A stretch of 64,000 nt of DNA, from assembly GCF_963678975.1 (NCBI RefSeq), contig NC_089281.1, forward strand, positions 12,157,318 through 12,221,317. Reading direction: 5' to 3'. Under the pieces are notes generated by a model. The model did not search any database. It saw nothing but the letters and a program-made list of their open reading frames with translations, and was not told the origin of the DNA. Source of the stretch: Dysidea avara. Its lineage: Eukaryota > Porifera > Demospongiae > Dictyoceratida > Dysideidae. Made by a program: the position numbers and the translations under genes. Shown in pieces: positions 1 to 64,000 of this stretch; positions within the stretch are counted from its first letter, which is position 1, and every line of letters starts with the position of its first letter.

Positions 1-24
1 AAGGAAGAAAATCCATCCCTCCTG

Positions 25-115
25 GAGGAAGACTGAGTATGGCCCCAACTAGACATTGGGTGACCTGCAGTTCGATTCCTGGGGCTGGAGGGATTTTTTT
101 CCTTAGTTTGGCCCC
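25..115 (+). repeat. tRNA-like fragment (possible SINE piece)
   Basis: Contains a pol III B-box-like motif (GTTCGATTCC near 71-80) followed by a GC stem and a T run. No clear A box or cloverleaf, so a functional tRNA gene is unlikely. A degraded tRNA-derived repeat is the best reading. It lies upstream of the first recognised SKI2 exon. Confidence 0.3.
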
Positions 116-379
116 TTTTCTGTTACACCTTATTCAGTCACTAAGTCAAGTCACTAGGTCAAGTCATTAGGTCTAAGTCCTTGAAATTAGGTTAGGTAAT
201 TCTAAGGCTGCAGCACGTGTTGCTGTCAGACCTTCAGTGCTGGTCACTGTAAAGTGTTAATAATAATAAATAAAGTATTGAACCTGCTATTTATCAAGGA
301 TAGAAGAAATTGTTTTAGCATATTGTCCCTTTCCATTATGTATTGATATCAGTGTACAGTTGGTTGTGCATGTATATAG

Positions 380-1371
380 GTGCTAAAGCGACTAGGGTAC
401 CTGAAGGAGAGTGGTATTATGGAGATGAAGGGAAGAGTGGCTTGTGAAATGGGCAACCATGAGATCATCATTACTGAGCTACTCTTTGAGAGTGCGTTTT
501 CTGACTTGGAGCCACCCGAAGTCGCTGCCATATTGTCTTGTATGGTATTTCAGCAGGTTAGATGAGAAACAATATTTTATTTAGTATACAGGTTTCCTTC
601 CTTCCCCCTTGTAGTCTAAATGTAGTGAACCAAATCTTACTGAACAACTAAAGAAGGTATTAAGCATAATATGTGTACAGTAGTACCATGTATGTGAATG
701 CTTGGTGGGGAAATAGTTTTGCAAACTCATGCTTATTACCAGAATAGGGTTTCATGTGGCTTTGAGTTAGTTTTATAAAGAGAATGCATGTAGATGGATA
801 TGTATAGGAGTACAGTACTTGTACTTGTTGCATACAGCTGTACCTAACTGAAAGAAATTGCAAATCTTTCACACCATACTGTCTGCTTCATCACGGTTGA
901 TACATATAGTGTTACAATAGGGAAAAGAGAATGTATTGAGAGTGGCTGCCAAGATAGCACTGCTGGAACAGGAGTGTGGTCTGGATACCTTAGTTGAGGA
1001 TTATCAAGCTGAATTCAAATTTGGTCTGGCTGAAGTAGTTTATCAGTGGGCCTTGGGCACAGTAAGAATTACAGGACACTTGTGTATTTATGATTTACTA
1101 CTTGAGTACGCATTAGGAATTTGTTGATATTATCCAACTAACTGATGTCCAAGAAGGTTTGCTAGGACATAACTAAGAAATGTGAATCATTTGTGTTTCC
1201 ATTTTTGTAGGCATAATAGTTCGTACCATCCAGAGGTTAGATGAAACTTGTCGTGATGTAAAGAGTGCAGCCAAAACTGTGGGAGATTCTGACTTGTTTG
1301 TGAAGATGGATAAAGTCTCCTCTCTTATCAAAAGAGACATTGTATTTGCTGCCAGTCTTTATACCAAGTGA
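380..1371 (+). CDS. SKI2: SKI2 helicase, C-terminal exons (5' part outside window)
   Basis: C-terminal part of the SKI2 DExH RNA helicase, which feeds mRNA to the cytoplasmic exosome as part of the SKI complex. I infer five exons with GT-AG borders: 380-556, 615-656, 921-1061, 1117-1156 and 1211-1371. They join in phase to 561 nt (186 residues plus TGA). The product covers the DSHCT domain: KGRVACEM near the start, then ITELLFESAFSDL, LSCMVFQQ, FGLAEVVYQWALG, LTDVQEG and the terminal KRDIVFAASLY. The CGLDTLVEDY..FGLAEVVY stretch is closer to SKI2 than to its nuclear paralogue MTR4, hence the name. Exon 4 is only 40 nt. Codons 5' of position 380, including the helicase core, lie outside the window or in unrecognised upstream exons. 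A poly(A) signal follows 75 bases after the stop. Confidence 0.87.
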
Positions 1372-1445
1372 ATTCTAAACATTTTTATGATGAAGAATCA
1401 CAAATCTCAACTGTTTTCATATGTTCACTTAATTTTTGTATGTAT

Positions 1446-1451
1446 AAATAA
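1446..1451 (+). terminator. Poly(A) signal of SKI2
   Basis: Canonical AATAAA 75 nt downstream of the SKI2 stop codon, in the expected orientation and distance. Confidence 0.6.
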
Positions 1452-2500
1452 ACAACATCAATGTGATATATTATGATAGTGTGGCCTATGCTATAGTTAG
1501 AGACCAACCATGAGGATCTTCGTGAGGCAAAGCCAAGAAATTTTTAAGTCACATATCTCTAACTGACTTAGAAAATGGTGGGGTATATTTATAGTAGATA
1601 GACAGGCTGACTGTCATCATATCTTCACAAAATGTAAACCTATGATCACTTTTTCCACATTGTTATCTATAGAGAGCTCACTGATCTGCCATGCTTCCCT
1701 CAGGCATATCAAATCATGAGTGAGATCTGCAATGCTACTCAGCATGTTAATAGTAAAGTGTGCTGTGTACTGACTCACTGAACTGGAGATATATGCAGAT
1801 ACCTATCTGCTGTATAGGAGGTCTCTAATTAGAGAACCTATCCAGAGGTCTCTTAGTAATTTAAATGCCTCATTATCTCTCAAAGATCAAAGGATTTTTT
1901 TTGCGTACTATTTTCTAAAATACTAGGAATGTATTTTGTAATTGGTATGGCACTATCACACAGAGGAGTCACCAAGGGCAGATCCAGATGGGGAGAGGTT
2001 CCACTCGAGAACACATATATGGTTTAATTGCAGCTTCAGCCTAGTCATATAATGAATAATCACTCCAGCCATGTTTCACTGTCAATTAATCTTACCATTG
2101 AAGCTTAAGAAGTAGGTTTAAGCTTATTGGCACTTATTTTATATAGTGTACAAGATGGCTTAAAACATAACACGTAATTATATTTTGGGATTCCTATTGT
2201 GTAGGAAAATGCTGGCCCTACAGGGTATAATGAGTGTTTTGCCTCCTGTAAATGTTTCCAATAAGTATTTTTTTGACTGAAACTGATTTTGCTGTACTGA
2301 ATTCAAGAAAAACTTGTCAGCAGCTCATCAAGTATTATTAAGGCTCTTCCAAATAGGGAGGATTCCATGATTTAATGATTATTAGTGGGGTGACTGCATC
2401 GGCTAAAAGAAACTGTTTTCAGCAGTGCCTTACCTCTTGAAACCCTTTGACTGCCTCCCCCATCCATCTATAGCAGTAATTTAGTACTGCTATATGTTGT
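1452..2500. other. Intergenic stretch without recognised gene
   Basis: AT-rich sequence after SKI2. I see no coding exon. Short imperfect palindromes around AGAGGTCTCT/AATTAGAGAACC occur near 1820-1860. A piece near 1528-1540 (GTGAGGCAAAGCC) resembles a motif in the palindromic repeat at 13944-14082. Confidence 0.5.
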
Positions 2501-2508
2501 ACTGAGAT

Positions 2509-2860
2509 CAGCGGCGGAGGAAGTAGTTGATATGAGGGGGGGGGGGGGGGTTGGGCTGATCCAGACTTATTTTTATAGTTTGGTAAGGTGAGACCAAAAA
2601 AAAAAAAAAGGTCACAACCAACTGACAAGAGCTTTCCACCTCACCAGCTACCATTTCTATAGCTGATAAACTACATAAAAATCCTTACATATAGCTCGCT
2701 ACACACTGACTACTTTATTAGAGTGACTGCTCTATTAGAGTATCTCGATCTTTATCACGGTTTTCAGCCCCACTCCAAGAAAGATAATTTCGGTGTGATA
2801 TCATTCTGAGGGGGGGCTTTGGCCCCCTAGCCCCCCCCTCCCCCCTTTCCGCCGCCTATG
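2509..2860. mobile_element. hAT-type MITE with perfect 8-bp target duplication
   Basis: A 352-bp element bounded by CAGCGGCGGAGGAAG at the left and the inverted CTTTCCGCCGCCTATG at the right. It is flanked on both sides by ACTGAGAT (2501-2508 and 2861-2868), an exact 8-bp direct repeat typical of hAT insertions. It has no coding capacity. Inside are a long G run (about 2537-2550), an A run and a copy of the CTCTATTAGAG motif (about 2731-2741) that recurs through the window. A non-autonomous element is inferred. Confidence 0.7.
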
Positions 2861-3141
2861 ACTGAGATTGAAGTAATGGTTGTGGCGCTGTGGGGGGTGC
2901 ATTGCCTGATATGTACAGAAAATTGCATTGTCTTTGCAACTACCGGCCATGCGCGGTTTGAGCATGCGCGTGTTTTGAATAATAAAATGCGTGCAATACC
3001 AGGGTTTTGGTATTTGCTAACTAGTGATCATCCTACCATTCCTGGTATACTTGCCGTAAAAGTGTGTATAATTCCGGTTATGCAATGATTTAACTGACGC
3101 GGAATTGAACGGCTTCGATACCTGCGTACTGTTATACCCGG

Positions 3142-3379
3142 TACAGCGGTTTTCCAAGTTCTTGCAATGCAAGGCGTCATGCGCTATACGAGCATGTACG
3201 TGCGCAATTGTTCAACAGTAGATTTTCAGTAACAACTACTGACTCACAGGACTTCAAGGATGCCTACGCATACAACTCGACAGCCACAGAATATTACAGG
3301 TGTATTTAAAGAACTGAGCATACTGACACATTATTAGCGCATGACGCTTTGAAATGCAAGAACCTGGAAAACCGCAGTA
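3142..3379. mobile_element. Nested MITE with TA flanks in foldback arm
   Basis: About 238 bp, with inverted ends TACAGCGGTTTTCCAAGTTC at the left and the complement of TACTGCGGTTTTCCAGGTTC at the right. The flanks are TA, as expected for Tc1/mariner-like MITEs. The matching position in the right arm of the surrounding foldback lacks it, which supports insertion after the arms formed. Confidence 0.55.
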
Positions 3380-4429
3380 TTAGTCAGGTTCACTATGTCA
3401 AAAAATACACTTTCGCTCAAAGTTTATGGAGATTAGCAAACCTATACATTTTTGGAAAGCTTAGAGCATGAGGAATCTCAAAATCAATGTTTACATTTGC
3501 ATAGATTCCTGCAAGGTCAGCATTTTTTTAAATTTCAAAGTGACAGCTAATAAAATAAGAAAACTCTAATATATCAAGTTAAATTTGACATAAAAGTTTA
3601 ATAAATGAACTCAACAAATTCTCTGGTGACATTTTTACACCTCTTTTCATTAGAGGTGAGACAGTTAATCATGAACAATTGAAAGTTTTTACAAAGGGAA
3701 TAGAAGAACATCTATTATACTGCAATAATTCAGGAATAATTTATAGTGAAAAGAATTAATGAATATTCTGGATTATTTGGAGTATAACTGGTGCAAATTA
3801 TAACTAGTGCAAAGTATAATATGACTTCTACTAAAACAGTTCAAACCTAGAAAAGCTGAAATTTTAGATACTCTAATAGAGCAGTCGCTTAAAGGCAGTC
3901 AACTTTTGAGCCCATTTTTTTTGCTAATGTGCTTATGTATGTTTAGCATAATTAGCACTAGATGAATTTTGAAAGAATTTTCATTTTAAAAGTAATTGGA
4001 ATTAGCTCTCTCCTAAAAGGGAAGTTTCCTTTTTACATAAACAATGAATTCACCATGATCACCAAGAGCAATTTTATGCACCAGATAGACATGCACCAAC
4101 AAGTTAAAATTGATACATGATCTTGAAAATTAGTATTCACTGTTACCTAACTGCAGTGTTAACCCAATGTAAATTTCCTTTCTGGTAACAGAATGATTAC
4201 CATCTTTAAATAATCCACATATTGCAATTGTTGATGGAGTGATTCTTATCCAGAAGATGACAAAGATCTAGCCAAGATGCTTTTAATGACAGGCTTACAA
4301 GTAACTGCTCCATGCTAAAATGCTGGTGTTATTGCAATGATTTACCTTGCACAGAACTGTGTTTGTGTGGTACAGATGCACAAGTGACGGAGATTTATAT
4401 ATACATACAAGTAGAAGGAAAAATGAAAA

Positions 4430-4650
4430 ATTTTAAAGTTGGATTACGATCAAAAAAGTAGAGAAACAAGGGAATTGCTAAAAAGTAGTGAAAGAAGAAA
4501 GGTTGCCTATACATCTGCAGATATACTAGTGGACAATTAATCCCTATACTTCATTCAGTCTATAAATGACTGAATTAGGGATTAAATGTCCACTGCAGCA
4601 TATAGGTAACATCTCTTGTTCACTACTGTATAGACTGAAATATAGGGATT
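4430..4650. repeat. Hairpin repeat related to 44068-44275
   Basis: Contains inverted blocks around GGACAATTAATCCCTAT and AGGGATTAAATGTCC (4532-4605). It also has AAAAAGTAGTGAAA and ATCTCTTGTTCACTACT pieces that resemble the arms of the palindromic MITE at 44068-44275. It sits in the centre of the foldback element. Confidence 0.4.
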
Positions 4651-5590
4651 AAATGTAGGACTAACATGATTATGACTGGTGAACTTGCACATATACTGCA
4701 TCAAAGAAAGAAGGGCACTTGGAAAACTATACACCTGGACACATGTCCCAACTATCAATTATGTAGCAAAAAGGGAGGTAGCCATTATGCTTCATTTTCA
4801 GCTATGCTTTTCACGTTACACAGCGTTGCAAACAAAGAACAGCGTGAGAAGTGTCTCCACTATCAATCATATTGCTATGGAAAATACCGGCGATAAGCTA
4901 ACACAGCCACAGTTAAGCTGTATCACGTTATGTAGCGTAAATTGACACCTTGCATTGTCAGTGAAGAGAACTGGAACACAAAGGAGGACAAAGGCAAGTC
5001 CATGATGCATGTATTGTACATCTACAGTTGGCAAAATCAAGCCAATATGTCAAATTATGCTTGGCTGTCAGTCAGTCAGCGTAAAATTCTGTTGAATAGA
5101 AAAATTTTAAAATGCTATAGAAATTTTGTTGGAAGAGTTTGGGGTTAGTCTAAAGACATTTTGAGCTTGGCTATGCCTAGCCAATGTTGCAAAGCTGTCA
5201 TGAAGGGAAATTGAGACTGGTTTTAGGGTGATATTTTGAACTAGAAAAGCTCAATTCTGCATGATCCCTAATATATATATAGTACTATCGTACTGTATAA
5301 TACATCAAAAATGACAACAGTGACAGTGCTGATCATTGTTAGGTTCATATCTTTGAATTAACTGTAATAGACATAAATACATGTATATGTACATATGTAC
5401 ATAGCTGTGATGTCTTTATACATAGCTGTACTCTACATCTCAATGTTAATAATTCACTTATTCACTTTGTTTCATGCAATAACTATTTGCCAAATAAATT
5501 GCTTTTAAGTTACTTAGCATTTTAGGGGCTATTAATGGATTCTATATGGGTGTGAGAACATAGAAATAGTGTTTGTTACAATTCTCTGTC
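4651..5590. other. Foldback interior, no gene recognised
   Basis: Short open frames here (up to 88 codons) show no recognisable domain, no splice-supported extension and low-complexity composition. I see no evidence of a functional gene. Confidence 0.45.
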
Positions 5591-7124
5591 AATAAAAGGC
5601 TGATATATGGAGAAATTTGCACCATATGGACTGCTATTTTCAAACTGCTAATTAACTAACATGTAGGTATCTGTATAAATGTAAGCATTGATCTCCATGC
5701 TCTAAGCTTTCTAATAATAATTATGTAGGCCCATAAATTTTGAGCAAAGTTATATTTGACATAGTAAACTGTGTCGATGCATGCCACCAACTGGTACGTG
5801 CAAAAGTGCTCTTGGATCTGGTCAGGGTGAAGTCATAGTTGCCAATTGCTAATTAACAAAGTTCCTTTTAAGAGAGAATATTTTAGGCAAATGACGATTA
5901 TTCTTTCAAACCTAGTATTAGCTAATCTCCTGAAATTCCATAAGCACGCTAGCTAGGAGTTTCATGAAAGTGACTGCTACATTAGCAATGTGGACTCAAA
6001 ATTGACTGCTTTATTAGAGTATGTGACTGCTCTATTACAGTAACTCAATTTTTTCTGGCTTGAACTGTTTCAGTGAAAGCCAAACTTATACTTTGCTCCA
6101 GTTATACAAAGATCTCATTAAATTAATCTGGAATATTCCACAATTCTTTTTGCTTAGAACTATTCTTGAGTTATTGCAGCATAATGGATGCTCTTCTATT
6201 CCATTTGTAAAAACTTCTAATTATTCATGATTAAATATCACCTCTAATAAATAGAGATGTAAAAATGTCACCAGAGAATTTGTTGAGTTTATTAATGAAC
6301 TTTTATGTCAAATTAAAATTGATATATCGGGAATTTCTTACTTTATTGGCTGCCATTTTGAAATTTTAAAATGCTGACCTTGCAGGAATATGTGCAAATG
6401 TAAACATTGATTTTCAGATTCCTCATGCTCTAAGCTTTCCAAAAACGTGTAGGTTTGCTAATCTCCATAAACTTTGAACAAAAGTACATAGTGAACCTGA
6501 CTATATTGCGCGCGTTTTATTATTCAAAACACGCGCATGCTCAAACAGCGCATGGCCGGTTGTTGCAAGGACAATGCAATTTTCTGTATGCACGATGCCC
6601 GAGGGTGAGTGCGTACATATCAGGTAATGCACGACTTACAGTGTTGCAAATTATGTTACACTTCAAGGTAGCTTTTTAAAGTAGTTCTAACCCTTTCAAG
6701 TTACTTTTAAGCTGCTAAATTCACTTTTAAGTTAAATGCCTTTAATGTGGTTGAGGGTGCCTTTAATGTGGTCTGGCATTTGTCCAGGATCCTCTGTGGT
6801 GGTTGAATATATCATTATTGTTACTATATCAAAGCTTCATATTAGCTCTTACTATAACACTAGTACTTACTATGTAATGTTTTCAAAATGTATAAGAAAC
6901 CTTATCACCACGACACAGTTTTGATTGTGGGATTCGGTTGGTCTCAATTGAGAGCCACAGGAGGCTCAATTGTAGGCCACAGGAGATCACTGAAGCCCAC
7001 AATGTAAAGTGGATGTTGGTCATATAGGTTTCATATACATTTTACTACAGTATTCAATAGTAAGAAGCATTAAAGCTGTACAGTTTGTGGAATGCAGTAA
7101 TGAGTTTCCACATCACATTTGTAG

Positions 7125-7725
7125 CATAAAGAATTCCTTTGATCTGATGATTCCTTTGATCTGAGGTGTCAAAGTGTTACACAAGAATTCCTTTGATCTG
7201 AGGTGTCAAAGTGTTACACAAGAATTCCTTTAAGTGTTACACAAGAATTCCTTTGAGTAACACTTTGACACCTTTGGAATTAAAGGAAAGGTCAAAGGAA
7301 TTCTTGGAAATATGTGATATATAACCCTGTGATTTCCTTTGATCAAAGGAATTCTTGGAAATATGTGATATATAACCCTGTGATTTCCTTTGATCTGAGG
7401 TGTCAAAGTGGATTTCCAAGAATTCCTTTGATCTGAGGTGTCAAAGTGTTACACAAGAATTCCTTTGAGTAACACTTTGACACCTTTGTGTAACACTTTG
7501 ACACCTCAGATCAAAGGAATTCTTGGAAATCCACTTTGACACCTCAGATCAAAGGAAATCACAGGGTTATATATCACATATTTCCAAGAATTCCTTTGAT
7601 CAAAGGAAATCACAGGGTTATATATCACATATTTCCAAGAATTCCTTTGATCTGAGGTGTCAAAGTGTTACATAGATATATACCACTTTGACACCTCAGA
7701 TCAAAGGAAATCACAGTTTTATATA
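7125..7725. repeat. Inverted and direct minisatellite based on AATTCCTTTGATCTGAGG
   Basis: Blocks of GAATTCCTTTGATCTGAGG, GTCAAAGTG and GTTATATATCACATATTTCC occur many times in both orientations. They form nested hairpins that could pair over several hundred bases. Short open frames here are repeat translation, not genes. A diverged relative may lie near 60250-60300. Confidence 0.7.
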
Positions 7726-7939
7726 TGACATATTTCCCTGACCATGATATTGCTCTGTGGTTAGGGCAATATCATGATATAGCCCTGACCACAACTGCCT
7801 TTGATGCTGAGGCAGCTACAAAGCATCAGTTCCCTTTGATTATTTATATAGAGATGCTTAAAGTTTTGCATTGTGGGTTTGAATTAGAGCTGCTTAAAGT
7901 TTTGCATTGTGGGTTTGAATTAAACATGTTGATTTAGTC

Positions 7940-8300
7940 AGGGGCATTGTTGTGAAGTAAAAAGAAATGAGTGAGTCAGCATTGCATAGTTCAGTTACTA
8001 AGCATCACTAAATAATCATTTTTGCAATGTGGATTGTTTTTCAACAGAGTACATTTCAACTGTACGAAAAGATGCCTCAAACATTCACAACCTATATGTC
8101 TAAGTGTTTATTTTAGCACCTTAGGTAACTTTATTCATCCACAAAGTGATTATTTGGTTTAAAATGGTATTACTACAACCAGTGAAACCCACAATCATTT
8201 CTTTTTTGTGGCCACAATTTAAACCCACAATCGATTTTTGCAAACCTCTGTATAAAAGTAATGTAGTGAATGCAGGTTTGTCTTCCTTCACCTATTATTA
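7940..8300. other. Non-coding stretch with CCCACAATCGA motifs
   Basis: No gene seen. It holds CCCACAATC motifs near 8190 and 8226 and ends in CACCTATTATTAGGTG (8289-8304), directly before the palindromic hairpin at 8330. The same motif pairing recurs near 59330-59400 and 59990-60010. Confidence 0.4.
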
Positions 8301-8329
8301 GGTGAGCAAGCCAGAGTGGTATATATTAC

Positions 8330-8440
8330 TTATACCATGGCCACTCTGGATTTGCCTGATATATATGCCCGCGCCCTTGGGCCTGCGGCCCTCGGGCCTG
8401 GGCATATATATCAGGCAAATCCCTCTTGGCCATGGTATAA
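8330..8440. repeat. Palindromic hairpin element, copy 1
   Basis: Nearly perfect foldback of about 110 bp: TTATACCATGGCCA...TTTGCCTGATATATATGCCC, a GC-rich loop, then the inverse. It belongs to a family with copies at 59197-59311 and 61150-61262. It lies at the truncated 5' side of the pogo-like transposase remnant. Confidence 0.75.
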
Positions 8441-8464
8441 CTATTAAATATGTATACGTACTAT

Positions 8465-9112
8465 TTACAGATCATTTACAGCTGGTTTGACAAAATGAAG
8501 ATGTTTTTGGAGGAAGTCAAAATAGCTGATGCATCAGATCTGGCCAGTCGCCTTTGGAATGCTGATGAAACTGGGTTCTCCCTAGCAATTGCATCTGGCC
8601 AAGTTTCGGCGAAGAAGGGCTCCAGAGATGTCCATGAAACAAGAGGTGGCACTGGCAGAGAATATGTCACAGTACTTGGCTGTGGCTCAGCTGATGGAAG
8701 CAGGATATCTCCCTACATTTTGTATAAAGGTGTGCACCTTTACACACGGTGGACAGCTGATGGCTTGGCCGGAACCCTGTACAGCATCAGCAAGAGTGGA
8801 TGGATGGAAGCTGACAACTTCATTCAGTGGTTCCTCAAGCTATTCGTCCCATCAGTCAATCACCTTCTGAGTACAGGGCCCGTTGTGCTTTTCGTAGATG
8901 GGCACCAATCCCATCTATCCCTGCAGCTGATCAGGATTGCCAAGGAGAAAGGGATACATTTGTATTGCCTTCCTCCCCATACCACCGGGCCCACATCTTG
9001 CAACCTCTCGATGTCGGTGTCTATGGCCCTATCAAACAAGCCTGGAAAAAAATTATGAAAGATCACAAAACAGAGACGTTAGCTGCTAACGTAACTAAAG
9101 AAGTTTTTCCAG
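8465..9112 (+). pseudogene. pogo/Tigger-like transposase, DDE catalytic region (broken)
   Basis: Encodes the DDE_1 core of a pogo/Tigger-type transposase. It has NADETGF with the first aspartate, LFVDGHQSHLS with the second, and HILQPLDVGVYGPIKQAW with the third. The third block is in another frame: a frameshift lies near 8980-8990, where extra G/C bases fall in the proline-histidine-threonine block. The N-terminal DNA-binding domains are missing and a palindromic repeat sits just upstream. An acceptor-like CAG precedes the first codons, so earlier exons may be lost. No intact product is possible. Confidence 0.8.
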
Positions 9113-9464
9113 GTAACATATCTACAGACACATTATAAAGATGTTATAGTTAATGTGTAAATCTTATAATTTAACACACTTTGCTAAAATGATAATTTCT
9201 TCCTACACAGTTCCATTATTTGGTTAAATACCATAATTATTGTACATACAAATTTTTGAGGTACGTAAATTTCACGGATATTACAGTTGCTTGGCTGTCC
9301 ATGAAATTTTCATTCTCAAAACTATTTGCTGGGGCAATCTATGTGGAAGACGAGTGATCCTCGAAATTAACAATGCGATAACTACATACCTCAAATATTT
9401 TTTGCACATATACAGTATGTTACTATGTCAATGTTATAAACTGTAGAAGACTACAGGGTATATG

Positions 9465-10090
9465 ACAACCTATCATTCTATAGGCTTGATTGCCAAGCTT
9501 TGGGAATGCTCATTTAAATCTGACCACCTTAAAAGTGGATTTCGAGCAACCGGATTGTACCCAGTGAACCGAGAAGCAATAGACACAAAAAAATTACTTC
9601 CATCAGTTCCCTTTGAGTCTGTGTCAGGCCCTGCTTTAGTTTCAATTTCAGTACCATCTACAAGTTCAAGTGAGACAAGTTTAAGCTCCACTTCATCAAC
9701 TGCAGTTGCCAACAACTGGCATGCAAGAAATGTGGTAATGATATGACACCAGTGCAATTGCATGTAGTTGCATATTTTTTGAAACATCTTCAACAACAAC
9801 ATGACAAAGTCAAAGACAAAGACAAGAAAAGAGTGAAGCCCAGTTACTATGGGGAGGCCTTAAGAAAAGACGAAATAATTACTAGAATTGAAGAAGAGGA
9901 AGAAATGAAACAAGCCAAACAAAAAGCCAAAGGAAAAAAAAAAAGCGTAACAACGAACAAGGTAGTATCACTTGTAAAACCAATGTACATATTGATGTGA
10001 TATACTGATCAATTCTGCACATACATATAGATGCAGAACCACAGACAAGTTCCCTGCCAAAAAAGTCTAAGAGAAAGGATGATGATACTC
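9465..10090 (+). pseudogene. pogo/Tigger-like transposase, C-terminal part
   Basis: Continues the transposase at 8465-9112 after about 350 bp of non-coding DNA that may be an intron or an insertion. It encodes GFRATGLYPVNREAI, a block typical of the end of the Tigger catalytic region. A Ser/Thr-rich stretch follows, then a Lys/Glu-rich basic segment in the next frame (9743-10000). A short piece at 10030-10090 encodes a KKSKRK-type basic tract ending at a splice-like CAAG. It is broken by a frameshift around 9740. Confidence 0.65.
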
Positions 10091-10387
10091 AAGGCATGCA
10101 AATAAAGCACTGCATAGTGACAAAATATGATTGTTTCTGCTAAAAAAACACCTAGAAAAGTTCATCAACAAAGTTAGCTATGCATAGTACGCTTTGATCT
10201 TTGGCAGATAATGAGGTCATTAAAAACCATGAAGAAACCTGCTAGTAGGTTTCTAAAATGGTTAGAAACCTGCTAGCAGGTCTCTAACTAACTTAGTTAG
10301 AAACCTGCTAGCAGATAGACCTCAGCATTGCAAATCTCACTTTTGATCATTGATTTGCTATGCATGCTCTGCACAATATATACAGGC

Positions 10388-11575
10388 TATAGTATGTTCA
10401 CGTTGAGCTGAATCCTCAAAAACATTTAATAACTCATGGATGCAATTACACATGATCTTGAAATTTGGCTCATTTGTAGTACTGCTTGATCCGCTAAAAA
10501 TATTTCAAAATCTTTTTTGTTCAAATGTTTGACATAAAATTTACGGCCAATCAAAATTTTCACAATACATTTCCTATGGGAAAGCCATATAAGTACAGTG
10601 TCCATTGCAGCCCTTTCCCGAACTTGTAATGGAGCCAAACCGTACATGTCTGTTGTTGACACCTTTGCTGTTACCAATAACTAGACAGATGCAAACAACA
10701 TCGTGGGGCGAGCCTGGACATGTTTAATGGGCAAGCAAACAAAATTATTATGTAGATAAATCAATGTTATTGTTTTGTGACTGATTCATTATTTTACATA
10801 CTAATTCTGCCTTCTCTGCTGCAAAATTGTGTCCCTTTGCCGAGCATATCTTGTTCTGGAGTATTCTCTGTTTCTCCTTCGTCTTTCTTCAGCTTCTTCT
10901 GGTGTTTCTCGGTGCCTTCTCAATCTGTACAGCTGTCTCCTTCTTGTAAGCCGTTCTTCTGCATTCATTTAGCCAACCTTAGGTGATTTTCATATTCACG
11001 CGCTGATACACGTGTTTCATACGCTGTAATCTACGTCTTATATTTCTCCGTGACATGGTTGATGAGACGAACATATATGGAAGTGCTGTAATCTACTTCG
11101 TATATTTCTCCGTGACATGGTCGATGAGACGAACATATATGGAAGTGCTGTAATCTATGTCGTATATTTCTCCGTGGAATGGTCGATGAGACGAACATAA
11201 ATGGAAGTGCTGTAATCTACGTCGTATATTTCTCCGTGACATGGTCGATGAGACGAACATATATGGAAGTGCTGTAATCTACATCGTATATTTCTCCGTG
11301 GCATGGTCGATGAGACGAACATATATGGAAGTGCTGTGATTTATGCCGTTTATTTCACGGTAAGTCCGTTTATTTCAGGGTCTCTTTCTGATTTCTTCTG
11401 TAGTTTTTTGGGCATGGTCGCTGAGACGAAAGTTACGTGGGCGACTCGCTAGTGTGGGGCTCACTCAGGCTTGCCCCAATCATCTGGTTGGCTGAAATGT
11501 TAACTCTGTTGAGAAAAAATCCACTTTTAATTTTTAGCTGTTTTTCAGGATTCAGCTCAACGTGAACATACTATA
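10388..11575. mobile_element. Non-autonomous DNA transposon with internal 62-bp array
   Basis: Ends are inverted repeats of about 35 bp. The left reads TAGTATGTTCACGTTGAGCT and the right is its complement with one mismatch nearby, both next to TATA. No transposase is visible; the interior open frames are short. A 62-bp tandem array occupies its right half. The element splits the basic-tail exon and PHD-like exon of the surrounding pogo-like remnant. Confidence 0.7.
11024..11345 (+). repeat. Tandem array, exact 62-bp period, about 5 copies
   Basis: Copies begin with CTGTAATCTA at 11024, 11086, 11148, 11210 and 11272, with a partial sixth at 11334. The period is exactly 62 bp and each contains GGTCGATGAGACGAACATA (GGTTGATGAG in the first). 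Copies differ at only a few positions, so the array is recent. Confidence 0.9.
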
Positions 11576-12191
11576 AGAGCCCATAGACCAACAGACCTAC
11601 TCCATTCCTTTTATAAGCACCACATTCGATTATGGGAGCTAGACTATAACGTTGTAGGTACGTTTGCTATCATAAGCGGAGAATTCCAGAACTACAACGG
11701 AGTTCTATTTAATGCCCGTCAAAGTTTCAAGCCTGTTTAATATGCTTTTACTGTACTTCAAGCGGACTCCCTATTAAAAGAACTAAATAGGTAAGCTTTC
11801 TTGTAGAATGTTTATTTGTTTCTTGTAAAAAAAGTTATGTAGGTGTGAAATCGTGTATATACTGGCTTAGTCACAGAAGGCCTAACGCCAGACCAAGTAT
11901 TATTAACCATTGACAACAATGTTACCACTTACTTTAAACCCTTGGTAGTGCTGGCTTTAACTTTATTGTCACAGTAGCTATCACTCTTTGTTTGATCCAC
12001 CAGCTAACAAAAGCAGCGATAATGTAGCTAGTTACAAGCTTTAATTCGAAAACACGTTCAATCTTCTCTACCAGTGGCCATGGTCGCATGACTTGTTTTA
12101 ACACTGACGATTTTGAAACGACATATAACTCAATCCCACAATGGTTCCACCTACATAGCGATATATATATAACGCCCGCATTTTCTAAGTC

Positions 12192-12261
12192 GGTTAGGAA
12201 CCACGCCCTCGGCTCTTCGTGTTTTAGAAACCACGAAGAGCCTCGGTCTAGGTTCCTAACC
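12192..12261. repeat. Short palindrome
   Basis: GGTTAGGAACC and GGTTCCTAACC flank GGCTCTTCGTG and CACGAAGAGCC, forming a strong 70-base hairpin. Function unknown; probably a small MITE or its end. Confidence 0.6.
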
Positions 12262-12336
12262 TATACGAAGAAAAAAGAAGACTCATGGTAATTTGTGCAT
12301 AATCATAAACACAATGTACGTGCAATACACATGCAG

Positions 12337-12679
12337 ATGTAGAAGTGAATGCTATGAACTACACACAACAGCAGCCCAAGCCAAAAAGAACAAGAAAAAG
12401 AAAGGCAGATGAATCTCAAGGTATGCCTTTGTTCCAAAAGAAAAAAATTGAATGTGATAGTTAAAATTGCATGCTTTATTTATAGGTCTGGAGGCAGACA
12501 AGGATAATGAAAACACTTGTCAAGGATGTGGAGGTAACTATGATGAGGCTGAAGATTCCCAGAGAGCATGGATAGGATGTGATCACCCCGGTTGCTGAAG
12601 GTGGTACCATTACTGGTGTGCAGGGTACAAAAGGAAGCCTCAGAAGAAAGCCAAGTTTATTTGTACCAAATGTTTATAG
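12337..12679 (+). pseudogene. PHD-like finger exons of the pogo-like element
   Basis: An exon-like piece (12337-12420) with a KPKRTRKRK basic tract is followed by a second (about 12487-12679). The second encodes CQGCGG, IGCDHPGC, WYHYWCAGY and ICTKCL, a C4HC3 PHD-type zinc finger ending in TAG. An in-frame TGA replaces the residue after the CDHPGC cysteine (near 12596). PHD fingers at the C terminus occur in some invertebrate pogo/Tigger proteins. Order and strand agree with this being the displaced 3' end of the transposase at 8.5-10.1 kb. Confidence 0.6.
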
Positions 12680-13110
12680 CATGTATATCAACACTGAAAG
12701 TGATAAAACAAGACCCATGATCAAATATATTACACTATTTCAACTCACTATTTGATTATCCGATCCATACAAATTGTTCTCTAACTTGTCTTCAATTCTA
12801 TCGGCGTAGAAAAGCACGGGGAACAAGCTAAGCATTGAGTGCAATTTCTTTCTGACAACAATCGCGGACTCTATAGGGAGAAACACGAGAATACGTAAAT
12901 TCACGAAGTTACCCCCAAACGCGTTTTTTGACACCACCGGATGTTTAGTGCTATATCTCTTCAGCAATAAGCTCAAATCTCTTGTGAGTTGGTATGCTGA
13001 GAGTACATATGTACGCGCTAAACATAACGAACTTTGGTTAAAATCGATTCAGTAGATCGAAAGTTATAAACGAAAAAGCAAAGTATTCACGAAGTTACCC
13101 CCGCCTACCT
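12680..13110. other. Non-coding stretch, repeated TTCACGAAGTTACCCCC motif
   Basis: No gene recognised. TTCACGAAGTTACCCCC occurs twice (near 12900 and 13087), suggesting a short dispersed or tandem repeat. Confidence 0.35.
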
Positions 13111-13114
13111 TACG

Positions 13115-13715
13115 TAAGAAGTAAAAGTGAAATGAAGTCTGTATTAAACTTCTGCACAGGTGAACTTTGCTCTGAGGTGGTTTCTTTTCGGCGGACTGAA
13201 ATACGGGTGTGGTGACTTTCCTCAGACTACCTTCCCCTTGAGGTTTTCAGGCATTTAGCAACTGAAAAACAACGGTGCAGGCCTCGTACACTACCAGGAA
13301 TAGCCTATCGCTTCGAGTTGAAAGGGGGCGTATTCCTTACGTACGCGAACGAAAATGAAGAGTAGCTTTGAGGCTTTGTCGAGAGAATTTGTGGGGAAAA
13401 CACATTAGTCACACTATAAAACAGTTTAGAAGATAGTTCTGTGCATAATATGTTGGTAAAAGCGGTTTGTTTAACAAACGCTTCCTTAGCAGTGCATAGC
13501 AACGTAATTGAAGGAATTACGAATGTTTCATGAATTACGAAATATGAGAATTAGCTAATAATATTATTGCACAACCCAAAACTACCCTATTGTAAAGTAG
13601 TAATACATAGTTGGTTAATTCATAGTAGCATATACTGTCTATAGTTAATTCCAGATGAGTTAGCTAGCTGCATAACGCCTGGTTTTTAGAAGTAGCACAA
13701 CATCAACTTGTTTAT
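13115..13715 (+). repeat. 600-bp dispersed repeat, copy 1
   Basis: Matches the reverse complement of 52143-52745 over essentially its whole length, apparently with few differences. For example GTAAGAAGTAAAAGTGAAAT and TTTCTTTTCGGCGGACTGAA occur in both. Short open frames exist in both copies, but I recognise no domain. The close match suggests a recently active mobile family of unknown type. Confidence 0.75.
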
Positions 13716-13943
13716 TTAGAAAACAATGTAGCTTTGAGTTGAGGGGAATGGTTGAAGTTTTGAGCCAAATAGACCATGTGTGTATGAACACATCAGCTAT
13801 ATATACAACCCTGCTGCATGTGATTGTTATTTTTTAAGAAAAGTTTGAAAATTAAACATATAATCTTTTTGCTTATATTTGGAACCAACTATATAGTATA
13901 GTGGTGTAGTCCCCAAAATTGGCAATATTGTGCACTTTGTATA

Positions 13944-14082
13944 GGTAATCACACACATTTGAGTGCAATTAGGGAATAATTGTATGAGTAATAGTCAAAA
14001 TTGCACGAGGCAAAGCCGAGTGCAATTTTGGCTGTTACGAGTACAATTATTCCATAATTGCACGAAAATGTGTATGATTGCC
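13944..14082. repeat. Palindromic MITE
   Basis: Arms GGTAATCACACACATTT and its inverted counterpart ending ATGTGTATGATTGCC enclose a mirrored GAGTGCAATT...AATTGCAC core with GAGGCAAAGCCGA in the loop. About 140 bp, no coding capacity. Immediately upstream, TAGTATAGTGGTGTAGTCC (near 13895-13915) resembles the terminus of the transposon at 14.43 kb. Confidence 0.6.
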
Positions 14083-14194
14083 TACTAATCACATAGTGAC
14101 CACCCTTCATGGTTTGTAGTACACATCTATCCAGTTCTATCTGGCCATAAACTTCTACCAGGTGATTGCATCATCCTTCTTTGTATTACATCGT

Positions 14195-14375
14195 TTGTTG
14201 TTGCACTTAAAAGGCTTCACACGTCAGCAATTCTGATTGGCTACTCAAAATGTCTACATATGTTGTACTTAAAGGCTTCTATTGTCAGCTTATTTGATTG
14301 GCTATTTATTATATTACTTTCTTGTTGTGCTTAAAAGGCTTCTGTGATTCTGCTTTTTTTATTGGCTACTTTACA
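14195..14375 (+). repeat. Three diverged tandem copies of a 70-bp unit
   Basis: CACTTAAAAGGCTTC, TACTTAAAGGCTTC and TGCTTAAAAGGCTTC each precede a TGATTGGCTA-like block. Three imperfect direct repeats lie just outside the left end of the large transposon. Confidence 0.5.
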
Positions 14376-14967
14376 GTGCAATTACAGAAACAAGTCCATG
14401 CGATTTGGGATTAATTGCACTCCTACTATTGATAGTACAGCGGCATAGTCCAACATATCAAGCCTATTGTGCATTTTTTGATAAAAGCACCAAATTTGGT
14501 ACACATGTAGGTAAATACCTAATAATCATTTTTGGATATGGAGGCACTCACAAATGTACCTATGGTAGCCATAGCAACTATTTACAAAATGGCTGCTACA
14601 GAAACACTATTTCTTGTTGCAACAGCTGAAAACTTTGCCACAACAGTACACAATAACCAAATAAACATATAAACAAGTAAACAACTACACAATAACAAAC
14701 AAACAAATTACCACATGCATAGAGAACACATGGCATTTATTCTGAATAGAGCACTGTCAAAGTACATGGTACCTTTTCTAATTGAAGCACTGATCAGCTC
14801 AGCAGTTTTTAGTTTGGTTTCTTATTGAAAGTTCTAAAGTTAGCAGTTACAGAAAGGTTTGTGTGCATGTGTATATATATATATATTATGCAAACAATAT
14901 AATATATATTGTACCATTGTGTATCAGGTCATTCTTAGTTCCATTGGACTAACTTGTCAACACAACC

Positions 14968-17900
14968 ATGTCATCCTCCAAGAAGTTTAAACTTATTGAC
15001 ACTTGGGAAACATCTTCATCTCAACAGCCAGCTGGTACAAACTGGAAGCTTTGTGTTATATGTCAGGCAGTGACAGCAGAACCTCTTATTTCTCCTTTGA
15101 ATTCAAAAAGAAATGACATTGGAAAGGGATATCAATCACTTGCTGAAAACCTGGTCAAATTTGATGAAGTGGGAAAGTTACCAAGGACCTTGCATTTAGA
15201 CAGACTGAACGAAGGACAAGGTATTGAAGCAGCTATGATTACCAATAAGGCTAAGTGGCATAAGACATGTAGGCTCCGTTACAACAACCAAATGCTACAC
15301 AGAGCAGGAAAAAGGGAACACCAAAGCCCAGAAATAGATGATGCTCCACGCAAGTGTAGTCGATTGAAGTCTTTACTTATGTCTGGTGGGGAATTATACT
15401 TTTTCTGTGGTGAAGAAGGTGGTACTGATGGCCTACATGAGGTGACAACTTTTCAAGTGGACCAATGTGTTCGCAAGTGTGCTAAACTCACTGGAGACAG
15501 TTTTCTCTTGGCCAAACTGAGTTTAGGCGATATGGTAGCTTTGGAAGCTAAGTACCACACCAAGTGTTTATTGGCTCTGTACAACCGTGCAAGGAAGGTG
15601 CAGGCTGCTCAGCAACAAATAAGTAGTAAAGATGATGTAGTATCAGGAATCGTATTTGCTGAGCTTGTAATGTATATTGAACAAGTTTGTTTGGAAGCAA
15701 GCATTTTCAAACTCACTGATATGGCACAACTCTACATGTCTAGAATGCAACAGTTTGGAGTCATGAGTGACAAAAGAATGCATACAACCCGACTAAAGCA
15801 AAGACTGCTTGCACACTTTCCAGATATGTGAGCTCAGAGTAAGGGGAGAGATGTTATGCTTGTATTTGATAAAGATATTGGTGCTGCACTTGACAAATCC
15901 TGTGACCAAGACAGTGACAGTGAAGCTGTTTATCTAGCATGTGCTGCACAGATTGTATGCCGACACATGTTTGACCCCACACTCTTCACTGGAACATTTG
16001 AAGAAAATTGTCAGGGAAGGTCTGTGCCACACTTACTGCTTTCATTAGTAAGTATGGTGTTGGAAGGTCCAAGTATCAAGGACCAACTTCGTGAATGTTC
16101 AACACCAGTAGCACTTTCCATTGCCCAGATTTTGAAGTATAACAGTGTTAAACACATGCATAAACAGGTAGATGCCACCTCATCTCTCCGTCACAGTTCT
16201 GCACAAGAAACACCACTCCCAATCTATGTTGGGCTATTGCTGCATGCACAAACTCGAAAGAGAGATTTGGTGGACAGATTATTCTACCTTGGCCTAAGCA
16301 TTTCTTATGATCGTGTGCTACGTCTTTCAGCAGAGATGGGAAACAGTGTATGCCAGCGCTTTCATGTGGAGCAAGTTGTCTGTCCACCAATGTTGAAGGG
16401 CAACACGTTTACAACAGCTGCTGTGGATAATCTTGACCATAATACCAGTGCTACAACTGCCAAGGATTCATTCCATGGAACTGGAATTTCTTTATTACAG
16501 CATCCCACTAGTGCGAATGGGGGTGTGTGTATGGGCACCATCATCATGGGAAGTAATGCTGGTTCAAAAACTATTAGCTGTCTGCCACATTTCTATACTG
16601 ATGTGCCACCTATTACATCCACTGTGAAACAGTCAACTCTTCCTACCACCAGTATGATATCTCTTAAACGGGATAACTACAGGAAGCATGCTGAGGGAGA
16701 ATACAGATGGATAGAGAACACAAGGCACGTTCTGGAAGAAAATGCTGAGCTGGAGAATATATCATGGGCTGCATATTGTGCAGAGCATCAGGAATCGTGT
16801 GATCGAATCATTACACCAACAGCATTACTCTCCTTATTTCAGGAGAACGCTCACACAGTTGCAATGATTAGACATTCAATGGATGTAGCTAGTAAAGAGT
16901 GCTGTTGAGCACCTCAATACAGGACAGACTCCAATTCTAACATTTGACCAGCTACTCTTTGCTTTGGCTAAACAAATCCAGTGGAAGTGGCCAGAGAAGT
17001 ACGGAGAGAAAGAGTTTGTTGTTATGTTTGGTGGCTTACACATCGAGATGGCAGCACTGAAGACAATTGGTGACTGGCTAGAAAGCAGTGGATGGGCACA
17101 GGCACTGGTTCAAGCAGAAATTGCAACAGCAGGGATAGCTGATTCCCTGCACAAGGCATCACATGTTATGCGCACAAGAAAGGCTCACCAAATTACAGCT
17201 GCTGCCTTATATATTCTGCAACACCATGCCTATGAAAATTATAGTCTTACCTGCTTGAAAGATGGTCAGACCCAGATGGACTGGTGTGATGAGAGAAAAC
17301 AGAATTGTCCCCAGTTTTGGTACTGGGCAACAACAATGGAGCTAGAAGTTTGTATTCTAACTTACGTGTGATCCCTAAGAGAAGCCAACTTTGCCATGTA
17401 TCTAGATGCCTTAACAGAACTTGTTCCCTGGTTCTTTGCCCTAGACCACACGAACTATGCTCGCTGGATACCAATGCATTTGAGAGATATGGCTGAACTT
17501 CACAAGACACACCCAGATGTTTATGGAGAGTTCAATATTGGTCATTTCACAGTGCAAAAGATCAAGCGAGTTTTCTCAGCAATCCCTATAGACCAAGCAC
17601 ATGAACAAAATAATGCCTGTGTAAAGGGTGATGGGGATTCAGTTGGCCTCACTGATAATCCAAGTGCCCTGCGGAGGTGGATGATTTCTGGGCCAGAGGT
17701 TGCTAGAGTAATTGGAGAATTTGAAAACTCTGATCAGCAGGAAAATGGAAGAGTAAACACTCATCACCATGACCAAACAACAAGTGTGCAGACATCTTTT
17801 GCAAAAAAAGTGCTCGCTCTCTGGTGGCTGTTATTGAAGAGTTTGGAAACCCATTTGAAGAGAAGAGTCAGGACTTACTTGTTCTTGATACAAAGGAAAT

Positions 17901-19514
17901 TGCAGACTCTGCTGTATTGAACACGATAAATAATGTGAAGCGCATTGGTCAGGATCAATTTGATGTTTTTACAAAAGAATGTTTAATAGACAGGACTGAG
18001 TCTATAGATGATACAATTCATTGCAACAAGCTACCACTGTTTGGCACCCCAGCATCTAAAGCTTCCTAAGGAAAGCAACATTTGAACTCCCTGAAGTGTG
18101 ATGTTGAACTCTTTGCAAGATTATATATCAGCTGTCAGACACGTGATGGAAATCTGGAAGAATTTTCCGGCATGAAAATCAAGCATGTCCCCCAACACTA
18201 TCTGTTGCAGGGAGACTTCACCAAGGTACCAAAAGTGACATGTTAGTGTGTCTGGATGATCTTTCTGAGGCACAGTCTGAAGCACCCAAAGTCTCCACTG
18301 TTGTCATTGATGGAGCTGCTATTGTTCAGATGCTGAAGCCAGGTGCTGCAGAGACATTTGAGCAATATGCTCATCAGGTCTTTCTCCCTTACATCTTAGG
18401 ACAACTTCAACATGCATCACGGCTAGATCTAGTCTGGGACAGCTATGTAGCTGACTCTCTCAAAGCAACAATCAGGGTAAAACGAGGAAAAGGGGTACGT
18501 CAACGTGTTGCTGAATCTGCACCCATACCAGTAAACTGGCAAGTCTTTTTGCGTGTAGACCTCAACAAGAAAGAACTGTTTAGTTTCCTCTCAAAGGCAC
18601 TTGTCGATTCGTTCTAAGAGATTAACAAAGAACCAGTTGTCACAGATGGGGTTCAGGTTCTTTGTGTGCCACAACAACAAGACGCTCAGTTAATTGGTCC
18701 ATGCAGCATAGAAGAGGCTGACAGTCGCATGATGCTGCATGTTGCACATGCTGCACAACATGGCGATCATCAAATACTAGTACGTACTGTTGATACAGAT
18801 GTTGTGGTGTTGGCAGTTATGGTAGCTGAAACTCTACCAGCTAAACATGAAGTTTGGGTAGCATTTGGGGCAGGAAAAAATTTCCGATACTTGGCAACCC
18901 ATCAAATTGCAGCTCATCTGGGATCAGAGAAGTCGCATGCCCTTCCTCTGTTCCATGCACTAACTGGATGTGACACCGTGTCAGCATTTGTTGGACATGG
19001 CAAGAAAACTGCATGGGCTGTATGGAATTCATTCCCAGAACTTACTAATGCACTGCTGGAGCTAGCATATGCACCAACTGAGATTTCAGAACAAGCCATG
19101 CGTGTCATTGAGAGGTTTGTCATTCTTATCTATGACCAAACAAGCACCTGCACTGATGTTAACCAGGCTAGGAAGAAGCTTTTTGCAAAGACAGCATCTG
19201 TAAAGAGAATTCCTCCCACATGTGCTGCTCTGGAGCAGCATGTCAAGCGAGCTGCTTTCCAAGGTGGTCATGTCTGGGGTCAAGCACTTACTCCAGACCC
19301 TGTACTTCCTTCTCCAAGTAGTTGGGGTTGGATCAAGACAGATGGTGGCCTATATGAACCACACTGGACCACACTTCAAGAAGCATCGAAGACCTGTTAT
19401 GAGCTGATCTGTTGTGGCTGCAAGAAGGGGTGTCGTACCAACTGCAAGTGCAAAAAAGCTGGTCTTCAATGCACTGCTCTCTGCAAGTGTGAGGGAGAAT
19501 GTCCAATAAACTGA
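14968..19514 (+). pseudogene. Transposon protein with FEN1/XPG-like nuclease and CXC tail (decayed)
   Basis: Intronless reading region of about 4.5 kb. The N terminus has a zinc-ligand-like CVICQ and an AKWHKTCRLRYNN block, then a second set (YFFCGEE, AKYHTKCLLALYN). The middle has FVVMFGGLHIEMAALKTIGD. The C-terminal third (about 18240-19200) resembles FEN1/XPG nucleases: STVVIDGAAIVQML with an early Asp, LDLVWDSYVADSLKATIRVK, EEADSRMMLHVAHAAQHG, RTVDTDVVVLAV and LTGCDTVSAF. It ends in a cysteine-rich CCGCKKGC..CKCKKAG tail like tesmin/TSO1 CXC motifs. In-frame stops lie at 15829, 17369, 18067 and 18615, and frameshifts near 16890, 17810 and 18165. The first two stops are TGA, compatible with CGA decay. 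It is related to a widespread, poorly described family seen in aquatic-animal transposons. The nuclease role is inferred. Confidence 0.75.
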
Positions 19515-19647
19515 ACAAAGTTCAATTTTGTATCAGACAAAGAGTTTATAATATATTATTCTAGTATTTATAACTATAATAATCAATTGTGCAGTAATTG
19601 TCTATTATAAATAAGATAAAATGATTAATATTTGTATTATTCATGTC

Positions 19648-19653
19648 AATAAA
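19648..19653 (+). terminator. Poly(A) signal of the transposon gene
   Basis: AATAAA 134 bases after the stop of the transposon protein and before the right terminal inverted repeat. Confidence 0.45.
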
Positions 19654-20017
19654 GATTTAGCATGATTCTACAGAAGAAATGCAGTCATTTTTGTACAAAA
19701 TTGTTGCCATGAACTTTTCATTGGTAGCAATGAAATTCCTATTAGTGGTTTGAAATCATTTACGTGGCAGCCATTTTGTAAACTGTTGCTATGGCTACTA
19801 CGAGTACAATTGTGAGTGCCTCCATATCCAAAAATAATTAGTAGGTAATAATCTACATGTGTACCAATTTTGGTGCTTTTATCAAAAAGTGCACAATACT
19901 TTTGGTATGCCGCTGTACTATGAGGCTAATGTATGGCAAACTAAATCACTATGTGATTATTCATAAAACCACAAAACTTTCCACATAAATAGTACTCCTC
20001 ATGACATGTAATTTTAG

Positions 20018-20342
20018 ATCTAATCAAAAACAGCCAAGCTGTAAAAAAAGGTGCGGCCCCCATAAAGGCCATGGTGAAAAAAGATGTGAAATCCAAGGTG
20101 GCGGCCAAGAAATGGCTGTGATGGTAGGTTAATGGTTACATTTTAATAACAACAATTCAGGTGAATTTGGTGCCAAGACCAAGCGGCACAAAATTCACCT
20201 GAATTGCCGTTATTAAAATGTAACCATTAACCTACCATCACAGCCATTTCTTGGCCGCCACCTTGGATTTCACATCTTTTTTCACCATGGCCTTTATGGG
20301 GGCCGCACCTTTTTTTACAGCTTGGCTGTTTTTGATTAGATA
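20018..20342. repeat. Palindromic MITE, AAGAAATGGCTG family, copy 1
   Basis: Arms of about 150 bp: ATCTAATCAAAAACAGCC, GGCGGCCAAGAAATGGCTG and ACAATTCAGGTGAATTT, then the inverse through GGCCGCACC. Related copies or halves are at 39755-39870, 47035-47235, 49655-49965 and 58786-59180. It forms one end of the minisatellite-carrying element. Confidence 0.8.
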
Positions 20343-20544
20343 TCACTTCTTTTTGTATTTGTATACTGCAAAGCCGGCCTATGGCTGGCTTTGGGGCTTT
20401 TTTAACCCATGTGTTTTTTTCTTTACCACAGGAAGAAGAAAAGAATTTAAAGAAGAATTTTAGTACTTCAATTATTTTTTATTTTATTAGTAATTATACA
20501 AATTATATACATATATTTATTACATGCTCATTATTCCCCACAGG

Positions 20545-23400
20545 ATTTTTTTTGCAGCTGATCTCTCTACTGGGTGACTTGAAATGTAGCTCATGAACTA
20601 TATACAGGATGGTTTCTTTGTAGCTGAACTCTCTGTAACAGGTGATTTGTTTGCAGCTAAACTCTCTACATGGTGGTGTCTTTATAGCCGAACTCTCTAC
20701 ATGATGGTTTCTTTGTAGCTGAACTCTCTATAAGGTGACTTCGTCTAGCTGAACTCTCTACAGGGTGATTTTTTTGTAGCTGAACTCTCAGAAGGGTGAT
20801 TTGTTTGCAGCTGAACTCTCTACAGGGTGATTTTTTTGTAGCTGAACTCTCTGCAGGGTGATTTGTTTGCAGCTGAACTCTCTACATGATGGTTTCTTTG
20901 TAGCTGAATTCTCTACAAGGTGACTTCGTCCAGTTGATCTCTCTACGGGGTGATTTGTTTCTAGCTGAACTCTCTACAGGTGAATTGTTTGCAGCTAAAC
21001 TCTCTACATGGTGGTTTCTTTGTAGCTGAACTCTCTACAAGGTAACTTCTTCTCTACAGGGTGATTTGTTGTAGTTGAATTCTCTACTAGGTGGTTTGTA
21101 TGAGGCTGAACTCTCTACATGGCGGTTTCTTTGTAGCTGAACTCTCTACAGAGTGATTTGTTTGCAGCTGAACTCTCTACATGATGGTTTCTTTGTAACT
21201 GAACACTCTACAAGGTGACTTCTTCTAGCATGATCTTTCTACAGGGTGAATTGTTGTAGCTGAACTATCTACAAGGTAACTTCTTCTAGCTGATCTCTAT
21301 ACAGGGTCATTTGTTTGTAGTTGAATTCTGTACAGGTGGTTTCTTTGTAGCTGAACTCTGTACATGATGGTTTCTTTGTAGCTAAACTCTTTACAAGGTG
21401 ACTTCTTCTAGCTGAACTCTCTACGGGGTAATTTCTTTGTAGTTGAACTCTCTATATGATGGTTTCTTTGTAAATGAACTCTCTACAAGGTGAATTCTTC
21501 TACCTGATCTCTCTACAGGGTGATTTGTTTGTAACTGAACTCTGTACAAGTGCGTTTTTGTGGGTGATCTCACTGCAGGTTGATTTGTTTGTAGCTGAAC
21601 TCACTAAAGGGTGATTTTGCTTGTAGCTGAACTCCTTGCATTGTGTCTAGTTTCTAGCTGATCTCTCTACAGGGGGATTTGTTTGTAGCTGATCTCTCTA
21701 CAAGTTGATTTATGTGTAGCTGATCTCTCTGCAGGTTGATTAATTTGCAGCCGATCTCTCTACAAGGTAATTTGTTTGTAGCTGAACTGTCTATAAAGTG
21801 ATTTATTTGTAGCTGATCTCTCTGCAGGTTGATTTGTTTTAGCTGAACTCTCTACAGGGTGATTTACTTGTAGCTGAACTCCTTACATTGTGACTAGTTT
21901 CTAGCTGATCTCTCTACAGGGTGATTTGTTTGTAGCTGATCTCTCTACAGGGTAATTTGTTTGTAGCTGAACTCTGTACAAGGTGCTTTTTTGTAGGTGA
22001 TCTCACTGCAGGTTGATTTGTTTGTAGCTGAACTCATTAAAGGGTGATTTGCTTGTAGCTGAACTCCTTACATTCAGTTTCTAGCTGATCTCTCTACAGA
22101 GTGATTTGTTTGTAGCTGAACTCTCTATAAGGTGATTTATTTGTAGCTGAACTCCTTACATTGTGTGTAGTTTCTAGCTGATCTCTCTACAGGGTGATTT
22201 GTTTGTAATTGATCTCTCTACAAGTTGATTTGTGTGTAGCTGATCTCTCTGCAGGTTGATTTGTTTGTAGCCGATCTCTCTATAGGGTAATTTGTTTGTA
22301 GCTGAACTCTCTATAAGGTGATTTGTTTGTAGTTGATCTCTCTGCAGGTTGATTTGTTTGTAGCCGATCTCTCTACAGGGTAATTTGTTTGTAGCTGAAC
22401 TCTCTACAAGTTGATTTGTGTGTAGCTGATCTCTCTGCAGGTTGATTTGTTTGTAGCCGATCTCTCTACAGGGCAATTTGTTTGTAGCTGACCTCTCTTC
22501 AGGGTGATTTGTTTCTAGCTGATTGCTCTACAGGTTGATTTGTTTGTAGATGAACTCTCTACAGGGTAATTTGCTTGTAGCTGAACTCCTTACTTTGTGT
22601 CTAGTTTGTAGCTGATCTCTCTACAGGGTGATTTGTTTGTAGCTGAACTCCTTACATTGTGTGTAGTTTCTAGCTGATCTCTCTACAGGGTGATTTGTTA
22701 GTAGCTGATCTCTCTACAAGTTGATTTGTGTGTATATAGCTGATCTCTTTGCAGGTTGATTTGTTTGTAGCCGATCTCTCTACAGGTAATCTGTTTGTAG
22801 CTGAACTCTCTATAAGGTGATTTGTTTGTAGCTGATCTCTTTGCAGGTTGATTTGTTTTAGCTGAACTCTCTACAGGGTGATTGCTTGTAGCTGAACTCC
22901 TTACATTGTGTCTAGTTTCTAGCTGATGTCTCTACAGGGTGATTTTTTGTAGCTGAACTCTCTTCAGGGTGGTTTGTTTCTAGCTGATCTCTCTACAGGT
23001 AGATTTGTGTTGATTTGTTCATTGCTGATCGCTCTAAAGGTAATTGATTTGTTGCAGTTGAACACCCTGCAAAGTGTTTTGTTTGTAGCTGATCACTCTA
23101 AAGGGTAATTTGTTTGTAGCTGAACTCTCTCCACAGTGACTTGTGTGTAGCAGAATTCTGTGTAACTGAATTCTCTAGAGAGTGACTTAATTGTAGCTGA
23201 ATTCTCTACACAGTGCATGACTTGTTTATAGCTGAACTTTCTTCAGTGTGACTTGTAATGTTCTGAATCTCTATAGTGGTATATTTGCTTAACTCTCCAC
23301 ATGGTGACTGTCTTCTTGCTGAACTGTCTATAAGATTAACTGTTTGCAGCTGAACTCCCTACAGAATAACTTGTGATGTAATAAAATTCTATAATGGAGT
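20545..23400 (+). repeat. 31-bp minisatellite array 1, about 90 copies
   Basis: Head-to-tail monomers of about 31 bp, consensus GTAGCTGAACTCTCTACAGG then GTGATTTGTTT, with CTGATCTC and GCCGATCTC variants. Blocks containing TTGTGTCTAGTTTCTAGCTG recur near 21640, 21890, 22155, 22655 and 22905. They show a higher-order arrangement of several monomers. Open frames across the array are artefacts of the repeat. Confidence 0.92.
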
Positions 23401-23404
23401 AAAT

Positions 23405-24242
23405 AAATTAGCTGAATGCTCTATTAGGGTGACTGTTCTATTAGAGTATCTCGATCTCGCATTTGCTACACGGAGTTGGCTTTCGAATCATAACTCAGTG
23501 GTTTGTAATCCGATTCTTCTGTACTACTGCAAGGACTTTCTATGAAGATTATTCCAGCTATACACCGATTTTCAGCTCATTGCTCTAAGCGGTTTGCCTA
23601 GTAGGCGTGAAAACTAATACTTTTTTATTCATAAAAATCGATCGCGTAATTGTGACACAGGTTGGGTTTTGTGTCATATCTCCGTGGTCTTTATCTCGAT
23701 TCCTTTCAAACCACCAAAAGGCACTCCTACGATGGTTACTCCATCTACATAGCAATTTTCAACTCATTCCATGAAGCGGTTTATCCTGTAGGCGTGACAA
23801 CAAATCGATCTTGTTTTACGCGAATAATCAGTCATAACTCCTGAACCATTCATCGGATTTGTACCAAATTTGATGCTAGGATTCGCCTTTGGACTCCCTT
23901 TCTGTGTGCCAAATTTCAAGGCGATCGGAGTACGCGTTTGCTTGTTATAGCAATTTTTGCAAGTGTGCGAAAAGACGAAGAAAAAGAAGAAAAAAAACGA
24001 AGAAAAAAAAAACGAAACTTTGGCAGCTCGTATCTCAGAAATGGCTGGGGCGATTTCCTTCAAATTTGGAATGTAGACTCCCTTGGCTGGCGGGCAACTG
24101 TGTAGCAAATTTGGTTCCAATCAGATAAGTGCTCACCGAGATACAAAGGTGTGAAAATGACGTTTTCGTTCTTCCTGTCAATATACTCACGGTGTGGCGC
24201 GCCGGCTTCTTGGGCCGCACGACACACTACCGTGTGTCTTGA
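23405..24242 (-). mobile_element. Conserved head of the minisatellite-carrying element, copy 1
   Basis: About 840 bp of single-copy-like sequence next to the array. It is homologous in inverted orientation to 55833-56860. Read on the - strand it starts TCAAGACACACGGTAGTGTG, a short subterminal palindrome, then CGTGCGGCC. It runs to the CTCTAATAGAACAGTCACCC-type motif that joins it to the array. A gene is not evident. Head, internal minisatellite and 3' hairpin recall Helentron-associated (HINE-like) elements; that class assignment is inference. Confidence 0.65.
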
Positions 24243-24865
24243 TATAGTGCCATGCATCGCTGAGTTGACCCTTGGTGACTTTTACAGCCACTTTTGTACA
24301 GAAAATTGATCACTTTTTTCTTTAACTCCGGCAGTAATTAACACATGGTACCAAAATAAAGATCTTGCTGATAGAAACAACTCGGATCTTATTTGAAGTC
24401 AATAGGTGATTTCAGTACAACATTATGACTATTTTACTAGCTACAAAATTTGATAAATTTACCTGCCCTTGAGGTGTGAACTACCTGTGAGAAGATAATT
24501 ATGCATAAATTTATCAAATTTTGCAGCTAATAAAAATACTCATAACTTAAGAATGAAATCTCCTATTGACTTCAAATAAAAACCAAGTTATACTATCAGC
24601 AAGATCTTTTGTTTGGTGCCACGTGTTAACAAGTTAATTGCTGCTTCAGGGAGTTAAAGACAAAAATGATAAATTTTCTGTACAAAAATGGCAGTAAATT
24701 AAAGGTCACCAAAGGTCAAATCAGCGATGGCATTATATCTAAAAATACATGTATTGAGGAGTACTGTTTATGTGGAAAGTTTCACGGCTTTATGAACAAT
24801 TTTTTGGTTGTGCCGCTATACTAATATGAAACTTTACAGATCCACCTATTCTGTTCCACTGAGAC

Positions 24866-24871
24866 TTTATT
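24866..24871 (-). terminator. Poly(A) signal of the CARD-sacsin-HEPN-PARP gene
   Basis: TTTATT on the + strand is AATAAA on the - strand, 92 bases past the stop codon of the PARP exon. Confidence 0.5.
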
Positions 24872-24962
24872 GCAGAACTTAATAATTACACAATTGACAT
24901 GCAATTACACACATACAATAAAACTGAGCACCTAAATTAAACACAAAATAAAAATATAACAA

Positions 24963-25576
24963 TTAGCTATGGGTAGTTGTGTATGTTATAATGTAAGCAG
25001 GATATGCCAAATTGTTCTCATAAGTTATGTAAATCATTGATCCACCTGACTGGCCACAAACTGAGTCATATCTGTGTTGGATACTTCCCACTTGTCCTGC
25101 TGTAGCATCACGTAGTGGAGGCTTAGTAAATCTCTGTGGAGGAGAAAAGTAGCTAATTCCTGTTAGCACTCGGGCCAAAAACAGTTTCTTTAGGTTGCCT
25201 TGGTGATAGGCATATCCATTAGAGTAAGAAGCATCCACAGCAAAGTAGTTGCCTTTTCCCCACATGCCATCCCTACTAAGTCGCATGTCAAAACTATCAT
25301 CACCTTCATAAATCTCTTTAGGATTGGTTTGTGATGTCCCATGAAAGAGTATCTTTTCACCACGTGGGACACTTTTATCTTCCATACTCTTAGCTCTCAT
25401 CAAGTATTTCTTCCACAATACATAATTCTGTATTCTTTCAATTGTCCTTATTTCTACATTTGGTAAAGTTTGAAACAACTGATGGGAAATTCTCCAAAAC
25501 TCCTCCCCATTAGTATTATCATCTAATGTAAATAATTTCAAATCTGTATCCTGCTTTTCCCACTCTTCGGGCAGTA
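24963..25576 (-). CDS. PARP catalytic domain exon (last exon)
   Basis: Encodes about 204 residues of an ADP-ribosyltransferase domain of the PARP14/15-like type, which transfers ADP-ribose from NAD+ to targets. It starts LPEEWEKQ, the usual lead-in to such domains. ILFHGTS carries the NAD-binding His and MWGKGNYFAVDASYS the Tyr. LFLARVLTG, RYDSVCG and a final YENNLAYPAYIITY follow. The last block commonly reads YPEY in relatives but here is YPAY. The - strand acceptor ACTATAG precedes 25576; residues read upstream of it (to 25682) are hydrophobic intron translation. It lies 806 bases from the large exon with matching phase, so I treat it as its C terminus, though a separate PARP gene remains possible. 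Confidence 0.85.
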
Positions 25577-28500
25577 CTATAGTATGTAAATACCAATACG
25601 TGCAAGTATACAACAAAATGTGACATGCAGATATTATATACATATCGGAGAGTGTACAATATAGGCCATAAAAATATGACAATGCTTTATGTTACAGGAC
25701 TGTACAAGACTAAATGTTAATAATGACTGTCTATGCCTAAACAAACTATAATTAGCACTAAAACTTAGTAAAATTCCATGAGTTGTCAGCTATATTCATG
25801 CACAGTCTTATTCACAGTCTAATCTTTGTCTACTACTGCTGCTCTGCATGCTTTTCTAGGTTCTAACTAGAACTTTGTAAAGATCAATTTTACTTTACAA
25901 TGGCTGGGTTAGGCAGAACTGGCCAATAGGTAATAACTAATTGGTGAAAATAGGATGTTACATAATTTCATGACTGTGCAAGTACATAACTATAGCAATG
26001 TTTGCTCTAGGTCATGTGCTTGCTAGTGTACCACAGGCTAATGTGGAAAAGACACTTGAATAGTCCAGATAGTCTCAAAGTATCTGTTGAACCAATCTGG
26101 AAAATCAGGACACCTTGATAATCCAGATACTTTTGGTGGTTATCATGAGTAATAATCCTCAAATGTGTGTACATGCAAGTGAAATATCTAATCCACCTGC
26201 TTAGTAGGAGATTTAGTACAAAGCAAATGAAACAGATATGTTTTAATGTATTGTCATTATGTTTTAATTGCTAGTGAATTTCATAATTCCTCAGATACAA
26301 TACTCATTGAGAACATGTATATTCGTTACAGTTTTTACAATATTGTGACACTCATACAGACAGGTTATGTATACTACTTACAATCAGGGTCCAGGTAAGT
26401 TGTTGTTGGTAGAAGTGGCAGCAAAGAAGGCTGAGATGGTAGTTTGTCTTTGAAGCACTGAATACTGCAGACTTTAGCAAACACTTCCTGAGCAGCAGCT
26501 AAAACATGTCGTGTATCCAGTTCAGAAGAAACAACACAAGAAGTTCCAGCAGGAACATAAGAAGCAGAATATTGACACCTAATGGTATGATTGCTAACTT
26601 GATGAACGAAGTCTCTTAACCCTGCTAATGGCCAGTACTTGGAAGAACTTAGTTGATCATAAAGAGCAATCAAACTTAAGTCTTTTTGGCTGGTCAAAGT
26701 GGGTTCACATGTAGCAAGATATGTAGCTTTGAGACATTTTTCTACAACTTCATGACTCAAAAAACAAATCAATGCACTATTATTGTCACTATTCTCCACA
26801 ATGCTTGTAAATTCAACATAATGTGTAGCTGCGTTAAAATCTGCAATGGCCTGTTTTAGGTAAACTAAAGCACTTTTAAAATTACTTTGGGGTGGCAGTG
26901 GAGCTGCATTAGTAGCTGCAGCAGGTATTCTCTGGTTCCATACACTGACAGGAGCTGGTCTCCAAGGACGGACATGACTACAGTATCCACTGGGAGTTCC
27001 AAACAAACTGCTGTGGGTAGGAGTGGAATGAATCACAGGTAGGCTAAATGCATTAGTAAAAGTTGGCATGCCAGATGGTGGTGGCTGTGTTACATTAGGC
27101 TGTGTAGTCTGGTGTGTAGTACTGCTTTGTGAGTTGCGCAGAGTTTGTGCACCAGGCACACTAGCTGCTAACTGTCTGTGAGGCTTCCTAAAGTAACTAG
27201 TTTGTCTTCTCTGTACATACAACAAACTTAAATCATCATCATTGATAAGATCAGTTTCAGAGAATTCTCTATTAGCAAATGGATTATCGAATCCTACAGC
27301 AACCTCATCATCATTATCACCACCATCATTGGAAATGTCCTCTGAACCACCATCTGTGTATATGCACATATCTTCCATTAGCTCAGCAAGTTCATTGCAT
27401 TCTTCTTCACCAACAGTTGATGCAATAAACTGTTCCTGTGCACCAAAATACTGCAGTGAAATTTTATTAAACAAATCTGGTGCTTTGTTGCATTTAACAA
27501 AATAGAAATGTGCCTGAAAAAACAAACGTTTAAATATGATGCTAACTTGATGGTTAGACACAGTTTTAAGTGACAATATAATTTGTTTCAGAAGAACAAC
27601 AAGATCACCAACAGGATCATGTTCCAAATGATATAGCAGTAGTCCTGTACAATCTGTCGTTCTATTATCATCACTTATCCAGTTGGTAAAAAACGAAGGT
27701 TGAAGGAATTTGCTGATCAGAATTGGTGATGTCTTAATCTTCCCACCATCATTATTATCACTAGTACTGATGGTAATAGATTTAGTAGCAATGTTAGTCA
27801 CAGTCTTTGATTTCACTGCATCGACCTTCGCTGGGAGCATCTTACCATCACCACTCCAATATTTAACACTCTCTCCAATATTGTAGTTTACAGCTATCAA
27901 CAAATCACAGATGGTGGGTGTTATCTCTTCTCCTACAGAAGTAAGTTTAACTGCAGCTCTTGTGGCAACTGCATATGTTTTAACTTGACACTTATCTAAA
28001 GTTGATTCAATGTCTAAATGACTAGGACACTTGATCATTGCTTCCAAATGAGACACGTTTTGTATTATTCCACCCAGATATCTGTTAAGGTTTTGTGTTA
28101 TTTCTTTAACTACACTATCCTTGTCCTCATGATGAGGTGATATGCAAAGTGAAGGATCGTGATCTGTATGCTCTATTATTGCACAAAAAACTGTATCAGA
28201 GGATCCTTGTATGATTAAGCCATTGCTTACATGTTTAAGATTTGTTTTGATTTCATAATAGCAAAACAATTGTAAGTTACTTAGTTTGTCAGGTAGTGAA
28301 ATTTCCCTTTCAGTCAGTTCTGTGTTTTTCTGATGATGGATGATTCTTAATACTCCTAACTTAAACTGCTCTGATTGCAAAAGTCTTTCAAGGCTAACTA
28401 CAAATGTACAGCCATGATTTTGTCCTCTCTCACTGGCAATCCGCTCTTCCCTGCAATGATTATCAAGAGATTGTACATCATCATCTAGCTCCTCCACCAC

Positions 28501-31500
28501 CAAATTGCTTAGTAGTTTCACCCCCAACGATTGTGGTAAAGTGATTCCCCCATATCTACCTTGGAGTTTCATCATGTACCTGTATGTTTGAGCATCCTTA
28601 AGTCGTTTGCTATACCAAGGTACATCATCATATACAAGTTGACTAGCAGGACACAATTCAAGATGTTTATCAAGTAGGTACACTTCTGCAGGATTAAAAT
28701 CATCTGGAACTGACTCAGTTGCTTCTTCACTGTGCAAAGATTCAATAAGACAATGATTTGCTTGGATTGCTAATTCTAAATATTTTGAATTTTTACTAAG
28801 TTTGTTTTTAGAGATGACAAACTTTAAGTAGATCTTCTGTAAAATGTTTGTGTAATGGAAACTATTAGGTTCATCAGAAATGCCAAGGGCAGCAATAACG
28901 TTTTGACATTCCAGCATATCATCAGGTATTTTACACAAATAAGGGAACATGGATGGAAACTGACCTTTCTTCACAACACAATTACCATTAACCACAGAAT
29001 AGATTAAGCAGCTTTCTACAAATATACATTCTTTATTTTTCAGTCGAAACGGTTCATCTTGAGTTGCAGTTTTCTCTAGATAAACATAATGGTCTTCAAA
29101 AAGTTTCTGTAAGAAAACTGTTATTGGGACTTGTTGGTGTCTACTAGACTGAACCAATGATTGTGCTACTTTTGACAATTCCAACAAGTTTTCAATTACT
29201 GTACTGCAAGAAGGAGGGTGTGTGATGCCCAGAGCTTCAACATACTTGCATAAATGGTTGTTTTTACTTAAGTCAAAATGATTTGTAATAACATTGTTTT
29301 TCAAAAATGTCACATTACCAAAAGTAGCAAAACAACCATCACTAAAACTAGTCCACAGTTTTGCAATATACTTCTTTGGAAAATTTTCTGATATGATGTC
29401 ATCATTCTTGTAAACAGGAACAAATACAACTTTTGAAATATTCTTACAAAACAATAAGGCTGCTTCATCTACCCCATCCTCACCACCACTTTGGACAGAT
29501 TTGATAAGTTTTGAACATATAAATTCTAAAACTGCAACAGATTTATCATAAATGCACTGCTCCATAACTTCTACAACAATTTCTTGTTCTATACATTTCA
29601 CTATAGCAAATAATCCTTCCCATGATACGTCCTTTTGAAGCCCAAGTTGATGGAGGATAGTAAGTAGCTCTGGCTTGCACCATTCTTTTGGTGGAAATTT
29701 TTGGCTAAAGAAAATTTTGAAGAGTGTTTCTTTTGAATTTGGATCAAAAAATTCCCAGACAAAACAGAACTTATTTTCAGCAGCAACATAAATGAACCTG
29801 GTGCGTTTTAAAGCATCACACAATTCTGTTGACAAATTACGAGAAAACAAAAAAGTTACATGCACGATTATGGCTTTTGTAGTCATTTTGTGCAAGTTTG
29901 GTATAACTACATCTAAGTAAAATTTTGCAATATCATAACACTGGATTCCCAAACATTTGTAGATTATATTGTATACTGGCAAAGGTTTTAATAATAGCAT
30001 TGATGAATTGGTCATCACTTCAGTCAACCCCACTTCAGGTATCCAAGGAATAAGATAAGTACTATGCAATGTTGTTATGGCATACAGTTCATCAGTGATT
30101 GCCTCAAACATTGGTAGTTTACATACAAAACTCCTAACAGTAGGTAATAAGGAACTATCAGATATAGCATACAAAAGATAATTCAAGCTTTTCCTTAGAT
30201 CATGATCCAATGGAACCAGTTGTGTTAAATCATTCATTTCAATACATTTCAAAATATCATCTCCAATTCTGCAGTCTGCTAATACTTTGTTCAGAGCATT
30301 GGTATAATTGTCAAATGTCATATTGCACTGCAGTATGCTGAAGTCTAATACTGGGAAACCGAAATGTTTCATGATGTTCTTTACAGGACTATCACTTTCA
30401 AGTGATAACACCATTTTTGCTTTACAGACTGGTACTAGTGTTTCGTTAGATGCTGGTATAATGGGTTTGTACAAAAATTTATTTAAATATGGAACAAATT
30501 GATTAGTTGTTGGTCTAACAAATGCAATATAATCATCTAAGTACTTCCAATGTCTGACAATTTGGGAATGATCTTCTTGGCAGTCTTCAATCTTTTTAGG
30601 AACTAAACAGTCTTTTAATTGTGTATTTACACACACATAGTTGATTTCTGGAATAGCCATGTAATATCCTTTATTGATTAAGAAGTTAGAAATATGTTCA
30701 TCCTGCTCGAATTTAGAATGAATAAACTTTTTTGGTCTATGAGGAAGCAGTGGAGCATAGTGACTGCCATAGAATATGGGGGCCAATTTTTGTACATCAC
30801 CATCACTGGTTAATAAGAGTGGAACACCATCTATAGCATCACAACCTTCTTTAGTTGATATACAGTATCTCAATAGCAACATAATATTCTTTGCTATGCT
30901 GTCCTTATGCTGTTGCAGGTATAATGACTTGAGTACCTTGATAAAAAACACTGGATCTATCATAGTATCATATGTTAAATTACATTTCAGTGCTGCCTTG
31001 CTGATTTCTGAATAAATTGCCACTGGTGCTTTAGTTAAGTTAACTCCAAACTTAATCAGAAGTTCACATAATTGTCCCTCAGATCTGCAGATCTCAGCAT
31101 CCTTTTTTTCTAAACACACCATCTTTTGATCACTCAAAGTAAAGAAGTATCCACAATCTTGGCCTCTAACTGGCAGCCATGACCAACTATCTGTGAAGCT
31201 GTCTTTCTGTAGAATTGATAAATTATCCTCAAAAATTTTACAATACACCATTGTGTCTAAGTTATACAAATGCATCATGCCACTTTGATTATATTCTGTA
31301 GGAAATTTGCTATAATAATACCAGTCCATTCTTTTATCATTGAGAAATCTCTTGCAGGAAAGCAAAGCATTGACATATGCACTACACACAATAGACTGTG
31401 TTAAGCAACAATTCCAGTTAGACAGAGATGGTTGATTTGCAACAACATCAAGATGCTTTCTAGAGTCATCCACCAAAAAACTTCCATTGATGTGCACTGG

Positions 31501-34500
31501 CATGTATGACTTCTGTGGCAATGGCAATGAACAATACAACCAATAAGGAGCATCCCTCTCTACACTACTGTGCAACTGTATTGCAACACCTCCTTTCGGA
31601 ATTAAACCCCGTGAAATAGCAGCCATCAGTGTGCTTAAAGGAATTTTATTACTTCCAAAATGCTGGCTAATAAGCCACAATGATGTGGTGTGGTAAGGAG
31701 TGTGTTTATCTGACATTGGATCTATCCTGTGTTTTATTGTTTCAATTTCCAATTGATAATTCCAAGATATTTCATTGAGGGAAGCATTATCTTTCAATGT
31801 ACCCCCACCTCCTTCATTGTCTGTTGACACTTCATTGCTCTGACTACTGTCATTTACTGTTTTGGTGATCTCTTTAAGTATTCTGATTTCTTGTTTAACT
31901 AGTGCAGCATTTTCCTTGCACGTAGAAACACCATTGTTTGACAAAGAAGCAGATGTACTGAAATGATGAACGCAAGTGCTATTTTCCATTATTTCAAAAG
32001 CTGAAATACTTTTGATATTGCTAAGAAAAAGAACAAGATCTTCAGCACTATTTGCCAAAGTTTTAAATAACTTTTTCATTTCCATAGAATTCATTTTAAA
32101 TCCATCTTTCAGTTCACTTCTATAGGTAAAAAGGGACCTAGTAAATGGTAGTCTAAATACTACGCAACCATTTGAAAAGTCAGCTTGGATATCACTTAAA
32201 CAATTTTCACAAAGCTTGCTCATCTGAACAAACACATCACCATAAAATGGTTCAAATTCTTTGGAAAACAGCTGTAATATAGCATGAGAATTAACTTCAA
32301 ATTGCCTACTATGCATAGACCTTTTATGGTGACCAGGTATGTACAGTCCACCAGGATCCACGATACAGTAATTCTCAGGCACTCCTCTACTACCATAGGA
32401 TACAAACGTTAGGCAGTCAGTCACATGATATGCTATATTAAGCCCAATACCAAACCCCTCAAGTGTAAACTCTTCTCCTTCTTGCCCTAATTTTGTTATT
32501 CTATCTATATCTTCCTCTGACATTTTCCTATTGTTGTATACCAGCAATGAAGGACACTGGTGTATACTTTTCCATTCTGGTTCTCTGCTAAACAGTTTAT
32601 CATCTTGGGGGTTGAATTTACGATGGTCCAGAATAAACACTATTTCTGAAGCACCAGCATCATCAGCATTTTGAATGAACTCTTTAAAAATTGATTCATC
32701 ATGAGGATATTTTCTGAGTATTGAGTTAAGACGGTCACACAAATCTTCACTCTGACCGTAGTCAGTACCATCAAGAAAATTACTTACAGATATTTTATTC
32801 AGAATAGAATTGAGAGCAGATGGTATTCCTAAAGATTTGGCTAGCTCCCCACTGAAAGTAGGATGCAACCAAGAAGTACCTGCTTCAAAATGTTTACTCA
32901 ATATTTCAGATTTTGTTAAGTTTGGCAAATCAACAGTCTCTCTATATGCTAACTTGTTTGCTGGTCTCATAAAGCCATCTTCATTGGGTAGATAAAGAAC
33001 ACTATAGCATTCATTTGGATGGTGAAGAAACTGTTTTAAATTTTGTGCCAAATTAAACACGAATTGCACATGTTCTCCTGTTAACTTTTTATTTGGAGTA
33101 TATGATTGGTAAACTTCTCCCAGCAGTCTCAATATTTTAGTTTTGTCTAATTCATTTAACAGACCTAATTTAAGAAACAGTTCCTTATATTTCTTGTTTT
33201 CATCAGATAGATCATACAGATAAGGGTGTCCACAAACAATTCCACTATATAGCACAACCTGGCTGATAGCAAGAAACTCATCATTTTGCCATATAAATGG
33301 CAATCCTTTTAAGCTTTTAAATACACTTGTGGAAAATTCATGTTGACCAGCTTCACAAAGACATTTATACACTGCAGGACAACAATTGTTTAGCATCTCA
33401 GTATCAATATCATTGACTGGATTCTGTTTTACATGTTCCACTAACTGAACAAGATGGGTCACTACAAACTTAATTGTGGGTTGTTTGCTGTCAATTCTCA
33501 ATATATTCAGACTATTGGCTATTGTTGAATTGCTGACTGAATCAAATGACATTACAACTGGAGCTTGTGTAAATACCAAATTCATTTGTGAATAGCCAAA
33601 GACATCCTTTGGACATTGAAACAATGATGGGGGCTTGTACCATGGAAGCGACAATCCTTGAGGGCATTTAGACACAGGAACAAATGGAACACTTTGTAAT
33701 GTGCTGTATAACTCATGGTTGCGTCTATCATGAAAACTACCATAGCCATGAACATGTGATATGTACATTAACACTTGTTTAGAGCGTTGTATAGCTGCCT
33801 CTTCATCAGAGATCTTCTTCACACTTAAAGCTTTGTCTTTCAACTTGTCCATAGTAAACTCATAATCTGACATCCCCAATCTTTTCAAAACACTTACTAC
33901 TCTATCATCAATCATATATGTGTCCATTGGAAAGCACTCGTCACTATCACAATACAATGGAGCAAGATGTGATTTTGGATTAATCAAATCAACAGGTCTC
34001 TTCAAACTTCCAAATGGTTTTGTTGGTATGCTAGGAATTTGCGTAAGAAGCTTTTTAGCCCAATGAGCATGAAATGAACTATCCAGATATAGCAATAAAG
34101 TGATAATCTGTTTGTCTCTGGTTTCAGCTGGCAGAGTAGCAATATGAGGGATCAATACTTTGACACAAAAATCTTCATAAGTAATTTTAGGGACTGATTC
34201 CTCCAAAATGGATTTGATATTGTAAGGTATATCAACAACTGGATACTTGTGTTTGAGCAAAAGAGACACTATTTCATTCCTGATCTCTGGTTGAGGATTA
34301 TGATTAAACACATGACTATATAAATATGCATTTTTAGGAGATAGCCACTTTCCTCCATTGACATCCGACCATAGGATCAGCTTGTCAGTAAGATGAATAT
34401 TTTTCTTAATTTCATGGAATAGAGTTTTGCTAATTTCATTATGGCTACTTTCTGAAGTAGACCATAGAGAGTAATAAGCAGCAAGAAATTCCTTTTTGTC

Positions 34501-37500
34501 TGGTTCACTAACAGCAGAAAGTGAACACAATTCTGTTAATGCAACAATTGTGTTCACAAAACAATTATACAAAGCATCACTAATGACAGCTGAATTCCAC
34601 TCAGTCAGTCTACCAGAACTATCTTTCTTTAACCAGCGTCTGTCTTTGCTGATATCAAAATATCCACTGCAATAGAATTTCAAGTTACACTGTATTGGTA
34701 GCGGTAAAAAGCAAAATAACTTTCCATCAGATATCTGAGGATGAATGAAGGAACTGGATTTATTTAATTTCACTCCTATTTCAGCTAGTGGGCAAAGACC
34801 ATTTGATTTGCCATCACCTGACTGAGCTAACCTTTTACTTTTATCAGTACCCAAACAGGATGTGACCATCCAGTGATGTTCATATTTACCTTGAGTAGCA
34901 ACACCCTCAACTTTAAATACCTTTTTCTGATGGGATTTGGAGCTGACAAGTCCTAGTCTGAACTGCTCAATTAAGGTTGGTCCTACAGTAACTGCAGAAT
35001 TTGGATCAAGTGTTTTAGTAACTGATAAAACACATTTCATATTTTCAACACTAGAATTGGCCTCCAATTCATACAATGACACTTCCTTAACGTGTTGTAA
35101 AAACAGAAGTAGTTCTGGAGCTGATTCTTTTAATGTATTGCACAACCGTTCTACTCTAAGTTTATCATATACCATTGGTGAAATTTTGCTTTTGGCAGCA
35201 GTGTTGTAGTTCCTGAAAGGAAATCTAAACAATGTACCATTGTAGCCTTTGTTCACTTTGGTCAGGTCAAAGTCAAACATACCAATGTAAGGCATAAACT
35301 GGTCTCTAAACTCATCAAGATCACCAAAATTTTCCTTTAAATCTATCTGCATTCCGGGTTCACCTGAGCTTACCCTGCCACCCAAATAGCTTGTGTGAGG
35401 ATCAAAGACAGTGAAATAGTTATGAGTAATGAAACTTGGTACATCAGTTAAGTGATAGATAGAACAAAATCCTATTCCAAATCTACCAATTTTTGTTGGG
35501 TCAGACTTCTTAGATCCACCTGCTAAATCACAAATGTTCTCTAAATCACTAGAAGTGAATACAGCATTGTTATAAGCTAGCAGTGCTGGTCCTTGCCAGG
35601 GCTTCATTTCCGGTTCTAGGAGTGAATTACAGGGATGTTGTCGCCAGTCGATCAAAAATTTCACTTCAGTAGCACGAGCATCATCAGCATTTTGGATCAA
35701 TTCCTTGAACACATCAACATCAGAGCCATAATCCTCAATAGCTTCATTGAGGCGGCTAGTCACTGACTGATGTGGTCCCTTCTGGATGTATTTCAGACCA
35801 AGTTTCCTCGAAGGAGCTAATCTCTGACCTAGAGGAACTACTTTGAAAAATTTCGCTCTCTCTAAGGGTATTTCTGGATGAACAAATGTGTAGTTTTTCT
35901 TCTTCATTTGCTCCCCAGACCAATATCGATCGTTGTAGGTACAATCCTTAGGAGGAAGAAGCCGTCGATTTTCAGTAGGCAGTAGAACTTCCATGTTTTC
36001 CTTACCAGCTTGATGTATCCACTGTAAAATATGCAAAACAATTCTCAAGTGCCTATCATCAAGGGTGTATCCACGGAAAAAACTTTTAGTCTCTGAAAAG
36101 GCCTTACTGACAACACTTTCAGCAAAGTTTGCTGGAACTCCCAATGAGAGAAACATTCCATGATATTCCTTCAACTGAGGTATCAGAGATAAAGTATAAT
36201 AATATGGACTCAAATCCAAATTGTCAATGGGATATACAGCACACTTTTCAGCAGATACAAACTTACATTCTGCTTCAATCCAAATCCATTTAGATGGAAG
36301 ATTACTTTGATTGCCTGTTAGCATTTTTTGCTCTTCCAAATGGAGGTGATCATAAATGAGATAAACAATTTTTGAAATTTCACGAGAAGGTATGGAAACT
36401 TTACTTAGGGCAGTTAGTTGTGAAAATAAATCAGACATATATAATGACTTCATCATACCAGCTAAAGACTGACATTCTACTTGCATATAGTGTTCATGCA
36501 GAACTGGTGCAATACTGCCGACCAGTAATTTACAATGCACTGGGTACATGTTTCTTGGAGAATAAGCTGTTTTCTCTTCTCCATACCATCTCAGTTGTCT
36601 GGGATAGTCACGATCAGGAGGCCTTGGACTAGCAAATAAAAAAGGAATATCTGTAAGAATCTCTAACAGTTCGCTATCAGGATTAGAAATCTCTCTAAGT
36701 AAGTATACAATCATAAAAGATCTGTTAAAAATTTGGGTCACGTTAGTTCTACACAAAGCAGACACAGTTGAAGCTCGTTCAATCAGTAACTGAGAAAGAC
36801 ACTTCATATCAGATGAGACAATGTTCCATGTCTTCAAACCTAATCTTCTAAGTATTGCAAAATAGTCCCTGTATTCAGAAGATGGCATGCAGTCTTCTTG
36901 TGGATCAAACAGATATTGAAATTTAGGGTCATCAGGGTCATACAATTCAGAAGGTTTAGCTAGCTGCTTTGATGTTCCTCTAGGAACAAACTTGCAAGAA
37001 TGCAAATGATTTGACAGTGTCTGGTCTATTTGAGAGCCTAAAATCCACTTCATAAGGCCATTAGTATTGTTCACATTGCCATTTAGGGCAAATGGTATTA
37101 TATGTGTTATGCATAATTCTGTAAAGGTAGGCTGAGGGCAACCTAACAGCTTCAATAGACCACACTCTGACAATGATCTATAGTGAATGATATTTGGTGG
37201 GTATTGCAGCAATGGTGGAAGTTGCATCCCTTCAGTAAGTAATATCCATTCTGTGGTGTTCAGGGCTACAAATTTTTGCCTGTTATTAGCAGGGTTAAAT
37301 AGTGGCAACTGTCTTATAGCATTCACTTCTGTTATAGACAAACTTGTTTTGTTTGTCAAAGAGATATATTTCAGAAACCCTACCTTGTCACCAGGCAGTT
37401 GATTCTCAACACATCTTGTAATGTTCCTAATATCAGTAGAACTACCCAGGACTTTAATAATTGATTTGGGAGATATTGGATTAAATTTGCTTTTGATCTG

Positions 37501-40500
37501 TGACTGCATGAAAACAAAACGTGTTTCATGCACCACTGTAAACCCTATCCTCTCAACAAAGGAAGGAAGAAAATTAGGAACCTCCTGCTCATATAAAAAG
37601 CAAGTGCTGCAATGAGAAAGAGGAAACAAATTTATGATTGATGGTGTGGGTGACATATCTAAACATTCTTTAGGAAATATTGACAAGGTCAAGATATTAT
37701 CTATGCCAATATGTTTAAAAAGTGCAACATTAAGCCATTCCCAAAGATTTAATAGCCACTGAAGAGGAGGATGGCGATTTGCATTTGGTATCCACTGTAC
37801 TTCATCACCATTGGAATTGGTCCATTTTCTCATGGACATTGGAATAAGTTCAGAACAAACTACTTTAGCATCTGCCATTTTCAACTGATACAGGTTTAAC
37901 CCAATCACTACCTTCAACTGTTTTAATACATCTAAAGGAAGTTCATTCCACAACAACTGGTCTGTGATTTCCTGGAGAAAAGAAACACATTTCTTATCAG
38001 CAAGCATGCAGATGCAATCTTGTTGAGAAAATGGCTTTGGTAAAGCTCCAGCCTTTTCCACTGGCAACAATGAAATATTTAACAGTTCATGACAGTTTGT
38101 TGATGACACATCACTCAGTACATAAGCAAGTAGTGAGGAGCATTTTACTTTATCAACTACAATACTTTGCACCTGACTGATAGCAGCATTCCTTAAGCAG
38201 TTTCGAACCACACTAGGAGAAATCTCTCTGGACTGAAGTTTGGCTCTTAATGGCTGAATATTTCTAATAACTTGTGTGACTGCTATTGGAAGAATAACAA
38301 GTGGTTGATTAAGAGCAATTAAGGTTTCAACAATAACCTCTGAAACATCAGATTCAACATCAGAGAAGGTCCCTGGTAAATACAGAGCAGATAAAAGACT
38401 TATTCTTTGACCTCCACTAGCAGCAGTCCATGCTACCTTTAAGTCATTATTCACTAACAATGTGATAACCTGCTCAACAAGAGTTAACCACATGGAGTGA
38501 CCACCTGAACTTTGTGATAACAGAGGCCACAGACAGTACGGATCTAACATCTCATGTGAATTTTTATACAAAACAGGGAAATTTGCATACTCAATTAGAG
38601 CACTCCTGCATGCTAACAGAATTGCATACAGTGGAGTAATCAGGTCATCAACAAGTGCTTTGTTAAACTGTGCTTCTTCCCCTTGTTCATCATGTGATGG
38701 CCACTTTATACTGCGACGATTGTCAGCAACAGAAAAGTAGCCATGAATGCAAACAGGCAAACCAATTTTAGAAGGCAAGGGAAGAAAGCAAAAAGCATGA
38801 CCAGGGATATCAGGTGGTTTATCAAATTCCCAAGGAATTTTCTTCTTAAATCTTGAAAGCAAAGTAAGAAAGTTAGTAACACTTCTGTCACAAACATCAA
38901 GATTTTTACTGCTAACAGATGTTGAGCATTCAGGTATTTGCAGAAGTGATGGTAGTTGAGCTGCTACTCCTACCCATGGAATGACCTTTAGTTTTTTTGA
39001 AAGTGACTGTAGCTTGTCACAATTCATTCCAGCAATGCAATTCATCACTAGCCAGTTGTACCTACCTTCCTTAGGTACAGTCTCCATAAAGTGGTTCTCA
39101 AATGTAATGGGTACTGAATTTATGTGGCAGAACATATCAGTACGTCTTTCCCAATTTTCTGCACTTTGAGTGCATTTATTCCTACCTTGCTGTACTGCAG
39201 AGACATTGCTGTGATCAACACGTATTTGGTACAGAAGCTTCTCTTGACCTGTGTATATATCATAACGGTACAAACCAATGCTTGAAATGTTCTTCAGAAA
39301 CAGCAACAAAAATGGACCATCTTCAACCAGAGACTTGAAAAGTTTTGTAACCACCACCTCAGAATTAAGTAGCGAATCTGAAATATCTGAGGGACAATTA
39401 CGTAAAGGAAAGCGAAATATTGCTCCTTTGTATTGGTCCTGTTCTGGTGAATATCCAAATAATCCCTTGAAGCAACTCACACTGCCAGTGTACCTTCTAA
39501 AATCTTTCAAGTACAACCAGTCACCAGTTTTAAGAGAACCATCTTTATCTTTTTTATTAATATAAACTCGATGTGGATCAAGAACTGCAATTGTGTCATT
39601 GCTGAGGATGAATGGCAAATCTGTAAATCAAAGAAATACATAAAAATGAGCTCAATGATATGCAGAATATTACAAATTTACATAAAGAAAGGTATACTAA
39701 GAGTGATTCATGATCACTTATTACAGTTATTAGAAATGTAACCCAGAACAGAGCCCAGCTATGAAAAAGAGTGCAGCCTTCTAAAAATGGTGTGAAAAGA
39801 TGTGATATCAAAGATGGTAGTCAAGAAATGGCTGAAATGGCTCCTTTTCACATCTGGGCTGTTTTGGATTAGCATTTGTATATATAGCTATTTGTCTATA
39901 TTTTCCCTACAGGTGAAATAGATTTTAAAATACATTTGTCGCTACTATATATTTTGAAATATTACATGTAGCTACATAGTTGCTAAACATTACATGTAGG
40001 ATATCTGGTACATGCATGTAGTTGGTTTTTGTGTAATAACCCATTGATAATTAAATGATTTCCATTAGATTATTGAAGTTACCTGACACATGCAAGAAAT
40101 CCAATTAGTTAAAATCAAGCTCTTCGTTTTATCGTCCAAAGTGACTACAGTCTTCGTTATAACGGAGTATGTCGCACCCGTTCAAGCGAGATAGACAACC
40201 TGACATCTCCCCACCAGCCAAGGAGGGCAAAACCATTCACTACGCGTGTGTTTCGTGCAGCGAGAACGTTGAAAATGACTGTATCAGTTGTGACTGGTGT
40301 GGACAGTGGAAGCACAGCAAATGTGCCGGCTTAACTGAAGATGAACTGAAGGTACTTTTTAACATAAACTCGCGTGTCAAGTTTTTCTGTAAACTTTGTC
40401 AGCCAAAAGTTGAAGTGGCATTTAAATTTTTTGATGACATTCAGGAAAAACAGAACTCAATAGCTGCAAAGATGAATGTTATAGAAGAGAAGTTGACTAA

Positions 40501-43500
40501 ATCTGTAGCTGCATGACCTTAATTCACACGATTTGAACAGTTTAACAAACAACTCACAGCTGCTGCCACCCAGCCAACAGCCTTGCAAAGCAAGAGCAAG
40601 GGAACACAAATGTCAACAGTAACCCCCATAGAATTCAAGTGGTACATACAATCAGCCTGCACCTATTAGCAAATTTACTGTGTCAAATAATTTTACAGAC
40701 GTAAATTCAATGTTGTGGTGTATGGTATCAAAGAAAGTCCTACTGGCACCCCAAGAAGTAATCGTACCAAGTCAGACATTGATTCCTGTGTTAACATCCT
40801 GAACAAAGCTAATGGTGACATTAGTGATCTTTCTATTAGGGACTGCTTGCGTCTGGGAAAGTTTAATTCATCTAGAACCAAACCAAGACCTCTACTAGTG
40901 AAACTATCCCGTGCTTTTGATGTAGCCACTGTCTTATCCAATAGATCTAAAATCCCTGAAGGCATACAAATCAAACCTGATATGAATAAAGAAGAAAAAC
41001 TAAGAGAGCAAGTATTACTAAAGGAGCGTTGGAGCTTGATTTGTTCCGGAACCGACAAAAAACACATTAAAATTCGTCGTGCCAAACTCTATGTTAAAGG
41101 CCAAATTTATGGTGAAGTCATTAATTCAACTTTCATACCTAATCCCAGAATTGAATCGTTAAATTCTTCCAGCGACAATTCTACTATGGAAGTTGGAGAT
41201 GGGTCCACATCCAACAATGATACACCTGCATATTATGTCCAACCATTTACCAACAAATATTGGATGTACAGACCCTAAATGTCAAGAATATACTCTTTCC
41301 TTCACTGTAAATTTATGGCACTTGGCTAATGTTTTGTAATTATGATTAATATCTGTGTGTTACAATCTTTTGTAGATTTCTGCACAGTACCTATAATAAT
41401 AATAATAATAGTTTGCATAGGAAGCTTAGTCAGTAGGTGTGACAACAATTGTAGTGAAGCTGATTGCTCTATTGAAGTATCTCAATTGTGTGACTCCTGT
41501 GTATATTTGTTTGGTATGTAGCCCAACTAGCTATCAAAGTAAGGATCGCCCAAATGTGATGCATGCCGCCAATACCGCCACCTTTAAAAATCATTCTAGA
41601 GAAATAAAACGAGACAAGAATCACCTTTGCAGAATAATATTAGTCCAGTTAACATGAAATACAACATTGAAAACAAGGAAACACTTACTAGTGACCGGAA
41701 AAAGATTTTTTCTCTCCAAAACTTGAAATTTTGTCTGTCCAGAGGTCCGACACCATCTGGAATCCCATACAACTCATTCAGAGTCCCTTGGAATACCACA
41801 TGGAATCAGGAATCTTGCCTAGAAATCTGACTTACGTTTAATTTAGGATACTTCTGGATACTACTACTAATAATGCACATCTGAAACACTTGGTTTGCTA
41901 CATCTGGAATTATCTTGCCTGATCTTGCCCAAAAACTTGTCCTTGGATTTGCTTAATCAGCTGTCTGTCGTACTCAATGCCTTTAGTTGCTCCGTGAAAG
42001 TCACAATGCTTTGATACCGAGTGCTGCTACGCAAGCTGTTATGTAAGCTGTTATGTATCCGAGCCGAGCCATCCGAGAGTCAGTGAGAGAGCCAGAATCA
42101 GTGTATTGCAAACGGCCTCAATTACAAGCGAGCAAGTGAGGTGAGGTGTAATTGAGGCCCCAGGTATAATTAGCTTGAAGTAATTAGCTTGAAGTAGCTA
42201 GTCCCCGAGCTAGTCTGAGTGAGCCCCAGTCTTCAAGTTAAAGAGTCTGGAATAACCCGAGATCAATCCTTATAGGACTCACTTGAGGAATTATCCCAGT
42301 GGAGCCAATCCCGAGCTTGTTGCCCCCTGGATAGCTAGCTATACCAGCTTAGCGAGATACCCCTACCAGGAGTCGAGTGACAGAACAGTGATGGACTGTC
42401 AGATCTGCACATTAATGCCTTTCAAAGTTTACTGAATGACACAATTTGATTCAATTGGTGGATTGCAAAGCACATCATTGCAACAAAAGAGGTCACCACT
42501 TATCAATAAACAGAAAAGGAACTTACAAATCATTGTTACTATCACTCAAACATTGTATAGACTGTTTGAAATAAATGATGACAGCATGATTTATTTGTAC
42601 AATTCTGCTTATACTTTAGTTGTAGGTGATGACAGACAGATTATTGCACAGCTATTGAACACAATAAGGACATTACTCTTTCGGTGAATATCATGGATGT
42701 TGGAAGCAGTTTGGTGCTGCAGACTGTGGACTTATGCCATTGCCACCTTAACTTGTTTAGCACATGACAAAGACCCATGTATTACTGTGCTTCAGAAAGA
42801 AGAGCTATGGCCACATTTACGGGAAATTTTAGAGACTGGAAAAGTCTCTTCCTCCCGGCATCACAAGCATAGGTCCAACACTGAAGTGTTTGAAATTCAT
42901 TACATATGCCGAATACCAGGTGAATGGTCAAATATGGTGTGCTGTAATGAATGCAACACATAGTTTCATGCAACTTGTGTGGACTATATTGAAGAGCGTG
43001 CAGACAGTATCAAAATGTGATACTGTGATCAGTGCACAAAGAAGCAATCTAGCTAGCTAACATCAAGAGTATATAATGTGGGCTCCCACATTATATACTC
43101 TTGCTAACATTTATTCACTATATTATTTGCCAAATTTTAATCCCAGCTTATTGCAATTTTTTGCATGCGTTTGAACACTAATATTATTGTAAACATTATA
43201 GCTACTTAATGATTGTGCAGAGCCAGGGCAGTTTTCTGGTTCATCCTTGAGTCAGAATGAGACAAGGAATAAGATAAACCTTCTGCAACCACAGTATTCA
43301 GTTTGTTGTAGTCAGCCACGTAATTGAAATCTGGAATCCTAATTTTTGGCTTGGAATCTGGAATCTTGGCCTAAATTTCAGAATCCCGTACAAGATTTTT
43401 GAAGATTTTTGGTTGGTGTTGGACCCCTCAAGTCTGCCTCACTACCTGTCTCACTGCCTGACCACATTCGCAAGAGGCCAATGAAGCAGCGCATAGCTAC

Positions 43501-46500
43501 CATTTTACTTCACTATAACAAACTCACCAGTGGGATGTGCCTTTTCAAATGTAGGCCCTTTGCACCTTGCCTTTTCTTTTAGCTATGTATCTTTAATCAG
43601 GCTGCTCTTCTTCTTCCTTCATCCACGAAATCATACCGAGGTGTTAATTTTCCGTATCAACACTTTCTTTCAGCAGCATATACAGATGCCACATAATTAT
43701 TTCAGAGCTAGTCCTGGGAAGTACTTTAGTCCCAGCGCTATACTATAAGAGATATATTAGCTAGATATCTGTAAGTCAGTTCGCAATTGGTATCCGGTTT
43801 GCGACAGGTTCATGACCACGCCCATCAATTAAAGATATAGGTGGACTAATAGCGACAGAGTACGGAGACCACACCTTCTTAACAACCTAGCTGTTCACAA
43901 GATGATCTCACCTCTTATTGGTCTAGCTGGCTGCACACCCCTTGGCTGACTCGAGATATAGCTATACTCTAATACAACAGTCACTTTAATGTAACAGTCA
44001 CAAGTTGCATTGTAGCTAGCTGTGCTACAACAAAACTAAACAAACTAGTATCTTAATAAATTTTAAAATGAAGTAGGGATCTATGCAATAAAAAGTAGTG
44101 AAACAAGAGATGAATGATATTACAGCATAGCTTAGTGGGAAACTCCCTACTTTGGCATGCACATTAGCTATAACAAGTATTTTGCTCAATGCCAAAGTAG
44201 GAACTTCTCATTGAGCTATGCTGTAATATGTATCAACATTCATCTCTTGTTTCACTACTTAGATCCCTACTTCATGATCATTTTTTAAATTAATATTTTT
44301 TTTAAATTAAATTTTTTTTGTAGTACTCCTGAGCACCAGTTTGGGCATATAGACATGGAGGTCCCTGGTTCGAACCCTGAACAATTTTTTGACATTTTTC
44401 ATGCATGTGTTTTGGTGACGGTTTTATTAGAGTATCTTGATCACAATTGTTTCACATGTTTGGTTTTTGCTTTACAGTATATTTCCTAAGCTAATACTCT
44501 CTAAAAGGACGGTGCTAGGATGATTAGCTTTGAAAATCGGGTTTTCTTGGTTCATGTAAAGTACATACTTGTCTGTTGCATGCCTGAACGTATTGGCTTT
44601 CCTTGGTAGCACAATACACTGTTTATAATAAATATAAAGAAAATTGTTTAGCTGGTAAGGTTTAGGTGACCTTATTCAGCAGGTGGTTACACACATTAGG
44701 TGAGTTACTGACAAGAAAGTAGGGAATAGCAAACCCCGAATTCACACATTCATGTGCTTATAATTATGTGCTTTAATAATGCTGTAGGATCATTAGTTAA
44801 TACAATAAAAAGTGCTGAAACGAACAGGTGAACCTTGCAAATTCTTTGAGCACTTTTAGTGATGATCTGTACTAGATTATAAAATCTTTAAATTTTCTTT
44901 ACATATGTTAGTTAGTATTTTTGGCTATTCCCCTTCATTATCAGAGGAGAGGGAGTTAAAATGTTTAAAAATATGATGTGCTTGATGGATGGTTCTCCTG
45001 ATCTTAAGTGCATGACTGTCCTAATAAAATACTGCTTTACTCTATTGACATTATTACTTAGAGCTAAACTATTGTTCATTGTAAAGCTTTACCATGTCAA
45101 CATTTCATGGTAGATGCCATGCAGATCAGAGCCTTAGCAAGGGGATAAAAAGCAGTCTTCATCTGTGTTCAAGTGTAGAGTATAACTTTTTGCAAAATTC
45201 AAGTAGCTGGAAAGTGGTCTGGTGAAAACTAATTTATACTTACCACAGCCTTGTGAAAACTTTAGCTACGTTTCAAGTATATGTGTAATTTTAAAATGGG
45301 TTCCCTAGAGTAAATACTTACCAGTAATGTGGTGAATAGATATAAATCCTAATCCAAAGCGTCCAACTTTCATTGGGTCAGTATCTTTTAAGTTTTGATG
45401 TATTTTTGAGATAGACTCCCAGTCATTTTCAGTGAACTGAGCATTATTCCAGGACAGCAAGGCTGGACCCTGGAACTTTGCCAATCCAGGTAGCCACAAT
45501 TCATCAGTGCTGTGACGTCGAGGATCAATCATGAATTTAATCTCTGTAGCACCCGCATCATCAGCATTTTGTATTAACTCCTGTTACATAAAACAAAAAC
45601 AAACTAGATCATTTACCAATGTCATTTTCATTTGCTGCTTTAAAATTTACTATTATTAGGTTTCTTAACTAAGTTTAGTACTTAATAATTGTTATGGTTG
45701 GTCAGGTCATGTACAGATAACAACATTGTTGTTTGCAAGTATTTAAAATTGCCAACACACTATCATGTGTCCTACAGCTATATAGTGCTGACATGTGACA
45801 AACAACCAAGAAAATGCCATTTTCATGCATCGGTAGCTCAATAGTGTTTGAACAGAAATTAACCAGTTTTGCCATGGAAACTCCTTCGTGGTAGGGCACC
45901 TCCTATTTCAAATTTCAGTTCAATTGGTCCAGCCATCATTGAGATATGTATCTTCAAAGTTTGTCTTACGTTTTCTGAAATTTCTTACATATTTTGTTTT
46001 TCGCAAAACAACAAAACTTGTGTGTGCTTTAGTTGCCAATTTACTTCAAACCTGAAGGACAGTAAGAGGATAATTCAGCAAATTTACAGTACAATTTTTT
46101 GCACAGATTAAATTAAGAAAAAAGGAGTTACACACAATTTCGAAAACTGCAAAAGCTATTTTGTTGTCATGCCTACAGGGTAATAATCTGCTTGACAAAA
46201 TAACTTCAGAATCAGTCTGTGCATGAAGTAATGATATTGTAGTGCAAACCTTTTGTGTACTGAGAGTATTAGCTAAGGAGATATAAAGCAAAACCAAATA
46301 TGTGAAACTGGCGCAATTGAGATACTCTAATATATATACATATAAAAGCATGTACAAAAACGTCTGAATTTTTTTCTCCAGGGTTCAAACCAGGAACCTC
46401 CACACCTACGTATATGCCTAAACCCTTTACCACTCTACCACAGCTGTCAGTTGCTCATTTCACTTAATTTTAAAAAAGGAAGTTATAGTTTAGTACACTA

Positions 46501-49500
46501 GAATGTTTTATGATCTTGTAGATTTATCAGTGAAAATTCAATTAGAGTGCTCAGAAAAAAAATGTGTGCTCTATTAGAGTACTACAAAAATGTGCTATAT
46601 TATGTATGACATACATACAGCAGTGTGTCACGCAGCCAAATACAACCAGTGTAGGCATTTTACAGCTCATTTTATAAAAACAAGAAAATGCTGTTGTCAT
46701 GTATCTGTAGCTTGATAGTGCCTGAATGTTAATCAACCATTTTTGCTGTGGAAATTTCCTCACGGTAGGGCACCTTTCATTCCAAATTTGAGTTGAATCT
46801 ACCCAACCATCACTGAGATGCATGCTTTTAATGTTTGATTGTATTTTTCTTCTTAATCTTCTTTTTCAACCAAGTCACCATGTAGAGGGTCAATTCTACA
46901 GACAAGTCAGTGTAAAATCACCCTGTAGATCTCACTGTAGATAGTTGTGTAACAAGTCATCCTAATAGCTACATTGTAATCATATTATTCAATTTCAAAT
47001 TTACACAAGTAGCAGTCCTTTAGTAAAAAAAATGGAAGCCTTGAAGCCATCCATAGGCTGGAGCCTCAAAGCCAATCATAGGCTGGCTTTGAGGCTTGCA
47101 ATTGTAAAATGATGTGATATCCTTGCCAAAATAGCCAAGCTGTGAAAAAGGGTGCACCCTCCAAAAAGGCCAGTGTGAAAAAGATATGAAATCAAAGGCA
47201 GTGGCCAAGAAATGGCTGCAATGATGCTAATTCCAATCATTTTAATGATTTTTAACACAAATAATGAAGCTATCACAAACACATAATATATGCAACACTG
47301 AAAGTCTGGTCTCGGTGAACCTGCTACATAGATGGGGATTGCATCAGAACACACGAAGTGTGTTGTACGGCCAAGTACAACCAGTGTTGGCACAATATTA
47401 GCTAAGGAGATATACATGCAGCAAAAACCAAACATGTAAAACAAATAGAACAGTCATTGTAAAGTAACATTCCAGAACAATAGAGAAAGATCTATGAATT
47501 GTATTCTGATGTAGTAAACTAGAACCTCCATTTATAAGGTGGAAATTAAGTGCAACTGACAGCAGTGACAAGCGGTAAAGGGTTTGGGACAGTGTATAGG
47601 TGTGTAGGTCAGCTCTAGACAAGATTTTGACTCTTTTTGTACTCTATGTGCATTTTATTAGAACTGCTTAGAAAAAAATGTGTGCTCTATCAGGACACAC
47701 GATAGTTAGGCTCCGGCCTATTATGCCCAAAATTTTACCTATTATACTTTTGAACATTGCTCAAAACTTAAGCCTATTATGTTCAAAATTATGCTTTTGA
47801 AATCAAGAGTATGCTCTAGAACTGACTGTTTTATTAGAGTATATTATCCTTCCCTGACTGCTGTATTAGAGTAAGTGACTGCTCTATTAGAGTATCTCGA
47901 TCTTATTTCTGCAAAGTGTGAATAACCAAAAAAGAAACGGTTTAATAAGTGGTTATATTACATGTTTTCAATTATGAAATGCACTAATAATACTATTGGC
48001 AGTGAATATTTACTTTCTTTCAGGTGCGCATATTGTGTATTTTAATTAAATTTTCAAAAATCGTCCCTATTATGCTGGCATTATGCTTGATGCTTTTGGT
48101 CACCTATTATGCTTTAAATTATTCCGGCATAATCGGCCGGTGCCTAACGATAGTGTGTTGTGCGGCCAAGTACAGCTAGTGCAGATGCGTGACAGACAAG
48201 TGTGTATTTTAAAGAAAACACTGTTTTCACACACTCGTAACTCTGTAGTGCCTGAACGGAAATTAACCAATTTCGCTGTGGAAACACACTCAGGGTAGGG
48301 CACCTCCTATTCCAAATTTGAGTTGAATCTGCCCAGCCACCACTGAGATATGCACCTTCAAAGTCAGTCTTTATTTTTTATCTTCTGCTTCTTTTTTCAT
48401 TCCACTCACTATAATTATAACTCACGCATGCATGCTAACTTCAAAGTTGGAGGGCAGTAAGAGCATAATGCAGTACAATTGCAGCACAAGTTTTGCAGAG
48501 ATTGAATTATGCATTAGAACAACAGAATTATGCGTAATTTAAAAACAATTTAAAAGTGATTTATTGTCACATGTACAGAGTAATCTGCTTAACGGAATTA
48601 CTTGAATGTACATGAAGCTACTACCATAGTGCAATAGTACAAACCTATTGTGATTTGAAATATTAGCTTATATAAAGCAAAACCAAACATGTAAAAAAGT
48701 GCAATTGATAGAGAGAACCATCATTTTTTAAATGAGGAAACATGTAAATACATGCAATATTGATGAGATCTCGGTCTCATGCGATCACAACCAAACTCTA
48801 GCTCTGTAAAGAGATCTGTGTGGGCATGACAAGGTTAAACAAACAGACAAATAACAAACAAAAAACTATGTACAAAATAGAAAATTTGTTATACTATTGC
48901 ATAAACTACGCTGTCCACTCACTGGGCAAAACAATTTTATCTAGGATATGCATGCATGTCTTAGCTGCATCATCAAAAGTCTGTCAAACAGAAGACTTGG
49001 TAATGACTGAAGGCTAAGGCTAAGTGAAGTCAACAAAACTCTTGAAATGTTGAATACAGCTGGGTACTCTAACAGTAACTGAGAAGTAAAAAAAAAATAA
49101 TGTGAGCAAAAATGTTGGGAAAAATCTCTAGGTTTAGGCTTTGAACCAGGGACCTCCACACCTAGCAAGCCCTTACCACTCTGCCACTGTTTCCAGTTGC
49201 TCACCTCACTTAATTTCTACCTTATACTAGAAATTAGAATGAGATCTATCAGTATGCGTTGTTATACTAGAATGCAATGTTGATCTATCAGTATGCAATG
49301 TTATACTAGAATGAGATCTATCAGTATGCGTTGTATTGAAGTGCTCAGAAAAAATGTGTGCTCTATTAGAGTAGCCACTACAAAACTTATGAAAATAGTG
49401 CATTGTGCTGCCAAGTATGGCCGATGCAGGTGAGTGACATACTCGTTTTACGGAACCAAGAAAACACCATTTTCATGTATCTGTAGCTCAATATAGTGCT

Positions 49501-52500
49501 TGAATCGTAATTAATCAGTGGGAAACTTCTTCAGGTATATAGGGCATCTCCCATGAGTCCAATCTGCCCAGATATCTTAGTGCCTTCAAAATTCAGTTTT
49601 TCACAAATACATACAGCCATACAGTCTTCGACGATTTAAAAGGTTTAAAGGCAAGGAAGTGTCAAGGCCAACCATAGGCTGGCTTTGGAACTTGTAATTA
49701 CTAAAAGAAGTGACATCTGCACAAAAAAAACCAGCCAAGCTGTTGAAATAGGTGTAGCATTAAAAGGCCTGGGTTAAAGAAGTTTTGAAATCAAAAGTGG
49801 CGGCTAAGAAATTCTGCTATGACGTTGATGCTAATAATGGCTATATATTAGCATTAACATCATTGCAGCCATTTCTTGGCCGCCACTTTTGATTTCACAA
49901 CTTTTTTTTAACCCAGGCTTTTTAAGGCTGCATCTTTTGGCTATTTTTGTGTGGATTAGAGTACTACAGACAATTTGCGAAAATATATGGGCTATTATAG
50001 TGTAAGTAACTATATACCTTATTTACATGTGTATGCTAGTTAATACCTTTAATATTTGGCCGCCTTCAGGGTATCTTTGCAAAATGCTCTTCACAAGCTT
50101 TGTAAGGGGAGGAACTTGTATTCCAATATTCCTTTCCCAATGAACATCTATAATATATAGCTAATAAGCACACATCAAATACAAGGCACTGTTAACACAT
50201 TGTGTCACAACTGTCATTGACACATACAAGCATAAACCCTACAACCCAGTATCATGGCTGTAAAAAAAGGCGCACTCAACAAAGTAAAATAAAAGAAAAA
50301 AACAGCAACTAATAAAAGAACTGTAAAGTTTCAAACTTGATCTTTTATCGTTGACTTGCATTGTGTTCTACATTCAATCTTGTTGCTTTCCTACTAGTAA
50401 TTTGGGCACCTTTTTCAGAAGAGTAAAAAGGTGGCCAAATTACTAGCCAATTAAGTTTAAAAGGAATGAATTAAAATGCAGCAAGACTGAATAGGCCTTA
50501 TTCACTGAATTAATTTTGTAGCACTTATAACCCGTTGCGAAGGAGTTGTCCGCCAATGTTCGCCATTTGCAGTACCTTAACCATGGTAACATCACTATTC
50601 TCCGCCAAATTCACCATTTGCAGTACCGTAACTATGGTAACATGATAGCAACTGTCGTGCTCGCCCAGTTTTAGAACTCAAAATTACATCCGAAAAGCCA
50701 TCACCATGGTAAATAGGGATCCTTGTATGGCTTCGCGTGACATCAGATGGCACTTACTGTTCTAAATGAATAAGGTCTATACTGTATTAAGTGACTACTC
50801 TATTTGATTCTAATGTTTATTGTGTAATATTATTGATGCCTGGACAGGTTCTGACTAGGTCAGTGTTTAAGTCTGCAACTATTAGACTAGTATATGTGAC
50901 CGGATTTCACATAACAAGGCTTCCACACACACAAAATCAAACTTACGTTTTTACCAGAAATGGATTGCTGGCCTAATACACTATCATATTCCACACTGTA
51001 CTTCCTTCAGGACTGGCAAGTCTGGTTTCTGTGGCAGCTTTCTTCCGACCCTGTCAAAGCCACGAGTGAGAGATTGGTGCCATTGAATGGCCATGGCTTT
51101 GTGATAATGGTGTGTAGTGAGCTGGGACTTCACAGAGAGCTCACCAATAGTGTTCTCAGTCAATTTGGAGTGATTTGAGGGCCATGGAGGGCCATGGAGA
51201 GCCCAAACTTGGCCTCTGGATTCCAATCGTCTCCTTGCTTCATTTTATACCCCTATATTAAGCCCACCCACCGCCCCCGACCCTCCCACTCTATTACTAC
51301 CACCTGTGATATTATTACCCGCTCGAGAAAAGCTTCCCAAAACAGGGCTAATTTTGGGTATCAGAAATGTGTACACCCACTCAGTGAGTAAATAGATGCA
51401 TACTTGGTGCAAATTTTGTTTGCACAGCTGTAGGCACTGGGAAGTTATTACACAATGATTACTTAAAATCGCCATATCTCCTAACGAAGCTTTGTGCGTC
51501 GAAGCCGGGTTTTGTCAAATTCAGTCACATATACAGTATCAATTTAATAGCAGTGATTGAGGATAGGAAAAGAAATGTGCTAAGCTGTTCAGCTTACAGG
51601 TTGCTTTCCAACTAGTAGTAAACTAAAATTATCGCTGTTAACTCTTTGAGTATGAACCCATCTGTATTAAGTATACCTCCTGATATAATTAATACTGACT
51701 AAACAGTGATTTAGCTTTGGATATTCATCAAACATATAAGTGCATCCAACAATTTTTCCTGCATACAGTGGAACCTGTCTAAATCGGTCACCCTCAGGCC
51801 AGAAATATTTGGCCTTTATAGAGAGATGGCTGCCTAACTCAATATCCTCCATAAAGCAGTCATAGGCCACAAACTGAGGTTTGGCCTTTATACAAAGGTT
51901 CCAGGGACTTATATATTCAGGTTTAGCTATAAAAATGCATTTAGCTACACTCCAGTACATCGCTTACTTACATAGCTAGCAGATAAATTAGCAGAAAAGA
52001 GCCTCAGTGAAGCATAGATAATATATACCTTATATACTATCTATGGGTAAGGTATATATTATCTATGAGTGAAGGTACTCTGAGTTTGGAGACAGCGATT
52101 GAGCTGATTATGGTCCCTGGCTACAAAGTCTGTGAGTAACAAGTTGATGTTGTGCTACTTCTAAAAACCAGTCGCCATGCAGCTAGCTAACTCATCTGGA
52201 ATTAACTATAGACAGTATATGCTGCTATGAATTAACCAACTATGTATTACTATTTTACAATAGGGTAGTTTTGAGTTGTGCAATAATATTATTAGTTAAT
52301 TGTCGTATTTCGTAATTCATGAAATATTCGTAATTCGTTCAATTACATTGCTATGCACTGCTAAGGAAGCGTTTGGTAAACCATATACCTATGGGTAAAC
52401 AAACCGCTTTTACCAACATATTACGCACAGAAGTATCTTCTAAACTGTTTTTTATAGTGTGACTAACGTGTTTTTTTCCATAAATTCTCTCGACAAAGCC

Positions 52501-55500
52501 TCAAAGCTGCTCTTCATTTTTGTTCACGTACGTTAGTGATACACCCCCTTTCGAAGCGATAGGCTATTCCTGGTAGTGTACGAGGCCTGCACCGTTGTTT
52601 TTCAGTTGCTAAACGCCTGAAAACCTCAAGGGGAAGGTATTCTGAGGAAAGTCGCCACACCCGTATTTCAGTCCGCCGAAAAGAAACCACAAGTTCACCT
52701 GTGCAGAAGTTTAATATAGACTTCATTTCACTTTTACTTCTTACGTAAAAGCTGCTTTTACCATTATTTAACGATTTTGCTCACGTGGGTGCGTACGGAC
52801 AAACATAGATAGGTAGGTAGATAGGTAGTCTCGCGTAGCCAGACCGCTTTTTTCTCTTTGTCATTGGGTAGGGAGAAAAAAGGGTCTGGAACAGTTCGAA
52901 TCCCACACTCGTCTTGGCACTCCCCAGATAATTGGGGGGTGTTAACCAAAGAAACGTGATGCGTTTTCAAATAGTAGCCGCTTGCATCAATCAATTGCAA
53001 GCGCGTATTTATAAACCGATTAGCATCTAAAGCTGCCTTTGAGGCGATAATAGATTGAATCGATTGTTAGTTCTTTAAGTAAGTTAAATCTTTGTTTATT
53101 GTTGTGCTGTGGCATTCTTGTTACAATGGAGTTTAAGCGCATGGGTTGCATACTTATGACATAGACTCGTGACGTGTCAAGACGATTGTGGGATTCAAAC
53201 TGTTCCAGACCCTTTTTTCTCCCCACCCAATGACAAAGAGAAAAAAGCGGTCTGGCCACGCGAGACTAGTAGATAGGTACACACACACACACACACTTTT
53301 ATGAAAACAATTTCAGTAAACCAGGCGCACGCCTGGTTTAAAAACAGGCGCACGCCTGGTTTAAAAACAGGGACTTCCTTAAAGACGACGAACTGTTAAC
53401 TACACAATTGCAAATCCAGGATCAAGATAGTAAGGTGAGCTTTAATTAGAATCACACGAAGAGGCAAAGCCATGGATAGTCTGGCGCGGCCGCCCCTTCG
53501 CAAGTGGTCATGAGCTTTTCTATACTGTGCGTTTATAACTTTTCCATATTACAGAAGTATAAAGTAGTGCAGCTAGTTTACTCACCATAAGGCCATACCT
53601 AAACTTTGATCTTATGTTGCGCGGGCAAAATTATTTTATTGTATCCGGTGTTACTGAACACCCTAATGAGAGCTTTGTAAATTTGGGTAGGTAGGTCGGT
53701 TTGAAAATGAAAATGATAAAAATTTTAAACACAAGCATACAAAATGCAAATAAGGCCCCTATTTGGTGATTATTAGTTTCTCATCCACCGCCCGCATCCT
53801 TCTCAAGCTACCGCATGGTAAGCCATTATTTGCTCAGAAGAACACATGATACCAAACTGGTATAATTTTTTGTTGATGAACGCTACAATGCGCTATATAT
53901 CACCAGGAGAACTGTTGTTTTCCTTAGCAAATTGCTGCAGTACCAGTTGCAATTGTGTTCTATCGACTTCATCAAAGCAGGCTTTCAGTTGACTGTCGAA
54001 AAACAGTTGGCGAACACGAAAAGTAGAATCAGCTGGTGAAGGAAATGTTTGTAGTAAGAAAGGAAGACAATTTCGACAAGGTCTGTATCAGTGTGTTAAT
54101 ATTATAAAATAATGGCATAATGGTAATACCCTCCTGCCCTCATCATAATAATTATAAAGGCTGGATGAGAAACTAATAATCACCAAATAGGGGCCTAATG
54201 AATGTAGCTATAATAGTACATACACAGTTAAAAATCTAGATTTCATACTCTTCTAGTAGCATCAGATATCTCCAAAAGAGCTTTCCCATCGTATTCTACA
54301 ATTTTAGAGCATTGGACGATCTTCAATGGTCCCTTTTGGACTATATCACGAGGGTGCTGATGACGTGTTATCTTTAATTAAGTACACATGGTCCGCACAC
54401 GTGATTTTCAAAATTATTTCATTTGAAGAAAAATGTAGTTGGTCGGGTCTCGCAACATAAGATCAAATAGGTATGGCCTAATGGCTGTAGCTGGCCGCTT
54501 TGTGAGAGGCCTTTTGTGTAGCGAAGTGCTGTTTGGGACTGCTAAAGCTGGCTGTTATACGTGTTATAGAGGTGACCGCTTAATGCAAACTATTTCTGTA
54601 CAAACTGATTGGGAATTGGTCGGGATCATAGTCACGTGGCTGCTATGTTGAGGTGACTGCCCAACTCAGGTGACTGTTAAGGGAGGTTCCACTGGCATGA
54701 ATATCTTTAATCCACTGCAGTATTACTTTTATTATTACCAGTTATGTAGCCAGACCAGTATATGCATCTTGTATTACTGGTGGATAATCATGAGATGGTG
54801 CAATGTGGGCTAAGAGAATTTGCTCAGTATCTTGACTGGATGAATTGGTTCAGTTACAACCTGCTAATAGATTAACTTCTAGCCATAAGGGGCCAGTGGG
54901 TCTTTGAGTCATTGGCTGACCACTGTACAGTAGCCGCAACAGAGGCCAAGTATATAGCTTGTACATAACTGTGCTAATGTTAAGGCTGTAATAAGTAGCA
55001 TGACCAATTACCATTGACAATTATACTTGCTACTAGATATACTAGCATACTAGTCATCCTTAGAAACAACACAACTTCATTTCTAAGACCCATACTCTTG
55101 AGTTTGTGCAGTGTTTGCTGAAATACAGAACTGGGTCAAGGTTATAGTGGCATGTACCAAATCAGCCATAGCCGGCACATAATAATCTGTAACTTATAAG
55201 TGCCTGGTGTACATCAGTCCTACCTATGCAACAAATTTGCTTTCTGATAGCAAGCGATTGTGTCAATCAATGTGTAAAATATTTCAGAAAATTGGCAAAA
55301 GGGAGAAAAAAATAAAAAAATCTCTTAGTCTTCCTTGAAGGGAAAAGAGTATTAAACTTTGTCACAACTAGAGATAAAAGCACAAATATTACATATATAG
55401 ATACCTTTCTGTTTTGAAATCAGCTTTCCTGAAGTTGAGAATATTTTCTGAGGTCCTTCATGCTCCTTTAATTTCTTTAGAGCATATTGGAACAGTTCAA

Positions 55501-55684
55501 CGCCTTCTGGGTGTTCCTTTACTTTGTCAATAATTAGCTGTTTTCTCACCTTCTCGGGTTTGCTTCCAAGTTCATCACAGTCTTCAGGTGAGAGCAATGC
55601 TAAATTCAGTAACTTAGGAACAATCTGATTAATATCAACATTACATAGAACAGTCTCAAATTCAGATTCTGTCATTGTATGTAT
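24963..55684 (-). CDS. CARD - three sacsin repeats - HEPN - PARP giant protein (five joined exons)
   Basis: Inferred join on the - strand: 55684-55405, 50147-50047, 45580-45322, 39620-26382, 25576-24963. Every junction has a GT donor and AG acceptor and keeps phase. The G ending exon 1 plus AT starting exon 2 gives Asp. Exon 2 ends in LQRYPEGGQILK and exon 3 opens ELIQNADDAGATE, the expected continuation of a sacsin repeat. Exon 3 ends HHIT+G and exon 4 opens AT+LPFIL, giving HHITDLPFIL. Exon 4 ends after PD+T and exon 5 opens TA+LPEEW. From the ATG at 55675 the join is 14,484 nt, a multiple of three, or 4,827 residues. Domain order: CARD, SRR1, SRR2, SRR3, J-like remnant, linker, HEPN, PARP. 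Human sacsin instead has an N-terminal ubiquitin-like domain and ends in HEPN. The joined architecture is inference; the parts are visible. Confidence 0.75.
25577..26381 (-). other. Intron between HEPN and PARP exons
   Basis: About 805 bases from the donor T|GTAAGT at 26382/26381 to the acceptor CTATAG before 25576. If the intron were retained, the frame would add Cys-Lys and stop (TAG at 26374-26376), giving a natural PARP-less isoform. No repeat or other gene recognised inside. Confidence 0.6.
26382..39620 (-). CDS. 13.2-kb exon: rest of sacsin repeat 1, repeats 2 and 3, HEPN
   Basis: A single uninterrupted exon of 13,239 nt (over 4,400 codons). Residue numbers count from the Met at 39618. 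Residues 1-1280 complete sacsin repeat 1 after its ATP site. Repeat 2 begins near 1284, with ELIQNADDARATE near 1304 and IGRFGIGFCSIYHLTD near 1375. Repeat 3 begins near 2286, with EFIQNADDAGASE near 2311 and LEGFGIGLNIAYHVTD near 2385. Around 4006-4063 a J-domain-like helix pair has HFY where HPD is expected. Then come an acidic stretch and a Pro/Ser/Thr-rich linker (about 4080-4240). A HEPN domain follows (4246-4388; SALVYLKQAIADF, CFLSHEVVEKCLKATYLA, LRDFVHQVSNHTIRCQY). GHKL-type ATP motifs make repeats 1 and 2 probably competent; repeat 3 lacks the GR of GRFG. Sacsin family function is chaperone-like; the role here is unknown. Confidence 0.92.
26455..26880 (-). other. HEPN domain
   Basis: Helical higher-eukaryote/prokaryote nucleotide-binding domain like the one that ends sacsin: YLKQAIADF, SHEVVEKCLKATYLA, LRDFVHQVSNHTIRCQY, then HVLAAAQEVFAKV. 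RDFVH has an Arg and a His but not the exact RxxxxH spacing of HEPN ribonucleases. Nucleotide binding is therefore likelier than RNA cleavage. Confidence 0.8.
32420..32765 (-). other. Sacsin repeat 3, variant ATP-binding segment
   Basis: EFIQNADDAGASEIVF and LLVYNNRKM are intact. The glycine loop reads LEGFGIGLNIAYHVTD, with GluGly where GlyArg stands in repeats 1 and 2. ATP binding or turnover here may be altered. Confidence 0.75.
35470..35770 (-). other. Sacsin repeat 2, ATP-binding segment
   Basis: Hsp90-like (GHKL) nucleotide pocket. The Asn-bearing helix ELIQNADDARATEVKF is followed by LLAYNNAVF and the glycine loop GRFGIGFCS, with YHLTD after it. All expected motifs are present. Confidence 0.85.
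39755..39870. repeat. Partial copy of the AAGAAATGGCTG palindromic MITE
   Basis: CCCAGCTATGAAAAAGAG, GTCAAGAAATGGCTG and a closing GGGCTGTTTTGGATTAG match the arms of 20018-20342. Lies in the intron upstream of the 13.2-kb exon. Confidence 0.55.
40169..41278 (+). pseudogene. Non-LTR retroelement ORF1-like protein with PHD finger (broken)
   Basis: The first part (40169-40516) encodes a PHD-type finger: YACVSCSENV, CISCDWCGQWKHSKCAGL, FFCKLCQ, then a coiled-coil-like EKQNSIAAKMNVIEEKL. The second part (about 40690-41278), in the same frame, encodes VVYGIKES, RDCLRLGKFN, RPLLVKLS and IPEGIQIKPDMNKEEKLREQ. This is the pattern of ORF1 proteins of CR1/L2-like retrotransposons. Four in-frame stops separate them (40514, 40520, 40670 and 40688 areas). 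A (TAA)n tail at 41393-41410 fits the 3' end of such an element. No reverse transcriptase is present, so it is a short or internally deleted copy in an intron of the - strand gene. Confidence 0.65.
41393..41410 (+). repeat. (TAA)n tail of the retroelement
   Basis: Six uninterrupted ATA/TAA units about 115 bases after the ORF1-like stop, typical of CR1/L2-type 3' ends. Confidence 0.6.
41411..42420. other. Intronic sequence, no gene recognised
   Basis: A diverged copy of the CTCTATT.AGTATCTCAA motif lies near 41465-41490. The rest has short direct repeats (TAATTAGCTTGAAG twice near 42168-42195) and no coding signal I can support. Confidence 0.4.
42436..43055 (+). pseudogene. Ulp1-like protease and PHD finger remnant of a transposon
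   Basis: Fragments in shifting frames encode NDDSMIYLYNSAY, GAADCGL followed in another frame by YAIATLTCLAHDKDP, and LWPHLREILETGKVSS. This is the end of an Ulp1/C48-like cysteine protease as found in many invertebrate transposons; the DCG is the Cys motif. Next come EIHYICRIPGEWSNMVCCNEC and, after a stop replacing Trp (TAG at 42961), FHATCVDY and YCDQCTKK, a PHD-like finger. At least one frameshift and several stops make it non-functional. Confidence 0.6.
43064..43103. repeat. Perfect short palindrome
   Basis: AAGAGTATATAATGTGGG is followed immediately by its exact inverse, giving a 40-base hairpin just after the Ulp1/PHD remnant. Confidence 0.75.
43104..44060. other. Intronic sequence without recognised gene
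   Basis: No domain-bearing frame. A TACTCTAATACAACAGTCAC-type copy of the dispersed motif lies near 43972-43995. Confidence 0.4.
44068..44275. mobile_element. Palindromic MITE, about 208 bp
   Basis: Starts ATGAAGTAGGGATCTA and ends with its inverse TAGATCCCTACTTCAT. AAGTAGTGAAACAAGAGATG and its complement mark the inner arms. No coding capacity. Confidence 0.75.
44325..44400 (+). repeat. tRNA-derived SINE fragment
   Basis: TTTGGGCATATAGACATGG, GAGGTCCCTGG and B box GGTTCGAACCC match the better preserved copies at 46362 and 49105 on the other strand. The A box half is degraded. Confidence 0.5.
45322..45580 (-). CDS. Exon with first ATP site of sacsin repeat 1
   Basis: 259-nt exon with acceptor TGTAACAG and donor ACTG|GTAAGT. 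It encodes ELIQNADDAGATEIKFMIDP, PALLSWNNAQFTENDWESI and VGRFGLGFISIHHIT, the complete GHKL ATP-binding core of sacsin repeat 1. The preceding exon supplies the YPEGGQILK lead and the next supplies DLPFILSN, so this is part of the giant gene. Confidence 0.88.
45760..46000 (+). repeat. Dispersed head repeat, copy A
   Basis: Shares CCAAGAAAATGCCATTTTCATG, GAACAGAAATTAACCAG, GGTAGGGCACCTCCTAT and CATTGAGATATG with copies at 46600-46860, 48148-48480 and 49390-49600. All are in the same orientation within one intron. Confidence 0.6.
46362..46470 (-). repeat. tRNA-derived SINE, copy with A and B boxes
   Basis: On the - strand, TGGTAGAGTGGTAAAGG fits a pol III A box and GGTTTGAACCC a B box, about 45 bases apart. 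An A/T-rich tail follows. A 3' composite repeat sits beside it. Confidence 0.65.
46597..46865 (+). repeat. Dispersed head repeat, copy B
   Basis: AGTGTGTCACGCAGCCAAA, CAACCAGTGTAGGCA, GGTAGGGCACC and CAAATTTGAGTTGAATCT match the other copies in this intron. Preceded by TGTGTGCTCTATTAGAGTA. Confidence 0.6.
47035..47235 (+). repeat. AAGAAATGGCTG MITE, half copy
   Basis: AGCCAAGCTGTGAAAAAGGG, AAAGGCCAGTGTGAAAAAG and GGCCAAGAAATGGCTG match one arm of 20018-20342. The other arm is absent. Confidence 0.6.
47336..47430 (+). repeat. Head repeat fragment, copy C
   Basis: ATCAGAACACACGAAGTGTG then TTGTACGGCCAAGTACAACC: the terminal palindrome and GCGGCC-like block of the same head family. Confidence 0.5.
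47545..47610 (+). repeat. tRNA-derived SINE, A-box half
   Basis: CAACTGACAGCAG and AGCGGTAAAGGGTTTGGG match the 5' half of the SINE at 46362-46470, in the opposite orientation. No B box. Confidence 0.45.
47706..48147. mobile_element. MITE with TTAGGC ends and 6-bp target duplication
   Basis: 442 bp, ends TTAGGCTCCGGCCTATTATG and the near-perfect inverse ending GGCCGGTGCCTAA. Direct repeat CGATAG flanks both sides (47700-47705, 48148-48153). It interrupts a head repeat: removing it restores the ACACACGATAGTGTGTTG palindrome. The interior has repeated TATTATGC units and three CTATTAGAGTA-type motifs. Confidence 0.75.
48148..48480 (+). repeat. Dispersed head repeat, copy D
   Basis: Continues the head interrupted by the 47706-48147 MITE: GTGTTGTGCGGCCAAGTACA, CTGAACGGAAATTAACCAA, GGTAGGGCACCTCC and CCACTGAGATATGCACC. 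Confidence 0.65.
49105..49205 (-). repeat. tRNA-derived SINE, second copy with A and B boxes
   Basis: On the - strand, TGGCAGAGTGGTAAGGG (A box) and GGTTCAAAGCC (B box), preceded by GAGGTGAGCAACTGG as at 46470. Confidence 0.65.
49390..49610 (+). repeat. Dispersed head repeat, copy E
   Basis: TTGTGCTGCCAAGTATGGCC, AAGAAAACACCATTTTCATG and a degraded CAATCTGCCCAGATATC end. Preceded by TGTGTGCTCTATTAGAGTA as in copy B. Confidence 0.55.
49655..49965. repeat. AAGAAATGGCTG palindromic MITE, full copy
   Basis: The left arm with CCAGCCAAGCTGTTG and AAAGTGGCGGCTAAGAAAT faces the right arm GCAGCCATTTCTTGGCCGCC and AACCCAGGCTTTT. The centre is near 49845. Confidence 0.75.
50047..50147 (-). CDS. Small exon, start of sacsin repeat 1
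   Basis: 101-nt exon with acceptor TATTATAG and donor TTAAAG|GTATTA. Encodes VHWERNIGIQVPPLTKLVK and SILQRYPEGGQILK, the characteristic opening of a sacsin repeat. It begins with two bases of a codon completed by the G that ends the CARD exon. Confidence 0.82.
50150..51765. other. Intronic sequence, short duplications only
   Basis: Between 50530 and 50645, TTCGCCATTTGCAGTACC and TTCACCATTTGCAGTACC each lead into a GGTAACAT block, a diverged direct repeat. No domain-bearing frame seen. Confidence 0.45.
52143..52745 (-). repeat. 600-bp dispersed repeat, copy 2
   Basis: Reverse complement of 13115-13715 with apparently few mismatches and small indels. One 16-base block (ATACCTATGGGTAAAC near 52384) is present only here. 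Confidence 0.75.
52827..53267. mobile_element. Palindromic MITE with AGTCTCGCG ends
   Basis: Arms of about 85 bp: AGTCTCGCGTAGCCAGACCG, TTTGTCATTGGGTAGGGAG and GGGTCTGGAACAGTTCGAAT, mirrored at 53185-53267. No coding capacity. Flanked by an AGGTAGGTAGAT microsatellite and an (AC)n run. Confidence 0.8.
53279..53296 (+). repeat. (AC)n microsatellite
   Basis: Nine uninterrupted AC units. Confidence 0.9.
53320..53368 (+). repeat. Tandem duplication of a hairpin unit
   Basis: CAGGCGCACGCCTGGTTTAA occurs twice head to tail. Each contains the palindrome CCAGGCG.CGCCTGG. Confidence 0.7.
53754..54195. mobile_element. PIF/Harbinger-type MITE with TAA duplication
   Basis: 442 bp with ends GGCCCCTATTTGGTGATTAT and the perfect inverse ending AAATAGGGGCC. 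Flanked by TAA on both sides (53751-53753, 54196-54198), the usual PIF/Harbinger target duplication. The interior has a short - strand frame without a recognised domain. Confidence 0.75.
54700..55400. other. Intronic sequence, nothing recognised
   Basis: AT-rich intron just downstream (on the - strand) of the CARD exon. No exon-like segment with a sacsin or death-fold pattern is seen. Phase continuity between the flanking exons does not require one. Confidence 0.45.
55405..55684 (-). CDS. CARD-like death-fold exon
   Basis: Encodes MTESEFETVLCNVDINQIV, PKLLNLALLSPEDCDEL, KVRKQLIIDKVKEHPEG and VELFQYALKKLKEH. This helix pattern, with LLSPEDCDEL and the following charged helices, fits a CARD, a protein-assembly domain of innate immunity and cell-death pathways. 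The donor AAAG|GTATCT ends the exon one base into a codon, matching the small exon at 50147. An acceptor (CTGACAG) precedes ATACATACA-ATG in frame, so the ATG at 55675 may be either the true start or internal if the 61590-62314 exon joins. The CARD call is by pattern only; DED or DEATH are alternatives. Confidence 0.7.
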
Positions 55685-56574
55685 CTGTCAGAAACAACAT
55701 AATTGATTAAGCAACATTAATGATACAGGAGAAAGGTTGTATAGAAGATGTATATGAGTGGATATCTTTGAACAATTAATGTATACGTGCAATAGCCTGG
55801 AGATTTTGTTGATTTAATTTTGTTCATATATCAAGACTTACGATAGTGTGTCGTGCGGCCTAAGAAGCCAGCACGACACACGTGGGTATATTGACAGGAA
55901 GAAAGAAAACGTCATTTTCACAATTTTGTATCTCGGTGATCCCTTATCTGATTGGAACTAAATTTGTTACAGAGTTTCCTGCCAGCTAGGGGAGTCTACA
56001 TACCAAATTTAAAGGAAATCGCGCTAGCCATTTCCGAGATATGAGCTGCCAAAGTTTTTTACTTCGGTTTTTTTGTCTTCGTGTTTTCGCACACTTGCAA
56101 AAATTGCTATAACGCAAACGCGTACTCCGATCGCCTTGAAATTTGGCACACAGAAAGGGAATCCAAAGGCAAATCCTAGCATCAAATTTGGTGCAAATCC
56201 GATGAATGGTTCAGGAGTTATGACTGATTATTCACGTAAAACAAGATCGATTTGTTGTCACGCCTACAGGGTAAACCGCTACATGGAATGAGTTGAAAAT
56301 TGCTATGTAATATGGATGGAGTAACCATTGTAGGAGTGCCTTTTGGTGGTTTGAAAGGAATCGAGATAAAGACCATGGAGATATGACACAAAACCCAACC
56401 TGTGTCACAAATACGCGATCGACTTTCATGAATAAAAAAGTATTAGTTTTTACGCCTACTAGGCAAACCGCTTAGAGCAATGAGCTGAAAATCGGTGTAT
56501 AGCTGGAACAATCTTCATAGAAAGCCCTTGCAGCAGTACAGAAGAATCGGAGTACAAACCACTCAAATTATGCT

Positions 56575-56840
56575 GCTGTAATGGGGTGGATCCGGTGCTG
56601 CTTGTCCTTTTCACTTTTGAGGTCAGCAATTAGGTGTCTGCGGGGTTCTAGATCCTCAAAGGGCTCCTTTGGCCACTCTTTAGGATCAGCACCAATTGAC
56701 CTCATTCAAGTAGAGTCAAGACTCCCATTAATTAAGCAGTAACTTATTGAAATTTTTTTTCTCTCCTTTCTTTGTATGTTTAATTTGTTGTTTCTATTAT
56801 TATTCAACACTGTTAAAAAAATTTAAAAAAAAAAAGTAAC
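56575..56840 (+). mobile_element. Probable truncated retroelement 3' end in copy 2 head
   Basis: Sequence absent at the matching place of copy 1 (near 23470-23505). It ends in A-rich tracts (TTTAAAAAAAAAAAGTAAC). Short coding-like text on either strand is not identifiable. A 5'-truncated LINE tail is the likely explanation. Confidence 0.4.
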
Positions 56841-56884
56841 AAATGCGAGATCGAGATACTCTAATAGAACAGTCACCCTAATAG

Positions 56885-58630
56885 AGCATTCAGCTAATCT
56901 ATTTACTCTATTATAAAATTCTATTACACTACAAGTTACTCTGTAGGAAGTTCAGCTGCAAACAATTAATCTTATAGACAGTTCAGCAAGAAGCAAGTCA
57001 CCCTATAGAGAGTTCAGCTACAAATATATTGCTGTAGTGATTCAGAACATTACAAGTCACATTGAAGAGAGTTCAGCTACAAACAAGTCATGCACCCTGT
57101 AGAGAGTTCAGCTACAAACAATTCACTCTGTAGAAGTTCTGCTACAAACAAGTCTTCATGCAGAGAGTTTAACAACCAAAATCCACCATGTAAAAGACTT
57201 CAGCTTTACTAACAAGTTACTCTGTAGAGAGATCAGCTAGAAATAAGAGAGAAATCAGCTAGAAAACGTCACCTTGTAGAGAGTTCAGCTACAAACATAT
57301 CACACTGTAGAGAGAGATCAGAAAGAAGAAACCACCTTGTAGAGGGTTCAGCTGTGCAGTGATCACCCTAGAGAGAGTTCAGCTAGAAAAAAATCACCCT
57401 GTAGAGAGTTCAGCTACAACGAAACCATTAATTGTGTAGAGAGATCAGCTAGAAACAAGTCACCTGTAGCGACATCAGCTACAAAGAAACCATCTTGTAG
57501 AGAGTTCAGCTACAAACAAATCATCCTGCCGAGAATTTGGCTACAAAAAAATCACCCTGTAGAGTATTCAGCTACAAACAAATCACCTTGTAGAGTGTAC
57601 AACCAGACACAAGCTACCCAGTAGAGAGATCAGCTACAAGAAGTTACATTGTAGAGAGATCAGCTAGAAGAAATCACCTTGCAGAGAGTTCAGCTACAAA
57701 GAAACCATCCTGTAGAGAGATCAGCTAGAAACAAGCCACCTGTAGAGACATCAGCTAAAAAGCAACCACCCTGTAGAGAGTTCAGCTACAAACAAATCAC
57801 CCTGTAGAGAGTTCAGCTACAACCACATCATCCTGCATAGAGTTTGGCGACAAAGAAACCATCATTTAGAGAGTTCAGTTTCCAAAAAAACCACTCTGTA
57901 GAGAGTTCAGTGCAAACAAATCACCTTGTAGAGAGTTCAGCTATAAACAAGTCACCCTGTAGAGAGTTCAGCTACAAAAAAGTTACCCTATCTAGAAACA
58001 GATCATATTGTAGAGAGTTCAGCTACAAACAAATCACCCTGTAGAGAGTTCAGCTGTGAAAAGATCACTGTGTAGATAGTTCAGCTATAAGAAGTCACCT
58101 TGTAAAGAGTCCAGCTACAAAGAAACCACCATGTAGAGAGTTCAGCTGCAAACAAACCATCCTATAGAGAATTCAGTTACAAATAAATCACCCTGTAGAA
58201 ACATCAGCTAGAAGAAGTTACCTTGTAGAGAGTTCAGCTACAAAGGAACCATCATGTAGAAAATTCAACTACAAACAAGTCACCCTGTAGAGAGATCAGC
58301 TAGAAAAAGTTACCTTGTAGAGAATTCAGCTACAAAGAAACCATCATGTAGAGAGTTCAGCTACAAACAAGTCACCCTGTAGAAAGATCAGCTAGAAGAA
58401 GTTACCTTGTAGAGAATTCAGCTACAAAGAAACCATCAAGTTGAAAGTTCAGCTACAAACAAGTCACCCTGTAGAGAGATCAGCTAGAAGAAGTTACCTT
58501 GTAGAGAGTTCAGCTACAAAGGAACCATTATGTAGAGAGTTCAGCTACAAACAAATCACCCTGTAGAGAGATCAGCTAGAAACAAGTCACTCTGAAAAGA
58601 GTTCAGCTGCAAACAATGAGAGTTTCAGCT
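56885..58630 (-). repeat. 31-bp minisatellite array 2, about 55 copies
   Basis: Same monomer as 20545-23400 but inverted: GAGAGTTCAGCTACAAACAA then ATCACCCTGTA. Spacing slips more often than in array 1. Confidence 0.9.
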
Positions 58631-58785
58631 ACAGTTCATTTATGTATAAGAAGTCACCTTATTACCTACAGTATGATCATCTTTCATTGTTAAATACACA
58701 AATATTTTTAATCAGACAAAAAACTGTACACAACATTCTTCCTTTGTTCAACAATTCCTGCAGAAAAGAAAAAAAAACATCTTTT

Positions 58786-59180
58786 TTCATCCTGGCCTTT
58801 TTGGGAGCCACACTCTTTTTTTACAGCTTGGCTGTTTTGGTTTAGATATCACTTTTTTTTGTATTGCAAGCCACAAAGCCGGCCATTAACTGACTTTGGT
58901 GCTTCCTTCTAACTTGTGAAATCCAAGGTGGTGGCCAAGAAATGGCTGTGATGGCAGGTTAATGGCAAAAATTTTAGTTACGACAATTCAGGTGAATTTG
59001 GTGCCGAATTCTAGTGGAGGAGGCAACGCAAATTCATCTGAATTGTCGTAATTAAAATTTTTGCCATTAACCTACCATCACAGCCATTTCTTGACTGCCA
59101 CCTTGGATTTCACATCTTTTTCGTCCTGGTCTTTTTGGGGGCCGCACTCTTTTTTTACAGCTTGGTTGTTTTGGTTTAAA
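58786..59180. repeat. AAGAAATGGCTG palindromic MITE, copy at end of element 2
   Basis: GTGGTGGCCAAGAAATGGCT and GACAATTCAGGTGAATTT face their inverse, with an extra copy of the outer segment (TTACAGCTTGGCTGTTTTGG) at 58825-58845. Confidence 0.75.
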
Positions 59181-59196
59181 TATATATATATTATAT

Positions 59197-59311
59197 AGTT
59201 ATACAACGGCCACGAGTGCTCTGCCTGATATAAACGCACGAGCCTGAGGGCCGTCAGGCCCGAAGGCAAGTGCGTTTATACAGGCAGAGCACGAGTGCAC
59301 GTTGTATAACT
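59197..59311. repeat. Palindromic hairpin element, copy 2
   Basis: AGTTATACAACGGCCACGAG, TGCTCTGCCTGATATAAACG, a GC-rich loop (CCTGAGGGCCGTCAGGCCC), then the inverse. Followed by CACCTAATAGGTG at 59327-59339. Confidence 0.75.
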
Positions 59312-60322
59312 GTTATGTACCACTCACCTAATAGGTGGGGAGAATCTAACAAGACAGCTGTAACACTTATAAAGGCCAGGTTTCTAACATCGATTGTGGG
59401 TAACCAAGCCGGACGTTGCGATGACGTTCCCCCTGCAGTACTGCAGCCACCTGAGATATTGAAAGCTAGTACGCTACGGGTTATATCACTAACCTGCATT
59501 CGCTGTTCGACTTTCATCATGTAGTGCTCAGCATGCCAGAGAGCCATATAGACTAAGCACCACACTAATCACCATAGTGATTCTCTTGAGCGAAAAAAAG
59601 CAGCTAAATAGACGGTTTAAGTAAACAAAACCTAACTACTAAACGATACTAGTCTAATTCTTACTATTCACACTGGCTAAACTCGAATCTGGTGGCATCA
59701 AAACTGGTTCCCACAATCGAACGTAAAAATTAGTATTATTTAGAATATATTTGTTTTATTGAGTCATTGTCGAAGTGGACTACAGTTTAATCTGGGCTAA
59801 GATGGTACCAGACTAGTAAGGTGTATAAATACATTTATATATATGTAGACTAGAGTTGTGGCCACCCGCGTTGGCTTTTTCGATCGCCATTGGCTGCTTG
59901 TAAACATTATACGTATTGGTGACGTTATGGCCCACAATCGACCTTTACATGTCAGGCTATAAAAGAATTCAAGTGATCTGTGAAGTGTCTTTCCACCTAT
60001 TAGGTGAGGTGTCGTAGTGGTCTTCGCCACCGGCACTTGTGCTATGCTGCACAAAACCGCAGCCAGTGCAATATCTGTATATTGCACTGCGGTCGGTGCA
60101 TTATAACTTATAATGCACTCGTTGTGGTCTACAAAACCATAACCAGTACGTTATAAGTTATAATGCACTTGCTGCGGTCTGCAGCAGTGCAATATACAAA
60201 TTATGGCACTGGCGGTGCCTTTGAACTTCCCACGCAGAGTGGTACATATATATATATACCACTTTCACACCTCACTTCAAAGGGAAGAGAAGGTGTATAA
60301 GTGGTATAATAGCACTGGCTCA

Positions 60323-60424
60323 GGAATGCAGTAACGAGAATAGGAGGTAGTATATACAAGTTATATCCCTCCTAGGAGTGATATAACTTGTATATACTAC
60401 CTCCTATTCTCATTAATGCATTCC
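60323..60424. repeat. Palindrome
   Basis: GGAATGCAGTAACGAGAATA and GGAGGTAGTATATACAAGTT are mirrored across CCTCCTAGGAG. Near perfect over 100 bases. Confidence 0.8.
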
Positions 60425-60660
60425 AAGCATTCTCAGAAATCATTTGATTTCTTTGATGAAACTGTGTGATCTCCTCTCCTTTAATATAGCGACACTTCAC
60501 AGGATCGATAGTGGGTTTTAGTTTTTGTAAAGTGAGCCAAGGCATAGATCATGGACTTAGGGAAGAAGATAGTTCATTGTTTTACTGAACGAAGAAGGTC
60601 ACAGGTTAGTTTATATTAAACATGTTACATTCAATAGTCACGTGGGGATGTCCCACAGAC

Positions 60661-60885
60661 ACTGGGTGTAGCGCTTAATTGATATGGCCATTAGTGTTAA
60701 TAGTATTCACTACTTTAGTTTATTCATGGCTAGTAAAGTAAGTAATTTAGTGTAGTTGAATCGTCTTTACATTGCCGTTTTGACACCTGGCGCGATGTCA
60801 CACACGCGTAGTGACTGGGCGTGGCGCTTAATTGGCTAGGCCATTAAACATATTCACTGCTTTAGTTTATTCATGGCTAGTATAG
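60661..60885 (+). repeat. Diverged direct duplication
   Basis: 60661-60738 and 60813-60882 share ACTGGG.GT.GCGCTTAATTG, GGCCATTA and TTTAGTTTATTCATGGCTAG. Confidence 0.65.
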
Positions 60886-61149
60886 TAAGTACTTTATAGT
60901 GCACTAAGCTTCATTATGAGCTGTTCAGCTCGTATTTCGGCTTCCTGTGTTTAATTGCGTACCCACAATCGAAGCGATCTGCATGCTCGTGACGATACAC
61001 TTATGTTAGGCCTCTCAGCAGTGCCTTGTCGTTGCTCTTACGATGTTATCCACAATCGAAAGTCACATGGTCCCATATAAATACACTCGCAAAGCGTTCC
61101 AGCAGTTTCCATGTACACTTGCAGGTGATTCACCCAAGTGGAATATATT

Positions 61150-61262
61150 AGTTGTAACATGGGCACTTGTGATTTGCCTGAAATATACACACTCGCACTC
61201 GGGCTGCGCCCTCGTGCTCATGTGTATATTTCAGGCAAATCACTCGTGCCCATGTTACAACT
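61150..61262. repeat. Palindromic hairpin element, copy 3
   Basis: AGTTGTAACATGGGCACTTG, ATTTGCCTGAAATATACAC, a GC-rich loop, then the inverse. Immediately followed by an (AT)n run at 61267-61296. Confidence 0.8.

Positions 61263-61266
<4 letters not shown>

Positions 61267-61296
<30 letters not shown>
61267..61296 (+). repeat. (AT)n microsatellite
   Basis: About 15 AT units. Confidence 0.9.
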
Positions 61297-61298
<2 letters not shown>

Positions 61299-61589
61299 AC
61301 CAAGTAAACATTTATTCCATGGTAAGTAAAGCAATGTTTGTATTCAGCTATATTTATCATTGTACAATACTATCAGCAAATGTATAGCTGTCTGTTCTAT
61401 GACTAAAAGCATTACATAGATAAACACACCTAACAATTATATGGGAATAAAGTCTTTGGATAATTTGTGTCTAAAAATGCAATAGTACACTGTAGTGCTA
61501 TATGCACTTCTGCTCATAATGTACGCAATGTGTGAAGGTAGTGATTATGTTACAATTACAATTACATAGATATGTTCTTATATACTCAC

Positions 61590-62314
61590 GGTATCTGTTA
61601 TATCAAACAGCAGAGTGGAAGCTATTTTCAAATATACAAATGATGCATCCTGAAACTTATTGATGTTCTTAGTGGCTGTTTCTATCATGTGTGATACAGC
61701 TGTCAAGGGAACAATAAACTCCAAACGTAGAGAAGATCTACCCGCTTTGTGAAATGGAGGTATGACATAAGGCTTCACTCCACAGTGCTCAGAAATAAAC
61801 CTTTTCAACTCATCATATTCTTCTTTGGTTATACGTGAGAACAGTTTATTTTTCACAACAGCAACCATTTTTTCATATCCCGCAGGAATCTCTTGATGCT
61901 CTTGCATGCAATGTTCATATATCTGTTGCAACTTCATCTGGCTATCAAGCTTCTCTTCATACTGTGCCAACATCACTTCACAGTGATCAGAACACTCCAG
62001 TGACTGAAGTAGTAACTTAAGTAGATAAAAATCATCCCATCTCCAGCACCGACGAAGATTTTTATTGAACATATTGTGCAAGTTATTACAAGCATTTATG
62101 TCTTCCTGTTGATCTTCATTAAACAATAGCACATGTGGATTATCTCTGACAGTAAGCTGAGAGCAAACACTTTTTATGATCTCTAAATTTTCCACTTCAT
62201 TTTGTTTTAGCTCTTTAATAATCCTTGCCATGAGCATGCCAAATTCAATGCTACCTTGATGAGGTGTAGTGAAAGGGGCTGATGTTGAGCCACTGCTTTT
62301 AGTACTTCTTTCAT
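61590..62314 (-). CDS. Exon of unknown domain, probable 5' exon of the giant gene
   Basis: Open region on the - strand. The Met at 62237 gives 216 codons to the donor GATACC|GTGAGT. Open codons extend upstream to an acceptor-like CTGTTAG before 62314, so the true start may lie outside. Visible text: RRCWRWDDFYLLKLLLQSL, KLQQIYEHCMQEH, PAGYEKMVAVVKNKLF, ITKEEYDELKRFISEHCGV, then LRLEFIVPLTAVSHMIE and FVYLKIASTLLFD. Mainly helical with a final beta-like part. It resembles an unnamed module I associate with death-fold and NLR-like proteins of simple invertebrates, but I cannot name it. It ends in phase 0 and the CARD exon opens in phase 0 on the same strand, so a join is plausible. Confidence 0.6.
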
Positions 62315-62347
62315 CTAACAGTATACGATGCAGTATAAGTATACCAA

Positions 62348-62869
62348 CAGTGTTGGGAGTAACGCGTACTTATGTAATGCGTTACGTAATATTATTACTT
62401 TTGTGGTAACTAAGTAATATAACAAAATACACTATAAAAACAGGTAATATAACTCAAATTACTTTACTTACAAATGTAACGCGTTACCTATGTAATATAG
62501 TTACTGTAACGAATCTAATATTACATAATATTATTACTACAAGTAATGAAGATACTAATCTCGTTAGTAATCAACTGAGTAACGCCTATAGCCACAACGA
62601 AGTAATGAAGCCTACTGAATGAAGCTTATTCACCAGCTTCTTACTTATAACCAAGATTTGCACATTGTCCAACAATGCAATCATGTCACGTGATAAGGTG
62701 GTAGTTTCACACGTGACAGCTTAAGGCTGTGGACACAAAGTAATATAATATGTAATATTATTATAGTTACTTTATTTTATGGGTGATATGTAACTGTAGC
62801 TACATAGTTCAGTTGCAAGTAACATGTAATATGTAACTAGTTACTTTTAAAGTAACTTGCCCAACGCTG
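62348..62869. mobile_element. hAT-type MITE with 8-bp target duplication
   Basis: 522 bp, ends CAGTGTTGGGAGTAAC and inverse GTTACTT..GCCCAACGCTG. Flanks TATACCAA (62340-62347) and TATACTAA (62870-62877) match at seven of eight bases. The interior is rich in GTAATATTATTAC-like inverted units. It lies directly upstream of the 61590-62314 exon. Confidence 0.75.
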
Positions 62870-62877
62870 TATACTAA

Positions 62878-64000
62878 TTTCATGATCGAAACAATCAAAA
62901 ATGTAGTGGCTAGCTTTAACTTTATAAGTGAGAAATTCACACAGCAACAAATCTATCTAAGCAGCCACCTGTGCAGGAGTCCAAGAATTTACACTAGCAA
63001 AATTAAGGCATGGGTAAAAGAATTGGGAACTGCCATGGCATTATGAAGCAATTTAAGAGCTTGAGATCGAAATACTCTAACAGAGAATTCACCTATTCTA
63101 ATAGAGCAGTCAGTAGTGCCAGGAATAAATTTACTCTACTGCTACAGCATCTTACCAACCCCATCTAATAGAACAGCACTTTTTTATGCTCCAAAATTTT
63201 GCTAAATTGCACAAGTGGCCCAATTATGCTTTTGAAATTGTTAATATGCTATTGAGCAATGCTCCAAAATTTACCTCAATTAAACCAATACATTGTACCC
63301 CATTATGTCCCAAATGTGACCCAGTCTGGGAAAACCGGTCTTTTTGCCTACTTAAAAGTATTGAGAAATGATGATTTTAAGTATATAATGTGTTGCTGCT
63401 CAGCAATAGTTAAAGCTATATGTACCAAATTTTCATGATTTACACCAATTCCTTACCTTCCAGAGCATCACTGTACAAGTAACCAACAGCTATAAGTTTC
63501 CCATAATTTTACATAGTTTTTAAACCAAAGTTGACAGCATCAGGTGAGCTCCAAATGGGGTGGGGGCCCAGAAGGAGGGAAAAAGGCTGTTTTTTTTTTA
63601 AATTGAAGAGGGAGATGTGGAGATGAATTAGGCCAAGATATGGGTCATTCAGGTCTCAAAACTGACTTAAATGAAAGGAGATTTAAAGCACAGATCTTTA
63701 TTAAACACCACAGAGCTTTACAGCTACACATACAGCCATCCCAAGGCTGACCAGAGTTCCACACTGTATGTACAGAAAGCAGATAGCAAAAGAAGACCAC
63801 TCAAGCCTAGCTGATTTTGATTGTGAAATTTGATAGTTTATATTCATGTAGTTTGTGTTTTTGGTGAGAAATCAAATCTGCTGACATGGGTGATAAGACC
63901 AGATCCAGTCACAAATATGTTCTTAGAAATTAGTATCTTGACTGCTCTATTAAAGTACCTAACATACTTGTTAATATTTTTATCATATGTGGTGATAGAA
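62878..64000. other. Terminal stretch, repeat fragments only
   Basis: GATCGAAATACTCTAACAGAG at 63064 and GACTGCTCTATTAAAGTACC at 63940 are copies of the dispersed motif. 63185-63290 (CCAATTATGCTTTTGAAAT, GAGCAATGCTCCAAAATTT) resembles the interior of the 47706-48147 MITE. No gene recognised. Confidence 0.5.

Follow-up and report, generated by a model that had tools for sequence, protein, structure and literature searches.

The cellular role of the sacsin ATPase is still debated. Anantharaman et al. 2013 (PMC3710099), in its accessible text, presents human sacsin as a chaperone that carries ubiquitin-like and DnaJ domains and reports several sacsin-like proteins of Amphimedon fused to DEATH, for which a suicidal response was proposed. 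The paper nowhere uses the word PARP, and in its accessible text no such protein with both CARD and PARP was found. The excerpted text of PMC8195603 deals with Death-TRADD-N units whose ends vary; fusions to sacsin and fusions to Macro, PARP and HEPN are mentioned there separately. A coral sacsin-like gene was discussed as a stress gene in the abstract of PMC8626496. Sacsin, PARP and HEPN are absent from the main text of the Dysidea avara genome paper (PMC12909245), and a death fold, sacsin and PARP in one protein were not found in the portions of the open-licence PMC literature that were covered, supplements aside. The initial annotation of the locus described here knew of no described protein with its domain order, literature searches aside; the full order was indeed not found in that literature, but SACS with PARP has been deposited (P0055 and P0082), and DEATH-sacsin fusions were published in 2013 (PMC3710099).

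The locus lies in a 64,000-nucleotide stretch of the D. avara genome (assembly GCF_963678975.1, contig NC_089281.1, positions 12,157,318 to 12,221,317), hereafter the window. From its sequence, the findings suggested one D. avara gene of about 40 kb with the order Death, adaptor, CARD, three sacsin repeats, HEPN and PARP, to which, jointly with the immune or cell-death mechanism proposed below, we assign a probability of about 0.55.

Gene structure and splice conservation

All five exons that had been reported were present in their places on the - strand of the window. These were a CARD exon (55405..55684; acceptor phase 0, donor phase 1), exon 2, where sacsin repeat 1 begins (PPLTKLVKSILQRYPEGGQILK; 50047..50147), exon 3 with the Hsp90-like ATP-site motifs of repeat 1 (ELIQNADDAGA ... 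GRFGLGF; 45322..45580), a 13.2-kb exon 4 (26382..39620) and a PARP exon that includes the stop (24963..25576). Exon 4 contained the rest of repeat 1, repeat 2 (35041-35769), repeat 3 (31975-32748), a linker and HEPN (about 26473-26784). Joined from the ATG at 55675, the exons gave 14484 nt, encoding 4827 aa, and the only stop stood at the very end; the phases at the ends of the first four were 1, 0, 1 and 1, and every border was GT-AG, bearing out the earlier claim of canonical borders and exact phase. The join also restored two sacsin motifs across introns, GGQILK/ELIQNADDAGA and ISIHHIT/DLPF (slash, splice junction), as had been proposed.

With introns of 4-6 kb, GT-AG borders by themselves carry little weight, and the join is better than chance because of a comparison with paralogs. 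Four paralogs (G1-G4) lay on the + strand at C10:11.95-12.13 Mb, making the window gene the fifth member of a tandem array, and each contained exons 2, 3 and 4 and the PARP exon (SACS-HEPN-PARP). The donor of exon 2 and both borders of exon 3 were conserved in G2-G4, and the exon 4 acceptor in G1-G4. At the exon 2 acceptor, the nearest upstream AG, located by eye, gave phase 1 in G2-G4 and in the window gene; a coding exon is therefore needed upstream, and the 0-1 phases of the CARD exon fit this need.

At the passage from exon 4 to PARP, a GT donor fell at the same codon (CTGGNNCCTGAT-N/GT) in all five array genes on C10, and the acceptor AG stood two bases before the LPEEW codons, in phase 1, in all five as well. 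The PARP exon copies had no stops (5/5), with dN/dS of 0.17-0.50 over 10 pairs. Having its own exon and its own stop, the PARP part could be a separate small gene beside each sacsin gene; this is very improbable, as the exon kept the same place, strand and phase in 5/5, about 450-1250 nt past the HEPN match, and two models from the glass sponge Oopsacas minuta hold SACS and PARP in one protein. Given the five conserved exon 4-PARP joins, an independent PARP gene was set aside as unlikely.

Extent of the gene and the NCBI model

Exon 4, used as the query of a protein search, matched 77 proteins. Among them, P0002 ('sacsin-like [Dysidea avara]'), an NCBI entry that judging from its style belongs to RefSeq, was 100% identical to the query and is taken to be a model of the window gene itself. 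P0002 is one transcript that contains Death, the adaptor exon, the CARD exon (shortened) and sacsin exons. Its coding exons reach ~64752, 5' of and outside the window, which refutes the gene start at 55684 given in the initial annotation. All on the - strand, they include a first coding exon (start MEVNSKPRG; about 64752-64728) and a Death domain exon (about 64678-64385), both beyond the window, and an adaptor-family exon 5' of the CARD exon (61590..62314; 241 complete codons) that joins in frame. With these 5' exons, the complete reading comprised 8 coding exons and 5178 aa. The order CARD, three sacsin repeats, HEPN and PARP was thus supported as one gene but was incomplete, lacking the Death and adaptor-family exons.

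P0002 departs from the complete reading in several places. A donor at 55550 cuts CARD at 42 aa, exon 2 is skipped, an optional 87-nt cassette exon is added (41139..41225, -; phase 1-1), and a 140-nt GT-AG intron within exon 4 (31652-31513) shifts the frame, so that the model ends at 3179 aa without HEPN or PARP. This truncation weighs most heavily against the complete protein being the sole product. The complete reading was taken as ancestral because the early donor at 55550 was absent, by eye, from a CARD-exon relative at C10:11773290 and exon 2 was present in 4/4 paralogs. By blastn, the cassette had no second copy in the array. Opposite it, an ORF at 40691-41275 (+) resembled, by eye, a LINE-type ORF in a paralog region, and the cassette may therefore be transposon-derived.

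Nine other ORFs of the window were scanned with Pfam. One matched DDE transposase families (8441-9055, +; DDE_1 fragment, E 2.5e-12), and the remaining eight, one of them the adaptor-family exon, had no match at E<=0.1. Six adjoining broken ORFs at 14953-19514 (+), likewise with no Pfam match, are probably a decayed mobile element.

The tandem array

Exon 4 was open in G1-G3; in G4 its frame was broken in the assembly and intact in the database copy P0003. Two further database proteins are not independent relatives, as P0001 is identical to G3 and P0005 to a part of G1 (100%).

The window copy showed segment exchange with its neighbors. Against G1 and G2, amino acid identity was 90-99% over most of residues 910-2220 (dS 0.05-0.12, in windows from 1053) and 51-61% over residues 2660-3900 (dS 0.9-1.6). 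Against G3, it was 52-75% over most of 910-2370 and 78-95% in most windows over 3504-4340. Such sharp mosaic identity across C10:11970907-12196938, which covers exon 4 of the window gene and of G1-G3, is of the kind that gene conversion leaves. Segment exchange is common in defence gene families and is possible in any tandem array.

In windows along exon 4, with G1, G2 and G3 compared, dN/dS was <=0.34 against G1 and G2 and <=0.46 against G3, which shows purifying selection on the gene. These values bear on whether the gene chiefly makes the truncated form of the NCBI model, which terminates once sacsin repeat 3 has begun, with HEPN and PARP rarely or never included. P0002 and its 140-nt GT-AG intron speak for that form; we regard it as quite improbable, since exon 4 was open to its end in G1, G2, G3 and nine further relatives (P0006-P0014, 4421-4479 aa), the dN/dS values were low, and PARP was kept in 5/5 array genes.

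A second sacsin cluster was located at C5:20.32-20.98 Mb and 22.31 Mb, with 11 copies by repeat-2 matches. Among 39 PARP matches in the genome at E<=0.001, none lay on C5.

N-terminal Death, adaptor and CARD modules

The Death domain (PF00531) of P0002 scored 33.1 bits against a cut-off of 22.6 (E 6.3e-8). When the domains named in the initial annotation were compared with Pfam profiles, SACS and PARP scored above their cut-offs, HEPN reached 21.9 bits against 22, and CARD remained below its cut-off, with E 0.025 for the exon alone and 0.001 within the first 300 aa. The predicted fold of the CARD exon, a candidate six-helix death fold of the CARD type, matched CARDs. By sequence, the exon had three PDB matches (E 0.05-1.1), one of which we take to be a design on the Apaf-1 CARD template. 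The CARD-exon relative at C10:11773290-11773526 was 49% identical (E 1.2e-16), with acceptor phase 0 and donor phase 1 by eye, as in the window. This relative and a weaker one at C10:11813104-11813301 (-; E 0.0019) lie 140-180 kb from G1 exon 2 on the same chromosome.

The adaptor-family exon is predicted to form a helical region followed by a strand-helix-strand-strand-helix region. Its fold model had a pLDDT of 42, too poor to use; the order of strands and helices partly fits the RRM-like fold of TRADD-N, no Pfam match was obtained with TRADD-N sought, and S193-S194, which may correspond to the tiny residue-Ser pair expected at the beta2-beta3 turn of TRADD-N, were invariant in 8/8 copies. 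From these features we infer that the exon could be TRADD-N-like. The family had 76 genome matches at E<=0.01, itself counted, and dN/dS was 0.10-0.21 against the seven relatives compared. All eight aligned copies ended at the same codon followed by V-S, as a GTNAG-type donor in phase 0 would read, and the CARD exon bridges this phase 0 to the phase 1 of the exon 2 acceptor.

The Death-adaptor module also occurs elsewhere. In P0088, whose precomputed domain list includes PF28177, it is joined to ankyrin repeats, and the adaptor module could therefore belong to a neighboring gene. Gene prediction would then have fused two neighbors, a Death-adaptor(-CARD) gene that lacks ankyrin repeats and, beginning near exon 2, a sacsin-HEPN-PARP gene. 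As for the same order in relatives, to which the initial annotation had pointed, SACS-HEPN-PARP recurred in the four tandem paralogs, but the upstream regions of G1-G4 yielded no CARD, Death or adaptor exon (for G1, within the approximately 4.5 kb seen). A genome-wide search with the CARD exon gave no match inside the array except the window's own, and no death-fold Pfam match was found in 20 of the 59 upstream ORFs (>=75 aa) of G2-G4, transposon-like, repeat and more distant ORFs being left out. These absences favor two genes, as do the O. minuta proteins, in which the first IQNADD is preceded by no more than 68 and 36 residues.

Against two genes, the phase 1 acceptor of exon 2 requires an upstream coding exon, which the 0-1 CARD exon fits, and the NCBI model joins the modules. 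Moreover, upstream of a sacsin gene on C5, and on its strand, stood an adaptor-family exon and a CARD-like ORF (E 8.8e-4, below cut-off), in the order CARD-like then adaptor, unlike the window gene. For two sacsin genes to have such an upstream module by chance, P was roughly 3e-4 to 9e-4, assuming 60 to 106 copies spread evenly, 25 kb and 18 sacsin genes (17 were counted, 5 + 11 + 1). We consider the fusion of two neighbors unlikely and retain the single gene as the preferred reading.

Sacsin repeats, HEPN and PARP

Repeated Hsp90-like SACS regions with ELIQNADD and GRFG motifs define the sacsin family, and three such repeats were present. The first 300 aa matched Pfam SACS at E 2.2e-60, and exon 4 matched it at E 6.6e-150 in three stretches. 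Exon 3 aligned over its whole length with a solved sacsin domain (E 6e-28), and repeat 2 matched one at E 7e-51. At E<=1, no ubiquitin-like or DnaJ Pfam match was found in exon 4, the PARP exon, the first 300 aa or P0002; an NLR signature (NACHT plus LRR) likewise had no Pfam match in the pieces scanned. Eight PADLOC models of the anti-phage protein TmtA, presumably Tiamat, matched the sacsin repeats (window 26383-39618), the best at E 1.8e-98.

HEPN, just under its Pfam cut-off in the window copy (E 2.1e-4), appeared in the precomputed domain lists of relatives such as P0001 and P0003 and had no PDB match by sequence at E<=10. Neither an R-x4-6-H nor an R-x4-6-D motif was present in the window HEPN, making the earlier proposal of HEPN as a second effector doubtful for this copy, which is probably not an RNase. 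An R-x4-6-H near RYP was kept in G1, G2 and G3 and lost in the window copy and G4. The HEPN of G1, G2 and G3 could be active because the motif is retained, and HEPN activity may thus differ among the array copies.

The PARP exon matched PF00644 at E 5.1e-15, and its closest matches were PARP12 (E 5.6e-22) and PARP15 (E 2.5e-21). Where the catalytic pattern H-Y-(I/L/V) is expected, the alignment had H-Y-I. This pattern is typical for transfer of single ADP-ribose, and PARP activity of the mono-ADP-ribosyltransferase type would be predicted from it. The closest other PARP exons of the genome (L008 and loci on C3 and C14) belong to open frames about 1043-1126 aa long with a macro-domain plus PARP look, PARP14-like by eye from L008.

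Relatives in other organisms

Nine proteins that appear to come from other species (P0006-P0014, 4421-4479 aa) showed 53-54% identity, with 52-56% for P0006 and P0007 against the array. In all nine, the big ORF ran past the YLDPN site into SK or GK and ended soon afterwards, the reading expected of a GTAAG-type donor; among the 36 relatives whose ORF ends were compared, P0015 ended earlier, and more distant ones are not comparable at the YLDPN site.

In O. minuta, SACS and PARP occurred together in two proteins, P0055 and P0082. P0055, 25% identical to the exon 4 query, contained SACS in three stretches and PARP; it had no HEPN Pfam match, and a HEPN-like stretch before PARP was visible by alignment only. 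With 68 (P0055) and 36 (P0082) residues ahead of the first IQNADD, both begin directly with a sacsin repeat, which leaves no room for a death fold. All eight closer ORFs without PARP (P0078-P0081 and P0083-P0086) ended within about 30 residues of the SACS-to-PARP passage of P0055, the more distant P0060 and P0087 being left out of the comparison. Demosponges and glass sponges therefore probably share the combination of SACS and PARP, separated by a late intron, and the presence of the pairing in O. minuta makes it probably old. A SACS+PARP protein from Amoebophrya (P0076) possibly had an independent origin.

Proposed mechanism and meaning

What the sequence establishes is the exons and their frame, the conservation among paralogs of the splice sites from exon 2 to PARP, the identity of most domains, purifying selection and the five-gene tandem array; the steps that follow are proposed. 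Read from domain order, the protein would fit a sensor-ATPase-effector layout. The sacsin repeats could work as a clamp under nucleotide control that senses a ligand, either misfolded or related to an invader. A change in clamp shape would release the death folds at the N terminus, which could then self-assemble or join the numerous Death and CARD adaptors of the sponge. Clustering of the death folds would then turn on the C-terminal PARP, which could transfer single ADP-ribose units onto proteins or nucleic acids, and this modification may stop growth or kill the cell. The HEPN of the window copy would most likely bind nucleotides or RNA rather than cut. A bolder reading, at less than even odds, is a single-chain immune switch of 5178 aa that combines death folds, three Hsp90-like sensor-ATPase repeats and an NAD+ effector, and that would derive from an old sponge SACS-HEPN-PARP family with segment-trading tandem copies.

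The same domains could instead form a stress chaperone, in which the sacsin repeats manage folding, and PARP and the death folds provide a tie to general stress or apoptosis control and not to immunity. The description of sacsin as a chaperone and the suicidal unfolded-protein response proposed for Death-sacsins in the accessible text of PMC3710099 agree with this, as does the coral stress gene of PMC8626496. Segment-exchanging tandem arrays, death folds and a domain of the PARP12/15 type are more reminiscent of conflict genes, although these features are not decisive, and we place the chaperone on the unlikely side.

If the immune switch is correct, sacsin, known from human ataxia, would have its origin in a conflict system with ADP-ribosylation as the last step, or would have been co-opted by such a system repeatedly. 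The co-occurrence of SACS and PARP in a demosponge and in a glass sponge would tie the sacsin ATPase to an NAD+-using effector in early-split animals, and the pairing in such distant sponges suggests an old sacsin role in immunity or cell suicide. The window gene could serve as a concrete test case for sacsin-type ATPases as immune or cell-death switches, a role hinted at by the TmtA resemblance.

Comparison with known systems

Like sacsin (SACS; PDB 5v44-5v47), the window gene has three SACS repeats and a candidate C-terminal HEPN; unlike sacsin, it adds an N-terminal Death domain, an adaptor module and CARD as well as a C-terminal PARP, and is without a ubiquitin-like or DnaJ match. The bacterial TmtA anti-phage proteins share the sacsin-type region, the best stretch covering positions 15-405 of a 1370-position model. 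With the PARP12/14/15 mono-ADP-ribosyltransferases the gene shares the H-Y-I catalytic domain, and it differs from them in having no macro, WWE or zinc-finger Pfam match in the pieces scanned. The 'Sacsin-like' proteins P0055 and P0082 of O. minuta resemble it in SACS, the C-terminal PARP and, by alignment, a HEPN-like stretch, but start at a sacsin repeat without an N-terminal death fold. The Death-TRADD-N proteins, as described in the excerpted text of PMC8195603, similarly have N-terminal death folds and a variable end, with TRADD-N, a candidate identity for the adaptor-family exon here, between them; the full domain order of the window gene is not named in that excerpt. The DEATH-sacsins of Amphimedon, as presented in the accessible text of PMC3710099, are likewise from a sponge and likewise join Death to a sacsin-like protein.
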